Part shown: positions 1-64,000 of the stretch, one piece after another
Layout: each line of letters begins with the position of its first letter
Position numbering within the stretch: the first letter of the stretch is position 1
Source: Acholeplasmatales bacterium
GTDB taxonomy: Bacteria; Bacillota_I; Bacilli_A; Acholeplasmatales; Anaeroplasmataceae
Assembly (NCBI GenBank): GCA_017454375.1
Contig: JAFTDB010000032.1
Location: 1-64,000 of the forward strand
Direction: 5' to 3'
DNA length: 64,000 nt
Position numbers and translations under genes: made by a program
Notes under the pieces: generated by a model
The model's database searches: none
What the model was told of the DNA's origin: nothing
What the model saw: the letters and a program-made list of their open reading frames with translations, nothing else

Positions 1-21
1 AGGATCAAACTCTCCATAAAA
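1..21 (-). rRNA. 16S rRNA gene, extreme 5' end (partial)
   Basis: The first 17 bases, read on the minus strand, are the universal start of bacterial 16S rRNA (GAGAGTTTGATCCT). The gene runs off the left edge of the window. The exact mature 5' end is not visible; around position 20 is an estimate from related 16S genes. The promoter and leader upstream (positions 60-180) fit an rrn operon transcribed leftwards out of the window. Confidence 0.88.
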
Positions 22-59
22 TTTTTATGTTTTTGTTTTTTCTTTTGCTCTAATTATTG

Positions 60-118
60 AATTGACTTTTTCAATTCGTATTCACGTTTAAGTTCGTCAT
101 ATATAGTTTTCAAAGACC
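60..118 (-). promoter_or_regulatory. rrn leader: boxA-like antitermination site and processing stem
   Basis: On the minus strand, positions 118-107 read GGTCTTTGAAAA, which matches the boxA antitermination element of Firmicutes rRNA leaders (TCTTTGAAAACT type). Further downstream a dyad AATTGA-N5-TCAATT (76-60) could form part of the pre-16S processing stem. A second small dyad, ACGCT-N6-AGCGT, lies at about 141-126 near the transcript start. The boxA match is direct; the processing role is inferred from position. Confidence 0.6.
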
Positions 119-151
119 TAATTTGCAACGCTCAATTAAGCGTGCCCGTTT

Positions 152-180
152 ATTATATTACTTTTATATTTTAATGTCAA
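152..180 (-). promoter_or_regulatory. rrn promoter, perfect sigma-A consensus
   Basis: The minus strand has TTGACA (180-175), exactly 17 bases, then TATAAT (157-152). Transcription would start near 145, about 125 bases before the 16S 5' end. Both hexamers are perfect, as expected for an rRNA operon. The flanks are AT-rich on the upstream side, compatible with an UP element. Confidence 0.85.
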
Positions 181-249
181 CAACTATTTTTCACTTTTTT
201 TAAAATATTTTAATATTTTTTATAAAAGTCTAAAAAATGGCTTAAAATA

Positions 250-275
250 AAGAAAAAATCCCTTTATCAGGGATT
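250..275 (-). terminator. Rho-independent terminator of the galE-rsuA operon
   Basis: Stem AATCCC (257-262), 7-base loop, GGGATT (270-275). On the minus strand it is followed by a T-rich tract. It lies 22 bases past the rsuA stop codon and separates that operon from the rrn promoter. Confidence 0.75.
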
Positions 276-297
276 AAAAACTTTGTTTTTATATAAA

Positions 298-999
298 TTA
301 TTCGCTTTTTTGCTTTAAAATGTTAATTTCTTCTTCTGTTAAATGACGATATTCGCCTAATTTTAAATTTGGATCTAAATCTAGTCCGCCAAACTTAATT
401 CGCTTTAGATATAAAACAGGGCAATCTACTGCTTCCATCATTTTCTTAACCTGATGGAATTTACCTTCACAGATAGTTAGCTCTCCTTCATCATCAGATA
501 TCTTTTTAAATTTAGCTGGTTTAGTTACATAATCTTCTATTTCAATTCCCGATTCTAGTCTTTTGATTTTAGAGTCAGTTATTGTTCCATCAAACTTTAG
601 GTAGTATGTTTTTTCTACATGGTTTTTGTAGCTTAAAAGATTATGACATAACATACCATCATTTGTAATTAGTAGTAAACCTTCAGTATCTTTATCTAGT
701 CTTCCTACAGTAAACAGTCCTCTTAGTGGTAGTCCATCTATCATTTCAAAGATAATTCTTTCATTATTACTATAGTTAGCACAGATGTAACCTGCAGGTT
801 TATTCATCATTAAATATATATATTTATTATATTCAATTTCTTCATCAAAGATAATAACTTCGTCTTCCTCTTCATTTATCTGAAAATCATCATCAACTAT
901 AACTTCGTTATTAACTTTAACGTATCCTTTACGGATTAATTTTTTAACATCTTTTCTACTTCCATACCCCATATGGGCAAGTAGCTTATCTAATCTCAT
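298..999 (-). CDS. rsuA: RsuA/RluB-family rRNA pseudouridine synthase
   Basis: 233 residues. It isomerises a uridine in rRNA to pseudouridine; in RsuA this is U516 of 16S rRNA, in RluB a 23S position. Residues 1-50 form an S4 RNA-binding domain (RLDKLLAHMGYGSRKDVKKL). The catalytic motif GRLDKDTEGLLL sits at 99-110, with the nucleophile Asp102 at the same number as in E. coli RsuA. The length (E. coli RsuA is 231) and the lack of extra basic tails favour RsuA over RluB, but specificity cannot be proved from sequence. It starts 5 bases after the galE stop, so it is co-transcribed with galE, and a terminator follows. Confidence 0.85.
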   Translation of the reverse strand: MRLDKLLAHMGYGSRKDVKKLIRKGYVKVNNEVIVDDDFQINEEEDEVIIFDEEIEYNKYIYLMMNKPAGYICANYSNNERIIFEMIDGLPLRGLFTVGRLDKDTEGLLLITNDGMLCHNLLSYKNHVEKTYYLKFDGTITDSKIKRLESGIEIEDYVTKPAKFKKISDDEGELTICEGKFHQVKKMMEAVDCPVLYLKRIKFGGLDLDPNLKLGEYRHLTEEEINILKQKSE

Positions 1000-1004
1000 A
1001 TTAA

Positions 1005-2024
1005 TTATTCTTCATAACCATTAGGGTTATTCTTTTGCCAGTTCCAAGCGTCTCTAGCCATATCCTCTATATTATATTTAGCAGTGAATCCAATTTCCTT
1101 AGCAGCCTTATCTACTTTTGTATAGTTAGCTGTAACATCACCTGCACGTCTAGGTGCTACAGAATATGGGATTGGCTTACCATATGCCTTCTCAAAAGCG
1201 TGTAGAATATCAAATACTGAAGAACCTTTACCAGTACCTAGGTTATATACTACTACGCCTGGTTTTTCTTCTAGTTTTTTGATTGCGCATACATGGCCAT
1301 ATGCTAAATCACATACATGGATATAGTCTCTAATACATGTTCCATCTGGTGTATCATAATCATCGCCAAAAATGTTAAGCTTTTCTCTCTTACCAACCAT
1401 TACTTGTGTAATATATGGTGCTAGGTTATTAGGAATACCATTAGGGTCTTCACCCATTAATCCTGATGGATGAGCACCGATTGGGTTGAAATATCTTAAA
1501 ATACAAATATTAAACTCAGGTTCAGCAACTGCTAAATCTTGTAATATTCTTTCAATAAATAATTTAGTTGTACCATAAGGGTTAGTTGTACCACCAGTAG
1601 GGAATGTTTCATCTACTGGAACTGATGCTGGATCACCATATACAGTTGCACTTGAAGAGAATATGAAATTGAATACTCCATTCTTCTTCATTTCTTCTAG
1701 TAATACTACAGCACCATAAATATTATTTTCATAATATTCAAGTGGCATTCTTACTGATTCTCCAACTGCCTTTAATCCAGCAAAATTAATTACACAATCA
1801 ATTTTGTTTTCTTTAAATATCTTATTTAAATCTTCTCTAGATCTAATATCACCTTTATAAAATTTTGGCCTTTTTCCTGTTATTTTTTCAATTCTATCTA
1901 AAACCATTTCTTTAGAATTGCTTAAATTGTCAATAATGACAACTTCATAATTTAAATTTAAAAGTTCAACAACTGTGTGAGAACCAATATAACCAGTTCC
2001 GCCAGTTACTAAAATAGTCTTCAT
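1005..2024 (-). CDS. galE: UDP-glucose 4-epimerase
   Basis: 339 residues, the usual GalE length. It interconverts UDP-glucose and UDP-galactose (Leloir pathway and cell-surface glycan precursors). It is an extended SDR: the NAD-binding motif GGTGYIGSH is at the N-terminus, the catalytic Ser lies in SSSATVYG, and the YGTTK segment gives the YxxxK pair. The start is supported by a GAGGTG Shine-Dalgarno. No other galactose genes lie beside it, so a role in surface polysaccharide is as likely as galactose catabolism. It is the first gene of a two-gene operon with rsuA. Confidence 0.93.
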   Translation of the reverse strand: MKTILVTGGTGYIGSHTVVELLNLNYEVVIIDNLSNSKEMVLDRIEKITGKRPKFYKGDIRSREDLNKIFKENKIDCVINFAGLKAVGESVRMPLEYYENNIYGAVVLLEEMKKNGVFNFIFSSSATVYGDPASVPVDETFPTGGTTNPYGTTKLFIERILQDLAVAEPEFNICILRYFNPIGAHPSGLMGEDPNGIPNNLAPYITQVMVGKREKLNIFGDDYDTPDGTCIRDYIHVCDLAYGHVCAIKKLEEKPGVVVYNLGTGKGSSVFDILHAFEKAYGKPIPYSVAPRRAGDVTANYTKVDKAAKEIGFTAKYNIEDMARDAWNWQKNNPNGYEE

Positions 2025-2047
2025 ATATTTTTCACCTCAACGCTCAT

Positions 2048-2076
2048 ATTCTAGCACAATTGCCACCTCTTTTCAA
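2048..2076 (-). promoter_or_regulatory. galE-rsuA promoter
   Basis: The minus strand reads TTGAAA (2076-2071), 17 bases, TAGAAT (2053-2048). A TGTGC stretch just before the -10 is close to an extended -10. The start would be near 2041, giving a short leader to the galE Shine-Dalgarno. Confidence 0.7.
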
Positions 2077-2092
2077 TAAACCCACATAATAC

Positions 2093-2116
2093 TTTGATAG
2101 TTTCTGGACTATCAAA
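2093..2116. promoter_or_regulatory. Perfect 9-bp palindrome, candidate operator
   Basis: Arms TTTGATAGT (2093-2101) and ACTATCAAA (2108-2116) are perfect inverted repeats around 6 bases. The element lies between the divergent galE and MATE promoters, 12 bases upstream of the MATE -35 box and 17 bases upstream of the galE -35. No T-run follows, so it is not a terminator. The size and symmetry suit a MarR- or TetR-type dimeric repressor site; no such regulator is encoded next to it. Confidence 0.5.
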
Positions 2117-2128
2117 TTGATTGATTCC

Positions 2129-2156
2129 TTGACATATTATATCATTAAGATATAAA
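2129..2156 (+). promoter_or_regulatory. MATE gene promoter
   Basis: TTGACA (2129-2134), 16 bases, TATAAA (2151-2156). A GAGGT Shine-Dalgarno precedes the ATG at 2189. The spacer and -10 also contain a dyad TATATC-N5-GATATA (2138-2154), discussed among the findings. Confidence 0.7.
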
Positions 2157-2188
2157 ATAGTATCCAATTTATATTTATGAGGTAAAAA

Positions 2189-3556
2189 ATGAAAAGTGAA
2201 ATAGATATGACATCAGGCAATCTTTTCAAAAAGATGCTGATGTTTTCCATACCTCTTGCTTTAACTAGTATGCTACAGTTACTGTATAATGCTGCCGACT
2301 TAATTGTCTGTGGTTCATTTGGTAGCAGCCACTCAGTTGCGGCTATTAGTGGTACAGGCTCATTAATTAATTTAATTATTAATTTATTTATGGGACTATC
2401 TGTAGGTGCTAATGTATTAATAGCAAGAAGTTTTGGAGTTAAAGACAAAGAAAAGGCTCAAAGAATAATGTACACTTCATTAATATTCTCTGTAGTGTTT
2501 GGTATCCTAGTTGGAGCATTCGGGGCAATATTTTCTAAATATTTCCTAGAATGGATGAAAACACCAGAGGATGTAATTGATTTGTCTACTGATTATTTGA
2601 GAATTTATTTTTATGGCTTACCATTTTTAATGATTTATAACTTTGGTGCCGCCATCCTAAGAGGACTTGGTGATACTAAAAGACCATTTATATCTCTTGT
2701 AATAGCCGGAGTAATAAATGTATTAATGAATTTATTATTCGTTATAGCATTTAAAATGGATGTTGAAGGTGTAGCTTTAGCTACAATTATTTCAGAAGCT
2801 ATAAGTGCTTTATTAATCTTTATTATATTATATAAGAATAAAGGATTCCTTAATTTCAAATTTAAAGAATTAGGATTCTATAAAAAGGAAGCAATTGAAA
2901 TTGCCAAGATTGGCATTCCATCAGGACTTCAAGGTGTAGTCTTCTCCTTATCAAATGTATTAATTCAATCAAGTGTTAATTCACTTGGTACACTCGTAAT
3001 GGATGGTAACGGTGCTTCTGCTTCACTTGAGGGCTTCATCTATGTAGCACTAAACAGTGTATCACAAGCATGTGTAGCATTCGTTTCCGCAAACTATGGT
3101 GCCATGAAGAAAGAAAATATAAAGAAAACAATTATTTATTCATATATCATAGTAATAATAATGAATATCATAGTTGGTGGCTTAATATTAGGATTACAAA
3201 ATCAATTAATTCCTTTATATATTAAAGATCCAAATGCTATATCGGCAGCCAAGGAAAGATTAATGGTAATTGGTATTACTTATTTCTTATGTGGATTTAT
3301 GGATATTATGTCTTCTGCGGTAAGAGGAATAGGATATTCAGTTACTCCAATGATTATTACATTAATTGGTGCATGTGGATTAAGAATTGTTTGGATATAT
3401 ACATTATTCCAAATTCCACAGATGCATAACCTATTCTGGCTTGCAGGATCTTATCCAATCTCATGGTTAATCACAACACTTGCCTATATAGTAGTATTTA
3501 CAATACTTTTTAGAAGAATAAATTTCATAGAAGATGAAAAAGTTCAACTCTCTTAA
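2189..3556 (+). CDS. MATE-family multidrug/Na+ efflux transporter
   Basis: 455 residues with about 12 hydrophobic segments, the normal MATE size. MATE proteins export drugs, dyes or metabolites in exchange for H+ or Na+. The N-terminal half carries the family pattern: PLALTSMLQLLYNAADLIV, then GSLINLIINLFMGLSVGANVLIARSFG. It looks like the Gram-positive NorM/DinF-related branch; the substrate cannot be told. It is a single-gene unit, with its own promoter, a palindrome upstream, and a terminator overlapping its end. Regulation by a ligand-responsive repressor is an inference from the palindrome. Confidence 0.9.
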   Translation: MKSEIDMTSGNLFKKMLMFSIPLALTSMLQLLYNAADLIVCGSFGSSHSVAAISGTGSLINLIINLFMGLSVGANVLIARSFGVKDKEKAQRIMYTSLIFSVVFGILVGAFGAIFSKYFLEWMKTPEDVIDLSTDYLRIYFYGLPFLMIYNFGAAILRGLGDTKRPFISLVIAGVINVLMNLLFVIAFKMDVEGVALATIISEAISALLIFIILYKNKGFLNFKFKELGFYKKEAIEIAKIGIPSGLQGVVFSLSNVLIQSSVNSLGTLVMDGNGASASLEGFIYVALNSVSQACVAFVSANYGAMKKENIKKTIIYSYIIVIIMNIIVGGLILGLQNQLIPLYIKDPNAISAAKERLMVIGITYFLCGFMDIMSSAVRGIGYSVTPMIITLIGACGLRIVWIYTLFQIPQMHNLFWLAGSYPISWLITTLAYIVVFTILFRRINFIEDEKVQLS

Positions 3557-3575
3557 TGAGTTGAACTTTTATTTT
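3541..3575. terminator. Bidirectional terminator between MATE and ABC genes
   Basis: Stem AGTTCAACTC (3541-3550), 7-base loop, GAGTTGAACT (3558-3567), then TTTATTTT. The loop contains the MATE stop codon. An A-run on the left side lets it also serve the convergent ABC gene ending at 3587. Confidence 0.85.
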
Positions 3576-3586
3576 GCTTAATTTAA

Positions 3587-6500
3587 TTATTCTGTTCTTA
3601 AAGCAATAACTGGATCTTTTCTTGCTGCTGACTTGGCAGGAAGTAAGCCAGAGATTGATGTTAATAATACAGATACTGCAATCATTATTAAAGCTGTAAG
3701 TGGTGTAAGGTTAGCAATTGCGTTAACTACACCGCCAGAAATAATTCTAATTACTATATTAGCAATTATTTCTATAACGTATGTAACTACAATACCTATA
3801 ATACCAGAAATAAATCCGATAATAAATGTTTCAGCATTGAATAGATGGCTAACATCCTTCTTACGTCCACCAAGTGAACGAATTACACCAATTTCTTTAA
3901 TACGTTCCATAACTGATACATATGTAATGATGGCAATCATTACTGTAGATACTACAAGTGATAATGCAGTAAATGCTACTAAGGCATATGTTACAATATT
4001 AATCATTGTATTAATTAATGTAATTATGATACCTACTGTATCTGTATATCTTATTTCTTTTCTTTCAGGTGAATTAGCTTCTAGTGTCTTGGTACCAGTT
4101 ATCTCTGTAAAGTCTTCATTATATGTATTAAATGTTACAGGCTTTGCATCAGCACCATCAATCTTATTCCAATCATCTAGGTAATTTGTTACTTTGTCCT
4201 TTTGATTAAAGTTAACTGGATAGATTCTAATACTATTAGGTAAATAAGAACCACCAAATGTTCTTAGATATATCTTCTTACCTTGACCAATAGATGAGAA
4301 GGCATTAGTTATTCCTTCCTTTATTCCTTCTTTTATTTGAGTTTTAAAGCCTTCAATTTGAACTTGTGAAAAGCCCATTGCAGCTAGTACAGGGTCAAGT
4401 CTATCTAGTCCTGTAAACATAGAATCTAAATCATAGCCTGCAAGTGATGAGCCACTTAGGAATAGGCTTGTAATACTTGAAGTTTGATCAGATGTACCAA
4501 TAACTAATGTTGCAGTATCCTTTGTTTTACCAGTATCGCCAAAGGCCTTAATTGCCTTAGTGTCATTGTCTACTGATTCCCAATAATAGTCTAAATCATA
4601 AGTTAATGCACTAGTAACCGCATCCTTATTAATGTCGCCACTTTGTTCTTCAATCTTAGCTTTAATATATTTATTCATATTAGAATTGATATTTCTCTTT
4701 ATCATTTCCTTAGCAGTTGCTTCAGAATATAAGAAGCCAGATGAAATACCACCAGATGTTAAGGCACCATATTGATTACCTTCTTTTAATTTAATAACAC
4801 CTGTTACCTGTAAATCAATTTTACCACTCTTATTAGGAATAGTAGCTTCACTATCTACATATGAATAATTAAAGCCAGTAATCTTATTTCCAGTATAAGT
4901 TGCTTCAAAAACATTATCATTAGGATACCAAGTAAATGTTTTACCTAGCAATTCTTCTTCTGTAAATCTTTTCTTTACTTCGTTATGAGCAATTTTAGCC
5001 TCATTTGGATGTGCTTCATTTAAAGCATTATAGATTAAATCAAAGAATTCTTCTTGTGAATAATATCCAAGCTGTGCTAGGAATAAGTCAGATACAGTCT
5101 CATCAGTATCTAATACTAATAAGATTTCTTTCTTATTAGGGTCACCAGTTTCATCTTTAGGATATCTACCAGCCACTAATTGATATTGTTCTTTTATGTA
5201 ATCTTCATTTGAGAATGGAATACTTTGAGAAAGTGGATTAGTTAATCCAGTAATCAAATCAGAATAGCTAGATGCTTTATTAGCATCATATCCCATAGCC
5301 TTTAATATTTCTATTAAAGATTTAGCGTAAGTTTGATTTATGGCATCTAAAGAAATCTTCTTATCAAAATTCTTCTTTAAATCATAATCTTTGTTATTTG
5401 TATCATGAGACACCTTGAAATCAGCATATACATTATAATTAACATTCATGCCATATCTCATAGAGATAACATTATAATATTCTTTTGGCATACTCATTAT
5501 GTAGCTTACATAATTTTGATCAAAATCATTTTGGAATGTTAATGAATCTAATGCTTTTTCATTTTGAATTAGATAATCAATTGTAGATGATACATTGATC
5601 TTACCATTTTCAGCAGCCATCTTAGTAGCATTTGCTCTAGTTTGGAATGTTGTAGAATTTAGAAGTGTTTCAAAATCAACACCACTCTTGGTAATTGCTA
5701 CTGGGTTACCTGCAAGTAATTGATCCTGCATTGAAACAATGTAGTCACTAACACCCTGTGATACAGCAAGCACTGCTGATACACCAATGATACCAATTGC
5801 TCCTGCAAAGCCTACTAAAACATTACGTCCACGCTTACTCCATAGGTTCCTAGCTGATAACTTAAATGCTGTCCAGAAGCTCATCTTGGCTCTTTCTTTA
5901 GCATTTCTGTTTTTATTGAATGCTTTTACAGCCTTTGGATCATTTTGATCTACTTGAGCAAATTCAGCATCATATTTAACTTGTTCAGCAGCTTTTATTT
6001 CTTCAATCTCTTTATATTCTTCTTCCTCTGAGAATGGGTTAGAATCATTTAATACTTCACCATCTAATAAATTTACAATACGAGTTGAATATTTATTAGC
6101 TAAATCAGGGTTGTGAGTAACCATGATTACTAATCTTTCAGAAGCAATTTCCTTAATCAAATCCATGATTTGAACACTTGTTTCAGTATCCAAAGCACCT
6201 GTAGGCTCATCAGCAAGTAGGATTTCTGGTTCATTTACCAAGGCTCTAGCTATGGCAACTCTTTGACATTGACCACCAGATAATTGGTTAGGCTTTTTAT
6301 TGTATTGACCAGAAAGGCCTACTCTATCTAAGGCTTTCTTTGCTCTTTCTACTCTTTCAGATTTAGATATACCTGCAATAGTAAGTGCTAATTCTACATT
6401 ACCAAGTACAGTTTGATGAGGAATTAAGTTGTACGATTGAAAAATAAAACCTATACGATGGTTACGATATACGTCCCAGTTTCTATCAGTAAATTCTTTT

Positions 6501-6706
6501 GTAGATACACCGTTGATGAATAAATCACCATCTGTATATTTATCAAGACCACCGATAATGTTCAACAAAGTTGTCTTACCACAACCAGATGGGCCTAGAA
6601 TAGAAACGAATTCATTTTGTCTAAAGCAAAGATTAATTCCCTTTAAGGCTCTAACAGTCGTGTCAGCAACAAAATAATTTTTTGTAATACCTTTTAACTT
6701 CAACAT
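3587..6706 (-). CDS. ABC transporter, fused ATPase and FtsX-type permease (MacB-like)
   Basis: 1039 residues. Residues 1-220 are an ABC ATPase of the LolD/MacB type: Walker A GPSGCGKTT at 38-46, signature LSGGQ at 142-146, Walker B EILLADEP at 161-168, followed by THN. A charged linker (220-285) leads to a first membrane helix near 292-318. A roughly 570-residue extracytoplasmic region follows. The last 140 residues hold three membrane helices of an FtsX domain, ending with the typical PAKSAARKDPVIALR. Such type VII ABC systems act as mechanotransmitters for lipoprotein/peptide export or antimicrobial-peptide resistance. The external domain is much larger than in MacB (about 200 residues), so the substrate is unknown. 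Strong Shine-Dalgarno AAGGAGGAG. No two-component system is adjacent. Confidence 0.88.
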   Translation of the reverse strand: MLKLKGITKNYFVADTTVRALKGINLCFRQNEFVSILGPSGCGKTTLLNIIGGLDKYTDGDLFINGVSTKEFTDRNWDVYRNHRIGFIFQSYNLIPHQTVLGNVELALTIAGISKSERVERAKKALDRVGLSGQYNKKPNQLSGGQCQRVAIARALVNEPEILLADEPTGALDTETSVQIMDLIKEIASERLVIMVTHNPDLANKYSTRIVNLLDGEVLNDSNPFSEEEEYKEIEEIKAAEQVKYDAEFAQVDQNDPKAVKAFNKNRNAKERAKMSFWTAFKLSARNLWSKRGRNVLVGFAGAIGIIGVSAVLAVSQGVSDYIVSMQDQLLAGNPVAITKSGVDFETLLNSTTFQTRANATKMAAENGKINVSSTIDYLIQNEKALDSLTFQNDFDQNYVSYIMSMPKEYYNVISMRYGMNVNYNVYADFKVSHDTNNKDYDLKKNFDKKISLDAINQTYAKSLIEILKAMGYDANKASSYSDLITGLTNPLSQSIPFSNEDYIKEQYQLVAGRYPKDETGDPNKKEILLVLDTDETVSDLFLAQLGYYSQEEFFDLIYNALNEAHPNEAKIAHNEVKKRFTEEELLGKTFTWYPNDNVFEATYTGNKITGFNYSYVDSEATIPNKSGKIDLQVTGVIKLKEGNQYGALTSGGISSGFLYSEATAKEMIKRNINSNMNKYIKAKIEEQSGDINKDAVTSALTYDLDYYWESVDNDTKAIKAFGDTGKTKDTATLVIGTSDQTSSITSLFLSGSSLAGYDLDSMFTGLDRLDPVLAAMGFSQVQIEGFKTQIKEGIKEGITNAFSSIGQGKKIYLRTFGGSYLPNSIRIYPVNFNQKDKVTNYLDDWNKIDGADAKPVTFNTYNEDFTEITGTKTLEANSPERKEIRYTDTVGIIITLINTMINIVTYALVAFTALSLVVSTVMIAIITYVSVMERIKEIGVIRSLGGRKKDVSHLFNAETFIIGFISGIIGIVVTYVIEIIANIVIRIISGGVVNAIANLTPLTALIMIAVSVLLTSISGLLPAKSAARKDPVIALRTE

Positions 6707-6866
6707 ACTTAACTCCTCCTTATAATGTTTAATTTAGATAATTATATATTTATTAACATCAATTTTAAATACCAAAACCTAACAAAAATGGAAAGATTAT
6801 CACATTTTGTGTATATTAGGTAATTATATTATACATCAAATAAATAAAAAAACATTCAAAAAATAA

Positions 6867-6884
6867 AGCGCCAGTGATGGCGCT
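6867..6884 (-). terminator. Terminator of cstA
   Basis: Stem AGCGCC (6867-6872), loop, GGCGCT (6879-6884). On the minus strand it is followed by TTATTTTTT. It begins right after the cstA stop. The rest of the 6707-6866 gap is AT-rich and must hold the promoter of the ABC gene; a minus-strand TGTGATAAT at about 6805-6795 is the best, weak, -10 candidate, with a small CACA-N3-TGTG dyad over it. Confidence 0.75.
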
Positions 6885-6885
6885 A

Positions 6886-8367
6886 TTATTCATTTTGTTC
6901 TTCTAACAATACTTCATCTTTTCTTACAATTATTTTATAAATATAAAATCCAGATAATAATGCAGTAATACCTATACCGATAAAGATGGCTACCTGATAT
7001 GGAATCCACCTACCTAAAGCTAGATTAGGCTCTGCAAAAATATAGGTTGATACAACCATTGTCATAAACATAGCTGGTATAGCTGTAAATAGTGATAGTA
7101 GCTTATTCTTCTTAGTCTTATATAGATATCCTGTGCTTACCCATAAGCAAATTGCCGCTAGTACCTGATTTGACCAGGCAAACCATCTCCACAATATGTT
7201 GAAATTAGATGGATTAGCAAAATTCCAAATACTAATGCCTATTACTGCCAAGAATAATGGAACAGTTAATATTAATCTGGTTTTCATCTTTTTTGAATCA
7301 ACTTTGAATATTTCACCAACTATTAATCTACAGCTTCTAAGTGCGGTATCACCACTGGTGATAGGGCAGATTACAACACCTACTATTGCTAAAACTGTAC
7401 CAAATGTACCAAGTACACCTTTTGCGATATTATTTACTGAATTAGAGCTTCCACCTACTATATTAAGTGCGTTCCACCCATCTGCTGTATCTACTCTAAA
7501 GAACGCCATAGCTGCGGCAGCCCAGATCAAGGCGATTACTCCTTCAGCAACCATCGCACCATAAAATATTTGTCTTCCCTCTTTTTCGCTTTTAATACAT
7601 TTCGCAATCATAGGTGATTGTGTTGCGTGGAAGCCACTCACTGCCCCACAGGCAACTGTAGTCATCATAAATGGCCACCAAGGTAGAGAACCATTAGATG
7701 CAGATAAATCCTTAAAGTTATTAAACAACTCCAGCATTGGATACTGATTTGAATTAGCCATTATACCGATAATTACTGCTAAAGCCATAGAAATTAGCAC
7801 CACACCAAATAGTGGATATAGCTTACCAATGATTTTATCAATTGGTACTATTGTACTGACAAAATAATAAGCTAATATAATAATCATCCATATCCAAGCC
7901 TTCATATTAGTTAAAGACTCTAACAATGTAGATGGTGATACAACAAATACCGCAGTAACTAAAATAAGTAATACAATTGAGAATATTCTCATAATTATTT
8001 CAATTGTTCTTCCAGAATATTTACCAGCTAGCTTAACAATTGATTCACCATTATTTCTTGATGATATCATACCTGAAAAATAATCATGCACTGCACCACC
8101 AAGAATACAGCCAAGGACAATCCAAATAAATACTACAGGTCCAAATAAAGCCCCACTGATTGCCCCAAAGATTGGACCAGTACCAGCGATATTTAAAAGC
8201 TCAATTAAAAAAGCTTTCCATTTTGGAAGTGGAGTTATATCCACTCCATCTGGATTTTTTATCGCAGGTGTTTCTCTATCATCTACTGCAAAAATCTTTT
8301 CACTTATTCTACTATAAATTAAATAGCCAATAATTAAAACTGCCAAAGCAATAAAAAATGTAACCAT
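6886..8367 (-). CDS. cstA: CstA-family carbon-starvation (peptide/pyruvate) transporter
   Basis: 493 residues, a polytopic membrane protein with about 13 hydrophobic segments. CstA-family members take up peptides or pyruvate. Family landmarks include LNIAGTGPIFGAISGALFGP, the AVHDYFSGM segment and GFHATQSPMIAKC. It belongs to the shorter Gram-positive form (E. coli CstA is about 700). The start is fixed by an AGGAGG site 7 bases before the ATG at 8367. It lies downstream of an unknown membrane protein, with a strong hairpin in between. No separate promoter is evident, so expression may depend on read-through of that hairpin. Confidence 0.88.
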   Translation of the reverse strand: MVTFFIALAVLIIGYLIYSRISEKIFAVDDRETPAIKNPDGVDITPLPKWKAFLIELLNIAGTGPIFGAISGALFGPVVFIWIVLGCILGGAVHDYFSGMISSRNNGESIVKLAGKYSGRTIEIIMRIFSIVLLILVTAVFVVSPSTLLESLTNMKAWIWMIIILAYYFVSTIVPIDKIIGKLYPLFGVVLISMALAVIIGIMANSNQYPMLELFNNFKDLSASNGSLPWWPFMMTTVACGAVSGFHATQSPMIAKCIKSEKEGRQIFYGAMVAEGVIALIWAAAAMAFFRVDTADGWNALNIVGGSSNSVNNIAKGVLGTFGTVLAIVGVVICPITSGDTALRSCRLIVGEIFKVDSKKMKTRLILTVPLFLAVIGISIWNFANPSNFNILWRWFAWSNQVLAAICLWVSTGYLYKTKKNKLLSLFTAIPAMFMTMVVSTYIFAEPNLALGRWIPYQVAIFIGIGITALLSGFYIYKIIVRKDEVLLEEQNE

Positions 8368-8385
8368 AGTATAAACCTCCTACTA

Positions 8386-8418
8386 TGAAATAAAGGCAAC
8401 CTAAAAACAGGTTGCCTT
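8386..8418 (-). terminator. Intercistronic terminator/attenuator upstream of cstA
   Basis: Stem AAGGCAACCT (8393-8402), 6-base loop, AGGTTGCCTT (8409-8418), a perfect 10-bp stem. On the minus strand TTATTT follows. It starts 5 bases after the stop of the upstream gene and ends about 25 bases before the cstA start. The T-tract is short and interrupted, so partial read-through into cstA is plausible. Confidence 0.75.
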
Positions 8419-8423
8419 CACGA

Positions 8424-9530
8424 TTATTCCTCTACTTTTTCTTTTTTATTGCCTGCACGTTTTAATATCAATAGAATAATGTAGGCAACAAAGTAAATTA
8501 TAGATATTACTATACTTGCTGTTAAGCTTATAACATTTGATGCACTTGGATCTTTAACTAGTGTAAAAATTTCAAGAGCAACAATTAAAAATAGAACAAT
8601 CGCAAAGATAGTTGAGAAAATAGTAATCTTCTTGTTCTTCTTACCAATATAGATAGCAAGTGCTACTACACCACCAAATATTTCAATTAGGCCTGCTAAT
8701 AATGATAGACCTGTAAGTAATATTACAGCTAAAGCAATTTCTCCAGCGTTTACAGTACCACTAGAAACCGCCGCACTAGATGCTGGTATAGCGATAATTA
8801 AATCAAAGATAGCCTCAAATAATCCTTTAAAACCAAATGCTATAAAGGCGCCACCAGATATCAAAAGTGATGTTTTGGCAACCTTTTCAAGTTTTTGTTC
8901 ATCTTCCCAGTCAAAATAAGTTGTACCTGTTTCTATGCTCTCTAATAATTTTTCATTCTCATCATAGAACTTAACTGTTTTAACCCTCAATCTAAATAGC
9001 TTGGAATTGATTGCTAGTTCAGAAGGTGTAAGGAATAATACAGTAATGAATTCCCAAATAAATACCCAAGCGAAGATATCAAATACTTCACTGAATACAT
9101 CACCATTAGCTATATTATCAAATATATTATTAGCTTTGGCAACAAACACACCAAATAGTATTGATAAACCAGTAATTAAGAATATGGCAGCCATTAATAT
9201 CTTTCTTCTATGTTCTCTTGATAAATTATAGTTATTTAATTCTAAAGAATCATTAAAAGAATCCACTATTCTTTTTGGATCATAATCTTCATAATCTTTT
9301 ATATGAAGCTCATAATCTACTGTATAACCAACAGGAATTCTTCTTAAGGTTGAAGTCATATCCGCTAAAACATCATGATCAATTATGTAATTCTTTTTAT
9401 TTATGATTTTATCATCAATTAATTCAGATGCTTTATCAAATTTTAAAGGAATAGTTACAACCCTCTTTTCCTCATCGATGTCATAATACTTCTTTAGTAA
9501 CTCTATTTCTCTTTCTCTAACTCGGCTCAT
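8424..9530 (-). CDS. Polytopic membrane protein of unknown function
   Basis: 368 residues; I do not recognise the family. Residues 1-108 are soluble and charged. Hydrophobic segments lie at about 111-131, 149-168, 219-249, 263-296, 302-324 and 332-357, giving six or more membrane spans. A soluble loop (170-215) lies between spans 2 and 3, and the C-terminus is basic and acidic (RAGNKKEKVEE). No catalytic motif is visible. A good GGAGGTG Shine-Dalgarno supports the start. It is 18 bases downstream of the HAD gene in what looks like a malQ-HAD-membrane protein operon. Confidence 0.75.
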   Translation of the reverse strand: MSRVREREIELLKKYYDIDEEKRVVTIPLKFDKASELIDDKIINKKNYIIDHDVLADMTSTLRRIPVGYTVDYELHIKDYEDYDPKRIVDSFNDSLELNNYNLSREHRRKILMAAIFLITGLSILFGVFVAKANNIFDNIANGDVFSEVFDIFAWVFIWEFITVLFLTPSELAINSKLFRLRVKTVKFYDENEKLLESIETGTTYFDWEDEQKLEKVAKTSLLISGGAFIAFGFKGLFEAIFDLIIAIPASSAAVSSGTVNAGEIALAVILLTGLSLLAGLIEIFGGVVALAIYIGKKNKKITIFSTIFAIVLFLIVALEIFTLVKDPSASNVISLTASIVISIIYFVAYIILLILKRAGNKKEKVEE

Positions 9531-9548
9531 AAAACACCTCCAAAATAA

Positions 9549-10211
9549 TTATTCTTCTAACTTCTTAATAATCTCTTTTAGATTAAAGCCTTTTATTTTT
9601 TCTACATTATCAACCACTCTTGATTGATTAGTTTCTAAATAGATAGTCTTCATACCTATGCTCATAGCAGGTATGATATCACAGATGTAGTCATTACCAA
9701 CCATTACACTATCTTTAATTTCAATTTTCTCATTTTTAATTAATGTTCCTATGAAATTAGGATTAGGCTTCTTAATACTGTAATCACTTGATAAATATAT
9801 TTTATCAAATTTATCATAGATACCTAATTTCTTAAGCTCATAATTAGTGAAGCATGATTGAGCATTAGATAATAAATAAATCTTATAATTGTTTTCTTTT
9901 AGATATTTAAATAATTTATCTACACCCTTATATAATCTTATATATTTAGTAGATAATTTTCTAAATATTAAAGCTACTTCCTTTGAATTATCTTTTCCAA
10001 ATAATTCATCAAATACATCTAAAAGCTCTATCTCTTCAATCTCTTTAGAATATTTAGCACATAAATCTAAATATTTTCTTCTTAATTCTTTATATTCATA
10101 TTTGTGATACTTTCTTGTCTTTATGGCTAATCTTTGCCAGAAATTATTTCTGCCCTCATTAGTCCATAAATCAATTAACGTACCATATAGGTCAAATATT
10201 ATATTTCTCAT
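9549..10211 (-). CDS. HAD-superfamily hydrolase (subfamily IA)
   Basis: 220 residues. Motif I is FDLYGTLID with the nucleophile Asp7; motif II is LLSNAQ; motif III Lys lies in IKKPNP; motif IV is VGNDYICD. The segment between motifs I and II is a helical cap of type C1. One oddity is that the second Asp of the phosphatase motif DxDGT is Tyr (DLYGT), as in 2-haloacid dehalogenases, so simple phosphatase activity is not assured. It is translationally coupled to malQ: its ATG overlaps the malQ TGA (TCAT on the plus strand at 10208). Substrate unknown. Confidence 0.85.
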   Translation of the reverse strand: MRNIIFDLYGTLIDLWTNEGRNNFWQRLAIKTRKYHKYEYKELRRKYLDLCAKYSKEIEEIELLDVFDELFGKDNSKEVALIFRKLSTKYIRLYKGVDKLFKYLKENNYKIYLLSNAQSCFTNYELKKLGIYDKFDKIYLSSDYSIKKPNPNFIGTLIKNEKIEIKDSVMVGNDYICDIIPAMSIGMKTIYLETNQSRVVDNVEKIKGFNLKEIIKKLEE

Positions 10212-11698
10212 CTTTGATATTTAGTATTTAATTCCTTCAATTGTTTAGCTAATTTAGCTGATAAGTCACCATCACTAATACGATAAGACCAGTTATCCTT
10301 AGATAATGTAGCAGGTAGATTCATACGGCTACTTCCATCTAGATGTAATAAATCCTGAATTGGGTAGATTACAGTGTCAGCAACACTCGCAAGACCAAGT
10401 TCAATAATTGAATCAATCATCTTATCAACTGTTGATACATTAGCCTTAATGCCTAGCTTCTTACATTCCTTTACAATATCATCCTCATAGGCCACTCTTG
10501 CATCCTCAGGAAGATCTGTAATATGCTGGAATATAGGCATATTATCATGTGTACCTGTATAAACTACGAAATTATGATTATAATTTGATGGCTTATGTTC
10601 ATTTTCTTTATGACCATCAAACGCGAATTCTAGTATCTTCATACCAGGATATTTAACCTGCTTCATTAATTCTTTAAGTGGTTCATCAACAAATCCTAAA
10701 TCCTCTGCGATAATACTTAGATTTAGTTTATCTTTGAATAATTCAAATCTAGGGCCTTCCATCCAGAATCCAAACTTAGCAGTAACATGCTTAGCAGGGA
10801 TTGCATAGAAATCAGAGAAACCTCTAAAATGGTCTATACGTAATATATCATAAAGCTTTAAAGCCTCACTGATTCTTCTACTATACCATTTATAGCCATC
10901 CTTTTTTTGGGCTTCCCAGTCATATACTGGATTACCCCATAATTGACCATCCTCTGTGAAGCAATCAGGTGGGCATCCCGCAACTAATCTTAGTGTTCTA
11001 TCAGGATTTAATAAGAACAATTCAGGGTATTTCCAAACCTCTACTGAATCATATGCTACATAAATTGGCATATCACCAATAATCTCTATTCCTTTATCAT
11101 TAGCATATTTTTTTAATTTAGTCCATTCATCTAGGAACTCATATTGAGTCCATAGCCAGAATAAATAATTCTTATTAAATAATTTCTTTATTTTATCTTC
11201 CATTTCCTTTGAATAGGTTTTAAATTCTGAGAACCATTTAGCCCATTCATTGAAATCATGAAGTTCCTTTAATGTCATAAATAAGGCAAATTCATCATAG
11301 ACATCGATTTTACCAAATTCTTTAAATTTAGGATCCTCAGTATTAAAATTAGAAAAAGCCTTTTTTAATACTGGAATCTTATTATAGAATAATAATTCAA
11401 AATCAACTCTATTATCTACATAATTAAATTTAACATCCTTATAATCTTCTTCTTTTAATAATCCTTTATCCTTTAAGATATCTAAATCAATGTAATAATA
11501 ATTTAAGGCAAAAGATGAAACAGATTGATAAGGTGAATCACCATATCCTGTAGGTGTTAAAGGTAATACCTGCCATAGCTTACAGCCTGCCTTCTCTAGC
11601 CAGTCTACAAACTTATATGCTTCTTTACCTAGAGTACCAACACCATATTTAGAATTAAGTGACGAAATGTGTAATAACACACCAGATCTTCTTTCCAT
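10208..11698 (-). CDS. malQ: 4-alpha-glucanotransferase (amylomaltase, GH77)
   Basis: 496 residues from the preferred start. It transfers alpha-1,4-glucan segments in maltodextrin and glycogen metabolism in the cytoplasm. The start MERRSGVLLHISSL is typical for the family and has TTGGAGGAG seven bases upstream. A longer reading frame to 11749 would add 17 residues with no Shine-Dalgarno. GH77 motifs: LRIDHFRGF with the nucleophile Asp, IAEDLG with the acid/base Glu, and GTHDN. The gene ends with TGA, which shows that TGA is a stop codon in this organism. It is followed by the HAD gene with a 4-base overlap. Confidence 0.93.
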   Translation of the reverse strand: MERRSGVLLHISSLNSKYGVGTLGKEAYKFVDWLEKAGCKLWQVLPLTPTGYGDSPYQSVSSFALNYYYIDLDILKDKGLLKEEDYKDVKFNYVDNRVDFELLFYNKIPVLKKAFSNFNTEDPKFKEFGKIDVYDEFALFMTLKELHDFNEWAKWFSEFKTYSKEMEDKIKKLFNKNYLFWLWTQYEFLDEWTKLKKYANDKGIEIIGDMPIYVAYDSVEVWKYPELFLLNPDRTLRLVAGCPPDCFTEDGQLWGNPVYDWEAQKKDGYKWYSRRISEALKLYDILRIDHFRGFSDFYAIPAKHVTAKFGFWMEGPRFELFKDKLNLSIIAEDLGFVDEPLKELMKQVKYPGMKILEFAFDGHKENEHKPSNYNHNFVVYTGTHDNMPIFQHITDLPEDARVAYEDDIVKECKKLGIKANVSTVDKMIDSIIELGLASVADTVIYPIQDLLHLDGSSRMNLPATLSKDNWSYRISDGDLSAKLAKQLKELNTKYQR

Positions 11699-11761
11699 AA
11701 CTCCTCCAAAAAAATGTTTATTTAATCTATTATGTATATTATAATACAAAAAGGTGAGAAA
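11699..11761. promoter_or_regulatory. Divergent promoter region, malQ / small gene
   Basis: A 63-base AT-rich gap between two divergent genes, each with a good Shine-Dalgarno at its edge. The sequence ATTATAAT near 11737-11745 gives a TATAAT on both strands, so the two -10 boxes probably overlap. No strong -35 is visible on either strand. Confidence 0.4.
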
Positions 11762-12349
11762 ATGAATAATCTAAAATTATTTCGTGACTATAAAAACGAA
11801 GATATTAAGAAAAAACAAATAATTTATTTAGTCAATGATAATAAATATGAATTTATTATAAATAATAAAGAAGCTTTAATATCATACGATAGCCAAGACT
11901 ATTTAGAGGTTGCGATTAAGGCATTCAAATCTGAATTTGGATATGTAGATAAAATTTATAATAAAGATAAATCATATTATGAAGAATTTGATTTTACATA
12001 TTTATTTAAATTACCAATTAAAATCTTACAGCCATCAATTAATATAATTAATAAAGAATATCTAGAATTAATTAAAGAAAATTATGATTATATTCCTAAA
12101 ATAATTAAGGTATGCCTAATTGATGATGAATATGTAATAATTAAAGGCCATACACTAGCATTAGAAATGCTAGAATCTGGTGAAAAGATGGTTGATGTAT
12201 ATCTAGCCGAGCCAACAGATTATATAAAAGAATTTGTCTATATTGCTAAAGAATATAATATGACTGATGTTACAAAGCTAGAGATATTAGAAAAAGAACA
12301 ATATGATGAAATTACAAAACAAATAAATATGATGTTTCAAAACAAATAA
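11762..12349 (+). CDS. Small protein with ParB-nuclease-like C-terminal half
   Basis: 195 residues from the ATG at 11762, chosen because AAGGTGAG lies just upstream. The open frame also has an ATG 30 bases earlier without a site. I do not recognise a full-length family. The C-terminal half (about residues 115-165) contains IPKIIKVCLIDDEYVIIKGHTLALEML, which resembles the ParB/sulfiredoxin-like fold pattern (vIdGHhRleA), with a GH pair in the expected place but without the usual Arg. The protein is very Lys/Ile/Asn-rich, like its neighbours. A terminator follows directly. Confidence 0.65.
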   Translation: MNNLKLFRDYKNEDIKKKQIIYLVNDNKYEFIINNKEALISYDSQDYLEVAIKAFKSEFGYVDKIYNKDKSYYEEFDFTYLFKLPIKILQPSINIINKEYLELIKENYDYIPKIIKVCLIDDEYVIIKGHTLALEMLESGEKMVDVYLAEPTDYIKEFVYIAKEYNMTDVTKLEILEKEQYDEITKQINMMFQNK

Positions 12350-12375
12350 GAGGACCTATCAAGGTCCTCTATTTT
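12349..12375. terminator. Bidirectional terminator
   Basis: Stem AGAGGACCT (12349-12357), loop ATCA, AGGTCCTCT (12362-12370), then ATTTTATTATT. It overlaps the last base of the upstream stop codon and serves both the plus-strand gene and the convergent lipoprotein gene ending at 12377. Confidence 0.85.
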
Positions 12376-12376
12376 A

Positions 12377-15300
12377 TTATTCACTTATTTGATATAGGTA
12401 TAAATCAACATCTAGATTTGCACTTAAATTAAATCCAAAAACAGAATACTCACTGTATACAACAGATGGTTGTAATCCATAATAAAGAATTGGCTCTATT
12501 CCTGTCTCAGTTATTATGCATGGTTTTAAGGTAATTAATCCATCATCTGCAATTGATAATTCAAAATAATTTTTTATTTCTTTGTTTGTATTTATTTCAT
12601 TTGAATTCTCTTCGCAATAAAAATATCTATTTACAAAAATCATATCCATTATTTCAGGATCATATTCTTGAACTATTACATATAAAGCATATACATCATA
12701 TGTTTCATGCTTAACGATATGAATTTTATTTAGGAAAGTTATTAAATCTCCATCTTCAAAATATAATTTGTTTTTTGAGCTTAAAGAAGCTTTATTATTA
12801 AAGTTCCAGAAAATACCACCAGCTTTTGAAACAATAAGATATTCATTATTTTCATTGATAGCTGAGGCATCAGTTACATAATCAAATACTATTGCTCCTT
12901 CAGGAATAGATATGTCTGGTGCTACTGGATTAATATCTTTATTACCACATAATCTATATAATTGAATTAATTCTTTATTATCAGTTCTAGTATATAAACC
13001 ATATCCATTATCACCATAAGCTAAGAAATAATCATTATATTTTATTTCCACATTGCCAATTAAATCAAATGAAATATTAAACCAGGCTGGTTCTTCTGCA
13101 TCTAATACTAATTCATTATTCAAAACACTAATAAAATGAACACCTGCATTCCAGTCTAAATATTCTAGGGCATATGTGCTTTCAGTCTCATGCTTAACAA
13201 GAATTAAATTGAAATATGTATCAGATTGTGTATATAGTTTTCCAAAGGCTTGAACAAAACTATTATTCTCATCGTCTGTTAAGCATTTATTATTTGTAGC
13301 ACATACAATCAAATATTTACTATTATCAAATAATGCTAAATCATTTTTAGCTTTTCTATATTGTGATGTTTCATCTGTTTTTATATCTGAATTATATACT
13401 AAGTTATCTTCTTCATCATATTCATCACAGAATCTATATAGCTGAACTGGATTTTGTGAACCAGCTGTATACATTCTAAATAATCCATTATTAGTTGGAT
13501 TATATTGATATGTAAGGCCAGCTCCACCGATGATGAAATTACCATTACTAAAGCCTACTGTAAATCCACCTTGACCATCGTAGAAGCCTTTACCAGATTT
13601 ACCCGGATTTACTAAATAACGCTTATCACTTTCATCAAAATTCATTGTATAGAATAAATATACATCATCATTAGCCTTTTCAAAGCCATATACTCTTAAA
13701 GATTTATAATCATAATTTGTATTTAGTTTAAATGTATTTCCATCCTTTACAAGGGCATTACCATTTCTATCATCTAATGCAACGCTGTCATTTGAATAAG
13801 CAATGATATATTTAGCACCTTCCATTACACCAATCATATTAGTTACTCTTTGGAATGATGCAGTGCTTAATTTAAAGATATCCTTAGGTGCAAAGTTACC
13901 ATAATATAATGTATCATTATCAGTTAATGCAGTACTATCAACATCAACTACTACCTCTGAGCCTGTTTCAGCAGGAATTGGTTTATTAGGGTCACCAGCA
14001 ACAATATTATAATCGAAATTAGTTAATTCTACTGTTGTAGGTGCTGAATATTTAATACCTGTAACAACGCCTTCTGCATTATATCTATTAGACCATGTAC
14101 CATTATTATAATATTCTAGCCATGTATTATAGTGGTCATCTGTATATACACATACAGGGGTTTTTGTATAACCAGTAGTTGTGAATCCTAAATCCCAGGC
14201 AACAACTCTACCTGTACCACGTGAGCTAGTTGTGTATGTACCATCAAAATTAATATCTAATTCATAATATACGAAATTACCATTATCATTAAATGGTACT
14301 GATGTAGCATAGCCATTTTTTCTATTATATGAAGAAACCTTTCTAGTATCAGAACCAAAAATTGACTTTATAGAATTTGGACTTGTACTATAATTTGCTG
14401 GCCATGTACCAAATGTTGTGTAATACATACATACTTCCATTGGGTCAGTTATAGTCGCATCTGCAATAACACTTGGATGTGATTCAACAAATGCTGAAGT
14501 GTAATAAGTTAATGTCTTAGATGATGTTGCAGTATAAGTCTTAGTTACAGCATCATATGCGATATTTGTAGGAAGTGTAACCTTAGTTTGACCAGGGACT
14601 AATGTTGATTTATCTAAAGTGACAGGGTTAACACGATATTTACCCTCTCCTGATGCAGCTCTTACATCTGCGTTATTTCCACTCTTGCTATCACAATTTA
14701 ATACTACGTTTGATACCTTAGTTGTGTAATCACCTGTATTAATTGAGAAATATTTGAAGTTACTATTATTTACATTAATTGTAACAGTATTATCATTTGA
14801 AGATGGATCTAAATAATATAGATAATCATCACATTCAAGTGAATCACCAAATGTTACATTAGGATTTGTTTTTCCAGATGCTTCTGCATCAGTTGTCTTA
14901 TAAGTGATTTCAATTGAGTTGATACCACCTATAGCACTTGAATTGAAAATTGAGCCTTCAGCACCATGATATGGGGTATCTTTATATAGATATGAATCTG
15001 GTTTGATTGTTACATATTCACTGCTAGAAACAGCACGATATGCCATCATAGATACACCATCAAGGTTCTTTGATGAAGACATGAAGTTCTTATCAGAATA
15101 TGTACCAACATTCATAGATTTAATATTAAGTGTTGCTGTAACACCTGAAGGAGTTCCTGTAAATGTTAATTCTGTAGGAATCTCTTTTTCTTGATTTTCT
15201 ATTACAACATATTTAGATTTAGCTGTTGCAGTAAATGTAGCAGTGTATGTTGTGTTAGCTGATACACTTGTTAATGCAGGTGACCATTCCTTAAATGCGT

Positions 15301-15697
15301 AAGTATAATCAGAATCTGCAGGCTTTGTAGGAGTTGCTCCATCATATGAAGGTGTAGCACCAGCTCTTACATTTGTATCAACCTCAAGCTCAGAGCCATC
15401 ATAATTTACCCAAGTTACTGTATAAGTTTCATCTGTTTGACTAACAGTTGTTGTAGTTGTAGATGTTGAAACAGCTGGTGTTGTAGAAGTACTAGTTGTG
15501 GTAGTATTTACAATAGGTTCAGTTGTAGTACTTGTAGTAGTACTAGGTATAGTTGTTGTAGTGGTTGGAGCTGGCGTTGTTGTAGTGGTTGTAGTAGTAC
15601 CTGTAGTAGTTTGTGTAGGTAATATTGTTCCATTACAAGAAGCTAAGCCAACTGTTAAAGCCAACGCTAAAAATAAAGCTAAAGCCTTCTTTTTCAT
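12377..15697 (-). CDS. Secreted Thr-rich lipoprotein, three C-terminal beta-domain repeats
   Basis: 1106 residues. A lipoprotein signal peptide ends at Cys21 (GLASC), so it is lipid-anchored outside the membrane. A Thr-rich linker (about 28-92) leads to one InlB/Flg_new-like B repeat (about 92-165, ending TYTATFTA). Residues 166-600 are beta-rich and unrecognised. Then come three diverged copies of one domain at about 620-765, 790-945 and 950-1105. Each begins with a YLIV/YIIA strand and an L-rich segment, and the first two end QLYRFC/QLYRLC. The promoter is immediately upstream, separate from the kdu operon. Placement beside pectin genes suggests carbohydrate binding or surface attachment, but no catalytic motif is seen. 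Confidence 0.8.
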   Translation of the reverse strand: MKKKALALFLALALTVGLASCNGTILPTQTTTGTTTTTTTTPAPTTTTTIPSTTTSTTTEPIVNTTTTSTSTTPAVSTSTTTTTVSQTDETYTVTWVNYDGSELEVDTNVRAGATPSYDGATPTKPADSDYTYAFKEWSPALTSVSANTTYTATFTATAKSKYVVIENQEKEIPTELTFTGTPSGVTATLNIKSMNVGTYSDKNFMSSSKNLDGVSMMAYRAVSSSEYVTIKPDSYLYKDTPYHGAEGSIFNSSAIGGINSIEITYKTTDAEASGKTNPNVTFGDSLECDDYLYYLDPSSNDNTVTINVNNSNFKYFSINTGDYTTKVSNVVLNCDSKSGNNADVRAASGEGKYRVNPVTLDKSTLVPGQTKVTLPTNIAYDAVTKTYTATSSKTLTYYTSAFVESHPSVIADATITDPMEVCMYYTTFGTWPANYSTSPNSIKSIFGSDTRKVSSYNRKNGYATSVPFNDNGNFVYYELDINFDGTYTTSSRGTGRVVAWDLGFTTTGYTKTPVCVYTDDHYNTWLEYYNNGTWSNRYNAEGVVTGIKYSAPTTVELTNFDYNIVAGDPNKPIPAETGSEVVVDVDSTALTDNDTLYYGNFAPKDIFKLSTASFQRVTNMIGVMEGAKYIIAYSNDSVALDDRNGNALVKDGNTFKLNTNYDYKSLRVYGFEKANDDVYLFYTMNFDESDKRYLVNPGKSGKGFYDGQGGFTVGFSNGNFIIGGAGLTYQYNPTNNGLFRMYTAGSQNPVQLYRFCDEYDEEDNLVYNSDIKTDETSQYRKAKNDLALFDNSKYLIVCATNNKCLTDDENNSFVQAFGKLYTQSDTYFNLILVKHETESTYALEYLDWNAGVHFISVLNNELVLDAEEPAWFNISFDLIGNVEIKYNDYFLAYGDNGYGLYTRTDNKELIQLYRLCGNKDINPVAPDISIPEGAIVFDYVTDASAINENNEYLIVSKAGGIFWNFNNKASLSSKNKLYFEDGDLITFLNKIHIVKHETYDVYALYVIVQEYDPEIMDMIFVNRYFYCEENSNEINTNKEIKNYFELSIADDGLITLKPCIITETGIEPILYYGLQPSVVYSEYSVFGFNLSANLDVDLYLYQISE
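15421..15616 (-). repeat. Low-complexity Thr-codon tract in the lipoprotein gene
   Basis: The stretch is almost entirely ACT/ACA/ACC codons with scattered Pro, Ser, Glu and Val. It encodes an extended, probably O-glycosylated or protease-resistant spacer between lipid anchor and folded domains. Such tracts are prone to slippage, so length may vary between strains. Confidence 0.7.
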
Positions 15698-15751
15698 TTA
15701 ATTCTCTCCCCTTTTATAAATGAAATTTTTAAAACAATTTTAACTTTTGAT

Positions 15752-15780
15752 ATTATATACTAAAAAGTTGCTGTAAGCAA
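15752..15780 (-). promoter_or_regulatory. Promoter of the Thr-rich lipoprotein gene
   Basis: Minus strand TTGCTT (15780-15775), 17 bases, TATAAT (15757-15752). A GGGGAGAG Shine-Dalgarno lies before the ATG at 15697. The -35 box directly abuts the terminator of the kdu operon. Confidence 0.65.
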
Positions 15781-15781
15781 T

Positions 15782-15810
15782 AAAAAAAGGCATTACGAAT
15801 CGTAACGCCT
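15782..15810 (-). terminator. Terminator of the pectin-uronate operon
   Basis: Arms AGGCATTACG (15788-15797) and CGTAACGCCT (15801-15810) pair with one G-U on the minus strand, followed by seven Ts. It lies 20 bases after the kduD stop codon. Confidence 0.8.
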
Positions 15811-15830
15811 ATTTTAACATAAATAATAGA

Positions 15831-16631
15831 TTATTTAGGTTGCTTACCAATATAAGCTAAAATACCACCATCAACATATAAAATATGTCCATTTACAGCA
15901 TTTGATGCATCAGATGCTAGGAATACTGCAGGTGCTGCTAGTTCTTCTGGTTCTAGCCAACGTCCAGCAGGAGTCTTAGCTACGATGAATGAATCAAATG
16001 GGTGACGAGAACCATCAGGTTGACGTTCACGAAGTGGAGCAGTTTGTGGTGTAGCGATATAACCAGGTCCAATACCATTACATTGAATATTGAATTCACC
16101 ATATTCAGAACAGATATTTTTAGTTAACATCTTTAAACCACCCTTAGCAGCTGCATAAGCAGAAACTGTTTCTCTACCAAGTTCACTCATCATTGAGCAA
16201 ATGTTTATAATCTTACCATGGCCTTTTTTAATCATGCCAGGAATAACAGCTTTAGCACAAATGAATGGTGCATTTAAGTCTACATCAATTACTTGACGGA
16301 ATTGAGCAGCAGTCATTTCAATCATAGGGATTCTCTTAATGATACCTGCGTTGTTAACTAGGATATCAATAACGCCTACTTCTTTTTCAATCTTTGCTAC
16401 CATTTCGTTAACTGCATCTTCATCAGTAACATCGCATACATAGCCATGCGCTTCTACGCCAGCTTCTTTGTATCCTTGGATACCTTTGTCTACTAATTCT
16501 TGTTTAATATCATTAAATACGATAGTAGCGCCTGCTTCAGCTAAGCCTAATGCGATATTGAAGCCGATACCATAAGATGCACCTGTAACTAATGCAACCT
16601 TACCATCTAATCTAAAATCAGACATTTTCAT
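15831..16631 (-). CDS. kduD: KduD-type SDR: 2-deoxy-D-gluconate 3-dehydrogenase / gluconate 5-dehydrogenase family
   Basis: 266 residues, classical SDR: TGASYGIG cofactor loop, NNAG, catalytic YAAAK, and the C-terminal LYVDGGILAYIGKQP tail typical of this subfamily. By sequence it is close to proteins often labelled gluconate 5-dehydrogenase. The adjacent kduI points to the KduD reaction: reduction of 3-deoxy-D-glycero-2,5-hexodiulosonate to 2-keto-3-deoxygluconate (KDG). The start is fixed by AAGGAGA 10 bases upstream. It is the last gene of the operon, 15 bases after kduI. Confidence 0.87.
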   Translation of the reverse strand: MKMSDFRLDGKVALVTGASYGIGFNIALGLAEAGATIVFNDIKQELVDKGIQGYKEAGVEAHGYVCDVTDEDAVNEMVAKIEKEVGVIDILVNNAGIIKRIPMIEMTAAQFRQVIDVDLNAPFICAKAVIPGMIKKGHGKIINICSMMSELGRETVSAYAAAKGGLKMLTKNICSEYGEFNIQCNGIGPGYIATPQTAPLRERQPDGSRHPFDSFIVAKTPAGRWLEPEELAAPAVFLASDASNAVNGHILYVDGGILAYIGKQPK

Positions 16632-16646
16632 GTTTCTTGTTCTCCT

Positions 16647-17483
16647 TTATTTCAAATCTGTTGTTTTGATATGATCCATATCATCAAAATCTTGATTTTC
16701 ACCACACATAGCCCAAATGAATGTGTAATTAGATGTACCAATACCAGAGTGGATTGACCAGCTTGGAGAGATAACTAATTCTTCATTTTTCATAACTATA
16801 TGTCTTGTTTCTTGTGGTTGTCCCATCATATGGAATACGACATTGTCATCTGGAATATTGAAATAGAAATACACTTCCATTCTTCTTTCATGTGTATGAG
16901 AAGGCATTGTATTCCATCCACTACCAGGTGCAAGCTCTGTCATACCCATCGCAAGTTGACAAGAATCACATACATCTGGATGAATATATTGATTGATAAC
17001 ACGCTTATTAAGTGTCTTTTCATCTCCACATGGACGATGATTTGCTTTTTCAAAATCAATATAATATGTTGGATATGTTTTATGTGCAGGAGATGATGCA
17101 ATATAGAATTTTGCAGGATTTTTGGAATCTACTGATTCAAATACAACATTCTTTACACCCATACCAACGTACATACCATCACGAGGCTTAATATCATATG
17201 GCTTACCATCAAGTGTTACCTTACCAGCACCACCGATATTGATGATACCTAATTCTCTTCTTTCAAGGAAATAGGCAGCACGAAGCTCATCTGATGTTTC
17301 AAGCTTTAAAGCTTTTTTAACTGGCATTACACCACCAGCAATGATTCTATCTTGGTGTGAATACACTAAAGATATATCATCTGGGATAAATACTTTTTCA
17401 ACTAAATAATGCTTTCTAAGTTCTTCAGTTGTGTAATGCTTTGAATCCTCAGGATGATTTGCATATCTTACTTCTAATTTCAT
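16647..17483 (-). CDS. kduI: 5-keto-4-deoxyuronate isomerase
   Basis: 278 residues, the same length as E. coli KduI. It isomerises 4-deoxy-L-threo-5-hexosulose uronate, released by pectate lyases and unsaturated glucuronyl hydrolases, to 3-deoxy-D-glycero-2,5-hexodiulosonate. It has a cupin fold. The metal ligands His196, His198, Glu203 (HTHERRME) and His245 (SIHSG) sit at exactly the E. coli positions. It is followed by kduD, which uses its product. Confidence 0.95.
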
Positions 17484-17505
17484 AATGTTAGATAATCCTT
17501 TCTAA

Positions 17506-18345
17506 TTAAACTTCTTTTAATTTTTCCTGGATAAACCTATATGAGAATTCCATGTCCTCTGGCTTGGAACCCTCAAAGACTAAATAGGCATTAGGAGAAT
17601 ATTTTTTTATCTTAGGTAAGATATAATCATAATTCATCATACCTTTACCAATACAGCACTGAACTAATTTTTCACCCTCAACAACAAAATCCTTCAAATG
17701 GTAAATAACGATTCTATCACCAAATAAGTCTAGGCATTCATCAAATATCTTAGTTTGATTTTCATAATTTGAAATATCAAGATAATTGTAAATATCGACT
17801 GTGTAATAGACCCTATTACTACCAATTGCGTCTACCAAACGTTTTAATTGCTTAGGCTCATACATACAATGACCATATGCACCCTCAAGGGCAATCTTAC
17901 CATCGTATTCTTCAGCAACTGAAGCAAGATGAGAAAATATTCTCAACACTTCATTAAATGCTTTTTCAGTCCTATTTAGTGGATTATAAGTCCACTTATC
18001 ATCATTATAAGAACCAGTTTCAGATCCAACATAACCAGCATGAAAATCATTTTGATATTTTAAATGCTCTTCAAACTTCTTAACAAGGGTATCAACCTTT
18101 GTTTTATCAGAATGAACAGGATTGAAATATGCTCCCAACATACATATATCAATGCCTTCATTTTTAAATACATTATAAAAATATTCAGCTTTTTCTTTTG
18201 AAAGAGTTCCAGGTAGCCCAGTTTCCCCATCAATTGCTTTATTTAGGACTAGTTGTACTCCATCAAAGCCAATCTTTTTTGCTTTCTTGGCTAATTCTTC
18301 TGCAGAAGATTTACCAAAGTCATGAACTCTTACACCGATTTTCAT
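17506..18345 (-). CDS. Sugar phosphate isomerase/epimerase family protein (TIM barrel)
   Basis: 279 residues, xylose-isomerase-like TIM barrel (AP_endonuc_2 family). It opens with MKIGVRVHDFG and FDGVQLVL; the metal-site acids expected for the fold lie in ALEGAYGH, YTVDIYNY, YHLKD and VFEGSKPE. The reaction is not known. Its position inside the operon between kdgK and kduI suggests epimerisation or isomerisation of an uronate-derived keto-sugar acid, or of a second sugar that feeds in at KDG. GAGG site upstream; 24 bases after kdgK. Confidence 0.8.
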   Translation of the reverse strand: MKIGVRVHDFGKSSAEELAKKAKKIGFDGVQLVLNKAIDGETGLPGTLSKEKAEYFYNVFKNEGIDICMLGAYFNPVHSDKTKVDTLVKKFEEHLKYQNDFHAGYVGSETGSYNDDKWTYNPLNRTEKAFNEVLRIFSHLASVAEEYDGKIALEGAYGHCMYEPKQLKRLVDAIGSNRVYYTVDIYNYLDISNYENQTKIFDECLDLFGDRIVIYHLKDFVVEGEKLVQCCIGKGMMNYDYILPKIKKYSPNAYLVFEGSKPEDMEFSYRFIQEKLKEV

Positions 18346-18369
18346 AATAATAACCTCAAATAAATTTAA

Positions 18370-19392
18370 TTAACGTTGTACACGTCCGTTTGCATTACCA
18401 CCAGCAAGTGATTCAACTTCTGCTTCACTTACTAGGTTGTAGTCACCGTTAATTGTGTGTTTTAAAGCACTAGCTGCTACTGCGAACTCTAATGCTTCAC
18501 CTTGTGTCTTCTTAGTTAATAAACCATGAATAACACCACCACTGAATGAATCGCCACCACCAACCCGGTCGATGATAGGATTTAATTCATAACGTTTAGA
18601 TTCATAGAATTCTTTTCCGTTATAGATTAATGCTTTCCAGCCATTATGAGTAGCTGAGAAAGATTCTCTTAATGTAGAGATAACATACTTGAAGCCGAAT
18701 TCTTTAGCCATTTGTTCAAAAATCTTATGATAGCCTGATGCATCAGTGTTTCCACCTTCAACATCTGCATCTGGTTTGAAGCCTAAGCATAATTCAGCAT
18801 CTTCTTCATTACCAATACATACATCAACATACTTCATTAAAGGTCTCATAACAGAGATTGCTTTTTCTGAAGTCCATAATTTCTTACGGAAGTTAAGGTC
18901 AACTGATACAGTTACACCATGACGCTTAGCAGCTTCACAAGCAAGTCTTGTTAATTCTGCTGCTTTATCAGAAATAGCAGGAGTAATTCCTGACCAATGG
19001 AACCAGCTTGCGCCTTCCATAATCTTGTCGAAGTCGAAATCCTTAGGATCAGCTTCAGAAATTGCAGAATGAGCACGGTCATAAATTACTTTAGAAGGTC
19101 TCATAGATGCACCAGTTTCAGCATAGTAGATACCAACTCTGTCACCACCACGAGCGATGTAGTCAGTATGTACTCCATATCTTCTTAATGAGTTAACTGC
19201 TGCTTGTCCAATTTCATGAGTAGGTAGCTTAGATACGAAATATGCATCATGGCCATAGTTAGCACAAGATACGGCAACGTTAGCTTCGCCTCCACCCCAA
19301 ATGATATCGAATCTGTCAACTTGAACGAAACGCTTGTTTCCTTCTGGTGATAATCTTAACATGATTTCACCTAATGTAACGATTTTTGCCAT
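18370..19392 (-). CDS. kdgK: 2-keto-3-deoxygluconate kinase (PfkB family)
   Basis: 340 residues. It phosphorylates KDG to KDPG. Ribokinase-fold features: N-terminal GEIMLRLSPEG, GGGEANVAVSCA, and the C-terminal PfkB signature with the catalytic base, DRVGGGDSFSGG. Strong AAGGAG Shine-Dalgarno. A second, clearly diverged PfkB kinase lies two genes upstream. Of the two, this one has the more typical KdgK N-terminus, but which one is the main KDG kinase is not certain. Confidence 0.88.
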   Translation of the reverse strand: MAKIVTLGEIMLRLSPEGNKRFVQVDRFDIIWGGGEANVAVSCANYGHDAYFVSKLPTHEIGQAAVNSLRRYGVHTDYIARGGDRVGIYYAETGASMRPSKVIYDRAHSAISEADPKDFDFDKIMEGASWFHWSGITPAISDKAAELTRLACEAAKRHGVTVSVDLNFRKKLWTSEKAISVMRPLMKYVDVCIGNEEDAELCLGFKPDADVEGGNTDASGYHKIFEQMAKEFGFKYVISTLRESFSATHNGWKALIYNGKEFYESKRYELNPIIDRVGGGDSFSGGVIHGLLTKKTQGEALEFAVAASALKHTINGDYNLVSEAEVESLAGGNANGRVQR

Positions 19393-19412
19393 TAAATTAA
19401 TCTCCTTTACTA

Positions 19413-19877
19413 TTATTTTTCTATCTTTACTTTAACGACAGCTTTTTCAACTATCTCATCATTAGCCTTACATTTAGCTAAGTGAGCATCTTCAGTGTAA
19501 ACAAGAACGAATCCTTCAGATACATCCATCATTAATGCACCCTTTGGATTGTAGTTGTATTTTGTTACATCCTTATCTGGATTATAAGGAGTTGTAACAT
19601 GTAAATCTGGATTAGTGATATGAGTATAACCAATGATTTCATGTCCTTTTAATACTATTTGAATATCAATGTAGTTTTCATGATTTTCAAAGAAGCATTC
19701 TTCTAAAGGTCTTGCTACATAAGTATCACGGTTAATATATACATTATCACCATCTACTACTGTTTTACCTTTTGGTAATGCCATAAGATCATTGTTTAAA
19801 ATGAAGTCAATGGCAGTATCAATATTTTTAGATATACCTTTATATCTATACAAATCACTTAATTTTCCAACTATCAT
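19413..19877 (-). CDS. YhcH/YjgK/YiaL (DUF386) family protein
   Basis: 154 residues, the usual size of this cupin-like family, which includes E. coli YhcH (a sialic-acid anomerase), EbgC and YiaL. Recognisable parts are the DIQIVLKGHEIIGY segment and the C-terminal ... SEGFVLVYTEDAHLAKC. Family members appear to handle anomers of sugar acids or galactosides. In this operon an anomerase or mutarotase role for a uronate intermediate is a reasonable inference. It starts 4 bases after the preceding kinase stop, with its Shine-Dalgarno inside that gene's end. Confidence 0.85.
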   Translation of the reverse strand: MIVGKLSDLYRYKGISKNIDTAIDFILNNDLMALPKGKTVVDGDNVYINRDTYVARPLEECFFENHENYIDIQIVLKGHEIIGYTHITNPDLHVTTPYNPDKDVTKYNYNPKGALMMDVSEGFVLVYTEDAHLAKCKANDEIVEKAVVKVKIEK

Positions 19878-19881
19878 ATTT

Positions 19882-20922
19882 CTACCTCACAACTTCTGCG
19901 CTACCATTAGCAGCCATAAATGTTTCAATATCTTCACAACTGAATGTTGAAGCATCACCATAAATAGTATGCTTTAAAACAGATGTAGCTAAGCCATATC
20001 TTACTGCGTATGCAGGATTCTTGTAATCTTTTAATAATCCATGGATTACACCTGAAGCAAAGGCATCACCACCACCGATTCTATCATAGATATTAAATCT
20101 AATAGGATCAGTTAATTCACATTCTAATTTACCATTCTTCATTGTGTAATAATATCCAGCAAGTGAATTATCTGTAGCAGTATAAACTACTCTATCTGTA
20201 CCAAAGATATATGTTAGATTATATTTCTTCATTGCCTTAGGGAATACATTTAATCTTTTTTCAGCAAGTGTAGTTCCACTAAAGTCATCATCAAGAGGAA
20301 TCTCAAGTATTGTATTTGCATCATAGAAGCTAGCAAATACAATATCAACATATTTCATTATTTCCTTATAAACTGGTCTAGCTTCTTCTACAGTCCATAA
20401 TTTTGAACGGTAATTGAAATCGAAGCTTACAGGAACTCCATATTTATGAGCTTCCTTGGCAGCTCTTAGGGCTACCTTTCTTACTCTATCGCCTAAGGCT
20501 AGAGTAATACCAGATAGGTGGAACCATGTAGCATCCTTGAAAATCTCTTCGAAATTAAATTCATTTTCATTAATTCTAGTTATCGCAGAATGCTTACGGT
20601 TGTAAATAACCTTTGATGGTCTACCACCAAAACCAGTCTCTAAAAAGTAAATACCGATTGTTGTAGATCCTCTAACAACATATCTTGTATCAACATTGTG
20701 TGAATGCAAATGTGTAATTGCTCCATCACCAAGTTGATTAGGTGGAAGCTTTGACATAAAGAATGTTCTGTGGCCCATGTGTTCAAGTGCTACAGCAACA
20801 TTTGCCTCTCCACCACCATAGTTAGCTAAGAAAGAATGAGTTTGATCAATAGTTGAATAATCTGGAGTAGATAAACGCATCATTATCTCTCCAAATGTTA
20901 TGATCTTCTCTTTTTTCTTCAT
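19882..20922 (-). CDS. Second PfkB-family sugar (KDG-type) kinase
   Basis: 346 residues, paralogue of the kdgK at 18370-19392. It shares GGGEANVAVA, RPSKVIYNR.HSAI and the signature DRIGGGDAFASG, but has diverged over most of its length. Likely a 2-keto-3-deoxy sugar-acid kinase. It may act on KDG under different conditions or on a related acid such as 2-keto-3-deoxygalactonate. It lies directly after eda with 15 bases between them and lacks a strong Shine-Dalgarno. Confidence 0.82.
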   Translation of the reverse strand: MKKKEKIITFGEIMMRLSTPDYSTIDQTHSFLANYGGGEANVAVALEHMGHRTFFMSKLPPNQLGDGAITHLHSHNVDTRYVVRGSTTIGIYFLETGFGGRPSKVIYNRKHSAITRINENEFNFEEIFKDATWFHLSGITLALGDRVRKVALRAAKEAHKYGVPVSFDFNYRSKLWTVEEARPVYKEIMKYVDIVFASFYDANTILEIPLDDDFSGTTLAEKRLNVFPKAMKKYNLTYIFGTDRVVYTATDNSLAGYYYTMKNGKLECELTDPIRFNIYDRIGGGDAFASGVIHGLLKDYKNPAYAVRYGLATSVLKHTIYGDASTFSCEDIETFMAANGSAEVVR

Positions 20923-20937
20923 AATTTTTCTAGTTTA

Positions 20938-21597
20938 CTATTTCTTCATTTCAGCTCTTGCTTTTTGAACTGCTTCAACATATAGTCTTGCACGTTCAGC
21001 ACCAGCTTTTAAGTCACCTTTTTGAGCAGGTCCAGTTAAATCTGTTCCTGAAGAAATGCAGATTGCACCTTTCTTAATCCATTCTCCAGCGTTTTCTAGG
21101 TTAACACCACCAGATGGCATTAAGTTAGCATATGGGATAGGTCCCTTAACATCTTTAATGAATGCAGGTCCTAACATATCGCCAGGGAATACTTTGATTA
21201 CATCGCATCCAGCTTCCATAGCTGTAACAATTTCTTTGATTGTTTGTGTTCCTGGGATATATGGAACTTGGTATCTGTTACATAATTTAGCAACACCTTC
21301 GTTGAAAGATGGAGCTACAATGAATTCAGCACCAGCTAAGATTGCTACACGAGCAGTCTCAGAATCTAAAACTGAACCAGCACCAACAATTAGTTTGTCA
21401 GCAGGGATTGCTTTCTTTAAAGCTTTAATAACATCAGCAGCACCAGGTACAGTGAATGTTACTTCGATACCCTTAACACCTCCATCAGTACAAGCTGTAC
21501 CAATGTTGATTGCTTCTTCTTCAGATTTAGCTCTTACTACGGCAACAACACCACAATCAGCAAGTCTTTGTAATACATCAAATTTTTTCATTTCCAA
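20938..21597 (-). CDS. eda: KDPG / KHG aldolase
   Basis: 219 residues. It cleaves 2-keto-3-deoxy-6-phosphogluconate to pyruvate and glyceraldehyde 3-phosphate. It is a class I aldolase: Schiff-base Lys135 in IKVFPGD, Glu45 in GIEVTFT, and the PGT phosphate loop near 115-117. First gene of the operon. The start is ambiguous: a TTG at 21597 sits 5 bases after AGAGG, while an ATG two codons later (21591) sits 11 bases after it. Confidence 0.93.
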   Translation of the reverse strand: MEMKKFDVLQRLADCGVVAVVRAKSEEEAINIGTACTDGGVKGIEVTFTVPGAADVIKALKKAIPADKLIVGAGSVLDSETARVAILAGAEFIVAPSFNEGVAKLCNRYQVPYIPGTQTIKEIVTAMEAGCDVIKVFPGDMLGPAFIKDVKGPIPYANLMPSGGVNLENAGEWIKKGAICISSGTDLTGPAQKGDLKAGAERARLYVEAVQKARAEMKK

Positions 21598-21644
21598 TAT
21601 TACCTCTTTCTTAAATTAAATGAAAATAGCTCTCATTCTATATT

Positions 21645-21673
21645 ATTTTATAATATAAAAACAATTATGTCAA
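21645..21673 (-). promoter_or_regulatory. Promoter of the eda-kdgK-kduI-kduD operon
   Basis: Minus strand TTGACA (21673-21668), 17 bases, TAAAAT (21650-21645). It is the only good promoter for the seven genes, which are separated by 4-24 bases. An imperfect dyad (TCAATG / CATCAA, about 21670-21684) overlaps the -35 box and could be an operator, but it is weak. Confidence 0.7.
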
Positions 21674-21698
21674 TGAAACATCAACACAAAAAGGGTAG

Positions 21699-21724
21699 CA
21701 AAAAATGCGCTAAAAAGCGCATTT
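21699..21724 (-). terminator. Terminator of the pectate lyase gene
   Basis: Perfect stem AAATGCGC (21703-21710), 6-base loop, GCGCATTT (21717-21724), followed on the minus strand by further Ts. It lies 20 bases beyond the pectate lyase stop. Confidence 0.85.
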
Positions 21725-21743
21725 TAAAACTCAAAATAATGGC

Positions 21744-24700
21744 TTAGCTACAGTATTTTTCAGCACCTGCATGGGCAGGTACATAGGTCTTCACTTCTTC
21801 TACAGGTGTAAGTAATTTTACATCTGATTTTTGGGCTTTGGAATCATAGTAAAAATAGGTAGGATTTGTGTCAAAATTAGGTGCAAAAACATTGCCACTA
21901 TCCACTAAATCTGTTCTATTTGTAACTACTGTAGCACCGCTTGTTTGTTTACAATTACTATATATATTATTATAAGATTTTATAGCTGCTGTACCATAAC
22001 TTCTATTATCAACAGTAAATGCCTTATTTATATTTTCAAAATAACAATTTTCAATAAATGCGTATGCAGCAGCATATATTTGCATATTATTACCACTAGA
22101 TGCGTAATAATAATTATTATACATGTGCATATTAGCTTGTCTTGCAAAAGGTAGACGTGATTGACATTGTTCATAGAAGTTATGATGGAATGTTAAGCAA
22201 GCAGTCATTTGAGAATCACTACCACCAACTAAGCCAGTCTTATGGTTTTGATAATAGTGGTTATAAGATAATGTCACATAACATACTCTCTTGAAGTCAG
22301 TTGCTCCATCACCATCATGCTTATCTTGTTCTGAGCATACATCCCAATAATTTTTTCCTTTATTAAATGTATTGTGGTGAAGCCAATATCTACCATTTGT
22401 GAAAGCTTCAAAGCTTGTAAGTGATGAATCACTTCCACTGCCCTCAAATGAGCAGGCATCCTCTGTATAATCTGTAAATGTTAGATTTCTAACCTCTATT
22501 GAGTTACAGCTCTTCCATGTGAAACCCCATTGGAATATTTCTGCACCTTCACCGACACCTTCAATAGTAACGTTATTAGCACTAGAAATATCCATCATAT
22601 TGTAATATGAATCAAATTCTTTCTTTGATGAGTCATATTTAATCTTATTAGTTAATCCGTTTAATTTAGAACATACATCTAAATTAAGCTCATTATATCC
22701 ACCACTTATAATTGCACTCTCATCATAATTAGTAAGTGATAAATATTGTCCGTTAGCACCTCTAACTGTAGATGTAGTTGCAGTTGAGTATGATGAAACA
22801 GTAAGTTGTTTCCATGTTGCTGCACTGATACGTCCAAATATTCTAACATCAACAGGAACATCAAAATTAGATAATTTAGCTAATATATTACCTATACCTG
22901 TATAAGTCTTATTCTTATAAGTAACACTTACTGAGTTTTTATTGTCTTCTGATACATAAATAACAATCGCATTCTCTTTTAATGTACCATCATCATTATA
23001 TGCACCAACACCAGTTGTATAACCAAAATGTGCATATCCTGATCTATCATGCTCTGTTACTTCTACGTTTGTGATTACTTCATCAGCTAAATTACCATCT
23101 TTATCAACAATCTTAACATCATATTTTCCTTTAGCTAAGCCTAAGATATCACATCTAACTGTATCACTTGCAGTGTCAACTACTCTAATTAATTCATCAT
23201 CAACCTTAGTATATGAAGATGTTTGGGATAATTTATAATAAACACTATAATCAACATCACTACCATTTAACAGAATAACAATTCCTTCATTATAGCCATC
23301 ACACTTTTCAACGCTTATAGATCCACTATCTTCTTTTGTGTACCTAGCATATAAACTTAGTGCTCCTGTAACTGGAGTATTAAAGTCATATAAGCTACCG
23401 CCAGTGTTTTGTGTAAACCAACCAGCAAATTCATATCCAGTCTTAACAGGGTTAGTTGGCTTTGTAACTTTATAACCACTTGTAACTTCAACAACTACAT
23501 CATCTTCTTCGTTGTTTAAGACAAATGTAACATTATATTTTGTTACAACTGAGCCAGTTGTCTCTTTCTTATATAATATATAGAATCTACATGCTTTGCT
23601 TGTTAAGATTTCATATGTACCAGATTCTAAACCTGATTTATCTAGTTTCGCCTTAGCAGAATCACCTGATACACCTGCAGCAAAGCTATAAGTAGCTACT
23701 GCTTCAGTTTCTCCAACCTTTCTTACAGTGATTGTACCAGCACTTGATGAGCTCCATAAAGCATCGAAATATAATTTATTGTCACTGCCATTTAATACTA
23801 CTTCTATTTTTGCTCCCTGAGTATTAATGCAATTAGCACTTTCAATTCTAGCATTATTTCCTGAGCCATATACTGTAAAATCACCAACAGTTTTATTAAC
23901 TCCAATTGTTGTATTACTACTTACAGATTCTTGATCAACAAAAGCTGCCCAATTAGTATAACCATCACCAAAGCCTGTTATAGTCTTTGATGAATATACT
24001 GCAGTAACAGTAATATTGCCTGTTACTTTAGTTGAAGTTGTGAATGCTGCACCATTGTATTCCCAGCGAATAAATTCACCAGTTGCACTAGTTGGTGCAG
24101 TAGGTAATTTAGTCACTGTTCCATTTTTTGTAACTTGTTCTGTTGTAACCACTTGTTCATTTGCCATAAATGTAACAGTATATTTGATAGGAGTAAATTT
24201 AGCATAGATTGTCTTTTCTTCTATTATCTTAGTATTTACATTTATTGCTTCAGAATAATTTGAATCTAAATACCATCCTTCAAAGTTCATCACATCAGGA
24301 TTTGTTTTACTAACTGGATTTTGTAGTGCTGGATAATCATTATATAAATCACTAATTGATGTTCCATAAGCTACATTTTTAATGTCTTCTAAAGAAATAC
24401 CATCAAAATGAATTGTGAAAGTAACTTGTTCCCAAATTGCATATAATGTTTTATTACTATTGATTGTAGTTCCAGCTACAACTGGAGTTTTAGATGTTGA
24501 TGATTCAGCCCATCCCTTAAAAGTCCACCCATCAACATTTATCATAGTTGGAAGTGGATTAGGATATGCTGTAGCATTTATTGTATCATTTGGCTTATTT
24601 CCATGGCCATTAGCATTATATGTAATATTATATGTGGTAACTACAGGCTCTGTAGTAGTTGTAATCGTAGGAACCGGTTCTGTTGTTGTAGTAACAGGTT

Positions 24701-24959
24701 CAGTACTTGTAGTAGTCGTACCTGGAGTTGTAGTAACAGGTTCTACTGTAGTTGTACCAGCAGGAGTCGTTGTAACAACTGGCTCAGTAATTGTATTTGT
24801 TGAACCTGTTGTTGTAGTCGTAGTTGTTGTGACTACAGGTTCTGTTGTTATAGTTGTAGTACCTGTTGGAGATGTTACTAGTCCATTTATGAATGAACAA
24901 CTTGCAAGTACGAATATAGATATTGATAAAAGTAAAGTGAATATTGCTATTTTTTTCAT
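21744..24959 (-). CDS. Secreted lipoprotein pectate lyase (PL1)
   Basis: 1071 residues. Lipoprotein signal ending at Cys21 (VLASC); Thr-rich linker about 30-107; three InlB/Flg_new-like B repeats (about 110-325); a beta-sandwich-like segment (about 326-470); another B repeat (473-545); a fibronectin-like stretch (548-660); and a C-terminal PL1 pectate lyase beta-helix (about 700-1040). PL1 landmarks: IFQWGFTW, RYWLHHNTF, a Ca-site-like HDGDGATD, YNHYYQNHKTGLVGG, and the catalytic Arg region RLPFARQ. It cuts polygalacturonate outside the cell by beta-elimination. It is divergent from the symporter gene and next to the operon that consumes the products. Confidence 0.93.
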   Translation of the reverse strand: MKKIAIFTLLLSISIFVLASCSFINGLVTSPTGTTTITTEPVVTTTTTTTTGSTNTITEPVVTTTPAGTTTVEPVTTTPGTTTTSTEPVTTTTEPVPTITTTTEPVVTTYNITYNANGHGNKPNDTINATAYPNPLPTMINVDGWTFKGWAESSTSKTPVVAGTTINSNKTLYAIWEQVTFTIHFDGISLEDIKNVAYGTSISDLYNDYPALQNPVSKTNPDVMNFEGWYLDSNYSEAINVNTKIIEEKTIYAKFTPIKYTVTFMANEQVVTTEQVTKNGTVTKLPTAPTSATGEFIRWEYNGAAFTTSTKVTGNITVTAVYSSKTITGFGDGYTNWAAFVDQESVSSNTTIGVNKTVGDFTVYGSGNNARIESANCINTQGAKIEVVLNGSDNKLYFDALWSSSSAGTITVRKVGETEAVATYSFAAGVSGDSAKAKLDKSGLESGTYEILTSKACRFYILYKKETTGSVVTKYNVTFVLNNEEDDVVVEVTSGYKVTKPTNPVKTGYEFAGWFTQNTGGSLYDFNTPVTGALSLYARYTKEDSGSISVEKCDGYNEGIVILLNGSDVDYSVYYKLSQTSSYTKVDDELIRVVDTASDTVRCDILGLAKGKYDVKIVDKDGNLADEVITNVEVTEHDRSGYAHFGYTTGVGAYNDDGTLKENAIVIYVSEDNKNSVSVTYKNKTYTGIGNILAKLSNFDVPVDVRIFGRISAATWKQLTVSSYSTATTSTVRGANGQYLSLTNYDESAIISGGYNELNLDVCSKLNGLTNKIKYDSSKKEFDSYYNMMDISSANNVTIEGVGEGAEIFQWGFTWKSCNSIEVRNLTFTDYTEDACSFEGSGSDSSLTSFEAFTNGRYWLHHNTFNKGKNYWDVCSEQDKHDGDGATDFKRVCYVTLSYNHYYQNHKTGLVGGSDSQMTACLTFHHNFYEQCQSRLPFARQANMHMYNNYYYASSGNNMQIYAAAYAFIENCYFENINKAFTVDNRSYGTAAIKSYNNIYSNCKQTSGATVVTNRTDLVDSGNVFAPNFDTNPTYFYYDSKAQKSDVKLLTPVEEVKTYVPAHAGAEKYCS
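24638..24872 (-). repeat. Low-complexity Thr/Pro/Val tract in the pectate lyase gene
   Basis: Repeating units coding for TTTEPV and similar, in the same place (between lipid anchor and first folded domain) as in the lipoprotein at 12377-15697. The shared design suggests a common surface-presentation linker. The antisense strand is open over this stretch only because of the repeat composition. Confidence 0.7.
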
Positions 24960-25044
24960 AATTCAGTCTCCTTTTGTATCAAAATTTTTTAATGCTTTAC
25001 AATTAATTTTAACATAGTTATAAGTATAATACTATTAAATTTAA

Positions 25045-25073
25045 TTGTTGTATTGTTAGAAATGTGTTATAAT
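25045..25073 (+). promoter_or_regulatory. Promoter of the sugar symporter gene
   Basis: TTGTTG (25045-25050), 17 bases, TATAAT (25068-25073) with an extended -10 TG two bases upstream. The 24960-25044 part must contain the divergent pectate lyase promoter; a minus-strand TG-T-TAAAAT near 25015 is the best candidate but has no good -35. Confidence 0.65.
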
Positions 25074-25118
25074 TTCCATAAGAATAAGACTAATTCTATT
25101 TAAAGTATGGAGGCTCTT

Positions 25119-26570
25119 ATGGAAGAGATTAAGGAACAAAACTCGACTAAAAAAAGTCCAAAGCTGAAATTAAATACTAAAAACACATTAAAAATCGCCT
25201 TTGCATTCTTTGGAATATTGATGCTATGGCAGGTATACAATACCTACTGTCCAATTATTTTGGAGGCACTTTTAAAAAACAAGGTTGATCACTTGCATTA
25301 TATAATCGGTATAATAATGGCTCTTGATAATGTTGCAGCCATCCTAATAATGCCAATCTTTGGTAAGCTAAGTGATAAAACAAATACTAAATGGGGCAAG
25401 AGAATGCCTTACCTAATAATTGGTATGTTACTTACAATTATAGTATTTCCATTCATTGCGTTAATGTGTATGTGGAACTCACTTGCAGGCGTAATTGTAT
25501 TCATGATGATATTCCTAGTAATTATGCAATCATATCGTTCTCCAGCTGTTGCATTAATGCCAGATGTTACACCTAAGCCACTTAGAAGTAAGGCTAATGG
25601 CTTAATCAACCTAGTTGGTTATATGGGTGGTGTATTAATTACTGTAATGGGTATGCTACCATTCTTTAAATTAAATGATGAATCAACACTTGCAGATGTT
25701 CAATCAAAGGTAATTTGGCCATTTGCTATCTCAACAATTATCCTAGTTGGTGTTCTACTATTCTTAGTTATTACTATTAAAGAAAATAAGATGGTATCAG
25801 AAGTTCAAGATAGTATTGATGAAGGCGAAAAGGAAATTGATTTAACTGAAGAGATTGGTGAAAACAATAAATTAAGTAAAACAGATAAGAGAAACTTCAT
25901 TATCTTATTAGTAGCTATCTTCTTATGGTTTATGTCATTCAATTCATTTGAAACATTTGGTTCACTTTATTTTAAAGATGTTGTTGGTGATTCTACAATG
26001 TATTCAACAATGGCTACTGTGTTATCTGTTACTTCTATCTTATCATTCATCTTCTTCTCTACTATCTCAAATAGGATTGGTAGAAAGTGGACAATTGCGA
26101 TTGGTTTAATTTCATTAATTGTTGCTCTAGCAGCAATCGCTATCGTATCAGTAATTCCAGGAATCAACTTTGTTACAGGAACTGGTAAAGAAGCTAGAGT
26201 TACAATGGGCTGGAAGATCTTCTATATTGGTATGAGTGCTATCCTAGGTGTTGGTTGGGCACTTGTAAATATCAATTCATTCCCAATGGCTGTAGAATAT
26301 TCTAACAAATATAATTTAGGTAAATTCACTTCTTATTACTATATTTCTTCTATGCTAGCTCAATCTATTACTCCTATCCTTGTAGGTCTAATTATGGACT
26401 TCTCAGATTTAGGCTTAAGAGCATTATTCGTATATGCAGCTATCGTAATGGGATTATCCTTTGTAACATTTATCTTTATTAAAGAAAAGCTAAAGGTAAA
26501 AGAAAGACTTGAGAAAAATAAAGGTGAAAAGAAATCAGCTCTAGAAATCTTAGGCGAAATAGATGATTAA
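25119..26570 (+). CDS. GPH/SLC45-like MFS sugar:cation symporter
   Basis: 483 residues, 12 membrane segments. The ATG at 25119 is preferred, because the GGAGG site 5 bases before it overlaps an ATG at 25107. Family signs are the N-terminal loop GKLSDKTNTKWGKRMPY and the PDVTPKPLRSKANGLINLVGYMGG segment, typical of glycoside-pentoside-hexuronide symporters. Its divergent pairing with the pectate lyase points to uptake of unsaturated (oligo)galacturonides; a different glycoside cannot be excluded. It has its own promoter and terminator. Confidence 0.83.
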   Translation: MEEIKEQNSTKKSPKLKLNTKNTLKIAFAFFGILMLWQVYNTYCPIILEALLKNKVDHLHYIIGIIMALDNVAAILIMPIFGKLSDKTNTKWGKRMPYLIIGMLLTIIVFPFIALMCMWNSLAGVIVFMMIFLVIMQSYRSPAVALMPDVTPKPLRSKANGLINLVGYMGGVLITVMGMLPFFKLNDESTLADVQSKVIWPFAISTIILVGVLLFLVITIKENKMVSEVQDSIDEGEKEIDLTEEIGENNKLSKTDKRNFIILLVAIFLWFMSFNSFETFGSLYFKDVVGDSTMYSTMATVLSVTSILSFIFFSTISNRIGRKWTIAIGLISLIVALAAIAIVSVIPGINFVTGTGKEARVTMGWKIFYIGMSAILGVGWALVNINSFPMAVEYSNKYNLGKFTSYYYISSMLAQSITPILVGLIMDFSDLGLRALFVYAAIVMGLSFVTFIFIKEKLKVKERLEKNKGEKKSALEILGEIDD

Positions 26571-26576
26571 TCATTT

Positions 26577-26608
26577 AGGTGTAAGAAATTAACTTACACC
26601 TTTTCTTT
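26577..26608 (+). terminator. Terminator of the symporter gene
   Basis: Stem AGGTGTAAG (26577-26585), 7-base loop, CTTACACCT (26593-26601), followed by TTTCTTTT. Confidence 0.85.
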
Positions 26609-26611
26609 TGC

Positions 26612-26647
26612 ATAAAAAAAATCAAACTCGAAAGTTTGATTCTTTTT
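26612..26647. terminator. Bidirectional terminator, end of the redox/hydrogenase operon
   Basis: Stem AATCAAACT (26620-26628), loop CGAA, AGTTTGATT (26633-26641), with an A-run on the left and CTTTTTT on the right. On the minus strand it ends the operon whose last gene stops at 26704. Nearly the same hairpin occurs at 36837-36862. Between 26648 and 26703 I see only AT-rich spacer. Confidence 0.8.
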
Positions 26648-26703
26648 TACTAAGACTTCTATTACTAGGATAGAGGTGTTATTTCTTTCCTATTCTAACA
26701 ATA

Positions 26704-28122
26704 TTATTTTAAAACTGATATGGCATCTGTAATAGTCTTTTCATATGCTTCCATGCCATATTTATCTACTTCATCCTTGTTCTTCTCACCATGTGTTAGA
26801 CAGCCTGCACCATTGATACATCCACCAATACATGCCATACCCTCAATGAAGTTTGCATCAAGTAAATTTTTACTCTTCTTAAGTAAGGCAACTCTACATT
26901 CCTCAATACCGCTACATACAGCTGGTTTGAAATCAAAATCAATATTTTGTTCCTTCATTGCTTCTCTAGCAGCATCTGTTAAACCACCAGATCTAGCAAA
27001 TATTCTACCATAATATGAAGCATTATCTAATACATCAAGAGGTAGTGCAGTAATATCTATATCCTTACTATCAAATAGAGCCTGTAATTCCTCAAATGTA
27101 ATAACTGAATCTATATAAGGCTTTACAGTTTCTTTTTGTAGTTCAAGCTTTTTAGCTGTACAAGGTCCAATGAATACAACCTTTGCATCAGCCTCATGCT
27201 CCTTAATATATTTACCTAAAGCACCCATAGGTGATAAGTTATGTGAAACATAAGGTAGCATTTCTGGTAAATTCTTTTCAATATAATTAACAAATGCTGG
27301 ACAGCATGAGCTTGTTAAGAATCCCTTTCCAGCTAATTCCTTAGATTCACTGTAGGCAACCATATCAGCACCTAATGCAGTTTCTACAACTGTATAGAAG
27401 CCAAGTGCCTTTAGGCCACTGATAACTTGGCCTAATTTAGCATAAGAGAATTGACTAGAAATTGAAGGTGCAACGATAGCATAAACCTTGAATTTCTTAT
27501 TGTCTTCACTCTTTTTTATCATATCAATTACATTGGTAATATAAGACTTATCAGTAATTGCTCCAAATGGGCATTGATAAACACATGCACCACATGAAAT
27601 ACATTTAGAATCATCAATTGCAGCAGCATTATCCTCGTTGATTGTAATAGCTTTTACCTTACAAGCAATTTGGCATGGACGCTTACGATTAACAATTGCT
27701 GAATATGGGCATACCTTAGAGCACATACCACATTCAACGCATTTAGTCTTATCGATGTGAGCAACATGATTATGATCAAAAGAGATTGCACCTCTTTTAC
27801 ATACATCCTCACACCTATGAGCTAAACAGCCTCTACATGAATCAGTTACCTCATAGCCTGCAGCAGGACATTCATCACAAGCAATATCAATTACTTGGAT
27901 AATACTTGGATTATCACCATATCCCATCGCAATCTTAACTCTTTCAGTTAGAATTGCTCTTTCCTTATATACACAACAACGCATTGTAGGTACCTTACCA
28001 GGAACAATTGTCTTTGGAATATCGATTGCTGATTCTGGTAATCTACCAGCCCAAGCTTCTCTTGCTACCTCACGTAGTACCTTGTATTTAAGATATTGAA
28101 CTTTTGTATCAAATTTTCTCAT
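26704..28122 (-). CDS. Group B [FeFe]-hydrogenase (monomeric)
   Basis: 472 residues. A Cys-rich N-terminus includes CDECPAAG, RGCLAHRC and two [4Fe-4S] ferredoxin motifs (CVECGMCSKVCP near 128-138, CISCGACVYQCP near 174-185). The H-cluster domain has L1 TSSCCPAF (270-277), L2 GPCTAKK (319-325) and L3 EGMACIGGC (427-435), so all four H-cluster Cys ligands are present. The extra Ser in TSSCCP and the unusual N-terminal Cys pattern place it in group B, common in gut anaerobes and probably ferredoxin-linked H2 evolution. Maturases HydEFG are not in the window. Last gene of the operon, 10 bases after the phosphatase. Confidence 0.87.
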   Translation of the reverse strand: MRKFDTKVQYLKYKVLREVAREAWAGRLPESAIDIPKTIVPGKVPTMRCCVYKERAILTERVKIAMGYGDNPSIIQVIDIACDECPAAGYEVTDSCRGCLAHRCEDVCKRGAISFDHNHVAHIDKTKCVECGMCSKVCPYSAIVNRKRPCQIACKVKAITINEDNAAAIDDSKCISCGACVYQCPFGAITDKSYITNVIDMIKKSEDNKKFKVYAIVAPSISSQFSYAKLGQVISGLKALGFYTVVETALGADMVAYSESKELAGKGFLTSSCCPAFVNYIEKNLPEMLPYVSHNLSPMGALGKYIKEHEADAKVVFIGPCTAKKLELQKETVKPYIDSVITFEELQALFDSKDIDITALPLDVLDNASYYGRIFARSGGLTDAAREAMKEQNIDFDFKPAVCSGIEECRVALLKKSKNLLDANFIEGMACIGGCINGAGCLTHGEKNKDEVDKYGMEAYEKTITDAISVLK

Positions 28123-28132
28123 TAGTATCCCT

Positions 28133-29305
28133 CTAAAAATAACTTACTTTTACTCTTTTACCCATTTTTTCGAGAGCTTCTGATAATTCTCTTACCAAAT
28201 TCATTTTAATGTTAAAATTGATTGGTAAGTCCGGATTTTGATGAGCTGGATTTATAGCTCTACCAACATAGAAGTTGATATCTGTTGCTTCATCAAATAA
28301 ATATCTACAAATTAATGAGGCACCATCGCGCTTAAAGCTCCAATACTCATATGCTGTATTATCAGCTAGAAAATCCTTTGCATATTCAATAACCTTATTA
28401 ATGGTAATTACACCCTCAGTTACTAAATCTACTCCTTCTAGCTCAGCAGTTGGTGGAACATCACTTGCTTCAAATGTTAAGCTTGCTTTTAATGGCTTAC
28501 CCAAATATTTTGCAGCTATAGATGATGTGGTACCACCACAAATAATATGTTTTCCTTCCTTAGAGAAAAATAAGGCCATCATTCTATCGGCATCATCTCT
28601 ATTAGATGGAGGCCCAAATAGAATGTTAACTGACGTTCTTTTTCTAATTTTGATAACGCAGGCTGTTGCGTCATCACCTGGCCTATTGCCATATAACTCG
28701 TTGCATTTATCAACTAGCATCGTTGCTAGGTTCTTAGCTGAATATTCACCAAAGCATAATGCTGACATATAATCAGTGATTTCTTCAATTTTCCAGCCAA
28801 AATTGTAAGATAACCCAATTCCTGCATGAGGACATCCATCACTCATAGCAACAAATACATCTCCTTCATGAAGTTCAACTGAAGAACGATATATTTTCTT
28901 GTTTTCTATGTTAAGTTCGATCTTTGGATAATCGAAATTAACACCATTTCTTAATAAAATTACATGTGGATTGTCATATTGAATTATTTCTGCATAGCTA
29001 TTATTTACTAAATGAATTACTGTAAATGTTGAATATGCAACACCACGAACTGAACAAATAGGTAATGTTGCTGCTATAGTAGAAACACAATCCTCTAATG
29101 ATAATCCCTCGGCCATCATTGTAGATATTATTTTAGATGTTAAGGTAGATAAGATACTAGCCTTAACTCCACTTCCTAAACCATCAGCTAAAACTACAAC
29201 TGTTGAGTCTTCGCCTTGGTTAACAATATCTACGTGGTCTCCACATAATTGCTCCCCAAAGTGATTAACACTCTTATAACCAATTTCTGCACATAAATTA
29301 TTCAT
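28133..29305 (-). CDS. SpoIIE/PP2C-type Ser/Thr phosphatase with unknown C-terminal domain
   Basis: 390 residues. Residues 1-222 are a SpoIIE-like PP2C domain with metal-binding Asp residues in LADGLGSG (Asp41), AMSDGCPHAG (Asp156) and PGDDATACVI (Asp211/212). Residues 225-390 form a separate domain I do not recognise, starting NILFGPPSNRDDADRM and containing ICGGTTSSIAAKYLG. Its start overlaps the end of the sensory hydrogenase gene by 8 bases, so the two are translationally coupled. Association of PP2C phosphatases with group C [FeFe]-hydrogenases is known. The expected role is to turn the H2/redox signal into dephosphorylation of a target. Confidence 0.87.
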   Translation of the reverse strand: MNNLCAEIGYKSVNHFGEQLCGDHVDIVNQGEDSTVVVLADGLGSGVKASILSTLTSKIISTMMAEGLSLEDCVSTIAATLPICSVRGVAYSTFTVIHLVNNSYAEIIQYDNPHVILLRNGVNFDYPKIELNIENKKIYRSSVELHEGDVFVAMSDGCPHAGIGLSYNFGWKIEEITDYMSALCFGEYSAKNLATMLVDKCNELYGNRPGDDATACVIKIRKRTSVNILFGPPSNRDDADRMMALFFSKEGKHIICGGTTSSIAAKYLGKPLKASLTFEASDVPPTAELEGVDLVTEGVITINKVIEYAKDFLADNTAYEYWSFKRDGASLICRYLFDEATDINFYVGRAINPAHQNPDLPINFNIKMNLVRELSEALEKMGKRVKVSYF

Positions 29306-30974
29306 TTTTTATCGAATCCTTTAATTTTGTAAGTGCAATTTTTGTTTCTGCTGCTGTCTCACCAAGTAGAGATGCAATCTCTTGAACAATACGCATTTGC
29401 TTATCAACTACCTTGTCAGCAGTTTCAATAGTGTTCTTACTAATTTCATCTCTTAATTGACGTGATACTTCCTCTTCTGTAACATCACGAAGAAGACAAA
29501 CTATTAGATGGTATGTCTTATCATAAATGATAGTTTGTTCAACATACTTATCATATTCAGCAAGATATACTCTTTTGTTTCTAATAGCTGACTTAGTTTC
29601 ATAAACTGTCGCAAAAGGCTTTAAATCAAGAATACGAATAACTGGGGAGCCAATTATATCGCTTAATGATCTAATACTTAGCATACGTCTAGCAGCTGGG
29701 TTAATCTGTTGTACCTCAAAGCGTTCATTTAATACAATGATACCATTTGGGGTATTAGATGATATACAATCAGAGAAGCTCTCTGCCTTTTCCTTAAGAT
29801 AAGGAAGACACATAGAGATTTCTGCCTTGCCTTGTAAAATGGCAATAGCCTTTTCTCTACAAGTATTGTAGCCACATGAGCCACAATCTAGAATATCCTC
29901 TTTATTTTCCTTACCCATTTGCTTTAGAACTTCTTGAATTTCATATTCGGCAGGCATTAAATTCTTCTTTTCTATTGATGAGAAATACTTACGTATTTTA
30001 AGTATGTCTGGCTGTTCTACTTCAAAATCCTCTTTACCAGCATATTTAGCAATTGAACTATAGTCATTAATTGGTGAACGATGGTACTTCTCCATTACTG
30101 GTCCACCAATACAGCTGCCTACACAAGATGACATCTCAATGAAGGCATTATGAACATTACCGTTAATAATCTCCTCAAGAGCAACCTTACAGGCTTCTAC
30201 TCCATCTATTGCAAGATATGAATAATTAGGATTATCCTTAGCCATAGTCTTTAAAATTCCACCAGTAGTTGGAAAGAATCTAGCTCTAGACTTTTGATTA
30301 TCATCCATATCAGGAACAAGCTCGATATTCTTTTCATTAAACATTTGAGTTAATTCCTCGAATGTTAATACAGCATCAGCATATTCCTTATAATATTCAG
30401 CCTCATCCTTTTTAGCAACACATGGGCCAACAAATACAACCTTAGCATCAGGAATTCTACGTTTGATATCCTGAGCATGTGCTTGCATTGGGGATAAAAC
30501 ATTTGCTAAATAAGGTAAAGCCTTTGGATAATACTTTTGAATTAATAGGTTTATAGAATGACAGCAAGAGGAGATGATAATATCTCTATTCTCCTCATTG
30601 ATCATTCTATCATATTCTGTTTTAACTATACTTGCACCAATAGCAGTTTCCTCAGCGTCTTGGAATCCCAACTGTTTGATAGCCTTACGCATACCATTGA
30701 TTCCAACACCAGCATAGTTAGCTGCAAATGATGGTGCAAGACTCACAATAACGGGATCTCCAGACTGGATGAAGACATTCACCTTCTCAATCTCACTTGT
30801 TATCTCCTTAGCATTTTGTGGACAAACAACAAAGCAATGACCACACAAAATACATTCATTGCCAATAATGTGAGCTTGATTACCAGAAAATCTAATTGAT
30901 TTAACTGGACAATAACGAATGCATTTATAACAGTTTTTACAATTAGACTTTTTAAGAGTCAAACAATTTGTCAT
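29298..30974 (-). CDS. Sensory [FeFe]-hydrogenase (group C, HydS-like) with PAS domain
   Basis: 558 residues. Two [4Fe-4S] ferredoxin motifs (about residues 11-52), then an H-cluster domain with L1 SSCCHS (135-140), L2 GPCVAKK (183-189) and L3 EMSSCVGSC (280-288). A [4Fe-4S] Fe-S/acetyl-CoA synthase-like motif CGSCGYNTC (364-372) plus Cys389 follows, then a PAS domain (about 403-500) and a helical tail likely to be a coiled coil. This order (Fd, H domain, 4Fe-4S, PAS) is that of sensory group C enzymes. L1 has His in place of the Pro of TSCCP, yet all four H-cluster Cys are kept. Coupled to the phosphatase gene downstream. Confidence 0.88.
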   Translation of the reverse strand: MTNCLTLKKSNCKNCYKCIRYCPVKSIRFSGNQAHIIGNECILCGHCFVVCPQNAKEITSEIEKVNVFIQSGDPVIVSLAPSFAANYAGVGINGMRKAIKQLGFQDAEETAIGASIVKTEYDRMINEENRDIIISSCCHSINLLIQKYYPKALPYLANVLSPMQAHAQDIKRRIPDAKVVFVGPCVAKKDEAEYYKEYADAVLTFEELTQMFNEKNIELVPDMDDNQKSRARFFPTTGGILKTMAKDNPNYSYLAIDGVEACKVALEEIINGNVHNAFIEMSSCVGSCIGGPVMEKYHRSPINDYSSIAKYAGKEDFEVEQPDILKIRKYFSSIEKKNLMPAEYEIQEVLKQMGKENKEDILDCGSCGYNTCREKAIAILQGKAEISMCLPYLKEKAESFSDCISSNTPNGIIVLNERFEVQQINPAARRMLSIRSLSDIIGSPVIRILDLKPFATVYETKSAIRNKRVYLAEYDKYVEQTIIYDKTYHLIVCLLRDVTEEEVSRQLRDEISKNTIETADKVVDKQMRIVQEIASLLGETAAETKIALTKLKDSIKNE

Positions 30975-30993
30975 AAAAATCCCTCCTATACTC

Positions 30994-31242
30994 TTATAGT
31001 TTACTTAAAATCTTTTCCTTCCAAAATTCATTGAATTTCTCAGGAGTGATACCAGTATAGATATCATCATCTACTGCAATAGTCACGCCGTCTCGATTAC
31101 ATTTTTCAAGACAAAGTGAGCCGGTCAAAATTATATCATTTCCTAAATTATTGTCATCAATATTTTTTTGCAATAACATAGAAAGCTCTTTGGCGCCCTT
31201 TAGATGACAAGAGCTACCAACACACAATTTTACAATTACCAT
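30994..31242 (-). CDS. Thioredoxin-like [2Fe-2S] ferredoxin (second copy)
   Basis: 82 residues. Cys7, Cys12 (C-x4-C), Cys44 and Cys48 (C-x3-C) match the [2Fe-2S] site of the thioredoxin-like ferredoxin/NuoE/HydC family. It consists of the ferredoxin domain only. Its ATG overlaps the stop of the first copy by one base (TAATG), so they are translationally coupled. Likely an electron carrier for the hydrogenase proteins that follow 19 bases later. Confidence 0.87.
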   Translation of the reverse strand: MVIVKLCVGSSCHLKGAKELSMLLQKNIDDNNLGNDIILTGSLCLEKCNRDGVTIAVDDDIYTGITPEKFNEFWKEKILSKL

Positions 31243-31481
31243 TATAGTTTTGCTTTAATTTCTTTTTCAAAGAATTCATCTACTGTTTCAGGTGAAACTG
31301 AGAACATTTGCTCTTCAACTGTTACGCAAACTCCTTGTTGGCATTTTCCCATACAGAAAGTACCATTTAGTGAAACCTTGTCTTTTAAACCATTCTTTGA
31401 AATTAAATATTGTAATTGCTCAACTACCTGTCTTGACCCCTTGATATGGCATGAACTACCAATACATACTGTAACTTTCAT
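31242..31481 (-). CDS. Thioredoxin-like [2Fe-2S] ferredoxin (first copy)
   Basis: 79 residues. The ligands are Cys6, Cys11 (C-x4-C), Cys43 and Cys47 (C-x3-C); an extra Cys52 is not in the other copy. Shares the CxGSSCHxKG opening with its neighbour, so the pair arose by tandem duplication. No NuoF-like diaphorase partner is present, unlike in electron-bifurcating hydrogenases. Confidence 0.87.
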   Translation of the reverse strand: MKVTVCIGSSCHIKGSRQVVEQLQYLISKNGLKDKVSLNGTFCMGKCQQGVCVTVEEQMFSVSPETVDEFFEKEIKAKL

Positions 31482-31496
31482 TTCCTAACTCCTTAA

Positions 31497-32246
31497 TTAT
31501 TCGTAATCTACTACATTTACCCACGAAAGTAAGAATTCTCTTTCTTTCTCATTGCCCTTAACTGATTGTGAAGCAGCAACGATAGGCATCCAGCTTTGAA
31601 CGTACTTCTTTTCTGTCTTACTCTTTTCACAGAATAAATCTAGATAACGATTTGCGCCATCAATATCACCATTTAACCAGAATAATAAATATGTTCTAGC
31701 TACATCGGCTGATGCATTACCTTGAGTAACATGTGACCAGTCAATGATATATGCTTTTCCATCATCACCAATAATAATGTTTGATGGATTGAAATCACCA
31801 TGGCATACCTTATTATGCTTTGGCATACCCTCTAAACGTGTATGTAGCTCATAACGAGTTGTAGCGTCTAGAGTAGTTTGACTAATTTTAGTATTCATCT
31901 TGTCAATTAGCTTATTAAGATTTTGACAAGTTTTCTTATGAACTTCCATTTGTAAATCTACAAATAAATTAAGATATTCTTCCTTCTTTTCAGGATTTTC
32001 TTCCATTAAACGAGCAAGAGTCTTGCCAGAAATATATTCAGAAACTATTGCCCACTTTCCTTCTACAGTATATACCTCTTTAATCTTTGGCACATTCAAG
32101 CCAATATTTTCTACACGTGCTTGGTTAAGTGCTTCATTTAATACGTCGATTTTTGAGAAATCCTCATCAAAAACCTTGATACATAAATCACCATCACGGT
32201 AAATAGTTTTGTTATTTCTAACAGCAATAATTCTATCGAATTTCAT
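31497..32246 (-). CDS. APH-fold phosphotransferase / kinase-like protein
   Basis: 249 residues of the aminoglycoside phosphotransferase/choline kinase fold. Lys24 in LCIKVF fits the ATP-binding lysine; HGDFNPSNIII (149-159) is the catalytic loop with Asp151 and Asn156; IIDWSH holds the metal-binding Asp169. The substrate is unknown. Its place inside an operon of redox enzymes, 17 bases after adhE and upstream of a PP2C phosphatase, argues against antibiotic resistance. It suggests phosphorylation of a protein or metabolite, perhaps opposed by the phosphatase (inference). Confidence 0.8.
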   Translation of the reverse strand: MKFDRIIAVRNNKTIYRDGDLCIKVFDEDFSKIDVLNEALNQARVENIGLNVPKIKEVYTVEGKWAIVSEYISGKTLARLMEENPEKKEEYLNLFVDLQMEVHKKTCQNLNKLIDKMNTKISQTTLDATTRYELHTRLEGMPKHNKVCHGDFNPSNIIIGDDGKAYIIDWSHVTQGNASADVARTYLLFWLNGDIDGANRYLDLFCEKSKTEKKYVQSWMPIVAASQSVKGNEKEREFLLSWVNVVDYE

Positions 32247-32263
32247 AATATACCCTCCCCATC

Positions 32264-34963
32264 CTATTTCTTCTTATTATTAGCACGATAATATGGTTGC
32301 TTAAAATCTTTTGAATAATCAACCTCAACAGTATCTAATGTTGGAGTTTCTACTTCTTCAAATGTTTTTCCATAATAAGCATTTAAATACATTTGCTTAA
32401 TTTCACTCATTAATGGATAACGAGGGTTAGCACCAGTACATTGATCATCGAATGCTTGTTCTGTCATAGCATCTAGACGATCTAAGAAATCCTTCTCATC
32501 TGGTACATAATCTTTAATTGTCTTCTTAATACCAATTTTTACTTTTAAATCATCGATAGCTTTAATTAAGTTATCTACTTTTTCTTTATCACTATTTCCA
32601 CCTAAGCCTAGTGATTCAGCTACCATTGCATAACGCTCTAATGTATGAGGATATGCATATTGAGAGAATGTACCCATCTTAGCTGGAACCTCAGCAGAGT
32701 TGAAACGAATTACTTCATCAATCATTAAGGCATTTGCAACACCATGAGGTAGGTGATGGAATGCACCTAGCTTATGAGCCATTGAGTGGCATACACCTAG
32801 GAAAGCATTTGCGAAGGCCATACCAGCCATTGTAGCAGCGTTTGCCATCTTTTCTCTTGCTTCAGGGTCATTTGCACCATTTTCATAAGCTCTAGGTAAA
32901 TATTTGAAAATTACCTTTAATGCTTGAATAGCTAAGCCGTCTGTATAATCAGTTGCTAGCATAGATGCGATTGCTTCTAATGCATGTGTTACAGCATCAA
33001 TACCACTGGCACTTGTTAAGCCCTTAGGAGCATTCATATGGAAGTCAGCATCAATGATTGCCATCTTAGGCATTAATTCATAATCTGCAAGTGGGTATTT
33101 AACACCAGTCTTTTCATCAGTGATAACGGCAAATGGAGTAACCTCACTACCAGTACCAGCTGATGTTGGAATTGCAACAAAATATGCTTTTTCTCCCATC
33201 TTAGGGAATGTATATACACGTTTACGGATATCCATGAATCTCATAGCCATATCCATAAAGTTAACCTCTGGGTGTTCATATAGAACCCACATAATCTTAC
33301 CAGCATCCATTGCTGAACCACCACCAAGTGCAATAATTACATCTGGTTGGAATGATCTCATTAATTCAGCACCTGCCTTAGCACAAGCTAGTGTTGGATC
33401 TGGTGCTACATCAAAGAATGTAGTATGGACAATACCCATTTCCTCTAATTTATCAGTAATAGGCTTTGTATATCCATTATTATATAAGAAACTATCTGTA
33501 ACAATGAAGGCCTTCTTCTTACCCATAACTGTCTTTAGCTCATCTAAAGCTACAGGTAAGCAACCTTTCTTTAAATAAACCTTTTCTGGTGCTCTGAACC
33601 ACAACATGTTTTCTTTCCTTTCAGCAATTGATTTAATATTTAATAAGTGTTTAACACCTACGTTTTCACTAACAGAGTTACCACCCCAAGAACCACAACC
33701 AAGTGTTAATGATGGAGTTAATGCAAAGTTGTAAATATCACCGATACCACCTTGTGATGATGGTGTATTAACTAGAATACGACAAGTTTTCATTCTACTT
33801 GCGAATTCATTTAATTTTGCAGTTTCTGTTATTTGATTTAAATAAATTGATGAAGTATGGCCATAGCCACCATCAGCGATTAATTTTTCTGCTTTATCAA
33901 AAGCCTCACCAATATTCTTAGCTCTATACATTGCTAAAACTGGTGATAGTTTTTCATGTGCGAATTCTTCTGATAATTCAACACTTTCAACCTCACCAAT
34001 TAAAATCTTTGTACCCTCTGGAACAGTTACTCCAGCAAGTTCTGCAATTTTAACTGGCTTTTGACCTACTATTTTAGCATTTAATGCACCGTTAATTAAA
34101 ATAGTTTTTCTAACTTTTTCTGTCTCCTCTGGATTAAGGAAATAACAGCCACGAGATGCAAATTCTGTTTTAACTAAATCATAAATTGAATCAAGTACGA
34201 TTACTGATTGTTCAGATGCACAAATCATACCATTATCAAATGTTTTACTATGAATAATTGAATTTACTGCTAAAACTATATCAGCAGTTTCATCAATGAT
34301 TGCTGGTGTATTACCTGCACCTACACCAAGTGCTGGCTTACCACTTGAATAAGCAGCCTTAACCATACCAGGACCACCTGTTGCTAAAATGATGTCTGCT
34401 TCCTTCATAATCAAATTAGTCATTTCAAGGCTTGGTACATCAATCCAACCAATAATACCTTCTGGTGCTCCAGCCTTAACTGCTGCATCTAATACTACCT
34501 TTGCTGCTGCAATTGTTGAATTCTTAGCACGTGGGTGTGGGCTGATAATAATACCATTTCTTGTTTTTAATGAAATAAGAGTTTTAAATATTGCAGTAGA
34601 TGTTGGGTTTGTTGTAGGAATTACAGCTGCAACTAAACCAATTGGTTCTGCAACCTTTTTAATTCCAAATGATTTGTCCTCTTCTACTACACCACATGTC
34701 TTAACATCTTTATATTTGTTGTAAATATATTCAGATGCATAATGATTCTTGATTACCTTATCTTCAACAATACCCATACCTGTTTCTTCAACAGCCATTT
34801 TAGCTAATGGGATTCTTTGTTGGTTAGCTGCAGTTGCGGCAGCTAAGAAGATGGCATCAACTTGTTCTTGAGTAAAAGTACTAAACTTCTTTTGAGCTTC
34901 ACGTACTCTACTAATAAGTGTTTCTAACTTTTCAACACTATCAACTATAAATTTTTCTTCCAT
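32264..34963 (-). CDS. adhE: Bifunctional acetaldehyde-CoA / alcohol dehydrogenase
   Basis: 899 residues, full length. It reduces acetyl-CoA to acetaldehyde and then ethanol, using two NADH. The N-terminal ALDH domain has the catalytic Cys248 in GMICASEQ. A linker near 440-460 leads to the C-terminal Fe-dependent alcohol dehydrogenase with GGGSAMDAGK for NAD and the iron-site region GIDAVTHALE ... CHSMAHKLGAFHHLPHG. Such proteins form spirosomes. It lies 24 bases downstream of rex, its usual regulator, so it should respond to NADH/NAD+. AGGAGA precedes the start. Confidence 0.96.
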   Translation of the reverse strand: MEEKFIVDSVEKLETLISRVREAQKKFSTFTQEQVDAIFLAAATAANQQRIPLAKMAVEETGMGIVEDKVIKNHYASEYIYNKYKDVKTCGVVEEDKSFGIKKVAEPIGLVAAVIPTTNPTSTAIFKTLISLKTRNGIIISPHPRAKNSTIAAAKVVLDAAVKAGAPEGIIGWIDVPSLEMTNLIMKEADIILATGGPGMVKAAYSSGKPALGVGAGNTPAIIDETADIVLAVNSIIHSKTFDNGMICASEQSVIVLDSIYDLVKTEFASRGCYFLNPEETEKVRKTILINGALNAKIVGQKPVKIAELAGVTVPEGTKILIGEVESVELSEEFAHEKLSPVLAMYRAKNIGEAFDKAEKLIADGGYGHTSSIYLNQITETAKLNEFASRMKTCRILVNTPSSQGGIGDIYNFALTPSLTLGCGSWGGNSVSENVGVKHLLNIKSIAERKENMLWFRAPEKVYLKKGCLPVALDELKTVMGKKKAFIVTDSFLYNNGYTKPITDKLEEMGIVHTTFFDVAPDPTLACAKAGAELMRSFQPDVIIALGGGSAMDAGKIMWVLYEHPEVNFMDMAMRFMDIRKRVYTFPKMGEKAYFVAIPTSAGTGSEVTPFAVITDEKTGVKYPLADYELMPKMAIIDADFHMNAPKGLTSASGIDAVTHALEAIASMLATDYTDGLAIQALKVIFKYLPRAYENGANDPEAREKMANAATMAGMAFANAFLGVCHSMAHKLGAFHHLPHGVANALMIDEVIRFNSAEVPAKMGTFSQYAYPHTLERYAMVAESLGLGGNSDKEKVDNLIKAIDDLKVKIGIKKTIKDYVPDEKDFLDRLDAMTEQAFDDQCTGANPRYPLMSEIKQMYLNAYYGKTFEEVETPTLDTVEVDYSKDFKQPYYRANNKKK

Positions 34964-34987
34964 AATACTCTCCTAGATATAAAAGTT

Positions 34988-35608
34988 TTAATCATTTTCA
35001 AGTTTTTCAAATAATGATGTAAGAGATGCTGCTAAATTCTCATTTCTTACGATTACATCATTTGGTACATCTGGGTTAATTGGAACGAAATTCCAAATAG
35101 CCTTAATTCCATTATTAACTAACAAATCAAATACTTGCTGAGCTACATCCTTAGGAACTGTAACAATTCCAACATCAACCCTGTTGTTGCTTAAAAAATT
35201 AGGTAATTCATTAACATCTAATATCTTACATGTCTTTGAATCATCATTTGTTTGGTTGATATCAAAACCAGCTATTATTTTGATACCATATTCTTCAAAT
35301 CCGTTATAGTTTAATAAGGCTTTACCAATTCTACCTGTACCAACTATAATGGCATTTCTAATATTCTTACCCATCATAGCTTCTCTTAATGTAGAGATTA
35401 GCTCTAACTTATCGTATCCGACCTTAGCTTTACCAGCTCCACTTAAAAGGGCTAAATCCTTTCTAACCTGAACCTCACCAAATTTAATACCTTTGGCAAT
35501 GGTTGTAGCCGATACATTAGTTACATCCTTTAACTCATCCGATAACAAATAATGAAGATATATTGGAATTCTTTCCAAAACTACCTTTGATAATGATTGT
35601 TTCTTCAT
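34988..35608 (-). CDS. rex: Redox-sensing transcriptional repressor Rex
   Basis: 206 residues. N-terminal winged helix (about 1-80, including the RIPIYLHYL opening) and a Rossmann domain with VGTGRIGKALLNY that binds NADH/NAD+. Rex normally represses fermentation genes when NADH is low. It heads the adhE-hydrogenase operon. I could not find a convincing Rex palindrome in its promoter; a TTGTGTTAATAA half-match between the -35 and -10 is not symmetric. Confidence 0.93.
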   Translation of the reverse strand: MKKQSLSKVVLERIPIYLHYLLSDELKDVTNVSATTIAKGIKFGEVQVRKDLALLSGAGKAKVGYDKLELISTLREAMMGKNIRNAIIVGTGRIGKALLNYNGFEEYGIKIIAGFDINQTNDDSKTCKILDVNELPNFLSNNRVDVGIVTVPKDVAQQVFDLLVNNGIKAIWNFVPINPDVPNDVIVRNENLAASLTSLFEKLEND

Positions 35609-35625
35609 AGTCTATCGTCCTTTCC

Positions 35626-35699
35626 ATATATTATTATATTATTAACACAAAATAAAGGAATTACGATATTTATATATCGATATATCTATATTGATATAG
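35626..35699 (-). promoter_or_regulatory. rex-adhE-hydrogenase operon promoter with LysR-type binding dyads
   Basis: Minus strand TATAAT (35638-35633) with no good -35 (ATTCCT at 35661-35656), which suggests activator dependence. Upstream lies the dyad TATATC-N6-GATATA (35681-35698), centred about 63 bases before the inferred start at ~35626. A second perfect palindrome, ATATATC/GATATAT (35672-35685), overlaps its edge. A position near -65 is the classical recognition site of LysR regulators. The match to the dyad before the lysR gene supports this. Confidence 0.6.
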
Positions 35700-35721
35700 C
35701 ATTATTGATTTAAATCTTTAT

Positions 35722-36648
35722 TTACTTATTCTCAAATATTTCTCTTTTAGCATTAGTTAATTCAGTAAGGAATAATTTATCTAATTTAGTAAATGCATAG
35801 CCCTTTTTATAGATTAATACATCTCTATAAACCTTATCATTATCCTTACATTCTCTTTGGATTAGATTGTATCTATCAATATATGTTTTTGGAAGTGGAG
35901 AAACCCACATAAAGGCATTTTCATTTTCTGATAATATATCAAATTGACTACCTCTTTCAAAAACATATATTCTCTTATCTATATCCTCAGGTAATTCTGC
36001 CTGTCTAACCTTAGATAAGGGCATTGAAGGTATATATGGATCAGCATGAGCAATTTCTACATATTCCTTTAAATCTTGATATCTAATTTCTTCTTTATCA
36101 GCTAATGAACTATTTTTATTGAATATTAATTTATAAGAATATTCAGAAATTAATTCATATTCTAAGCCCTTTTCTTCTAACATTATCTTAAAATATTTAT
36201 CATATTTAGAGGCATATCTTATAATACCTAATCTATAATCTGCATCAAGGATATTTTCAATGGCCTTAAAAGAGTTAGTTTCTTTATAAAATATTTCAGC
36301 AGGATTATCATTATCTATATATTTAGAGAATTTCATAAATGCATATGAAATATATGAAGCCCTAGGAACTGATATAGAAAATAATTGTTTATTATTTGTT
36401 TTAAACATATCTTCTATTTTATCAAATTCCTCTAATGCTGTTTTAGCATAACGGATTAGCTGATCTCCCTCAACTGTTAGAACCATACCCTTTGATGTTC
36501 TTTCAAATATTTCAAAACCCAATGATGATTCTAATTCCTTTATAGCTCTAGATAAATTTGGTTGTGCTATATATAAATTTTCGGCAGCCTTATTGATAGA
36601 ACCTACCTTAGCTACCTCTATTGCATATTTCAAATACATTATGTTCAT
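35722..36648 (-). CDS. LysR-family transcriptional regulator
   Basis: 308 residues. The N-terminal winged helix-turn-helix has the family pattern SINKAAENLYIAQPNLSRAIKELESSLGFEIFERT (about residues 17-51, shown here only in outline: AAENLYIAQPNLSRAIKELE). The C-terminal effector domain is of the PBP type. The inducer is unknown. The gene lies in line with and 113 bases upstream of rex, with no visible terminator between. A shared dyad at its own promoter and at the rex promoter makes it the likely regulator of the redox operon. Start supported by AAGGAG. Confidence 0.87.
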   Translation of the reverse strand: MNIMYLKYAIEVAKVGSINKAAENLYIAQPNLSRAIKELESSLGFEIFERTSKGMVLTVEGDQLIRYAKTALEEFDKIEDMFKTNNKQLFSISVPRASYISYAFMKFSKYIDNDNPAEIFYKETNSFKAIENILDADYRLGIIRYASKYDKYFKIMLEEKGLEYELISEYSYKLIFNKNSSLADKEEIRYQDLKEYVEIAHADPYIPSMPLSKVRQAELPEDIDKRIYVFERGSQFDILSENENAFMWVSPLPKTYIDRYNLIQRECKDNDKVYRDVLIYKKGYAFTKLDKLFLTELTNAKREIFENK

Positions 36649-36671
36649 ATTCTCAATACTCCTTTTTTAGA

Positions 36672-36706
36672 TATATCATATTTGATATACCTTATCAATT
36701 ATAACA
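36672..36706 (-). promoter_or_regulatory. lysR promoter with overlapping downstream dyad
   Basis: Minus strand extended -10 TGT-TATAAT (36706-36698) with no clear -35. The dyad TATATC-N6-GATATA (36672-36689) falls at about +2 to +19 of the inferred start (~36691), a position suited to autorepression. Confidence 0.55.
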
Positions 36707-36836
36707 TAAAATACAGCTTTTGGCTAATTTAACGTTTTCTTAATGAAAAAAGAGCATTAAAAATATATATCAAGCATAACAAATATATAATAACATATGC
36801 TCTGCCACAAAACTGCAACTAAATTAGCATAAAAAA

Positions 36837-36869
36837 AGAATCAAACCCGAAAGTTTGATTCTATTTTTT
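36837..36869. terminator. Terminator of the giant surface protein gene
   Basis: Stem AGAATCAAAC (36837-36846), 6-base loop, GTTTGATTCT (36853-36862). An A-run lies on the left, so it ends minus-strand transcripts, and a T-run on the right. It is 10 bases beyond the stop codon of the giant gene. Stem and most of the loop are the same as in the hairpin at 26620-26641. Between 36710 and 36836 I see only AT-rich spacer. Confidence 0.85.
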
Positions 36870-36872
36870 TAA

Positions 36873-39800
36873 TTATAGACCTAATTTGTATCTTCTTCTC
36901 ATTATGAAGAACATTACGCCTAATACCACCATGGCAGCAACTACTGCACTACCAATACCAACGCCGAAGCCTAAGCCAGCATTGAATACATGTGGTGCTG
37001 CATAGATGAATACAAATTCAGAAAGTGATGTAGTATTGAATGATACATGACTACCATTAATTACATAATCATCCTTTGTGAATGTTTGAACAAGACTACC
37101 ATTATGAATGTGTAAAATCTTGAAATCAAAATCCTTAACCTCATCTGGAATAACTAATTCTACAGTAATTACTGTACCAGAAGCTAAGTCAGATGGTTGA
37201 ATTTCTACATTACCTTCATCAGTATGTCTATACAATTTAACTTCATAAGCCATTACTGCCTTTTCATCAGTAGGGATTACTTTAGCATATATCTTAGCTA
37301 ATGGCTCTTCTGGTGTAGTCTTTACAAGCTCTGCTTCAAATTCTACATCAGATGTAAATCCTAATTCGCTATTAGCAATCTTAATTGATGCTGGATTAGC
37401 AGAATCATTATTAGATAATGTAGACTTGTTGTTAGCAAGTGTAACTTCTACAGCTGGGCTTGCTAGATAATTATCTAATTCTTTATATCTAACTTGATAC
37501 TTGCCTTGAGCTAAGCCTGTAACTGTATCACCAGTTATAGCCTTATATGATCCTGATTCAGCCTTGTATTCCATGTTTTCAGTTACACCTAAAATCTTAC
37601 CTACAGAAGCATTATCAACATCATTAACACCGCTTATACCAATAGGAGCATTACGTTCTGCCTTAGCAATTACGAAGCTGAATGATAAATCAGTTGTAGT
37701 CTTATCAGTCCATTCATAATTTACCTTATCAATGATTGATACAACTACATTATATGTACCAGCATTGAATTGAACATTATTTTCAATTCTATATAGATCA
37801 TTTCTAGCAATATTATAAGTGAACGCTTCACCAGTATATGTAAATGATCTATCATCCTTAACTGGCTTATCAATTGTAACCTTACTAATTACGAAGCTAA
37901 ATACGATATCATCAGTAGTATCATCATTCCATAGATAATTATCCTTATCCTTTAATGCTACTACAACATTGTATCTACCAGCGTTAGTTTGGATATTACC
38001 AGTTACATCATATAATGTACTATTCTTAACAACATATTCTTGTTTTTCACCATTGTAAGTGAATGTTGCATCATAAGCTGTTGGAGCCTCTACTATTGCC
38101 TTAAGGATTACATATTCAACTGAATATTCTTCTCCTTCAGGAAGCTCTGCTAGAACATAGTTATTATTTGTTAATGAAACAACAGTTGCCTTATGCTCAC
38201 CAGCGTCCTTAGCAATACCAATTGAAGTAGCGCTACATAGATCACCGCTAATTACACCAGTAACTCTTACAGATGGAGATTGATATTCACCATTATAAGT
38301 TAATGTTGTATTACCAAATACTACACCAACTGGTTTTGGATTAATAGTAATTGTAGCTTCTAATTCACCATCAATAATGTAGTTTGTTGATGTTGTTTCG
38401 AAGATTGCCTTAACAGTTACTACACCAACATTAGTTATTCTATTGTTAACATATCTAACTGTTGTAGCTATACCATCATAGCCAACTGGCATTTCACCAC
38501 TAATTTGAATTGAATGAGAATTTCTATCATATGTGAATTCTTTTGATTCAAATACGATATTAGATAAATCATAAGATGCTTTACCAATTACAAATTCGTA
38601 AGCTAAATCAGCCTTAGAATCATTATCCCACTTATAATTCTTAGAATCAGTTAATTTAACATTAACTACATATTCACCAGCGTTAGTTTGAACATTATTA
38701 GTTATTTGATATAAATCGCTTAATGCTAGATTATAAGTTTGTGCCTCACCGTTATATACGAATTCAGTTGTTACAGCTTCTGGTCTATTAACAGTAGCCT
38801 CAACGATACGATAGCTTGCGAAGACATTAGATTTAATCTCATAATTATCATTTGAAATACTTACGATTCTAATTGTGTAATCAACATTAGCTACATCTTT
38901 TCTACCATCAGTAGTTACAGCTTCACATTGATCACCAAAAACGATTCCTTCAAGAACTAATGTAGGCTTTTGAACCTCGCCATTATAAGTAAGAACTAAA
39001 TTAGACCATACAGGTGTTAATTCTTTCTTTATAACAGTTAGCTTACCACTCATAGCCTCTGGAATTTCATAGTTATCATTTGTAACCGTGAATGTTACAG
39101 TTGCTACTGTTGTACCAACATTAGTTAATACGTTGTTTTCATAATGTGGTACGATAATACCTTGTGTATCACCAGCGATTTCAAGCTTTTGTTCCATACC
39201 ATTATATGTAACAGTCTTATCGTTGAATGAGATATTATACATTCCAAATTCAGCCTTATTAATTATGAATTCATATGTTAAATCATCATTATTCTTTAAT
39301 TCATTATTCCATACATAATTAATCTTGTCAGCAAGCTCTACTAATACTTCATATTCACCTGCATCAACATGCTCATCATTTGATACATTGAAGTAATTAG
39401 ATGGAGTAATGTCATATTTTAATGTTTCACCAGTGTAAGTGTATGTTCTATCAATTACTGTAGGAAGTTCTACAACATATGGTGTAATCACAAAGTTTGC
39501 AGTTACTTCTGCAGGAAGCTTATAGTTAGCATTAGATAAAGCACTTACTGTTGCTACATATTCACCAACATTAGCCATGCCACCACTTACTGTCAAGAAG
39601 CATACATCTTCTTCAAATAAGCCTGTTGCTTGAGCTTCTGGAGTAATTACATTACCAGTGTATTCGAAGCTTAGGTTACCCCAAGTAATGCCGATTTCCT
39701 TTTCTACTACCTTTAATGTAGCAACCATATCTGGAAGCTCATTGTAGTTGTTACCAACATTGAATGTAACAGTAACTTCTTGTTCACCGACATTTCTTCT

Positions 39801-42800
39801 ATTATTGTTAACATATTCATATGTGATTTCAGTTGGCAATTCACCATCTATAGCAAGCATTAGATTATTAACTATACCACTATATGTGAATGTCTTAGAT
39901 TCGAATGCAAGCTTAGCTGCATCAAATGTTGCCTTACCAATTACGAATTCATATTCTAAATCAGTATTATCTGAATTTTCCCATACATAATTAGTCTTAT
40001 CAAGAAGCTCTAATGTAACTGTGTATGTACCAGCATTAGTTTGAACATTATTATTAATTCTATATAAAGGATTTAATTCAAGCTCATACTTTTGTGGATT
40101 ACCATTGTAAGTGAATACTGTAGTATCTGCAACAGGCTTAACAACTGCATATGCAGAAACTATGAATTCAGCTTGATAGTTAGCAGGAAGCTTATAATTG
40201 TTATTTGTAATTATAGCTGTTGCCATATAAGTACCTACTTCAATGCTTGGTCTATCAGCAGTTACTCTTAGATTAATCTCATCACCTTCGATGACATTAC
40301 CAGCCTCTACTGTTGGTAGCTTAGTTTCATTAGAATAGATGAATACTAATGTACCCCAAGTTAAAGTGATTTCTCTTTGGTTAACCTTAATATAAGCCTT
40401 CATTACTTCTGGAACATTATAGTTATTAGATTCAGTTGCAAATGTTGCTATTGCTAATAATTCACCAACATCAGTCATCTTATTATATTCATAAGATACT
40501 GTTACTGTATCGCCATCAAGACCTGTAGGTAATGTACCCGCAATATTAATTTCATGTTCTGTACCATCATATTCAAATTCTTCTGATGTGAATGTGATAG
40601 CACTCATATCATAATCAGCCTTTTCAACTATAAACTCTACAGAGTTTTCAGCTGGAATTGCATAATTATCATTATCGATAGAATCTAGTGTTACAGTGTA
40701 TGTACCAGCATTTGTAATAGCTGCACTTAATGTAGCATTAACTGTATCACCATCAACAACATTATTAAGTGTGATAGTTGGATTATGAGCTTGATTATCA
40801 TATGTAACTTTTGTATCAGTCCAAGTGATATTTAATACAAGCTTATTAACCTTTAATGTAGCTTCTAGCTTACCACTTATTTCATTGAAGTTAGAGTTAA
40901 CAGTGAATGTTACCTCAGCAGCAAGAGTTTGGGCAGCTGTAGATTCATTATTGGCATAATGAGGAGTTACACCAACTGGAAGCTCTTCTGCTATTTCAAT
41001 CTTATGAAGTGTACCATCATAAGTTACTTCTAAGTCTTCAAATGTTAATGTTGTAATATCAAATGTAGCCTTGTCAATTTCAAATGTGAATTCTAATGCA
41101 CTTGGAGTACCAACTACATTATACATCTTAGCATTTGGAGTAAGGATTGCTTTATAGCTACCAGCATTGATTGCCTTGTTATCACTAACAGCTTCATAAG
41201 CTGTACCATTATATAATTGATATGATATATCAAATACTTCTTCAAGACCTGTTAAGCCTTCCTTATCAGAGTTAATAGTTATTTCATGGCTACCAAAGTT
41301 GAATACATAATCATCAGCTTCTGCGGCCTTCTTAGCAACCTCTATAGTAGCCTTATTTGCTTCACCATAAGGTGAACCAGTAATTGCATCGTATACTACA
41401 AAGTCAGTACCAACCATTTCATATACAAATGCATGCTTATCTAAGCTAATTACTAAGTCACTACCATCAAGTTTTAAGCTCACATAATCATTATATGTCT
41501 TACCCTCAGCTTGACCTGTAGCATCAAATCTAAATGAAGTCTTATTAGCACTATTAGCATCTTTAACATAAACTAAATCATCAGCATATGTCTTGAATAC
41601 TAAATTAACATTACCACCACTATATTCTACATGGTTGTATTCTGCATAAACATTAGATAATTCACCATTATTTAATGCTTGATCTACATGGCCTCTAATT
41701 ACTGGAGTGCCTGTTAGATATAATTCAGATGTAACAGTATTTAATACTACATTATTAACATTACCACCAGCAAGTACTAATACTGATGTATCGTAAACAT
41801 TAATATTACCACTTTCTTCAGTAGTTACATCATCATATAGCTTGAATACTGCATCACCAGATACATCAAGTGCAGCTATATTATGACCGTTTAGATCTAA
41901 TCCCTTAATATCAGCACCAACTACTACTAACTTCTTATCTAGACAAGTTGTTAAGAAATAGTATGCATGTGTAGCATCAAGAGTATAACAATCATTAACA
42001 CTATCATATGTTAAATAATCATATGAATTAGTATCAGAATCATAATAGATTTCTAATACTTCTACATTTCCACTTACGAAGCCAGTCTTATCATATACTA
42101 CTTTCCATATGATTGGTGTAGTACCATCTTCATCATAATGCCAATAATTTCTATAAGATGCAACTATAGGGAATGTTTCACTATAGCACTTAATCTTAGA
42201 CATTTCATTATATGATATATCATCTCTTTGTGCTTGATAGAACAATTCGCTCTTAGCTTCAAATGTATTATTTGCAATTGAAGTAACTGATGCAGGAATT
42301 AATACATAACAATCAGCACTTATATAATGATATGAATACTCATTTGAAGCAGGATTTGTAAGTGATAAGTTAACCTTAGTTTCTCTTGAGATCTTAGTTA
42401 CAGTATTTGGAATTACAATACCCTTAATTGAAGTGATTGCACCTCTTAAACCATATAATTCAGTATTATCAGCTGGATTATATACAAATTCCCAATGATT
42501 AACGATATCTTCATCGTTAACAACATACTTAGCTACATAACCGTTTGATACCTCTCCACGTTCTAATACGCATAATGAGTAGTTATCAATCTTAGCTAAT
42601 GTTGTTGAATTCATGAATGCATGATCACCAATTGTAGTTACTGCATAAGGTAATGTAATAGCCTTAATACGTGTAGCGAAGAATGCATAATCACCGATTA
42701 CTCTTAATTCACTATCATAGCCACTGCTACCAATAGTTACTTCTTGTAAGCCAGATCCTGAGAATGCGCTATTTGCAATTTCAGTTACTGTATCAGGAAT

Positions 42801-45800
42801 AATAACCTTAGTTAAGCCAAGTGCACTATTGAAGGCAGATCCTTTAATCTTTGTGATTGCACTATTGATTGTAATTGTACCTAATGCAAGCTTACTACAT
42901 CCTGAGAATGCATAAGCACCGATTTCATCTACATCAGGGTTGAATGTAATCTTTCCAAAGTTATAACAATTTTCAAAAGCATGATCATAATATTTGATAA
43001 CATTTGTAGTTGCATCGATTGTCTTAGCAGAATCAGTTGGATCTGGAGTGAGGATTTCAGTGATCTTATCACAGTTTTGGAATGCATATGCACCAATAGA
43101 TGTTACAGCTGGAATAGTGATAGATGTAGCTGTAGTCATATTCATGAATGCACCAGCAGAGATGTTACCATCTAAAATAGTGATCTTTGCTAATCCTTGT
43201 GGTATGAAGTAAATTTCATCAGTTAATACTGAAGTAGAATCAGCATAATATGATTGGATTACTCTTCTACCATTATTATATGTGTTTGTACCGAAGATAT
43301 ATCCAAGTGGATATTGATTTGTATCAGTATCAACGTTACGCATACTTCCAACGAATGGAAGGACGATTTCCTCAAGTGAGCTACATCCTTCAAATACTGC
43401 AGCACCAATTAATACAACTGACGAAGGAACTGTAACCTTCTTAACGAATGTTGCATTCTTGAATGCGCCCTCTTTTATTTCCTTAACAGGAAGTGAAGAG
43501 TATTCTGCAGGTATTTCAATTGTTGAGCTTGTGATACTACCAATACTTACAAGTCTATAATAATTATTGGCTGGATTAGATGGATCTACTACTAATTCAA
43601 AGTCGAAGTTAACTGCCCATTCAGTAGGTAGATATTCCTCGTTATAATACCAATAATTAATACGGTTAACATTTGGAGATGTTTCTGAATAATATCTTGC
43701 TCTAGTTCCACCATCCAATACCAATACACCATTACCTGTAGTATAATCTATGATCTTCTTAGTTACACCGCCAAAGTAGATAACTAATAAGCTATTCATA
43801 CCCTTAGATGCATCATTCTTTATTTGGGTAATAGTTGATGGTAATACGAAGTACTTAATGCTTGAGCATCCTTCAAAGGCACTTACGCCAATTGTAGTAA
43901 TGCCTTCTGGTAATACTACCATTTCAACTTCCTTGAAGTTATAGAATTGATAATCACCAATCTTATCAAGAGTTACTCCTGAAGAAATTAAATCTAGATG
44001 TAATTGAATAGTATCAACTGTAGTATATGTATTATTATCCTTAATTCTGAATGTAGGACGTACCTTAACATCTACGTTGTTTTCTCTAACTGTCTTTTCT
44101 GGAGCGTTCATTGGGTTAGCGTATAGGTTGGCGAATTCAATCAATGCCCAGCTTAGAACAGTATTATCATAATATATATTATATAGATTAGAATTTTGAA
44201 TTCTAAATGCATCCTCACCAAATGATGTGAATGTACCACTTAATGTAATAGATGCAAGTGATTGAGCACCCTTGAATGCTTCTTTGCCAACTACTAGACC
44301 ATCACCAGTTAATGCTAGTGAAGTAATTAGGTTAACATTTTCAAATGCATTTCTACCAATTGAAGTTAATGTAGAATCGATAGTAACATTTTCAATGATA
44401 CATGTTGAAGTTTCCTTATGAGCAAATGCATAATCACCAATTGTTGCCGCATTTTCACCAGTGATTCTTACTTCTCTTAATGACTTGAAGTTATAGAATT
44501 GATAATTACCAACACTTGTAGTTAATGCTATTTCACTTGGAGTGTAATATACATTATTATTGTTCTTCATTAATACAGTCGCATAAGCAGCTGGGTTAGA
44601 ATACATATTTGCAAATGTAATACCCATCCAATCTTCAATTGTACCATCATAATATACATTTTGAAGGGCTGGATTAATATTATCTACACTCTTGAATGCA
44701 TCAGTGCCAATTGATGTAATACTACTTGATAAATTAATTCTTTCAATATTGATTGCCTTTTCAAATGCAGATGCTGGAATAGATGTCATTGTATTTAAAG
44801 TGACAGTCTTTAATGATTCAGGAATTAAAATATTAGTTTCACTAGGACCATTTGTACCAAAGATATAACCGAAATATGTATTAGTGTCTCCACCATCACC
44901 AATGATTGGTAATGTTATAGATGTTAAATTACATCCGTAGAATGCACCAAAGCCAATCTTAGTAATATTAGTTGGAACAACAACACTAGTAATTGCAGTA
45001 TTCTTGAATGCTTCTGCACCAATTTCTACTACATCATGTTCATTTCTAAATTCATCACTGATTACTAAATTCTTTTCAGTTACGTTACCGATACCGATAA
45101 TCTTATATTTACCACTATTTGGTGCAGTTTCAGCATAGTCAAATGAGATACCCCAATCAGTTGGAACACCGTCAACCATATGCCAATGAGTACCTGCGCT
45201 TAATAGAGGTCTTTCTTCTGAATAATATAATCTAGTTAAGCTTGATAGGTTAGTATCATGATTTATACTATCCCACATAGTAGCATCTGTATCACCAGGC
45301 TTACCATAATATACAACGCAGTTTGGATTTACTGATGCAAATGCACCGGCTGTAATGCTATTAATGCCTGATGGAATGATTACATATTCAAGTGAAGTCA
45401 TACCAGCAAATGAGTTTGCAGAAATTGAAGTTAATCCACTAGGAAGAACTAAAGTCTTAATTCCGCTACATTCAGCAAATGCATATTCTTCTATTGTTGT
45501 AACTGATTCTGGAAGTGAAATAGTTTCTACTTCATTTAAGCCAATGTAAGCATATGCTTTTACTACTTCTGTACCAGGAATAACATGAATTTGAGTGAAA
45601 TGATAGTATGTATCTGCATCAGTTGTTGAGTCATTTATGAATGCATGTCTACCATAATATAGAGGGTTAGAATACATATTCTTACATGTGATTGTTAAAT
45701 ATTCATAACGTGAACCATTGAAGTATACATTTTCAATATTAACACATCCATAGAATGCATTCTCATATAGAATTACCATTGTACCTGGAACTATAACATT

Positions 45801-48800
45801 AACTAGTGATGTATTATTGCTGAAGCAACCAGCACCTAGAATTTGAATACCACGTGAAACATTAAGATTTCTAAATGATTCTCCATTAAAGGCGTTAGCT
45901 GAGATACCATAGATTGGTTTAGTAGTATCGTTATTGTAATATGCAGGGATATTAATTGAATCACCAGTCATACTACCAATACCCTTAACATAATATTTAC
46001 CATCAACAATTTCATAATCGAAATCTGCTTTCCAAACCTCAGGTAAGCCAGATACCATATGCCAATGTCCTGTTGTATTAGCTAAAGGCTTATCAGCTGC
46101 ATAATACTTCAATACATTTGAAATAGATGTTGAGATAGCACCATTGCTACTACCGATAGTTATAGCATTCCAATTTGTAGAATCACCATAATAATATACC
46201 TTATTAAGTGCAGATGTACGATAGAATGCAAATTCACCTATTTCAGTAATGCTTGTTGGAATAACGATATATTCTAATGCTGTATCACCATAGAATACAT
46301 ATTGTTCTAGTGAAGTAACAGGTGAGTTATCAGCAAATAGTACATATTTTAATGCTGTATTGTTTTCAAACGCATGCTCACCAATTGTTGTAACAGTTGC
46401 AGGAATTACAAGATGATCAACCTTGATTTCACTGAATGCATAGTTACCAATTGTTGAAACACCAGCACCAAGACTTAGAGTTGCTACATCTCTAAATCCA
46501 TAATATTGATAATTACCTACATTTGTATTAAGTGATAATTCAGTAACTGGATTACCATTAATTCTGATATTAGCACTTCTGTTGAATAATGGAGTTGAAA
46601 CATCACCAAATGTGATTTGACCCCAAGTTTCAACTGTTCCACCATAATTTAGGGTAGTTAAGGCAGTCATTGTAGCAAAACCATAATCACCAACTGTAGT
46701 TAATGTTGATGGAATTGTTAATGTTGTAGTGCCAACATTTCTATAGAATGCGTAAGCTCCAACAGTTGTTAAGCTATTACCAAGATTGATTACTTCTGCT
46801 CTTGAGTTAGATGCGAATGCATAATCACCAATAGTCTTAACAGTTGTAGGAAGATTAATATTTTGAATTATAGAACTTTCAAATGCATGAGCACCAATAG
46901 TTTCTAGTACTGAACCATTTTCAAATGTCAATGAATATAACTTAGTTGAATTTGCGAATGCACTTGCACCTATTGTCTTAACTGATGCAGGAATAGTAAG
47001 TTCTTCAATTAAGTTGTTTGCGAATGCACTTGCGCCAATTTCAATAATTGTATCTGGAATTACTACAGATGATAGGTTAACAAGCTTAACGAATGCACTT
47101 GCGCCGATTCTATTAACTACTACATTTTCATAAGTTGAAGGAATAATAATTGAAGTTTCACTAGCTAGCTTATTAGCATTACCATACATTCCTGTAACAG
47201 TATATTTACCATCAACAAGTTCGAATGTGAAGCCTGATAATTCATTGATATCAGATGTTGCATAATATGCTACATAACCATTTGTTGTAGCGCCTCTAAC
47301 AATTACTAATACTGAACTGTTAGATACTTGAGCAAGATTTTCAGAGCCATAGAATGCTTCATTTCCGATAGATGTAATATTCTTTGTAACTAGAATTGAT
47401 GTTAAACCTGAATTATAGAATGCTCTACTACCAATCTTAGTTAATTCTTCTGGTAATGTAATTGATGTTAAGCCTGTAGCTCCATATAGCATACCATCAG
47501 CAATTTCAGTTAAGCCTTCAGATAATGTGAAGCTTGTAATAGTTGGAATACTACTAAATGCATATCCACCGACAGTTGTTACACTATCTGGAAGTACTAC
47601 TGCTACTAGCTTAGTTTCAGCAAATGCGTAGATACCAATGCTTCTTAGGGCAGTACCAAAAGATGCTTCTGTTATTGCTGTCTTTTCAAAAGCATATGTA
47701 CCGATATCTTTTAAGCTTGTAGGCATATTAACACTTGAAAGCTTAGTATCATTTCTAAATAATTCATTACTTATTTCTTCCAATCCATTAGGAAGAACGA
47801 TTGTTGTAAGGTTAGGCATATCAGCAAACGCAGCTTCACCTATTACTTCGACTGTTGCAGGAAGAATCATAGATGTAATAGCTTCATTACCTCTAAATGC
47901 TTCCGCCTCGATTGCTAGGATACTACCGCCTCTGAATGTTGTGATTTCAAGGTCAGTTTCTTGCTTTGTACCAATACCTACTACCTTGTAGCCAGTTTGA
48001 TATTCTTCATATGCGAAATCATAATCCCAAAGCACAGGCTCATTATTTGAATCATATTTCCAATAATCACGTGAATTATTGAATGGTGCTTGAGCTGAAT
48101 AGAACTTAACCATATCAGTTTCAAGTGGGTTATCTCCACCATCAAGTGTAATATTAGCTAATTGTTCTCTTGAACCACCATAATAGATAGTTTGAAGTGA
48201 AGTCATTCCATCAAATGCTTGAGCACCAATTGATGTAACACTTGCAGGGATAATAATATCTGCTAGGCTAGACATATTTGTGAATGCTTGAGTACCAATT
48301 GTAGTCAAATCATCAGGAAGATAAATATCTCTAATATGCTTTAATCCATAAAATGCATAATCACCAATTGCATATCCAGATGGAACAGTAATTACAATGT
48401 ATGCAACCCAGCCACCACCAAATGATAATTCTGCAGATTGATTGATACATGGTGTACCACCAATTTCAAATTCAATAGTTAACCAATCCTCAACAAGACC
48501 CATATACCATACCCATTCAAGGCCTGAACAGCCAATGAATGCATATTCATCATATTTCTTAATAGATGCTGGTAGCCAAATATCTGTCATGCTTGTACAG
48601 TTATAGAATGCGCGCTTACCAATAGATTGATAGCTATCTTCTGGAATATTAACAATTACGATGTCATCATTATATGCAAACGCATCATCTGCAATACCAT
48701 AGATCTTAGAATTTGCATCTAAGAATTCTGCAGGTAGATCAAGTATTGTATCAGTAATTCCACCAATACCAGCAATGTAATATTTGTTATCGATTAATAC

Positions 48801-51800
48801 ATAATCATAATCTGCTGGCCATGTAGTTGGAACTTCTTCTACATAATGCCAATGAGAAGTTGACTTTTGAAGTGGCTTAGTTTCGCTATAATGTAATAAT
48901 TTTGCATTTTCAAATTCAGTATTGAAAGATTCAATATGAACATTCCAATTAGCCATACTAGTCTTTGTATAAACTTCTTCTAGTGCTGTTCCATTGAATG
49001 CACTTGATAAGATATTTACAAGACCATCTTCTAGCATAATTGTTTCTAGACTTGAACAGCCATTGAATACACCGCTATTGATATTAGCTAAATTAGATTT
49101 AATTGTAACATTAGTTAAGCCTGTACAATTTCTAAATGCTTCTTGTCCAATAGATGTTGTAGTTGCAGGAACAACTAGGCTAGTAAGCTTAGTATTATTT
49201 GTAAATGCATTTCTACCAATACTTACTATCTTATTATTTAATACAGTATTTGTATCAACACCATAGAATGCATAATCACCAATAGTCTCAACATCTTGAC
49301 CAATAACAAGACGTGTAATGTTCTTGAAGCCATAGTATTGATAATTACCAACTGTTGTTATATTACTTTGGATAACTATTTCATCAACTTCTACATATTC
49401 ATTATTCTTCTTATGATAGATTGTTGCATAGAATGCAGGGTTAGCACTCGCATTACCAAATGTAATATTCAACCAATTATCCATATTTTCATAGTATGCA
49501 TTAGACAATCTACTACATCCATTGAAGGCATCCTTCTTAATTGATGTTACAGTAGATGAGATTGTAATAGATACTAGATTGACAGATCCAGAGAATGCAG
49601 CTTCACCAATCTCAGTTACACCCTCAGGAATAACAATTTCTTGAATTCCTGTACATCCTGAGAATGCACCTGTACCAATTACCTTAATTGATGCAGGGAT
49701 AGTTACAGCTGTAATATTTACATTGTCATAGAATGCATAGTTAGCAATAGCGGTAACTGGTAGGTTATTGTATGTGTTAGGAATAACAATATTATTACCT
49801 TCATAGCTACCAATACCAGAAATACTATATGATACTTGATCAGCATTTAATACGAAGTTGAAGTTAGCACCCCAACCAACTCTTATATGTTGATCATTAT
49901 AATGCCAATATAGGTTACGATCAGATAATGGTTCTGTATCACTTCTGAATCTAACGTAAGCTACATAACCATCATTATTATTTAATGTAATACTACTCCA
50001 CATTGTCTTATCACCATCATAGTAGATGTAAGAGAATGTTGCGGCAGGTAATTCATTAAATGCGTTAGTACCTAGCTTAGTTAAACTATCCTTTGGAAGT
50101 GAATAATATGTTACACTTAGTCCACTAAATGCTTCAGCACCGATACTTTCTAGATTATCAGGGAATGTTACTTCTGTTACACAGCTAAAGCCATTAAATT
50201 GATAATTACCAATTACAGTATCAGTAATTACTAGATTAGTTACTAGCTTATAATCATTAGTCATATATGTTGAATCAGTTTCTAATGATTCATCATTATT
50301 ACCTTTTAATATATAGAAGTTAGTGGCTGTTGTAGACCACATTGGGTTAGATCTAATGTTAGCAAATGTGATCTTATTCCACTCAGTTATACTACCTCTA
50401 TAATATACATTTGTTAGATTTGGACATCCTACGAATGCATATTCTTCAACTGATACAATTGAGTTTGGAATAGAGATGCTTGTAAATGCACCACCTCTAA
50501 AGCCCTCACTAGCAATTGCCTTAACTGGAATATCATTACGAGAGCTTGGTAAGCTTAATTCAGCATCTTCACTCATACCACCAATTGAGATTACATAGTA
50601 AGTTTCTGAATTATTACCAGTAGTTACAGTTCTTAATACGAAGTCATAATCATTATTATATGGTGTAGGAACATTGGCTACAAATCTCCAATGCTTATTA
50701 GATAATGTATCTGGTTGATTTTCTGAATAATACTTAACATTTTCTAAATATGAATCAGTTGCAGTCTTAGTTACAGAATTGAAGTCTGTAATAGAGCCAC
50801 TGTAGAAAATCCATGCATTATTTCCAAGTCCTTCAAATGCATTAGCGCCAAGTGATGTAATATCCTTTCTCATGATGAAGCTTTGAAGACTACTATCATT
50901 CTTGAATGCTTCATCACCAATTGTACTAATATAATCACCAAGTGTTAATGTAGTTAAGCTAGACATATTAGCAAAAGCCTTAGCACCAACAGTTGTTACA
51001 TTAACTAAATCAACTGATGTAACTGAGTTAAAGCCTGTAAATAGATATGGCTTAATAGCTGTAACTGCACCTGGTGCCACTAGTGATGTAACAAGATAAT
51101 ATGTAGTGTTGTTATATTCAGCAAAATCACCAGTTACATCTTTTGCATAGAACTTGTTAAGCTCAGTTGTTGAAATGTTGTTCATTGGGTTAGCTTTTTC
51201 ATTTTCAATTGTAATAGCGTACCAATTTTCAATTGTTCCATCATAATAAACATTTCTTAATAATGGATCTGATTCGAATGCTCTAGCTTTAATTTGTGTA
51301 ATAGATGCTGGAATATTAATGCTTACTAGTGCTGAATCTGATGAGAATGCAGCTTCACCAATAGTTGTAATACTACCATTAATATATACAGCACGTAAGC
51401 TACGACAGTTACCAAATGCTAGATCCGGAATAGTTGTAATATTATTATTGATTATTACTGTTTCAATTGACTGAATATTATAGAATGCAGCATAACCAAT
51501 TTCACTTACTGGTTTTCCATTAAATACGTCAGGAATAGTAATATCCTTATCAGTTATTGTACCAATACCAACAACGATATAGTAATTACCATTGTTAGAT
51601 AATTCGTAATCAAATTCCTTACCCCATAATGTTGGAACACTATTAACTAGATGCCAATAATTAGTTGAATGTAATAATGGGATTGTCTCTAAATAATACT
51701 TAATATAGTTTTGACTTAACCAGATTTCAGATGCTTCTGGTTTAGTTACAGTGTTCTTCCATTCATCCTCAGTACCATTATAGAAGATTACAAGAGGCTT

Positions 51801-54800
51801 TGTTGTTGTGAATGCAGCACTACCAACAGTTTTAATAGTATGAGGCAAGTTGAAGCTTACTGTAGTTTCATCAGCAACATCCATACTTAAATGGAAGAAT
51901 GAATTAGCACCAATTGTTACTACTGCATCACTCATAGTAACACTAGTAACCTTTGTTAATTCAGCAAATGCATTTGCTTCAATAGTTACTACATCATTTA
52001 TAACAAGTGTAGTTAAAGAAGACATATTAGAGAATGCTTCTTCTTTAATTGTTGTAGCTGTAACTGTAAGTGATGTTACACAGTCGAAACCACTAAATTG
52101 ATATTTATTAACGCTTGTCTTATTTTCAGCAGTTCTACTAATTACTAAATTAGTTAATAATTCAAATTTTTGTTCTGCGTATGTTTCTTCTCCATTTGCA
52201 TCTAAGATATAGAACTTAGATGTCTTAGGATTTGTACTTTCTAAATCCTTAGTCATTACAGCCATTGGATTAGAATAGATATTTCCAAGCTCTATATCAC
52301 ACCAATTATCAATTGTGCCAGTGTAATATACTTTTTCAAGATTAATACAGTTGTAGAATGCAAATGTACCAATTCTTGTTAGTGATGCTGGAAGTAATAA
52401 TGTTGTTAAGTTAGAACAAATAGCGATTGATGAGTTATCGATATCAGCAACGTTTGCACCGATTCTTAATTCAACGATTCCTTGGTTAGATTGGAAAGCA
52501 TCTCTTTCAATCTTAACAACTGGAATTGGATTACCAGTTACTGGTACGAATGTATCAGGAACTACTACCAATCCATTAGAATCTGGAAGTAATGTACCCA
52601 TATCAACAATACTATATGCGCCATTTCCATTATCCTTATATGTGAAATCTCTTTCCCATCTAGTTGGTTCAGTAGGTGTAGGAGTTCCTGTGTATCTCCA
52701 CATTGTTGTAGATGCACTTAGAGGTCTTGCTTCATTAAAGTATAATACTTCAACATCATCAATACCTGATTGTTCACTCTTTATAACGTCAGCCCAAGCT
52801 TCTGTAGTACCATGATAATAAACTACAACGCTTGTTGCACCAGTAAATGCATAATTACCAATTGTTTTTACACTATTTGGTATATAAATCTTAGTTTCAC
52901 CAGAAGTTGATGTACCAACGCCATTAAATGCGTAATCATCAATTGTAATAATACCATCTGGAAGGATAATTCTCTTTAGCTTACCAAAGCCATAGAATGC
53001 ATACTTGTTAACTTTTGTGCCACCTGTAGCAAATACATATTCAGTTAATTCAGTATAGCCTTGATAATCAGCATCTGTACCAATCTTGAATGAATCAGAA
53101 ATATACATTGGAGTTGAATATTCATTTGCAAATACAGTGTATAACCACTTACTGAAATCGCCTTTATATAATACTTCATTAATTTGAGTACCATAGAAGG
53201 CATTTGCACCAACAGAGAATATATCATCAGAAATATAGATCTTAGTTAAATTGCTACAGCCTGCAAAGGCGTTCGCACCAATCTTTCTAATTGAAGGCAT
53301 CTTTACTTCTTTAATAGAGTCAATACCTCTTAAGGCACCTTCAAGTATTTCTACTACTGGAATATCATATTCATAAGTTACAGGGTTAATGAACATACTT
53401 CTAATTTCTAGTGTCATATTAGCTGTGAATACCTTAGTACCACTATCCTTGATACTATATGTATATCCAATAACCTGATTTTGATCATTTGTAATAGTAT
53501 TTAAGACATAAGTTAAGTCGCCTTCCCAGATTTCAATAACGCCACCAGCTGTATCATTATTATGATAATGCCAATGTGATGTTGCATCTGTAAGTGGAGC
53601 ACCAACTGAATAATAATTTAGTGTTATTCCGTTTAACCAAGTCTTACTATCTTGTAGATTAATTGCTTCCCATTCAGCCTTAGAGCCATTGTAATAAATA
53701 GTAGGATTTTCACCTGTAAAGGCAGCTTCAAAAGCACTACCCTTTATCACAGTTACCTTTGGTAGAACGATCTTATTAATATTAATATGGTAGAACGCAT
53801 GATCACCAATACTTGTAATAGTACTATTATAAATATGGTTAGTTGTATCGATGCTTGCTGTATCTACTAATGTTAATGATGTGATTTGGTCGAATCCGTA
53901 GAATGCGAAGTCACCAACCTTAGTAGCACCTGCACCAATTGTTACAGTAGTAAGTGGAGAGGCATTTTCATTCAAATAGAACTTATTTGTACCAATACTA
54001 ATACTCATTGGGTTAGCACTTGCACTACCAAATTCTATTTCTGCCCAAGCTTCCATGCTACCTGTGAAGCGAACAGATTCAATTCCTGTACAGCCTGAGA
54101 ACGCATTAGCACCAACACTCTTAATGTTAGATGTTAGGCTAACAGATGTTACAAATTCTCTTCCTGTAAATGCATCAGCAGCGATACCAACAACCCTACC
54201 TCTAGTTTCTGCATCACCAGTTCTAAATTCTGATGGAATCACTAATGCTGTAATATTGGTATCTAGAGTACCCCAATCCTTAACTATATAAGTATATGTG
54301 AATGTAGAATCTCCATTGTCAGTCTTGATTTCTTCATATGTGAAATCCTTAGCCCAAACTTGGATATCGCCATTTGTATCATAATACCAATATGATGTTG
54401 AATTTGAAAGTGGGTTATTATGTTTGAAATATCTAGTTGTAACATTATTTGCGAATAAGCTTTCATTAAAGTCGCCAAATATTACTGAATTCCAATTAGA
54501 TGGTTCTACATCATTTGCGGCTAGTGGACCACCATAATAGATTTCTCTTAGGCTTGTGTCATCATAGAATGCCTTTGTACCAATTTCTATAATATCATCA
54601 CTAATAATTAGTTTAACAACATTCTTGAAGCCATAGAATTGATAATTCTTAATATATGTTGTTCCATCTGGAATCTCTAATGTTGTAAGAGATACAAACT
54701 TCTTAGAATTGAATTCTTCATAATTTGCTGTAGCAGTATTATCGACAATATAGAATGCTAAACCACTATACATTGGGTTAGCTGATTCATTTTCAAATGT

Positions 54801-57800
54801 TATCTCTAGCCAATCACCAATAGTACCATCGAAGAATACATATTGTAATAAGTTACATCCATCAAATGCTGATGTACCAACAGTATTAATGCTATCACTA
54901 ATATATATCTTTTGTAGGTTAGAGCATTCGATGAATGCACGAGAACCAATTGATGTAATGTTGCTATTTAAAATAACTTCTTTAATATCTGTGTTACCAT
55001 AGAAGGCATTATCTACGATACCTACTACATTACTTCCATCGAAATCAGCTGGGATAGTTACAGTTGGGTGTTCGTTATCGAATACCATAGTACCCTTACC
55101 TGAAATGTAATACTTATTATCGATTATTACATAGTCGAAGTCGTTAGGCCATTCTGTTGGAACTGAAGATACATATCTCCAATAAGATGTTGAGTTTTGA
55201 AGTGGTCTTGCTTCACTATAATAAATCTTAGTTATATTATTTTGCCAGCTGTAGTCGGCAATGATATTAATGTTATTGAATTCACCAGATGTACCAGCGA
55301 AATATAATTTTCTAAAGTTAGCACAATCATTGAATGCGCCACCCTCAATAGTTATAACACTATGAGGAATCAAAATTGATTCAATTGCTGTACCATTGAA
55401 TGAATAGTAACCAATCTTTTGAAGACCATCAGGTAACTTAACTGATGCTACATTTGTGAAATTGTAGAATGCATATCTACTAATTTCAGTAAGTCCATCT
55501 AAACCATCTACTGTTGTCAATTCTACATACTCATTATTTTTCTTAATATAGAAGTTAGTTGTCTTATTATTAGCTCTATACATTGGTGTTGAATATTCAT
55601 TACCAAAGCTAATTGATGCCCAATTATGAGTTGTACCTGAATAATATACATTTTGAAGGCCAGTCATATTAGAGAACGCATTAGCTCCAATAGTTGTAAT
55701 GCTGTCACCAATATAGATATTTTTGAATTGACAGCCAGCGAATGCATATTCACCAATTTCTTCAAGTGATGAAGGAAGAGCGAAGTTAAATGGAGTTGTA
55801 GCAAATAGATCTGTACAACCTTCAAATGCACTTGCTCCAATTGTCTTAACATTTGATGGTTCAGCAAATGTTACTGAAGTTATAGCCTTATTCTTAAATG
55901 CGTTTGCAGCTATACCTTTAATTTCTATATCGTTAAATGTCTTTTCAATAGTAATTTCTAGTCCTTCAAAATTACCAATACTCTTAACTACATAATAAGT
56001 TTCATTATTTTCTGTAATTAATTCATATTCTAATGATTTTCCGTAGATTGTAATTACTTCATTTACATAATGCCAATAATTTTGTGAATTACTATCAGGG
56101 AATTTTAATGAATAATAAATCACCTTAACTGTTGATTTAATGAAGTCAACGCCCTTAATTATTGCTGCATATTTTGTAGTGCCTGATGCATAATACATTG
56201 TTTCAAATGCTGTTTGACCATCAAATGCATAATCACCAATTGTAGTTACAGATGCTGGAATTAATAGTTTAAATCCTTCTGCATTAAGTGGAGCATTATA
56301 GAATGCATATTTACCAATCTTAGTTACACCTTCAGGAATTGTAACAGATGTTAAATCCTTGAAGTTATAGAATTGATAATCGCCAATTTCTAATGATGTC
56401 GCAGGTGCTACAGGAGCTGGAATAGTAATATCAGTAACTAAGCTATTATTGAATTTAATAGTTGCTGAAGCATTAACAAGTGGAGTTGATGAATCAGCGA
56501 AATCGATCTCTAGCCAGTCTGAAATATTTCCAACAAAATTAACTGTTGTAAGTGCTGTTGCGTTATCAAATGCATGTGATCCAATTGTTTGAATATCTGC
56601 CTTCATAACTAATGTTTCAAGCTCGGCGATATTAGCAAAGGCACTTGCACCAATTGTCTTTAGATTTGTACTTAATTCTAGTGAAGTAAATGCATTATCA
56701 GCAAAAGCATTATCTCCAATTACTTCTACTGTTGAAGGAAGTGTAATTGCAGTTAAGCCAATGCCCTCAAATGCTTGAGCTCTAATATATTTTAAGCCAC
56801 TATTTAAAGATACAGTTGTTAAAGATGTGGCATCCTTAAATGTACGAGCGCCAATCTCTAAAATATTTTCACCAAGAGTAATGCTTGTGATATTAGTACC
56901 TTCAAACACACCTCTTGTTTGCTTACTTGCTATACCAGTAATAGGTTTACCATTTAATGTATTCTTTATAACTACATTTGTATCAGTATTAGTACCTCTA
57001 TCAATAATGATATAGGCAACTACATTATTACCAGTACCTAGCACCTCTGAGTACTCAAAGTCTGCAGGCCATTCTGTTGGAACATCAGAGTCGAAATACC
57101 AACAGCTTGTTGAGTTGGCAATAGGCTCTAGTGGACTATAGAACTTAGTCTTACTTCTGACAATACTATTATTAGTAGATGCATAATGACTACTATAATT
57201 ATCAAATGCTTCTGCTGTACCAATGAAGTAGATACGTTCCAATACACTTTGATCTAGACCACTAAATGATCCATTGCCAAGGTGTGATGTACTAGCTAGA
57301 ACAATCTTCTTAACACCAGTTGTATTAGCAAATGCTTTGTCATTAATCCATTGAACATTTGATGTACCTTCATTAAGAGTTCCTACCTTCTTACCAAGCT
57401 TGATATATTCAACACAGGCAAATCCTATGAATGAATAATTCTTAACTGTGAAGCCACTTGTAACATCTGATAAATCAATTGTTGTTAATAAATCATAATC
57501 ATGTGTTGTGTTGTTCATTATATAGAAGTTAACAGCACCACTATTATTCATTGGGTTAGAATTTTCATTCTTAAATTCAATCTTACACCAGTTGGTGTCC
57601 CCACTATACAACGTACCATCATAATATACATCTGTTAAACTATTACAATTTGCAAAGGCATCAACGCCAATTTTTGTAATTGATTCAGGAAGATATAATT
57701 TAGTATTTTGGCTAAATCCATAGAATTGGTAAGCACCAATTATTGAAGTATCAGCTGGAATTACTACATCATTAGGAACTGTATGGTTATGTCCATGGAA

Positions 57801-60800
57801 TGATATACCTCCAGTATCATCTGTTTCAATTGCAAATGATGATGCATAAGCCATTGGGTTAGAGTATGCATTGGTAAATGTAATACCTAACCAGCTTGCT
57901 TCCCAATTATTCTCAACATCATAGAATACATTTTGAAGACCTGTACAACCTTCAAATGCACTTGCTTCTACTGTCTTTAGACTTGCAGGTAATTCAATTG
58001 CATTTAATGATGTACATCCTGCAAAGGCATTAGAGCCAATTGTCTCAACGTTACCTCCAAATATTATTTGAGTAATTTTAACATTATTAGCGAATGCATT
58101 AGATGCTACACCCTTTACAGGCTTACCATTAAATGTATCAGCTACTGAAATAGTTTGTGTATTTTCTGGCATTGTACCTAATCCAGCTAATACATAATAT
58201 GAAACTACGCCGCCTTCTAATACTTCTGTGTAGTTGTAACCAAGACCCCAACGTACGATAGCATTACCTTCATAATGCCAATAGTCTGTTGTAGTTGTTG
58301 CTGGCTCATTAGCTGAATAGAATAGCTTAGGAACTGTATTTTTGAAACCATCATTACCTTCGCCAAATACTATTGTTGCCCAAGTTGATGCATTAACATC
58401 AGTTGGATAACCATAATAAATCATTGTAATACTATTAACACTATCAAATGCATAATCACCAATATTTTTAATACTACTTGATAATAATATTTCACCAATA
58501 TTAGTTGCATTAGCAAATGCTCTTGTACCAATAGTTATTACATCATTTGTGATTAATCTAGTAATTGTACTAAAGCCATAGAATTGATATGGTTTAATAA
58601 CTGTTATTCCAGCAGGAATTGTTAATTCTGTTAATGAAGTATAACCATCACCACTCCTGATATTGAATGCTGTGGCATAAGCCATTGGGTTAGCAAATGA
58701 ATTTGTAATATCAATGTTTAACCAGTTAGTTATAGTACCATCATATTTAACTGTTGTAAGTGATGAACAACCTGTAAATGCCGCATCACCAATTGAAGCC
58801 AATGAAGCTGGAATAGTAATTTCAATTAGTTTATCACAGCTATTGAATGCATTTGCACCAATTGTTGTTAATGAAGCTGGTAGGACAATGCTTGTAATAG
58901 CTGTACCTAGGAATGCTTCACTGCCTATTTCTACTACATTAGCACCAATGCTTACGTTACTTAAGTAAGTTTCATTTTTGAATGCTTCAGCCTTAATCTT
59001 AGTGATAGGCTTACCATTAAATGTATCCGCAATTACTACGTTAGTTTGAGCAGTAATATCTAAAGTACCACTATTAACTACGTAATATGCAACTACCGCA
59101 TTATTTACTATTACTTCTTCATATTCAAGTGATGGATCCCATAGCTTAATAATATTATTATCATAATGCCAATATGAAGTAGATTCACTAATAGGGGCAG
59201 TATATGAATAATACTTAATTAAATCTGCAGCAACTGGGAATACGTTATAATCACCAACTGTAATATTTTTCCAAACATTTGGCGCAGTTGGATCAGTTGA
59301 TGTAGCAAATGTGTCAGCTGGACCACCATAATAAATTCTTGTTAATTGTGAATTATCTCTAAATGCATATGTCTTTATATTAGTTAAGTTAGATGAAACT
59401 CTAATTGTAGTTAGGTTAGTAGCCTTATAGAATGCATATTCACCAATCTCAGTAACTGTATCAGGTAAGATAATACTTAATAAGTTAGTGAATCCATAGA
59501 ATTGATATGGCTTAACGCTAGCACCAGATGTAATTACAACATTTTGTACTTCTACATATGTCATAGGTGTATCTACATCATTATCATGATCTATTAATTC
59601 ATAGAAATGATCAGCTCTTGAGTTATTCATTGGGTTAGCTTCTGCATCTAATAGATCAATCACAGCCCAATGATTTATATCTTCTTTATAATATACATAT
59701 TGAAGATCACTCATATCTGCAAATGCGCCATAATATATTTTTCCTAACTCTGCAGGTAAATATAATGTAGTAATTCTATTGAATCCTGCGAATTGATGAG
59801 CATTAATATTTACCTTTCCATCAGGAATAGTAAGTGTAGTTATACCATTTGAAACTGCACTATATGTAATTGAATCATCAAAGAATTTGTGAGTAGCATT
59901 ACCTGGAGCCATTGGGTTAGATGTTTCAGATACAAATGAGTTATTCATCCAGTTAGAAATTGTACCACTATAAATAACCTCTGAAATCTTTTCATCTCCA
60001 TCGAATGCACCTTCGCCATAAGTTGTATTAACAGTTGCTATAAATATCTTTTGTAATAATACATTTTCAGCAAATGCATAAGATCCAATAGTTGCAACAT
60101 TTGAAGGTATACTTAAAGAACCAATCTTTGTACCATAGATTGCCTTACTACCTATTGTTGTAATTGAAGTTGGAATATTAACAGCACAATTATCATCTTT
60201 GTTAATGTATTGTAATTCGCTACAGCCTTCAAAGGCACTAGCTTCTATTTCTATAATTTGATATCCGCCTTGTGATTCAAAGACAATAGTTGTAACAACT
60301 CTATTATCCTTAAATGCACCTTCCAAAATCTTAGTTACAGGCTTTCCTGAATAGAATGCAGGAATAACAAGTTCTTTTGTTTGTTGATCAATAGAACCGA
60401 TATTTCTAATATAGTATGCAGTTCCACCATCATTTAATACATATTCGAAGTTACCTGGCCAAACTGTTAGAATAGTTACATCAGAAATAGTTGTTGTATC
60501 ATCATACCAGAAATTAGTAGCATTGATGCTTGGAACTACTGATGCATAGTACACCTTCTTAGTTAAAGTAAAGTAATCATTACCACTTTCAATTGAAATC
60601 TTATTCCAAGAAGGCACATTAGCATCTTCACTTGTTTGAACACCATTGAAATAAATTAATTCAAAATTAGGCATACCATAGAATACATATTCATTGATAG
60701 TCTTTAATGTTGAAGGAATATATGCCTTTAATAATCCATTATTACTATGGAATGCATATACATTAATTGTTTCAACACCTTCTGATAATATTAATCTTTC

Positions 60801-63800
60801 AGTATTCTTAAATCCGTAGAATTGGTTAGCTCCAATTGTTGTAACTGTAGATGGGATAACAACTCTAGTTAATAATATGTATTCAACACCATTATATTCA
60901 ACTGGAGTTTGTGCTACTGCATTTCTTTCATCCTCAAAAATCATTGATTTATCTTCAGGTGAAGTATAGTGAATATAGAATTTCTTTGCTGTAACCTCAG
61001 AAACACCCATTGGGTTAGAATCTTTATTACCAAATGAGAATCTACACCAAGATGCAATTGTACCAACGAAGTATACATTTGTAATACCAGTATTCTTATC
61101 AAATGCTGAATTACCAACAGTAACTGTTACGTTAGTATCTGTATTTTCATTAAATGTTACATATTTCAATCCTGTAACACTACCAAATGCATATTCACCA
61201 ATTGATTCAATTGATGCAGGTAATACTAATGTTTCAAAATGAGTATATTGGAAGGCACGTACGCCAATAGTCTTAATTCTAGGAGCATTGTTACCTTCAG
61301 ATATAAATTGTAGAGTATATAATTGTGTACAGTTATGGAAGGCATCTGTGCCAATTGTTGTAACTGTATATGGAATCTTCATAGAAGTGATAGCATATTT
61401 ACCATCAAAGGCAGCATTAGCTATCTCTCTTACTTCTTTACCATTTAAATGAGATGGAATAACTAATTCATTATCAGTCATTGTGCCAATGCCAACAACC
61501 TTATAATAATTTCCATTTACAGCATCTACTACTAATTGATATTCAAAATCCTTACCCCATAGTTTAGGGTCATCATTTTCATCTAAATACCAATGACTTG
61601 TAGAATGAGATAATGGGCTTTCAGCTGAATAGTAATAAGCTAAAAGTTGTGAAATGTTAGTTGTAAGAATTGTATTACCATCTTGAATAGTTGTACCAGA
61701 TTTAAAGCTAAATATGTCTGCATACTCAATATCAGCAGGATGTCCATAATATAAATGCTTCAATCCATTTACTGTTGAGAATGCATTTAAGCCAATATTA
61801 GTTACAGATGAAGGAATAGTTACATCATCTAATGCTGTATCACCAGCGAATGTGTATGGTGCAATAGCTGTTAAAGCACCCTTAATTACGGCTAGCTTTA
61901 ATGAAGTATTATAAGATAATGCACCTTCTCCTAAAGTTGTAACTGTACTAGGAATAACAATCTTTGTAATTGAAGTGTTATATGCAAAGGCACTTGCACC
62001 TATTGTTGTAACGCCTTCAGGAATTACATAAGATGTTACATTATTGAATCCATAGAATTGATATTGATTGATTGTTGATACTGATGGAATAGTAATCTCA
62101 GTTATTTCAGTATATGTATCTTCTCCACTCTTTAGATATAAATGAGCAGTTGTATTGTTCATTGGGTTAGCTTCATATGTAGCAAATGAAATATTCAACC
62201 AATTAGTAATTGTGCCATCATAATTTACATTAGTTAAATGAGTAACATTCTTGAATGCTGCTGCATTAATATTTCCAATAACACTTGAGAAATAAATAGA
62301 TGTTAAGCCTGAATTTTCAAATGTATTAGCAGAAATTGTAGTTACACCTGTAGGCATAATCATCGTAGTTAAAGAGCTACATCCCTTGAATGCAGCGATA
62401 CCGATTGTTGTAATTGTATCTGGTAACTTAGTTAATCCTGTACCAGTTAATGATGATAAACCACTACATCCTTCAAATGCACTTGCACCGATTGATGTTG
62501 TAGTTGCTGATACTTCTACTGATGTTAATGATGTATTGCCTTTAACAAATCCATCAGGAATTACAGTTACAGTTGCAGGTAATACAACTGAAGTTAATGC
62601 TGTATTATTTGCAAACGCAAAGTTACCAATTGTAGCAAGTGTGCCTGGTAGACCATTAGTACCAAATGAAGTGAATCTTGTACCATAGAATGCTTCAGCA
62701 CCAATAATTTCTAGACCTGAGTTTAGTGAAATGGCAGTTAAAGTATTATTTCCATAGAATGTTCTAGCGCCAATCTCAATGATATTAGCACCCATAGTGA
62801 CATTAGTCATTCCATGGCCTTCAAATACACCATTATCTGTTTCACTTATAATCTTAGTTACAGGAATATTATTTAATGTATCTTTTATTACTGCTACTGT
62901 TGGATTTTCTGCTTCTGCATATGTACCGAATCCAACGATTGTGTAATAAGCAGCATTGCCTTCACCAGTCTTAACATATTTGAAGTCTGGCTCCCAAACC
63001 TTAATTTCTAAATCAACTGGAGTTTCATTATCATAAACAGTAACATAACGCCAGTATGATGTAGAATTATTTTCTGGAGATAGCTTCTTATAGAATTTAA
63101 CTGTTAATGTCTTACCAGTTAGGATAGATGCAAATGCTGTCCTGATTGAATTCCATCCAGCATCTGTTGATTCTGTATCAGAATGATATCCATAATATAC
63201 AGTTAAGTTAACAGCAGGAATTACATTAGTACCAACTGATGAAATAGTTGATGGAATAGATATCCATTTTAAGTTTGTACAACCTTTGAATAAATCATTG
63301 CTTAATGTAGTTAAGCTTACATTAGCAGTATCATTTGTAACATGAACTAGCTCTAAGTGATCTAGGCTAGTACAGTTTTCAAATGCACCTGTGCCAATTG
63401 CAGTTATTGTTTGAGGTATAACTAATGTTACAAGAGCAGTTCCCTTGAAGGCATAATCGCCAATTGTTGTTGTGCCTGAAGAAATTGTTAAATTATTTAA
63501 ATGTGTTGCACCATCAAATAGATGAGCTGCGATAGCTGTAGTTGCAGTAGGAATTACTACATTATTAATAGATGTACAGCCAGCAAATGCACCCTCACCA
63601 ATTGCAGCCACTGAATCTGGTAGGCTGATAGTAGTTAATGCAGTATTTGCAAATGCATAATTACCAACTGATGCAACAACTGAAGTTGCAGCGAATGTTA
63701 CTTCTGTTAATATTGAACAACCCTTAAAGGCGGTGTTGCCAATTGCTGTTACTGTATTAGGAATAATAATATCAGCAAGAGATGTACAGCCTTCAAATGC

Positions 63801-64000
63801 TGATGCATTTATTAATTCTAAGCTATCAGATGGTAATTCATTAAATGTACCATCATCAAATCTTAGCATGCTCAAAGAACTACATCCCTTGAATGCAGAT
63901 GAATCAATTGTCTCTAAAAGAGATTTATTACCTTTTATAAATGTTATCTTAGTGATACCACTACATCCCTCAAATGCACCTGCACCGATAGTAACAAGAT
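36873..64000 (-). CDS. Giant BspA-like LRR / MBG-domain surface protein (3' part, 5' end outside the window)
   Basis: One reading frame without a stop for 27 kb; 9,041 residues are visible and the frame is still open at 64000. A TTG at 63875 should not be taken as the start, because the LRR pattern (FEGCSGITKITF, SSAFKGCSSL) continues upstream in frame. Order: BspA/TpLRR (LRR_5) repeats over about 7,300 residues; a beta-rich, possibly beta-helical linker (about 340 residues); fifteen MBG/YDG Ig-like domains (about 1,140 residues); two further beta domains; and a membrane helix with tail RRRYKLGL. No LPXTG. It is expected to be exported and to reach far from the cell for adhesion, binding host, plant or bacterial ligands. 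Protein mass would exceed 0.9 MDa. Confidence 0.9.
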   Translation of the reverse strand, partial: LVTIGAGAFEGCSGITKITFIKGNKSLLETIDSSAFKGCSSLSMLRFDDGTFNELPSDSLELINASAFEGCTSLADIIIPNTVTAIGNTAFKGCSILTEVTFAATSVVASVGNYAFANTALTTISLPDSVAAIGEGAFAGCTSINNVVIPTATTAIAAHLFDGATHLNNLTISSGTTTIGDYAFKGTALVTLVIPQTITAIGTGAFENCTSLDHLELVHVTNDTANVSLTTLSNDLFKGCTNLKWISIPSTISSVGTNVIPAVNLTVYYGYHSDTESTDAGWNSIRTAFASILTGKTLTVKFYKKLSPENNSTSYWRYVTVYDNETPVDLEIKVWEPDFKYVKTGEGNAAYYTIVGFGTYAEAENPTVAVIKDTLNNIPVTKIISETDNGVFEGHGMTNVTMGANIIEIGARTFYGNNTLTAISLNSGLEIIGAEAFYGTRFTSFGTNGLPGTLATIGNFAFANNTALTSVVLPATVTVIPDGFVKGNTSLTSVEVSATTTSIGASAFEGCSGLSSLTGTGLTKLPDTITTIGIAAFKGCSSLTTMIMPTGVTTISANTFENSGLTSIYFSSVIGNINAAAFKNVTHLTNVNYDGTITNWLNISFATYEANPMNNTTAHLYLKSGEDTYTEITEITIPSVSTINQYQFYGFNNVTSYVIPEGVTTIGASAFAYNTSITKIVIPSTVTTLGEGALSYNTSLKLAVIKGALTAIAPYTFAGDTALDDVTIPSSVTNIGLNAFSTVNGLKHLYYGHPADIEYADIFSFKSGTTIQDGNTILTTNISQLLAYYYSAESPLSHSTSHWYLDENDDPKLWGKDFEYQLVVDAVNGNYYKVVGIGTMTDNELVIPSHLNGKEVREIANAAFDGKYAITSMKIPYTVTTIGTDAFHNCTQLYTLQFISEGNNAPRIKTIGVRAFQYTHFETLVLPASIESIGEYAFGSVTGLKYVTFNENTDTNVTVTVGNSAFDKNTGITNVYFVGTIASWCRFSFGNKDSNPMGVSEVTAKKFYIHYTSPEDKSMIFEDERNAVAQTPVEYNGVEYILLTRVVIPSTVTTIGANQFYGFKNTERLILSEGVETINVYAFHSNNGLLKAYIPSTLKTINEYVFYGMPNFELIYFNGVQTSEDANVPSWNKISIESGNDYFTLTKKVYYASVVPSINATNFWYDDTTTISDVTILTVWPGNFEYVLNDGGTAYYIRNIGSIDQQTKELVIPAFYSGKPVTKILEGAFKDNRVVTTIVFESQGGYQIIEIEASAFEGCSELQYINKDDNCAVNIPTSITTIGSKAIYGTKIGSLSIPSNVATIGSYAFAENVLLQKIFIATVNTTYGEGAFDGDEKISEVIYSGTISNWMNNSFVSETSNPMAPGNATHKFFDDSITYSAVSNGITTLTIPDGKVNINAHQFAGFNRITTLYLPAELGKIYYGAFADMSDLQYVYYKEDINHWAVIDLLDAEANPMNNSRADHFYELIDHDNDVDTPMTYVEVQNVVITSGASVKPYQFYGFTNLLSIILPDTVTEIGEYAFYKATNLTTIRVSSNLTNIKTYAFRDNSQLTRIYYGGPADTFATSTDPTAPNVWKNITVGDYNVFPVAADLIKYYSYTAPISESTSYWHYDNNIIKLWDPSLEYEEVIVNNAVVAYYVVNSGTLDITAQTNVVIADTFNGKPITKIKAEAFKNETYLSNVSIGANVVEIGSEAFLGTAITSIVLPASLTTIGANAFNSCDKLIEITIPASLASIGDAAFTGCSSLTTVKYDGTITNWLNIDITNSFANPMAYATAFNIRSGDGYTSLTELTIPAGITVIKPYQFYGFSTITRLITNDVITIGTRAFANATNIGEILLSSSIKNIGDYAFDSVNSITMIYYGYPTDVNASTWATIVFGEGNDGFKNTVPKLFYSANEPATTTTDYWHYEGNAIVRWGLGYNYTEVLEGGVVSYYVLAGLGTMPENTQTISVADTFNGKPVKGVASNAFANNVKITQIIFGGNVETIGSNAFAGCTSLNAIELPASLKTVEASAFEGCTGLQNVFYDVENNWEASWLGITFTNAYSNPMAYASSFAIETDDTGGISFHGHNHTVPNDVVIPADTSIIGAYQFYGFSQNTKLYLPESITKIGVDAFANCNSLTDVYYDGTLYSGDTNWCKIEFKNENSNPMNNSGAVNFYIMNNTTHDYDLLTTIDLSDVTSGFTVKNYSFIGFACVEYIKLGKKVGTLNEGTSNVQWINDKAFANTTGVKKIVLASTSHLGNGSFSGLDQSVLERIYFIGTAEAFDNYSSHYASTNNSIVRSKTKFYSPLEPIANSTSCWYFDSDVPTEWPADFEYSEVLGTGNNVVAYIIIDRGTNTDTNVVIKNTLNGKPITGIASKQTRGVFEGTNITSITLGENILEIGARTFKDATSLTTVSLNSGLKYIRAQAFEGIGLTAITLPSTVEVIGDNAFADNAFTSLELSTNLKTIGASAFANIAELETLVMKADIQTIGSHAFDNATALTTVNFVGNISDWLEIDFADSSTPLVNASATIKFNNSLVTDITIPAPVAPATSLEIGDYQFYNFKDLTSVTIPEGVTKIGKYAFYNAPLNAEGFKLLIPASVTTIGDYAFDGQTAFETMYYASGTTKYAAIIKGVDFIKSTVKVIYYSLKFPDSNSQNYWHYVNEVITIYGKSLEYELITENNETYYVVKSIGNFEGLEITIEKTFNDIEIKGIAANAFKNKAITSVTFAEPSNVKTIGASAFEGCTDLFATTPFNFALPSSLEEIGEYAFAGCQFKNIYIGDSITTIGANAFSNMTGLQNVYYSGTTHNWASISFGNEYSTPMYRANNKTTNFYIKKNNEYVELTTVDGLDGLTEISRYAFYNFTNVASVKLPDGLQKIGYYSFNGTAIESILIPHSVITIEGGAFNDCANFRKLYFAGTSGEFNNINIIADYSWQNNITKIYYSEARPLQNSTSYWRYVSSVPTEWPNDFDYVIIDNKYYISGKGTMVFDNEHPTVTIPADFDGSNVVGIVDNAFYGNTDIKEVILNSNITSIGSRAFIECSNLQKIYISDSINTVGTSAFDGCNLLQYVFFDGTIGDWLEITFENESANPMYSGLAFYIVDNTATANYEEFNSKKFVSLTTLEIPDGTTYIKNYQFYGFKNVVKLIISDDIIEIGTKAFYDDTSLREIYYGGPLAANDVEPSNWNSVIFGDFNESLFANNVTTRYFKHNNPLSNSTSYWYYDTNGDIQVWAKDFTYEEIKTDNGDSTFTYTYIVKDWGTLDTNITALVIPSEFRTGDAETRGRVVGIAADAFTGREFVTSVSLTSNIKSVGANAFSGCTGIESVRFTGSMEAWAEIEFGSASANPMSISIGTNKFYLNENASPLTTVTIGAGATKVGDFAFYGFDQITSLTLVDTASIDTTNHIYNSTITSIGDHAFYHININKIVLPKVTVIKGSAFEAAFTGENPTIYYNGSKAEWEAINLQDSKTWLNGITLNYYSVGAPLTDATSHWHYHNNDTAGGVIEIWEGDLTYVLNTITNDQNQVIGYTYSIKDSGTKVFTANMTLEIRSMFINPVTYEYDIPVVEILEGALRGIDSIKEVKMPSIRKIGANAFAGCSNLTKIYISDDIFSVGANAFYGTQINEVLYKGDFSKWLYTVFANEYSTPMYISDSFKIGTDADYQGYTELTEYVFATGGTKVNKYAFYGFGKLKRIILPDGIITIDDYAFNGVGTSTSGETKIYIPNSVKTIGNYAFTGATSVVVYYHGTTEAWADVIKSEQSGIDDVEVLYFNEARPLSASTTMWRYTGTPTPTEPTRWERDFTYKDNGNGAYSIVDMGTLLPDSNGLVVVPDTFVPVTGNPIPVVKIERDAFQSNQGIVELRIGANVADIDNSSIAICSNLTTLLLPASLTRIGTFAFYNCINLEKVYYTGTIDNWCDIELGNIYSNPMAVMTKDLESTNPKTSKFYILDANGEETYAEQKFELLTNLVISRTAENKTSVNKYQFSGFDCVTSLTVTATTIKEEAFSNMSSLTTLVINDVVTIEANAFAELTKVTSVTMSDAVVTIGANSFFHLSMDVADETTVSFNLPHTIKTVGSAAFTTTKPLVIFYNGTEDEWKNTVTKPEASEIWLSQNYIKYYLETIPLLHSTNYWHLVNSVPTLWGKEFDYELSNNGNYYIVVGIGTITDKDITIPDVFNGKPVSEIGYAAFYNIQSIETVIINNNITTIPDLAFGNCRSLRAVYINGSITTIGEAAFSSDSALVSINIPASITQIKARAFESDPLLRNVYYDGTIENWYAITIENEKANPMNNISTTELNKFYAKDVTGDFAEYNNTTYYLVTSLVAPGAVTAIKPYLFTGFNSVTSVDLVNVTTVGAKAFANMSSLTTLTLGDYISTIGDEAFKNDSSLQSFIMRKDITSLGANAFEGLGNNAWIFYSGSITDFNSVTKTATDSYLENVKYYSENQPDTLSNKHWRFVANVPTPYNNDYDFVLRTVTTGNNSETYYVISIGGMSEDAELSLPSSRNDIPVKAIASEGFRGGAFTSISIPNSIVSVEEYAFVGCPNLTNVYYRGSITEWNKITFANIRSNPMWSTTATNFYILKGNNDESLETDSTYMTNDYKLVTNLVITDTVIGNYQFNGFSCVTEVTFPDNLESIGAEAFSGLSVTYYSLPKDSLTKLGTNAFNELPAATFSYIYYDGDKTMWSSITLNNNDGYVAYVRFRSDTEPLSDRNLYWHYNDQHIRVGWGANFNFVLNADQVSYSISGIGSYEGNNIVIPNTYNNLPVTAIANYAFYDNVNITAVTIPASIKVIGTGAFSGCTGIQEIVIPEGVTEIGEAAFSGSVNLVSITISSTVTSIKKDAFNGCSRLSNAYYENMDNWLNITFGNASANPAFYATIYHKKNNEYVEVDEIVIQSNITTVGNYQYYGFKNITRLVIGQDVETIGDYAFYGVDTNTVLNNKIVSIGRNAFTNNTKLTSLVVPATTTSIGQEAFRNCTGLTNVTIKSNLANINSGVFNGCSSLETIMLEDGLVNILSSAFNGTALEEVYTKTSMANWNVHIESFNTEFENAKLLHYSETKPLQKSTSHWHYVEEVPTTWPADYDYVLIDNKYYIAGIGGITDTILDLPAEFLDANSKIYGIADDAFAYNDDIVIVNIPEDSYQSIGKRAFYNCTSMTDIWLPASIKKYDEYAFIGCSGLEWVWYMGLVEDWLTIEFEIGGTPCINQSAELSFGGGWVAYIVITVPSGYAIGDYAFYGLKHIRDIYLPDDLTTIGTQAFTNMSSLADIIIPASVTSIGAQAFDGMTSLQTIYYGGSREQLANITLDGGDNPLETDMVKFYSAQAPFNNSRDYWKYDSNNEPVLWDYDFAYEEYQTGYKVVGIGTKQETDLEITTFRGGSILAIEAEAFRGNEAITSMILPATVEVIGEAAFADMPNLTTIVLPNGLEEISNELFRNDTKLSSVNMPTSLKDIGTYAFEKTAITEASFGTALRSIGIYAFAETKLVAVVLPDSVTTVGGYAFSSIPTITSFTLSEGLTEIADGMLYGATGLTSITLPEELTKIGSRAFYNSGLTSILVTKNITSIGNEAFYGSENLAQVSNSSVLVIVRGATTNGYVAYYATSDINELSGFTFELVDGKYTVTGMYGNANKLASETSIIIPSTYENVVVNRIGASAFVKLVNLSSVVIPDTIIEIGASAFANNLIEELTIPASVKTIGASAFANSTKLYSLTFENGSVLETIGAHAFESSIIQNINLPTTVKTIGDYAFASNSRAEVINLGNSLTTVGAYAFYRNVGTTTLTIPSTLTTVGDYGFATMTALTTLNYGGTVETWGQITFGDVSTPLFNRSANIRINGNPVTELSLNTNVGNYQYYGFRDVATLSLGAGVSTIGNYAFSEIKVDHLVIPATVTTIGEHAFENNTALKYVLFADNSPVTSLEQYVFYGDTALEYIVIPTSITEIGEFAFYRTSALNKVYYYGDSTNWNAITIGSSNGAISTSISNVLKYYAADKPLANTTGHWHMVSGLPEVWKADFDYEIVDGKYYVKGIGSMTGDSINIPAYYNNDTTKPIYGISANAFNGESFRNLNVSRGIQILGAGCFSNNTSLVNVIVPGTMVILYENAFYGCVNIENVYFNGSRYEYLTITCKNMYSNPLYYGRHAFINDSTTDADTYYHFTQIHVIPGTEVVKAYAYIGLNEVETISLPESVTTIEEYAFAECSGIKTLVLPSGLTSISANSFAGMTSLEYVIIPSGINSITAGAFASVNPNCVVYYGKPGDTDATMWDSINHDTNLSSLTRLYYSEERPLLSAGTHWHMVDGVPTDWGISFDYAETAPNSGKYKIIGIGNVTEKNLVISDEFRNEHDVVEIGAEAFKNTAITSVVVPTNITKIGFGAFYGCNLTSITLPIIGDGGDTNTYFGYIFGTNGPSETNILIPESLKTVTLNTMTSIPASAFEKAINIERINLSSSITSIGTDAFKSVDNINPALQNVYYDGTIEDWMGITFANMYSNPAAYATVLMKNNNNVYYTPSEIALTTSVGNYQFYNFKSLREVRITGENAATIGDYAFAHKETSTCIIENVTIDSTLTSIGRNAFENVNLITSLALTGDGLVVGKEAFKGAQSLASITLSGTFTSFGEDAFRIQNSNLYNIYYDNTVLSWALIEFANLYANPMNAPEKTVRENNVDVKVRPTFRIKDNNTYTTVDTIQLHLDLISSGVTLDKIGDYQFYNFKEVEMVVLPEGITTIGVSAFEGCSSIKYFVLPSTITQIKNDASKGMNSLLVIYFGGVTKKIIDYTTGNGVLVLDGGTRARYYSETSPNVNRINYWYYNEEYLPTEWAVNFDFELVVDPSNPANNYYRLVSIGSITSSTIEIPAEYSSLPVKEIKEGAFKNATFVKKVTVPSSVVLIGAAVFEGCSSLEEIVLPFVGSMRNVDTDTNQYPLGYIFGTNTYNNGRRVIQSYYADSTSVLTDEIYFIPQGLAKITILDGNISAGAFMNMTTATSITIPAVTSIGAYAFQNCDKITEILTPDPTDSAKTIDATTNVIKYYDHAFENCYNFGKITFNPDVDEIGAYAFSGCSKLALGTITINSAITKIKGSAFNSALGLTKVIIPDTVTEIANSAFSGSGLQEVTIGSSGYDSELRVIGDYAFFATRIKAITLPYAVTTIGDHAFMNSTTLAKIDNYSLCVLERGEVSNGYVAKYVVNDEDIVNHWEFVYNPADNTELYGLRGAITSIKGIVIPNTVTKISRETKVNLSLTNPASNEYSYHYISADCYVLIPASVTSIANNTFEAKSELFYQAQRDDISYNEMSKIKCYSETFPIVASYRNYWHYDEDGTTPIIWKVVYDKTGFVSGNVEVLEIYYDSDTNSYDYLTYDSVNDCYTLDATHAYYFLTTCLDKKLVVVGADIKGLDLNGHNIAALDVSGDAVFKLYDDVTTEESGNINVYDTSVLVLAGGNVNNVVLNTVTSELYLTGTPVIRGHVDQALNNGELSNVYAEYNHVEYSGGNVNLVFKTYADDLVYVKDANSANKTSFRFDATGQAEGKTYNDYVSLKLDGSDLVISLDKHAFVYEMVGTDFVVYDAITGSPYGEANKATIEVAKKAAEADDYVFNFGSHEITINSDKEGLTGLEEVFDISYQLYNGTAYEAVSDNKAINAGSYKAILTPNAKMYNVVGTPSALEFTFEIDKATFDITTLTFEDLEVTYDGTLHKIEIAEELPVGVTPHYANNESTAAQTLAAEVTFTVNSNFNEISGKLEATLKVNKLVLNITWTDTKVTYDNQAHNPTITLNNVVDGDTVNATLSAAITNAGTYTVTLDSIDNDNYAIPAENSVEFIVEKADYDMSAITFTSEEFEYDGTEHEINIAGTLPTGLDGDTVTVSYEYNKMTDVGELLAIATFATESNNYNVPEVMKAYIKVNQREITLTWGTLVFIYSNETKLPTVEAGNVIEGDEINLRVTADRPSIEVGTYMATAIITNNNYKLPANYQAEFIVSAYAVVKPVADTTVFTYNGNPQKYELELNPLYRINNNVQTNAGTYTVTLELLDKTNYVWENSDNTDLEYEFVIGKATFDAAKLAFESKTFTYSGIVNNLMLAIDGELPTEITYEYVNNNRRNVGEQEVTVTFNVGNNYNELPDMVATLKVVEKEIGITWGNLSFEYTGNVITPEAQATGLFEEDVCFLTVSGGMANVGEYVATVSALSNANYKLPAEVTANFVITPYVVELPTVIDRTYTYTGETLKYDITPSNYFNVSNDEHVDAGEYEVLVELADKINYVWNNELKNNDDLTYEFIINKAEFGMYNISFNDKTVTYNGMEQKLEIAGDTQGIIVPHYENNVLTNVGTTVATVTFTVTNDNYEIPEAMSGKLTVIKKELTPVWSNLVLTYNGEVQKPTLVLEGIVFGDQCEAVTTDGRKDVANVDYTIRIVSISNDNYEIKSNVFASYRIVEATVNRPEAVTTEFVYNGEAQTYNLALSDLYQITNNVQTNAGEYVVNVKLTDSKNYKWDNDSKADLAYEFVIGKASYDLSNIVFESKEFTYDRNSHSIQISGEMPVGYDGIATTVRYVNNRITNVGVVTVKAIFETTSTNYIIDGELEATITINPKPVGVVFGNTTLTYNGEYQSPSVRVTGVISGDLCSATSIGIAKDAGEHKATVVSLTNNNYVLAELPEGEEYSVEYVILKAIVEAPTAYDATFTYNGEKQEYVVKNSTLYDVTGNIQTNAGRYNVVVALKDKDNYLWNDDTTDDIVFSFVISKVTIDKPVKDDRSFTYTGEAFTYNIARNDLYRIENNVQFNAGTYNVVVSIIDKVNYEWTDKTTTDLSFSFVIAKAERNAPIGISGVNDVDNASVGKILGVTENMEYKAESGSYKAITGDTVTGLAQGKYQVRYKELDNYLASPAVEVTLANNKSTLSNNDSANPASIKIANSELGFTSDVEFEAELVKTTPEEPLAKIYAKVIPTDEKAVMAYEVKLYRHTDEGNVEIQPSDLASGTVITVELVIPDEVKDFDFKILHIHNGSLVQTFTKDDYVINGSHVSFNTTSLSEFVFIYAAPHVFNAGLGFGVGIGSAVVAAMVVLGVMFFIMRRRYKLGL
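36897..36965 (-). other. C-terminal membrane anchor of the giant protein
   Basis: Codes for a Gly/Ala/Val/Met-rich helix of about 21 residues (VGIGSAVVAAMVVLGVMFFI) followed by the basic tail MRRRYKLGL and the stop. This is the hydrophobic-plus-positive part of a sorting signal, but no LPXTG-like motif precedes it (the preceding residues are FIYAAPHVFNAGLGFG). A sortase-independent transmembrane anchor is therefore the simplest reading. Confidence 0.75.
37670..41080 (-). repeat. Fifteen MBG/YDG Ig-like domains in an A-B-C rotation
   Basis: Three domain types alternate, each about 70-80 residues. Type A opens KATF/KASYD and has FTYDG...IAGELP...YVNN. Type B opens with an ITWGN-like strand and has TYNG...P...GVI.GD...NAG.YTV...NDNY. 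Type C opens VxxPxxxxxxFTYNG and has LYxITNNVQTNAGxYxV...DKxNYxW...DLxYEFVI. Reading N to C I count A-B, then A-B-C four times, then one extra C. The regular rotation indicates amplification of a three-domain block. Confidence 0.75.
41080..42110 (-). other. Beta-rich linker between LRR and MBG regions
   Basis: About 340 residues with neither LRR nor MBG pattern. Short strands rich in Val, Asn, Gly and Thr (GADIKGLDLNGHNIAALDVSG, shown in part as KGLDLNGHNIAALDV) recur every 18-22 residues, as in a right-handed beta-helix. It probably caps the LRR solenoid. Function unknown. Confidence 0.55.
42110..64000 (-). repeat. BspA/TpLRR leucine-rich repeat region in about 20 long modules
   Basis: LRR units of about 23 residues with consensus IxxxAFxxCxxLxxIxIPxxVxxIG. 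They are grouped into longer modules marked by a STSYWHY-like motif, then a W-x-DF-x-Y segment, a short GxGT/IP strand, LRRs, a YYxGTIxNWxxIxFxNxxSNPM loop, and a IxxYQFYGF cap-like element. YW motifs lie near 63050, 61587, 60508, 59167, 58259, 57097, 56070, 55187, 54385, 53567, 52695, 51652, 50687, 49900, 48847, 48058, 46063, 45182, 43651 and 42132. Module length is thus about 0.8-2.0 kb. Copies are well diverged at DNA level. Confidence 0.8.

Follow-up and report, generated by a model that had tools for sequence, protein, structure and literature searches.

BspA-like proteins usually reach up to a few thousand residues in length. BspA and LrrA have been reported as surface proteins involved in fibronectin and fibrinogen binding, coaggregation, and epithelial adhesion, and the BspA-like proteins of Trichomonas vaginalis range from 58 to 1,865 aa (PMC2843621). 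In the wall-less Candidatus Mycoplasma girerdii, 26 BspA-like proteins of 136-1,481 aa were described, 23 of which carry a C-terminal TM helix (PMC4206474). By scale, other proteins come to mind, such as Giant1-5 of Apilactobacillus kunkeei, which are repeat-built, extracellular, 3,000-8,000 aa long, and encoded several per genome, together occupying up to about 6% of a 1.5-Mb genome (PMC12863079). In a UniProt survey of huge proteins (>5,000 aa), the bacterial ones included surface attachment and recognition proteins; the bacterial domains highlighted there were NRPS/PKS, Big_9, Cadherin, HemolysinCabind, and Dockerin, and its main text is without LRR (PMC11573180). Here, we analyzed a giant gene encoding an LRR protein in a bacterium of the small-genome, gut type.

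The analyzed stretch of DNA comprised 64,000 nt (hereafter, the window), corresponding to bases 1-64000 of contig C26, a 136,652-bp contig with zero N, in a draft assembly (G000) of 1.80 Mb in 36 contigs that is 92.5% complete and 7.3% contaminated. On the minus strand of the window, a frame at 36873-63998 continued through 9,041 codons with no stop and was open at the window edge. The sequence-only reading had taken this 27.1-kb stop-free frame as a genuine gene encoding more than 9,040 residues and had expected a start codon and a signal peptide beyond position 64000. Both were located there: the open frame extends on C26 to 75470, and its first good start, an ATG at contig position 75455 (L008:11455) with GGAG (ribosome-binding site) upstream, is followed by an export-type signal at residues 7-25. 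Counted from this ATG, the gene is 38.6 kb long and the protein has 12,860 aa, so that the earlier length was correct as a lower bound but fell short of the full protein; the in-window CDS (36873..64000, minus strand) covers residues ~3,819-12,860 and the stop codon. If ~7.1% of codons are expected to be stops, a stop-free frame of 12,860 aa would arise in random DNA of the same composition with a probability of ~10^-411. Each of the other five frames over the same DNA was interrupted by 602-1,965 stops and stayed open for at most 178 codons, and neither stops nor frameshifts were seen in the assembled frame over the full 38.6 kb. Furthermore, codon usage correlated throughout the frame with that of the neighbouring genes (r = 0.95-0.99), compared to 0.79 for a shifted frame. 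These results confirmed that the giant is one genuine coding gene, larger than first described.

We also considered whether several LRR genes were fused in frame by the assembly process, as might happen with a repetitive protein sequence in a draft of 36 contigs with 7.3% contamination; a 24,221-aa frame in another draft (G081) is indeed masked N. However, the giant gene contains zero N, and no exact direct repeat in it is longer than 26 bp, which makes a misassembly driven by repeats unlikely. In addition, there is one signal and one anchor, located at the extreme ends, a similar array with the same junction occurs in an independent assembly (G001), and another giant of this genome aligns in colinear order over long stretches with a homologue in a second genus, as described below. 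An artificial fusion is, in our judgment, very improbable.

Upstream of the giant, an ABC-transporter operon encodes an ATP-binding protein, two permeases, and a solute-binding protein. The gap between this operon and the giant contained two terminator-like hairpins and one promoter-like site (TTGAAT-17-TATAAT, with TG preceding), promoter-like sites being no more frequent in the gap than in shuffled DNA. At the other end, an intrinsic terminator-like hairpin with an 11-bp stem followed by a T run was found 11 bp past the stop (36837..36862, minus strand), and the downstream scan gave 2 sites (one hairpin, counted on both strands) versus 0.2 expected in shuffles. Because promoter-like and terminator-like sites flank it, the giant gene looks like a separate transcription unit, as judged from consensus matches. 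cre-like (CcpA/LacI) sites were observed at 1-2 mismatches upstream of all three giants of this genome, with half-sites (AAGCGYTT) within 300 bp of the starts (L008:11455-11855; C1:6500-6899; C27:72146-72545). Regulation through these sites was rejected as too weak a case, since 169 sites occur at ≤2 mismatches in 137 kb.

Pfam analysis of the translation detected 72 LRR_5 stretches, with E-values per piece down to 1e-251. The BspA-type LRR region spans residues ~130-11,000, with 23 aa as the commonest spacing of the repeat motif; its in-window part lies at 42090..64000 (minus strand) and is split into units by the caps described below. The description of a giant BspA/TpLRR protein is thus borne out over most of the chain. 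Profile comparison retrieved as solved relatives 4fs7, 4gt6, the TpLRR protein 6mlx, and pneumococcal PcpA (4cp6), which are bacterial cell-surface LRR proteins. One representative unit, residues 6,737-7,059 (54279..55247, minus strand), was defined by alignment as cap-LRR-NPM loop-LRR-cap, and an AlphaFold2 model of this single 323-aa unit had a mean pLDDT of 85.4 and a pTM of 0.81. When the model was compared using Foldseek, bacterial TpLRR/BspA-type surface proteins ranked first; matches to 6mlx, 4gt6, 4fs7, and 4cp6 had E-values of 1e-8 to 1e-5 at a probability of 1.00, with low global TM-scores that may reflect differing curvature of the solenoids. The unit is accordingly modelled with the TpLRR fold.

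HMM mapping showed that a cap motif (~YYSxxxPLxxSTxYWHxVxxxPTxW) occurs 26 times in the giant, at a spacing of ~260-1,290 aa. After 25 of the 26 caps, an LRR-start motif (YxVxGIGT...IP...PVxxI...AF) follows, and the last cap, residues 11,086-11,122 (42090-42200, minus strand), closes the LRR region. The same motif forms the C-terminus (...YYYSETEP...NYWHYVDGIPTIW) of LRR lipoproteins of ~2,300-2,700 aa in the same genus (G009, G011, G013, G018, and G025). In these relatives the cap ends entire lipoproteins, and we read the giant as whole capped LRR ectodomains strung together head to tail. The sequence-only reading had recognized the LRR and MBG make-up but missed this concatemer of 26 capped units.

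The cap-plus-start module was then searched in other genomes. Among the matches listed, both halves were matched in numbers only in the C26 giant and in G001, a species of the same genus, where a similar unit array has the same cap-LRR-start junction; elsewhere, across 160 genomes of the order and 395 of the class, the matches listed were nearly all confined to the LRR-start half, in frames below 3,000 aa. When 25 modules of the giant and 25 from G001 were placed in one tree, the two sets separated with 99/100 support and did so in each of the 200 bootstrap trees; the modules were detected by a model trained on our own giant, which may bias which G001 units are detected but not the side of the tree on which they fall. 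Mean identity of the modules was 32-33% within the set of either species and 26% between them. The separate clades thus suggest either that each species amplified its own array or that the units have been homogenised within a species. Adjacent units of the giant are no more alike than others, so that the duplications look old. The G001 array is fragmented, and contig ends truncate its frames, of 4,449 and 3,394 aa. Directly downstream of this array (G001:C81, L132, 13352-15118), a new frame similar to the N-terminal end of the giant type found on C1 (described below) begins and leaves the contig; two giant types may therefore stand in tandem in G001. When the N- and C-terminal 250 aa of the giant were searched against 55 genomes of the family for a whole-giant orthologue, only partial and distant matches were obtained; consequently, no cross-species constraint on the exact architecture can be read from these genomes.

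The many diverged units of one kind, their apparently separate amplification in two species, and the lack of a whole-length orthologue in the 55 family genomes would also fit a decaying or non-functional concatemer, or a reservoir for antigenic variation through recombination between units, either of which would not be made at full length. We regard this as improbable, since the frame is stop-free over 12,860 codons with even codon usage, no long exact repeats mark recent recombination, signal, stalk, and anchor are kept from end to end, and long blocks of a sister giant keep the same order across genera.

C-terminal to the LRR region, 15 MBG-like repeats of ~76 aa each form a putative stalk (37626..41060, minus strand). 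Repeats three positions apart shared 33% identity on average, whereas those one, two, four, or five positions apart shared 22-23%; this peak points to an a-b-c triplet super-repeat. The Pfam MBG_2 cut-off was passed by one repeat (27.6 bits), and the other 14 are related by alignment only. The combination of TpLRR/BspA repeats with MBG domains, as first proposed, was therefore partly right: HMM searches over the translation gave LRR_5 as far as ~11,000 and MBG_2 in one of ~15 related repeats, but the MBG-like part is small (~1,150 aa, 9% of the giant).

A hydropathy scan over all 12,860 residues found only two membrane-type segments, at 7-25 and 12,834-12,852. The former, judged by eye as well as by hydropathy, is predicted to be an N-terminal export-type signal, and the latter (36900..36956, minus strand) a C-terminal membrane anchor, after which a short positive tail, RRRYKLGL (36876..36899, minus strand), would be expected to be intracellular. 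Other modes of surface attachment were also searched. No LPXTG-like motif, as required for sortase anchoring, occurred in the last 200 aa; DUF5776 and SH3b-like domains had zero Pfam matches in the C-terminal pieces, and HemolysinCabind (RTX) repeats had zero in any piece of the giant. Dockerin and cohesin were absent from the C26 giant, the searches of its own genome matching C1, C13, and C27.

The giant was found to have companions in the same genome. Contig C1 carries a 17,173-aa LRR frame (G000:C1:6876-58397 (+), L012-L014) with a signal peptide, an Ig/MBG-like C-terminal part, and a terminal Dockerin_1 domain. On C27, a 5,980-aa frame (G000:C27:72531-90473 (+), L016-L017) starts with LRR, continues as an extended Ig/MBG-like array, and has a weakly dockerin-like end; another long frame follows it directly, from 90477 onwards. 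Together, the three giants make up 6.0% of the assembly. Another genus of the same family (G031) encodes a giant of 16,208 aa (G031:C8:9299-57925), which heads consecutive frames of 16,208, 5,592, and at least 1,661 aa (G031:C8:9299-80000, L128-L131). The C1 giant aligned with this homologue in long, mostly colinear blocks at 24-31% identity, and such colinearity between genera supports these lengths as real and kept. A 24,221-aa LRR frame in G081 was considered as a still larger relative and rejected, 72 kb of it being masked N. The C26 giant had been placed among the largest bacterial proteins; its size is unusual, but it is exceeded within its own genome by the C1 frame, and giants recur in the family. 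The genome's only cohesin match lies in a 2,258-aa frame with cohesin and dockerin (G000:C13:33946-34503 (-)), and the encoded protein could possibly be a partner for the dockerin of the C1 giant.

Next, genes for wall synthesis were examined. No penicillin-binding protein (PBP) transpeptidase was found in the host genome, whereas the same search was positive in 10 of 14 control genomes. It was likewise absent in 117 of the 134 genomes of the order and present in 17, including G031; the PBP-positive genomes include four of the host's own genus, and the distribution is patchy. The host cell is thus probably wall-less, although missing wall genes are suggestive only in an assembly that is 92.5% complete and 7.3% contaminated, and the patchy distribution suggests that wall loss may have happened several times in the order. 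Anchoring by a membrane helix fits this probable wall-lessness. Lack of a wall as the reason for the giants was weakened as an explanation, given that G031 has both PBPs and a giant.

These findings bear on whether the giant primarily binds or protects. In a wall-less cell, it and the other giants could form a structural or protective, glycocalyx-like coat that shields from grazing protozoa, phages, or bile or osmotic stress, any binding being incidental. The PBP transpeptidases missing from the host and from 117 of 134 genomes of the order, the 6% of the assembly given to three giants, and the divergence of the units (~32% identity), such as a coat lacking a single conserved ligand site would show, are consistent with this function. 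However, the 16,208-aa giant of the PBP-containing G031 shows that giants are not tied to wall lack, most PBP-less genomes of the order show no such giant in the searches made, and LRR surfaces are typically binding surfaces. A role as a coat rather than an adhesin is unlikely in our estimate. We consider it probable, though well short of certain, that this single gene encodes an exported, membrane-anchored, multivalent giant adhesin of the BspA/TpLRR type that also forms part of the surface coat.

We propose that such an adhesin grew as a whole LRR ectodomain was repeatedly duplicated in frame, head to tail. The chain would be exported by Sec, and its C-terminal helix would hold it in the membrane of the probably wall-less cell, while the MBG-like stalk would lift the chain of LRR units outwards, to roughly 0.2 µm if fully extended (estimated from ~470 coils at ~0.5 nm). 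Each unit could offer a binding surface, making the protein multivalent, with plant-derived polysaccharide, mucus, or other cells as putative ligands; this would be in keeping with the binding reported for BspA and LrrA and with the adhesion suggested by the sequence-only reading.

The neighbouring genes were also surveyed. At 15831-26570, the window contains genes for a pectate lyase, two PfkB-type sugar kinases, a short-chain dehydrogenase, and an MFS transporter; the pectate lyase, at 21744-24959, carries Listeria-Bacteroides repeats. By gene content, this region is likely a pectin-use locus. The pectate lyase, the sugar-kinase genes, and the dockerins of the sister giants are compatible with a plant-fibre niche. 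Next to the giant (26704-36648, minus strand), adhE, an [FeFe]-hydrogenase gene, and flanking genes are ~70-89% identical to Clostridia records, compared to ~48% for Rex and ~29-63% for Rex and the upstream transporter genes against the same Clostridia set. This contrast suggests that the adhE/hydrogenase cluster was probably transferred, and it is therefore a poor marker. Outside the window, at C26:82697-89383 (minus strand, L008/L009), a 2,228-aa repeated-domain protein with a Ser/Ala/Thr-rich linker and a single hydrophobic stretch near its start adjoins a glycosyltransferase-2-like gene.

In this locus, duplication seems to have proceeded by complete capped ectodomains, and the chain is ~7 times as long as the longest BspA-like protein of T. 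vaginalis. The giant is a variant of the known BspA/TpLRR kind that stands out by its size, its unit-wise construction, and its recurrence. Several questions become testable: whether giant surface proteins grow by duplication of units or by slippage, how a probably wall-less cell exports and retains a protein of more than 1 megadalton, and whether giants stand in for wall-based adhesion. As the G001 array illustrates, draft genomes can cut giant genes into ordinary-looking pieces of 3-4 thousand residues, and such genes may therefore be under-counted. More speculatively, lineages of mostly wall-less bacteria in the order may have repeatedly built giant LRR chains (of 12.9, 17.2, and 16.2 thousand residues), whole ectodomains having been amplified separately in one type, devoting up to 6% of a small genome to a protein outer layer and adhesion system that replaces the wall and sortase-anchored proteins; we hold this broader scenario to be doubtful at present.

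Compared by its parts, the giant finds its closest known system in the BspA/TpLRR proteins, including BspA of Tannerella forsythia, LrrA of Treponema, and those of T. vaginalis and Ca. M. girerdii. It shares with them the ~23-aa LRR_5 repeat, an export signal, and, according to the model, the same fold, and its C-terminal membrane helix resembles those of Ca. M. girerdii. Unlike these relatives, it reaches 12,860 aa, carries 26 capped units per chain, and has an MBG-like stalk. The lipoproteins of the same genus share LRR_5 and the cap with it, but they have a single terminal cap, an N-terminal lipobox-like cysteine, no C-terminal membrane helix, and ~1/5 of its length. Similarly, the C1 and G031 giants resemble the C26 giant in their LRR_5 chain, signal peptide, and Ig/MBG-like C-terminal part, but differ in having a dockerin-like end, no cap motif, and no C-terminal membrane helix. 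By scale, Giant1-5 of A. kunkeei are closest, being likewise very large, repeat-built, and several per small genome; however, they combine a beta-solenoid head with alpha-helical repeats and a C-terminal SH3b-like/DUF5776 region, whereas the giant is built of LRR, an MBG-like stalk, and a membrane helix.
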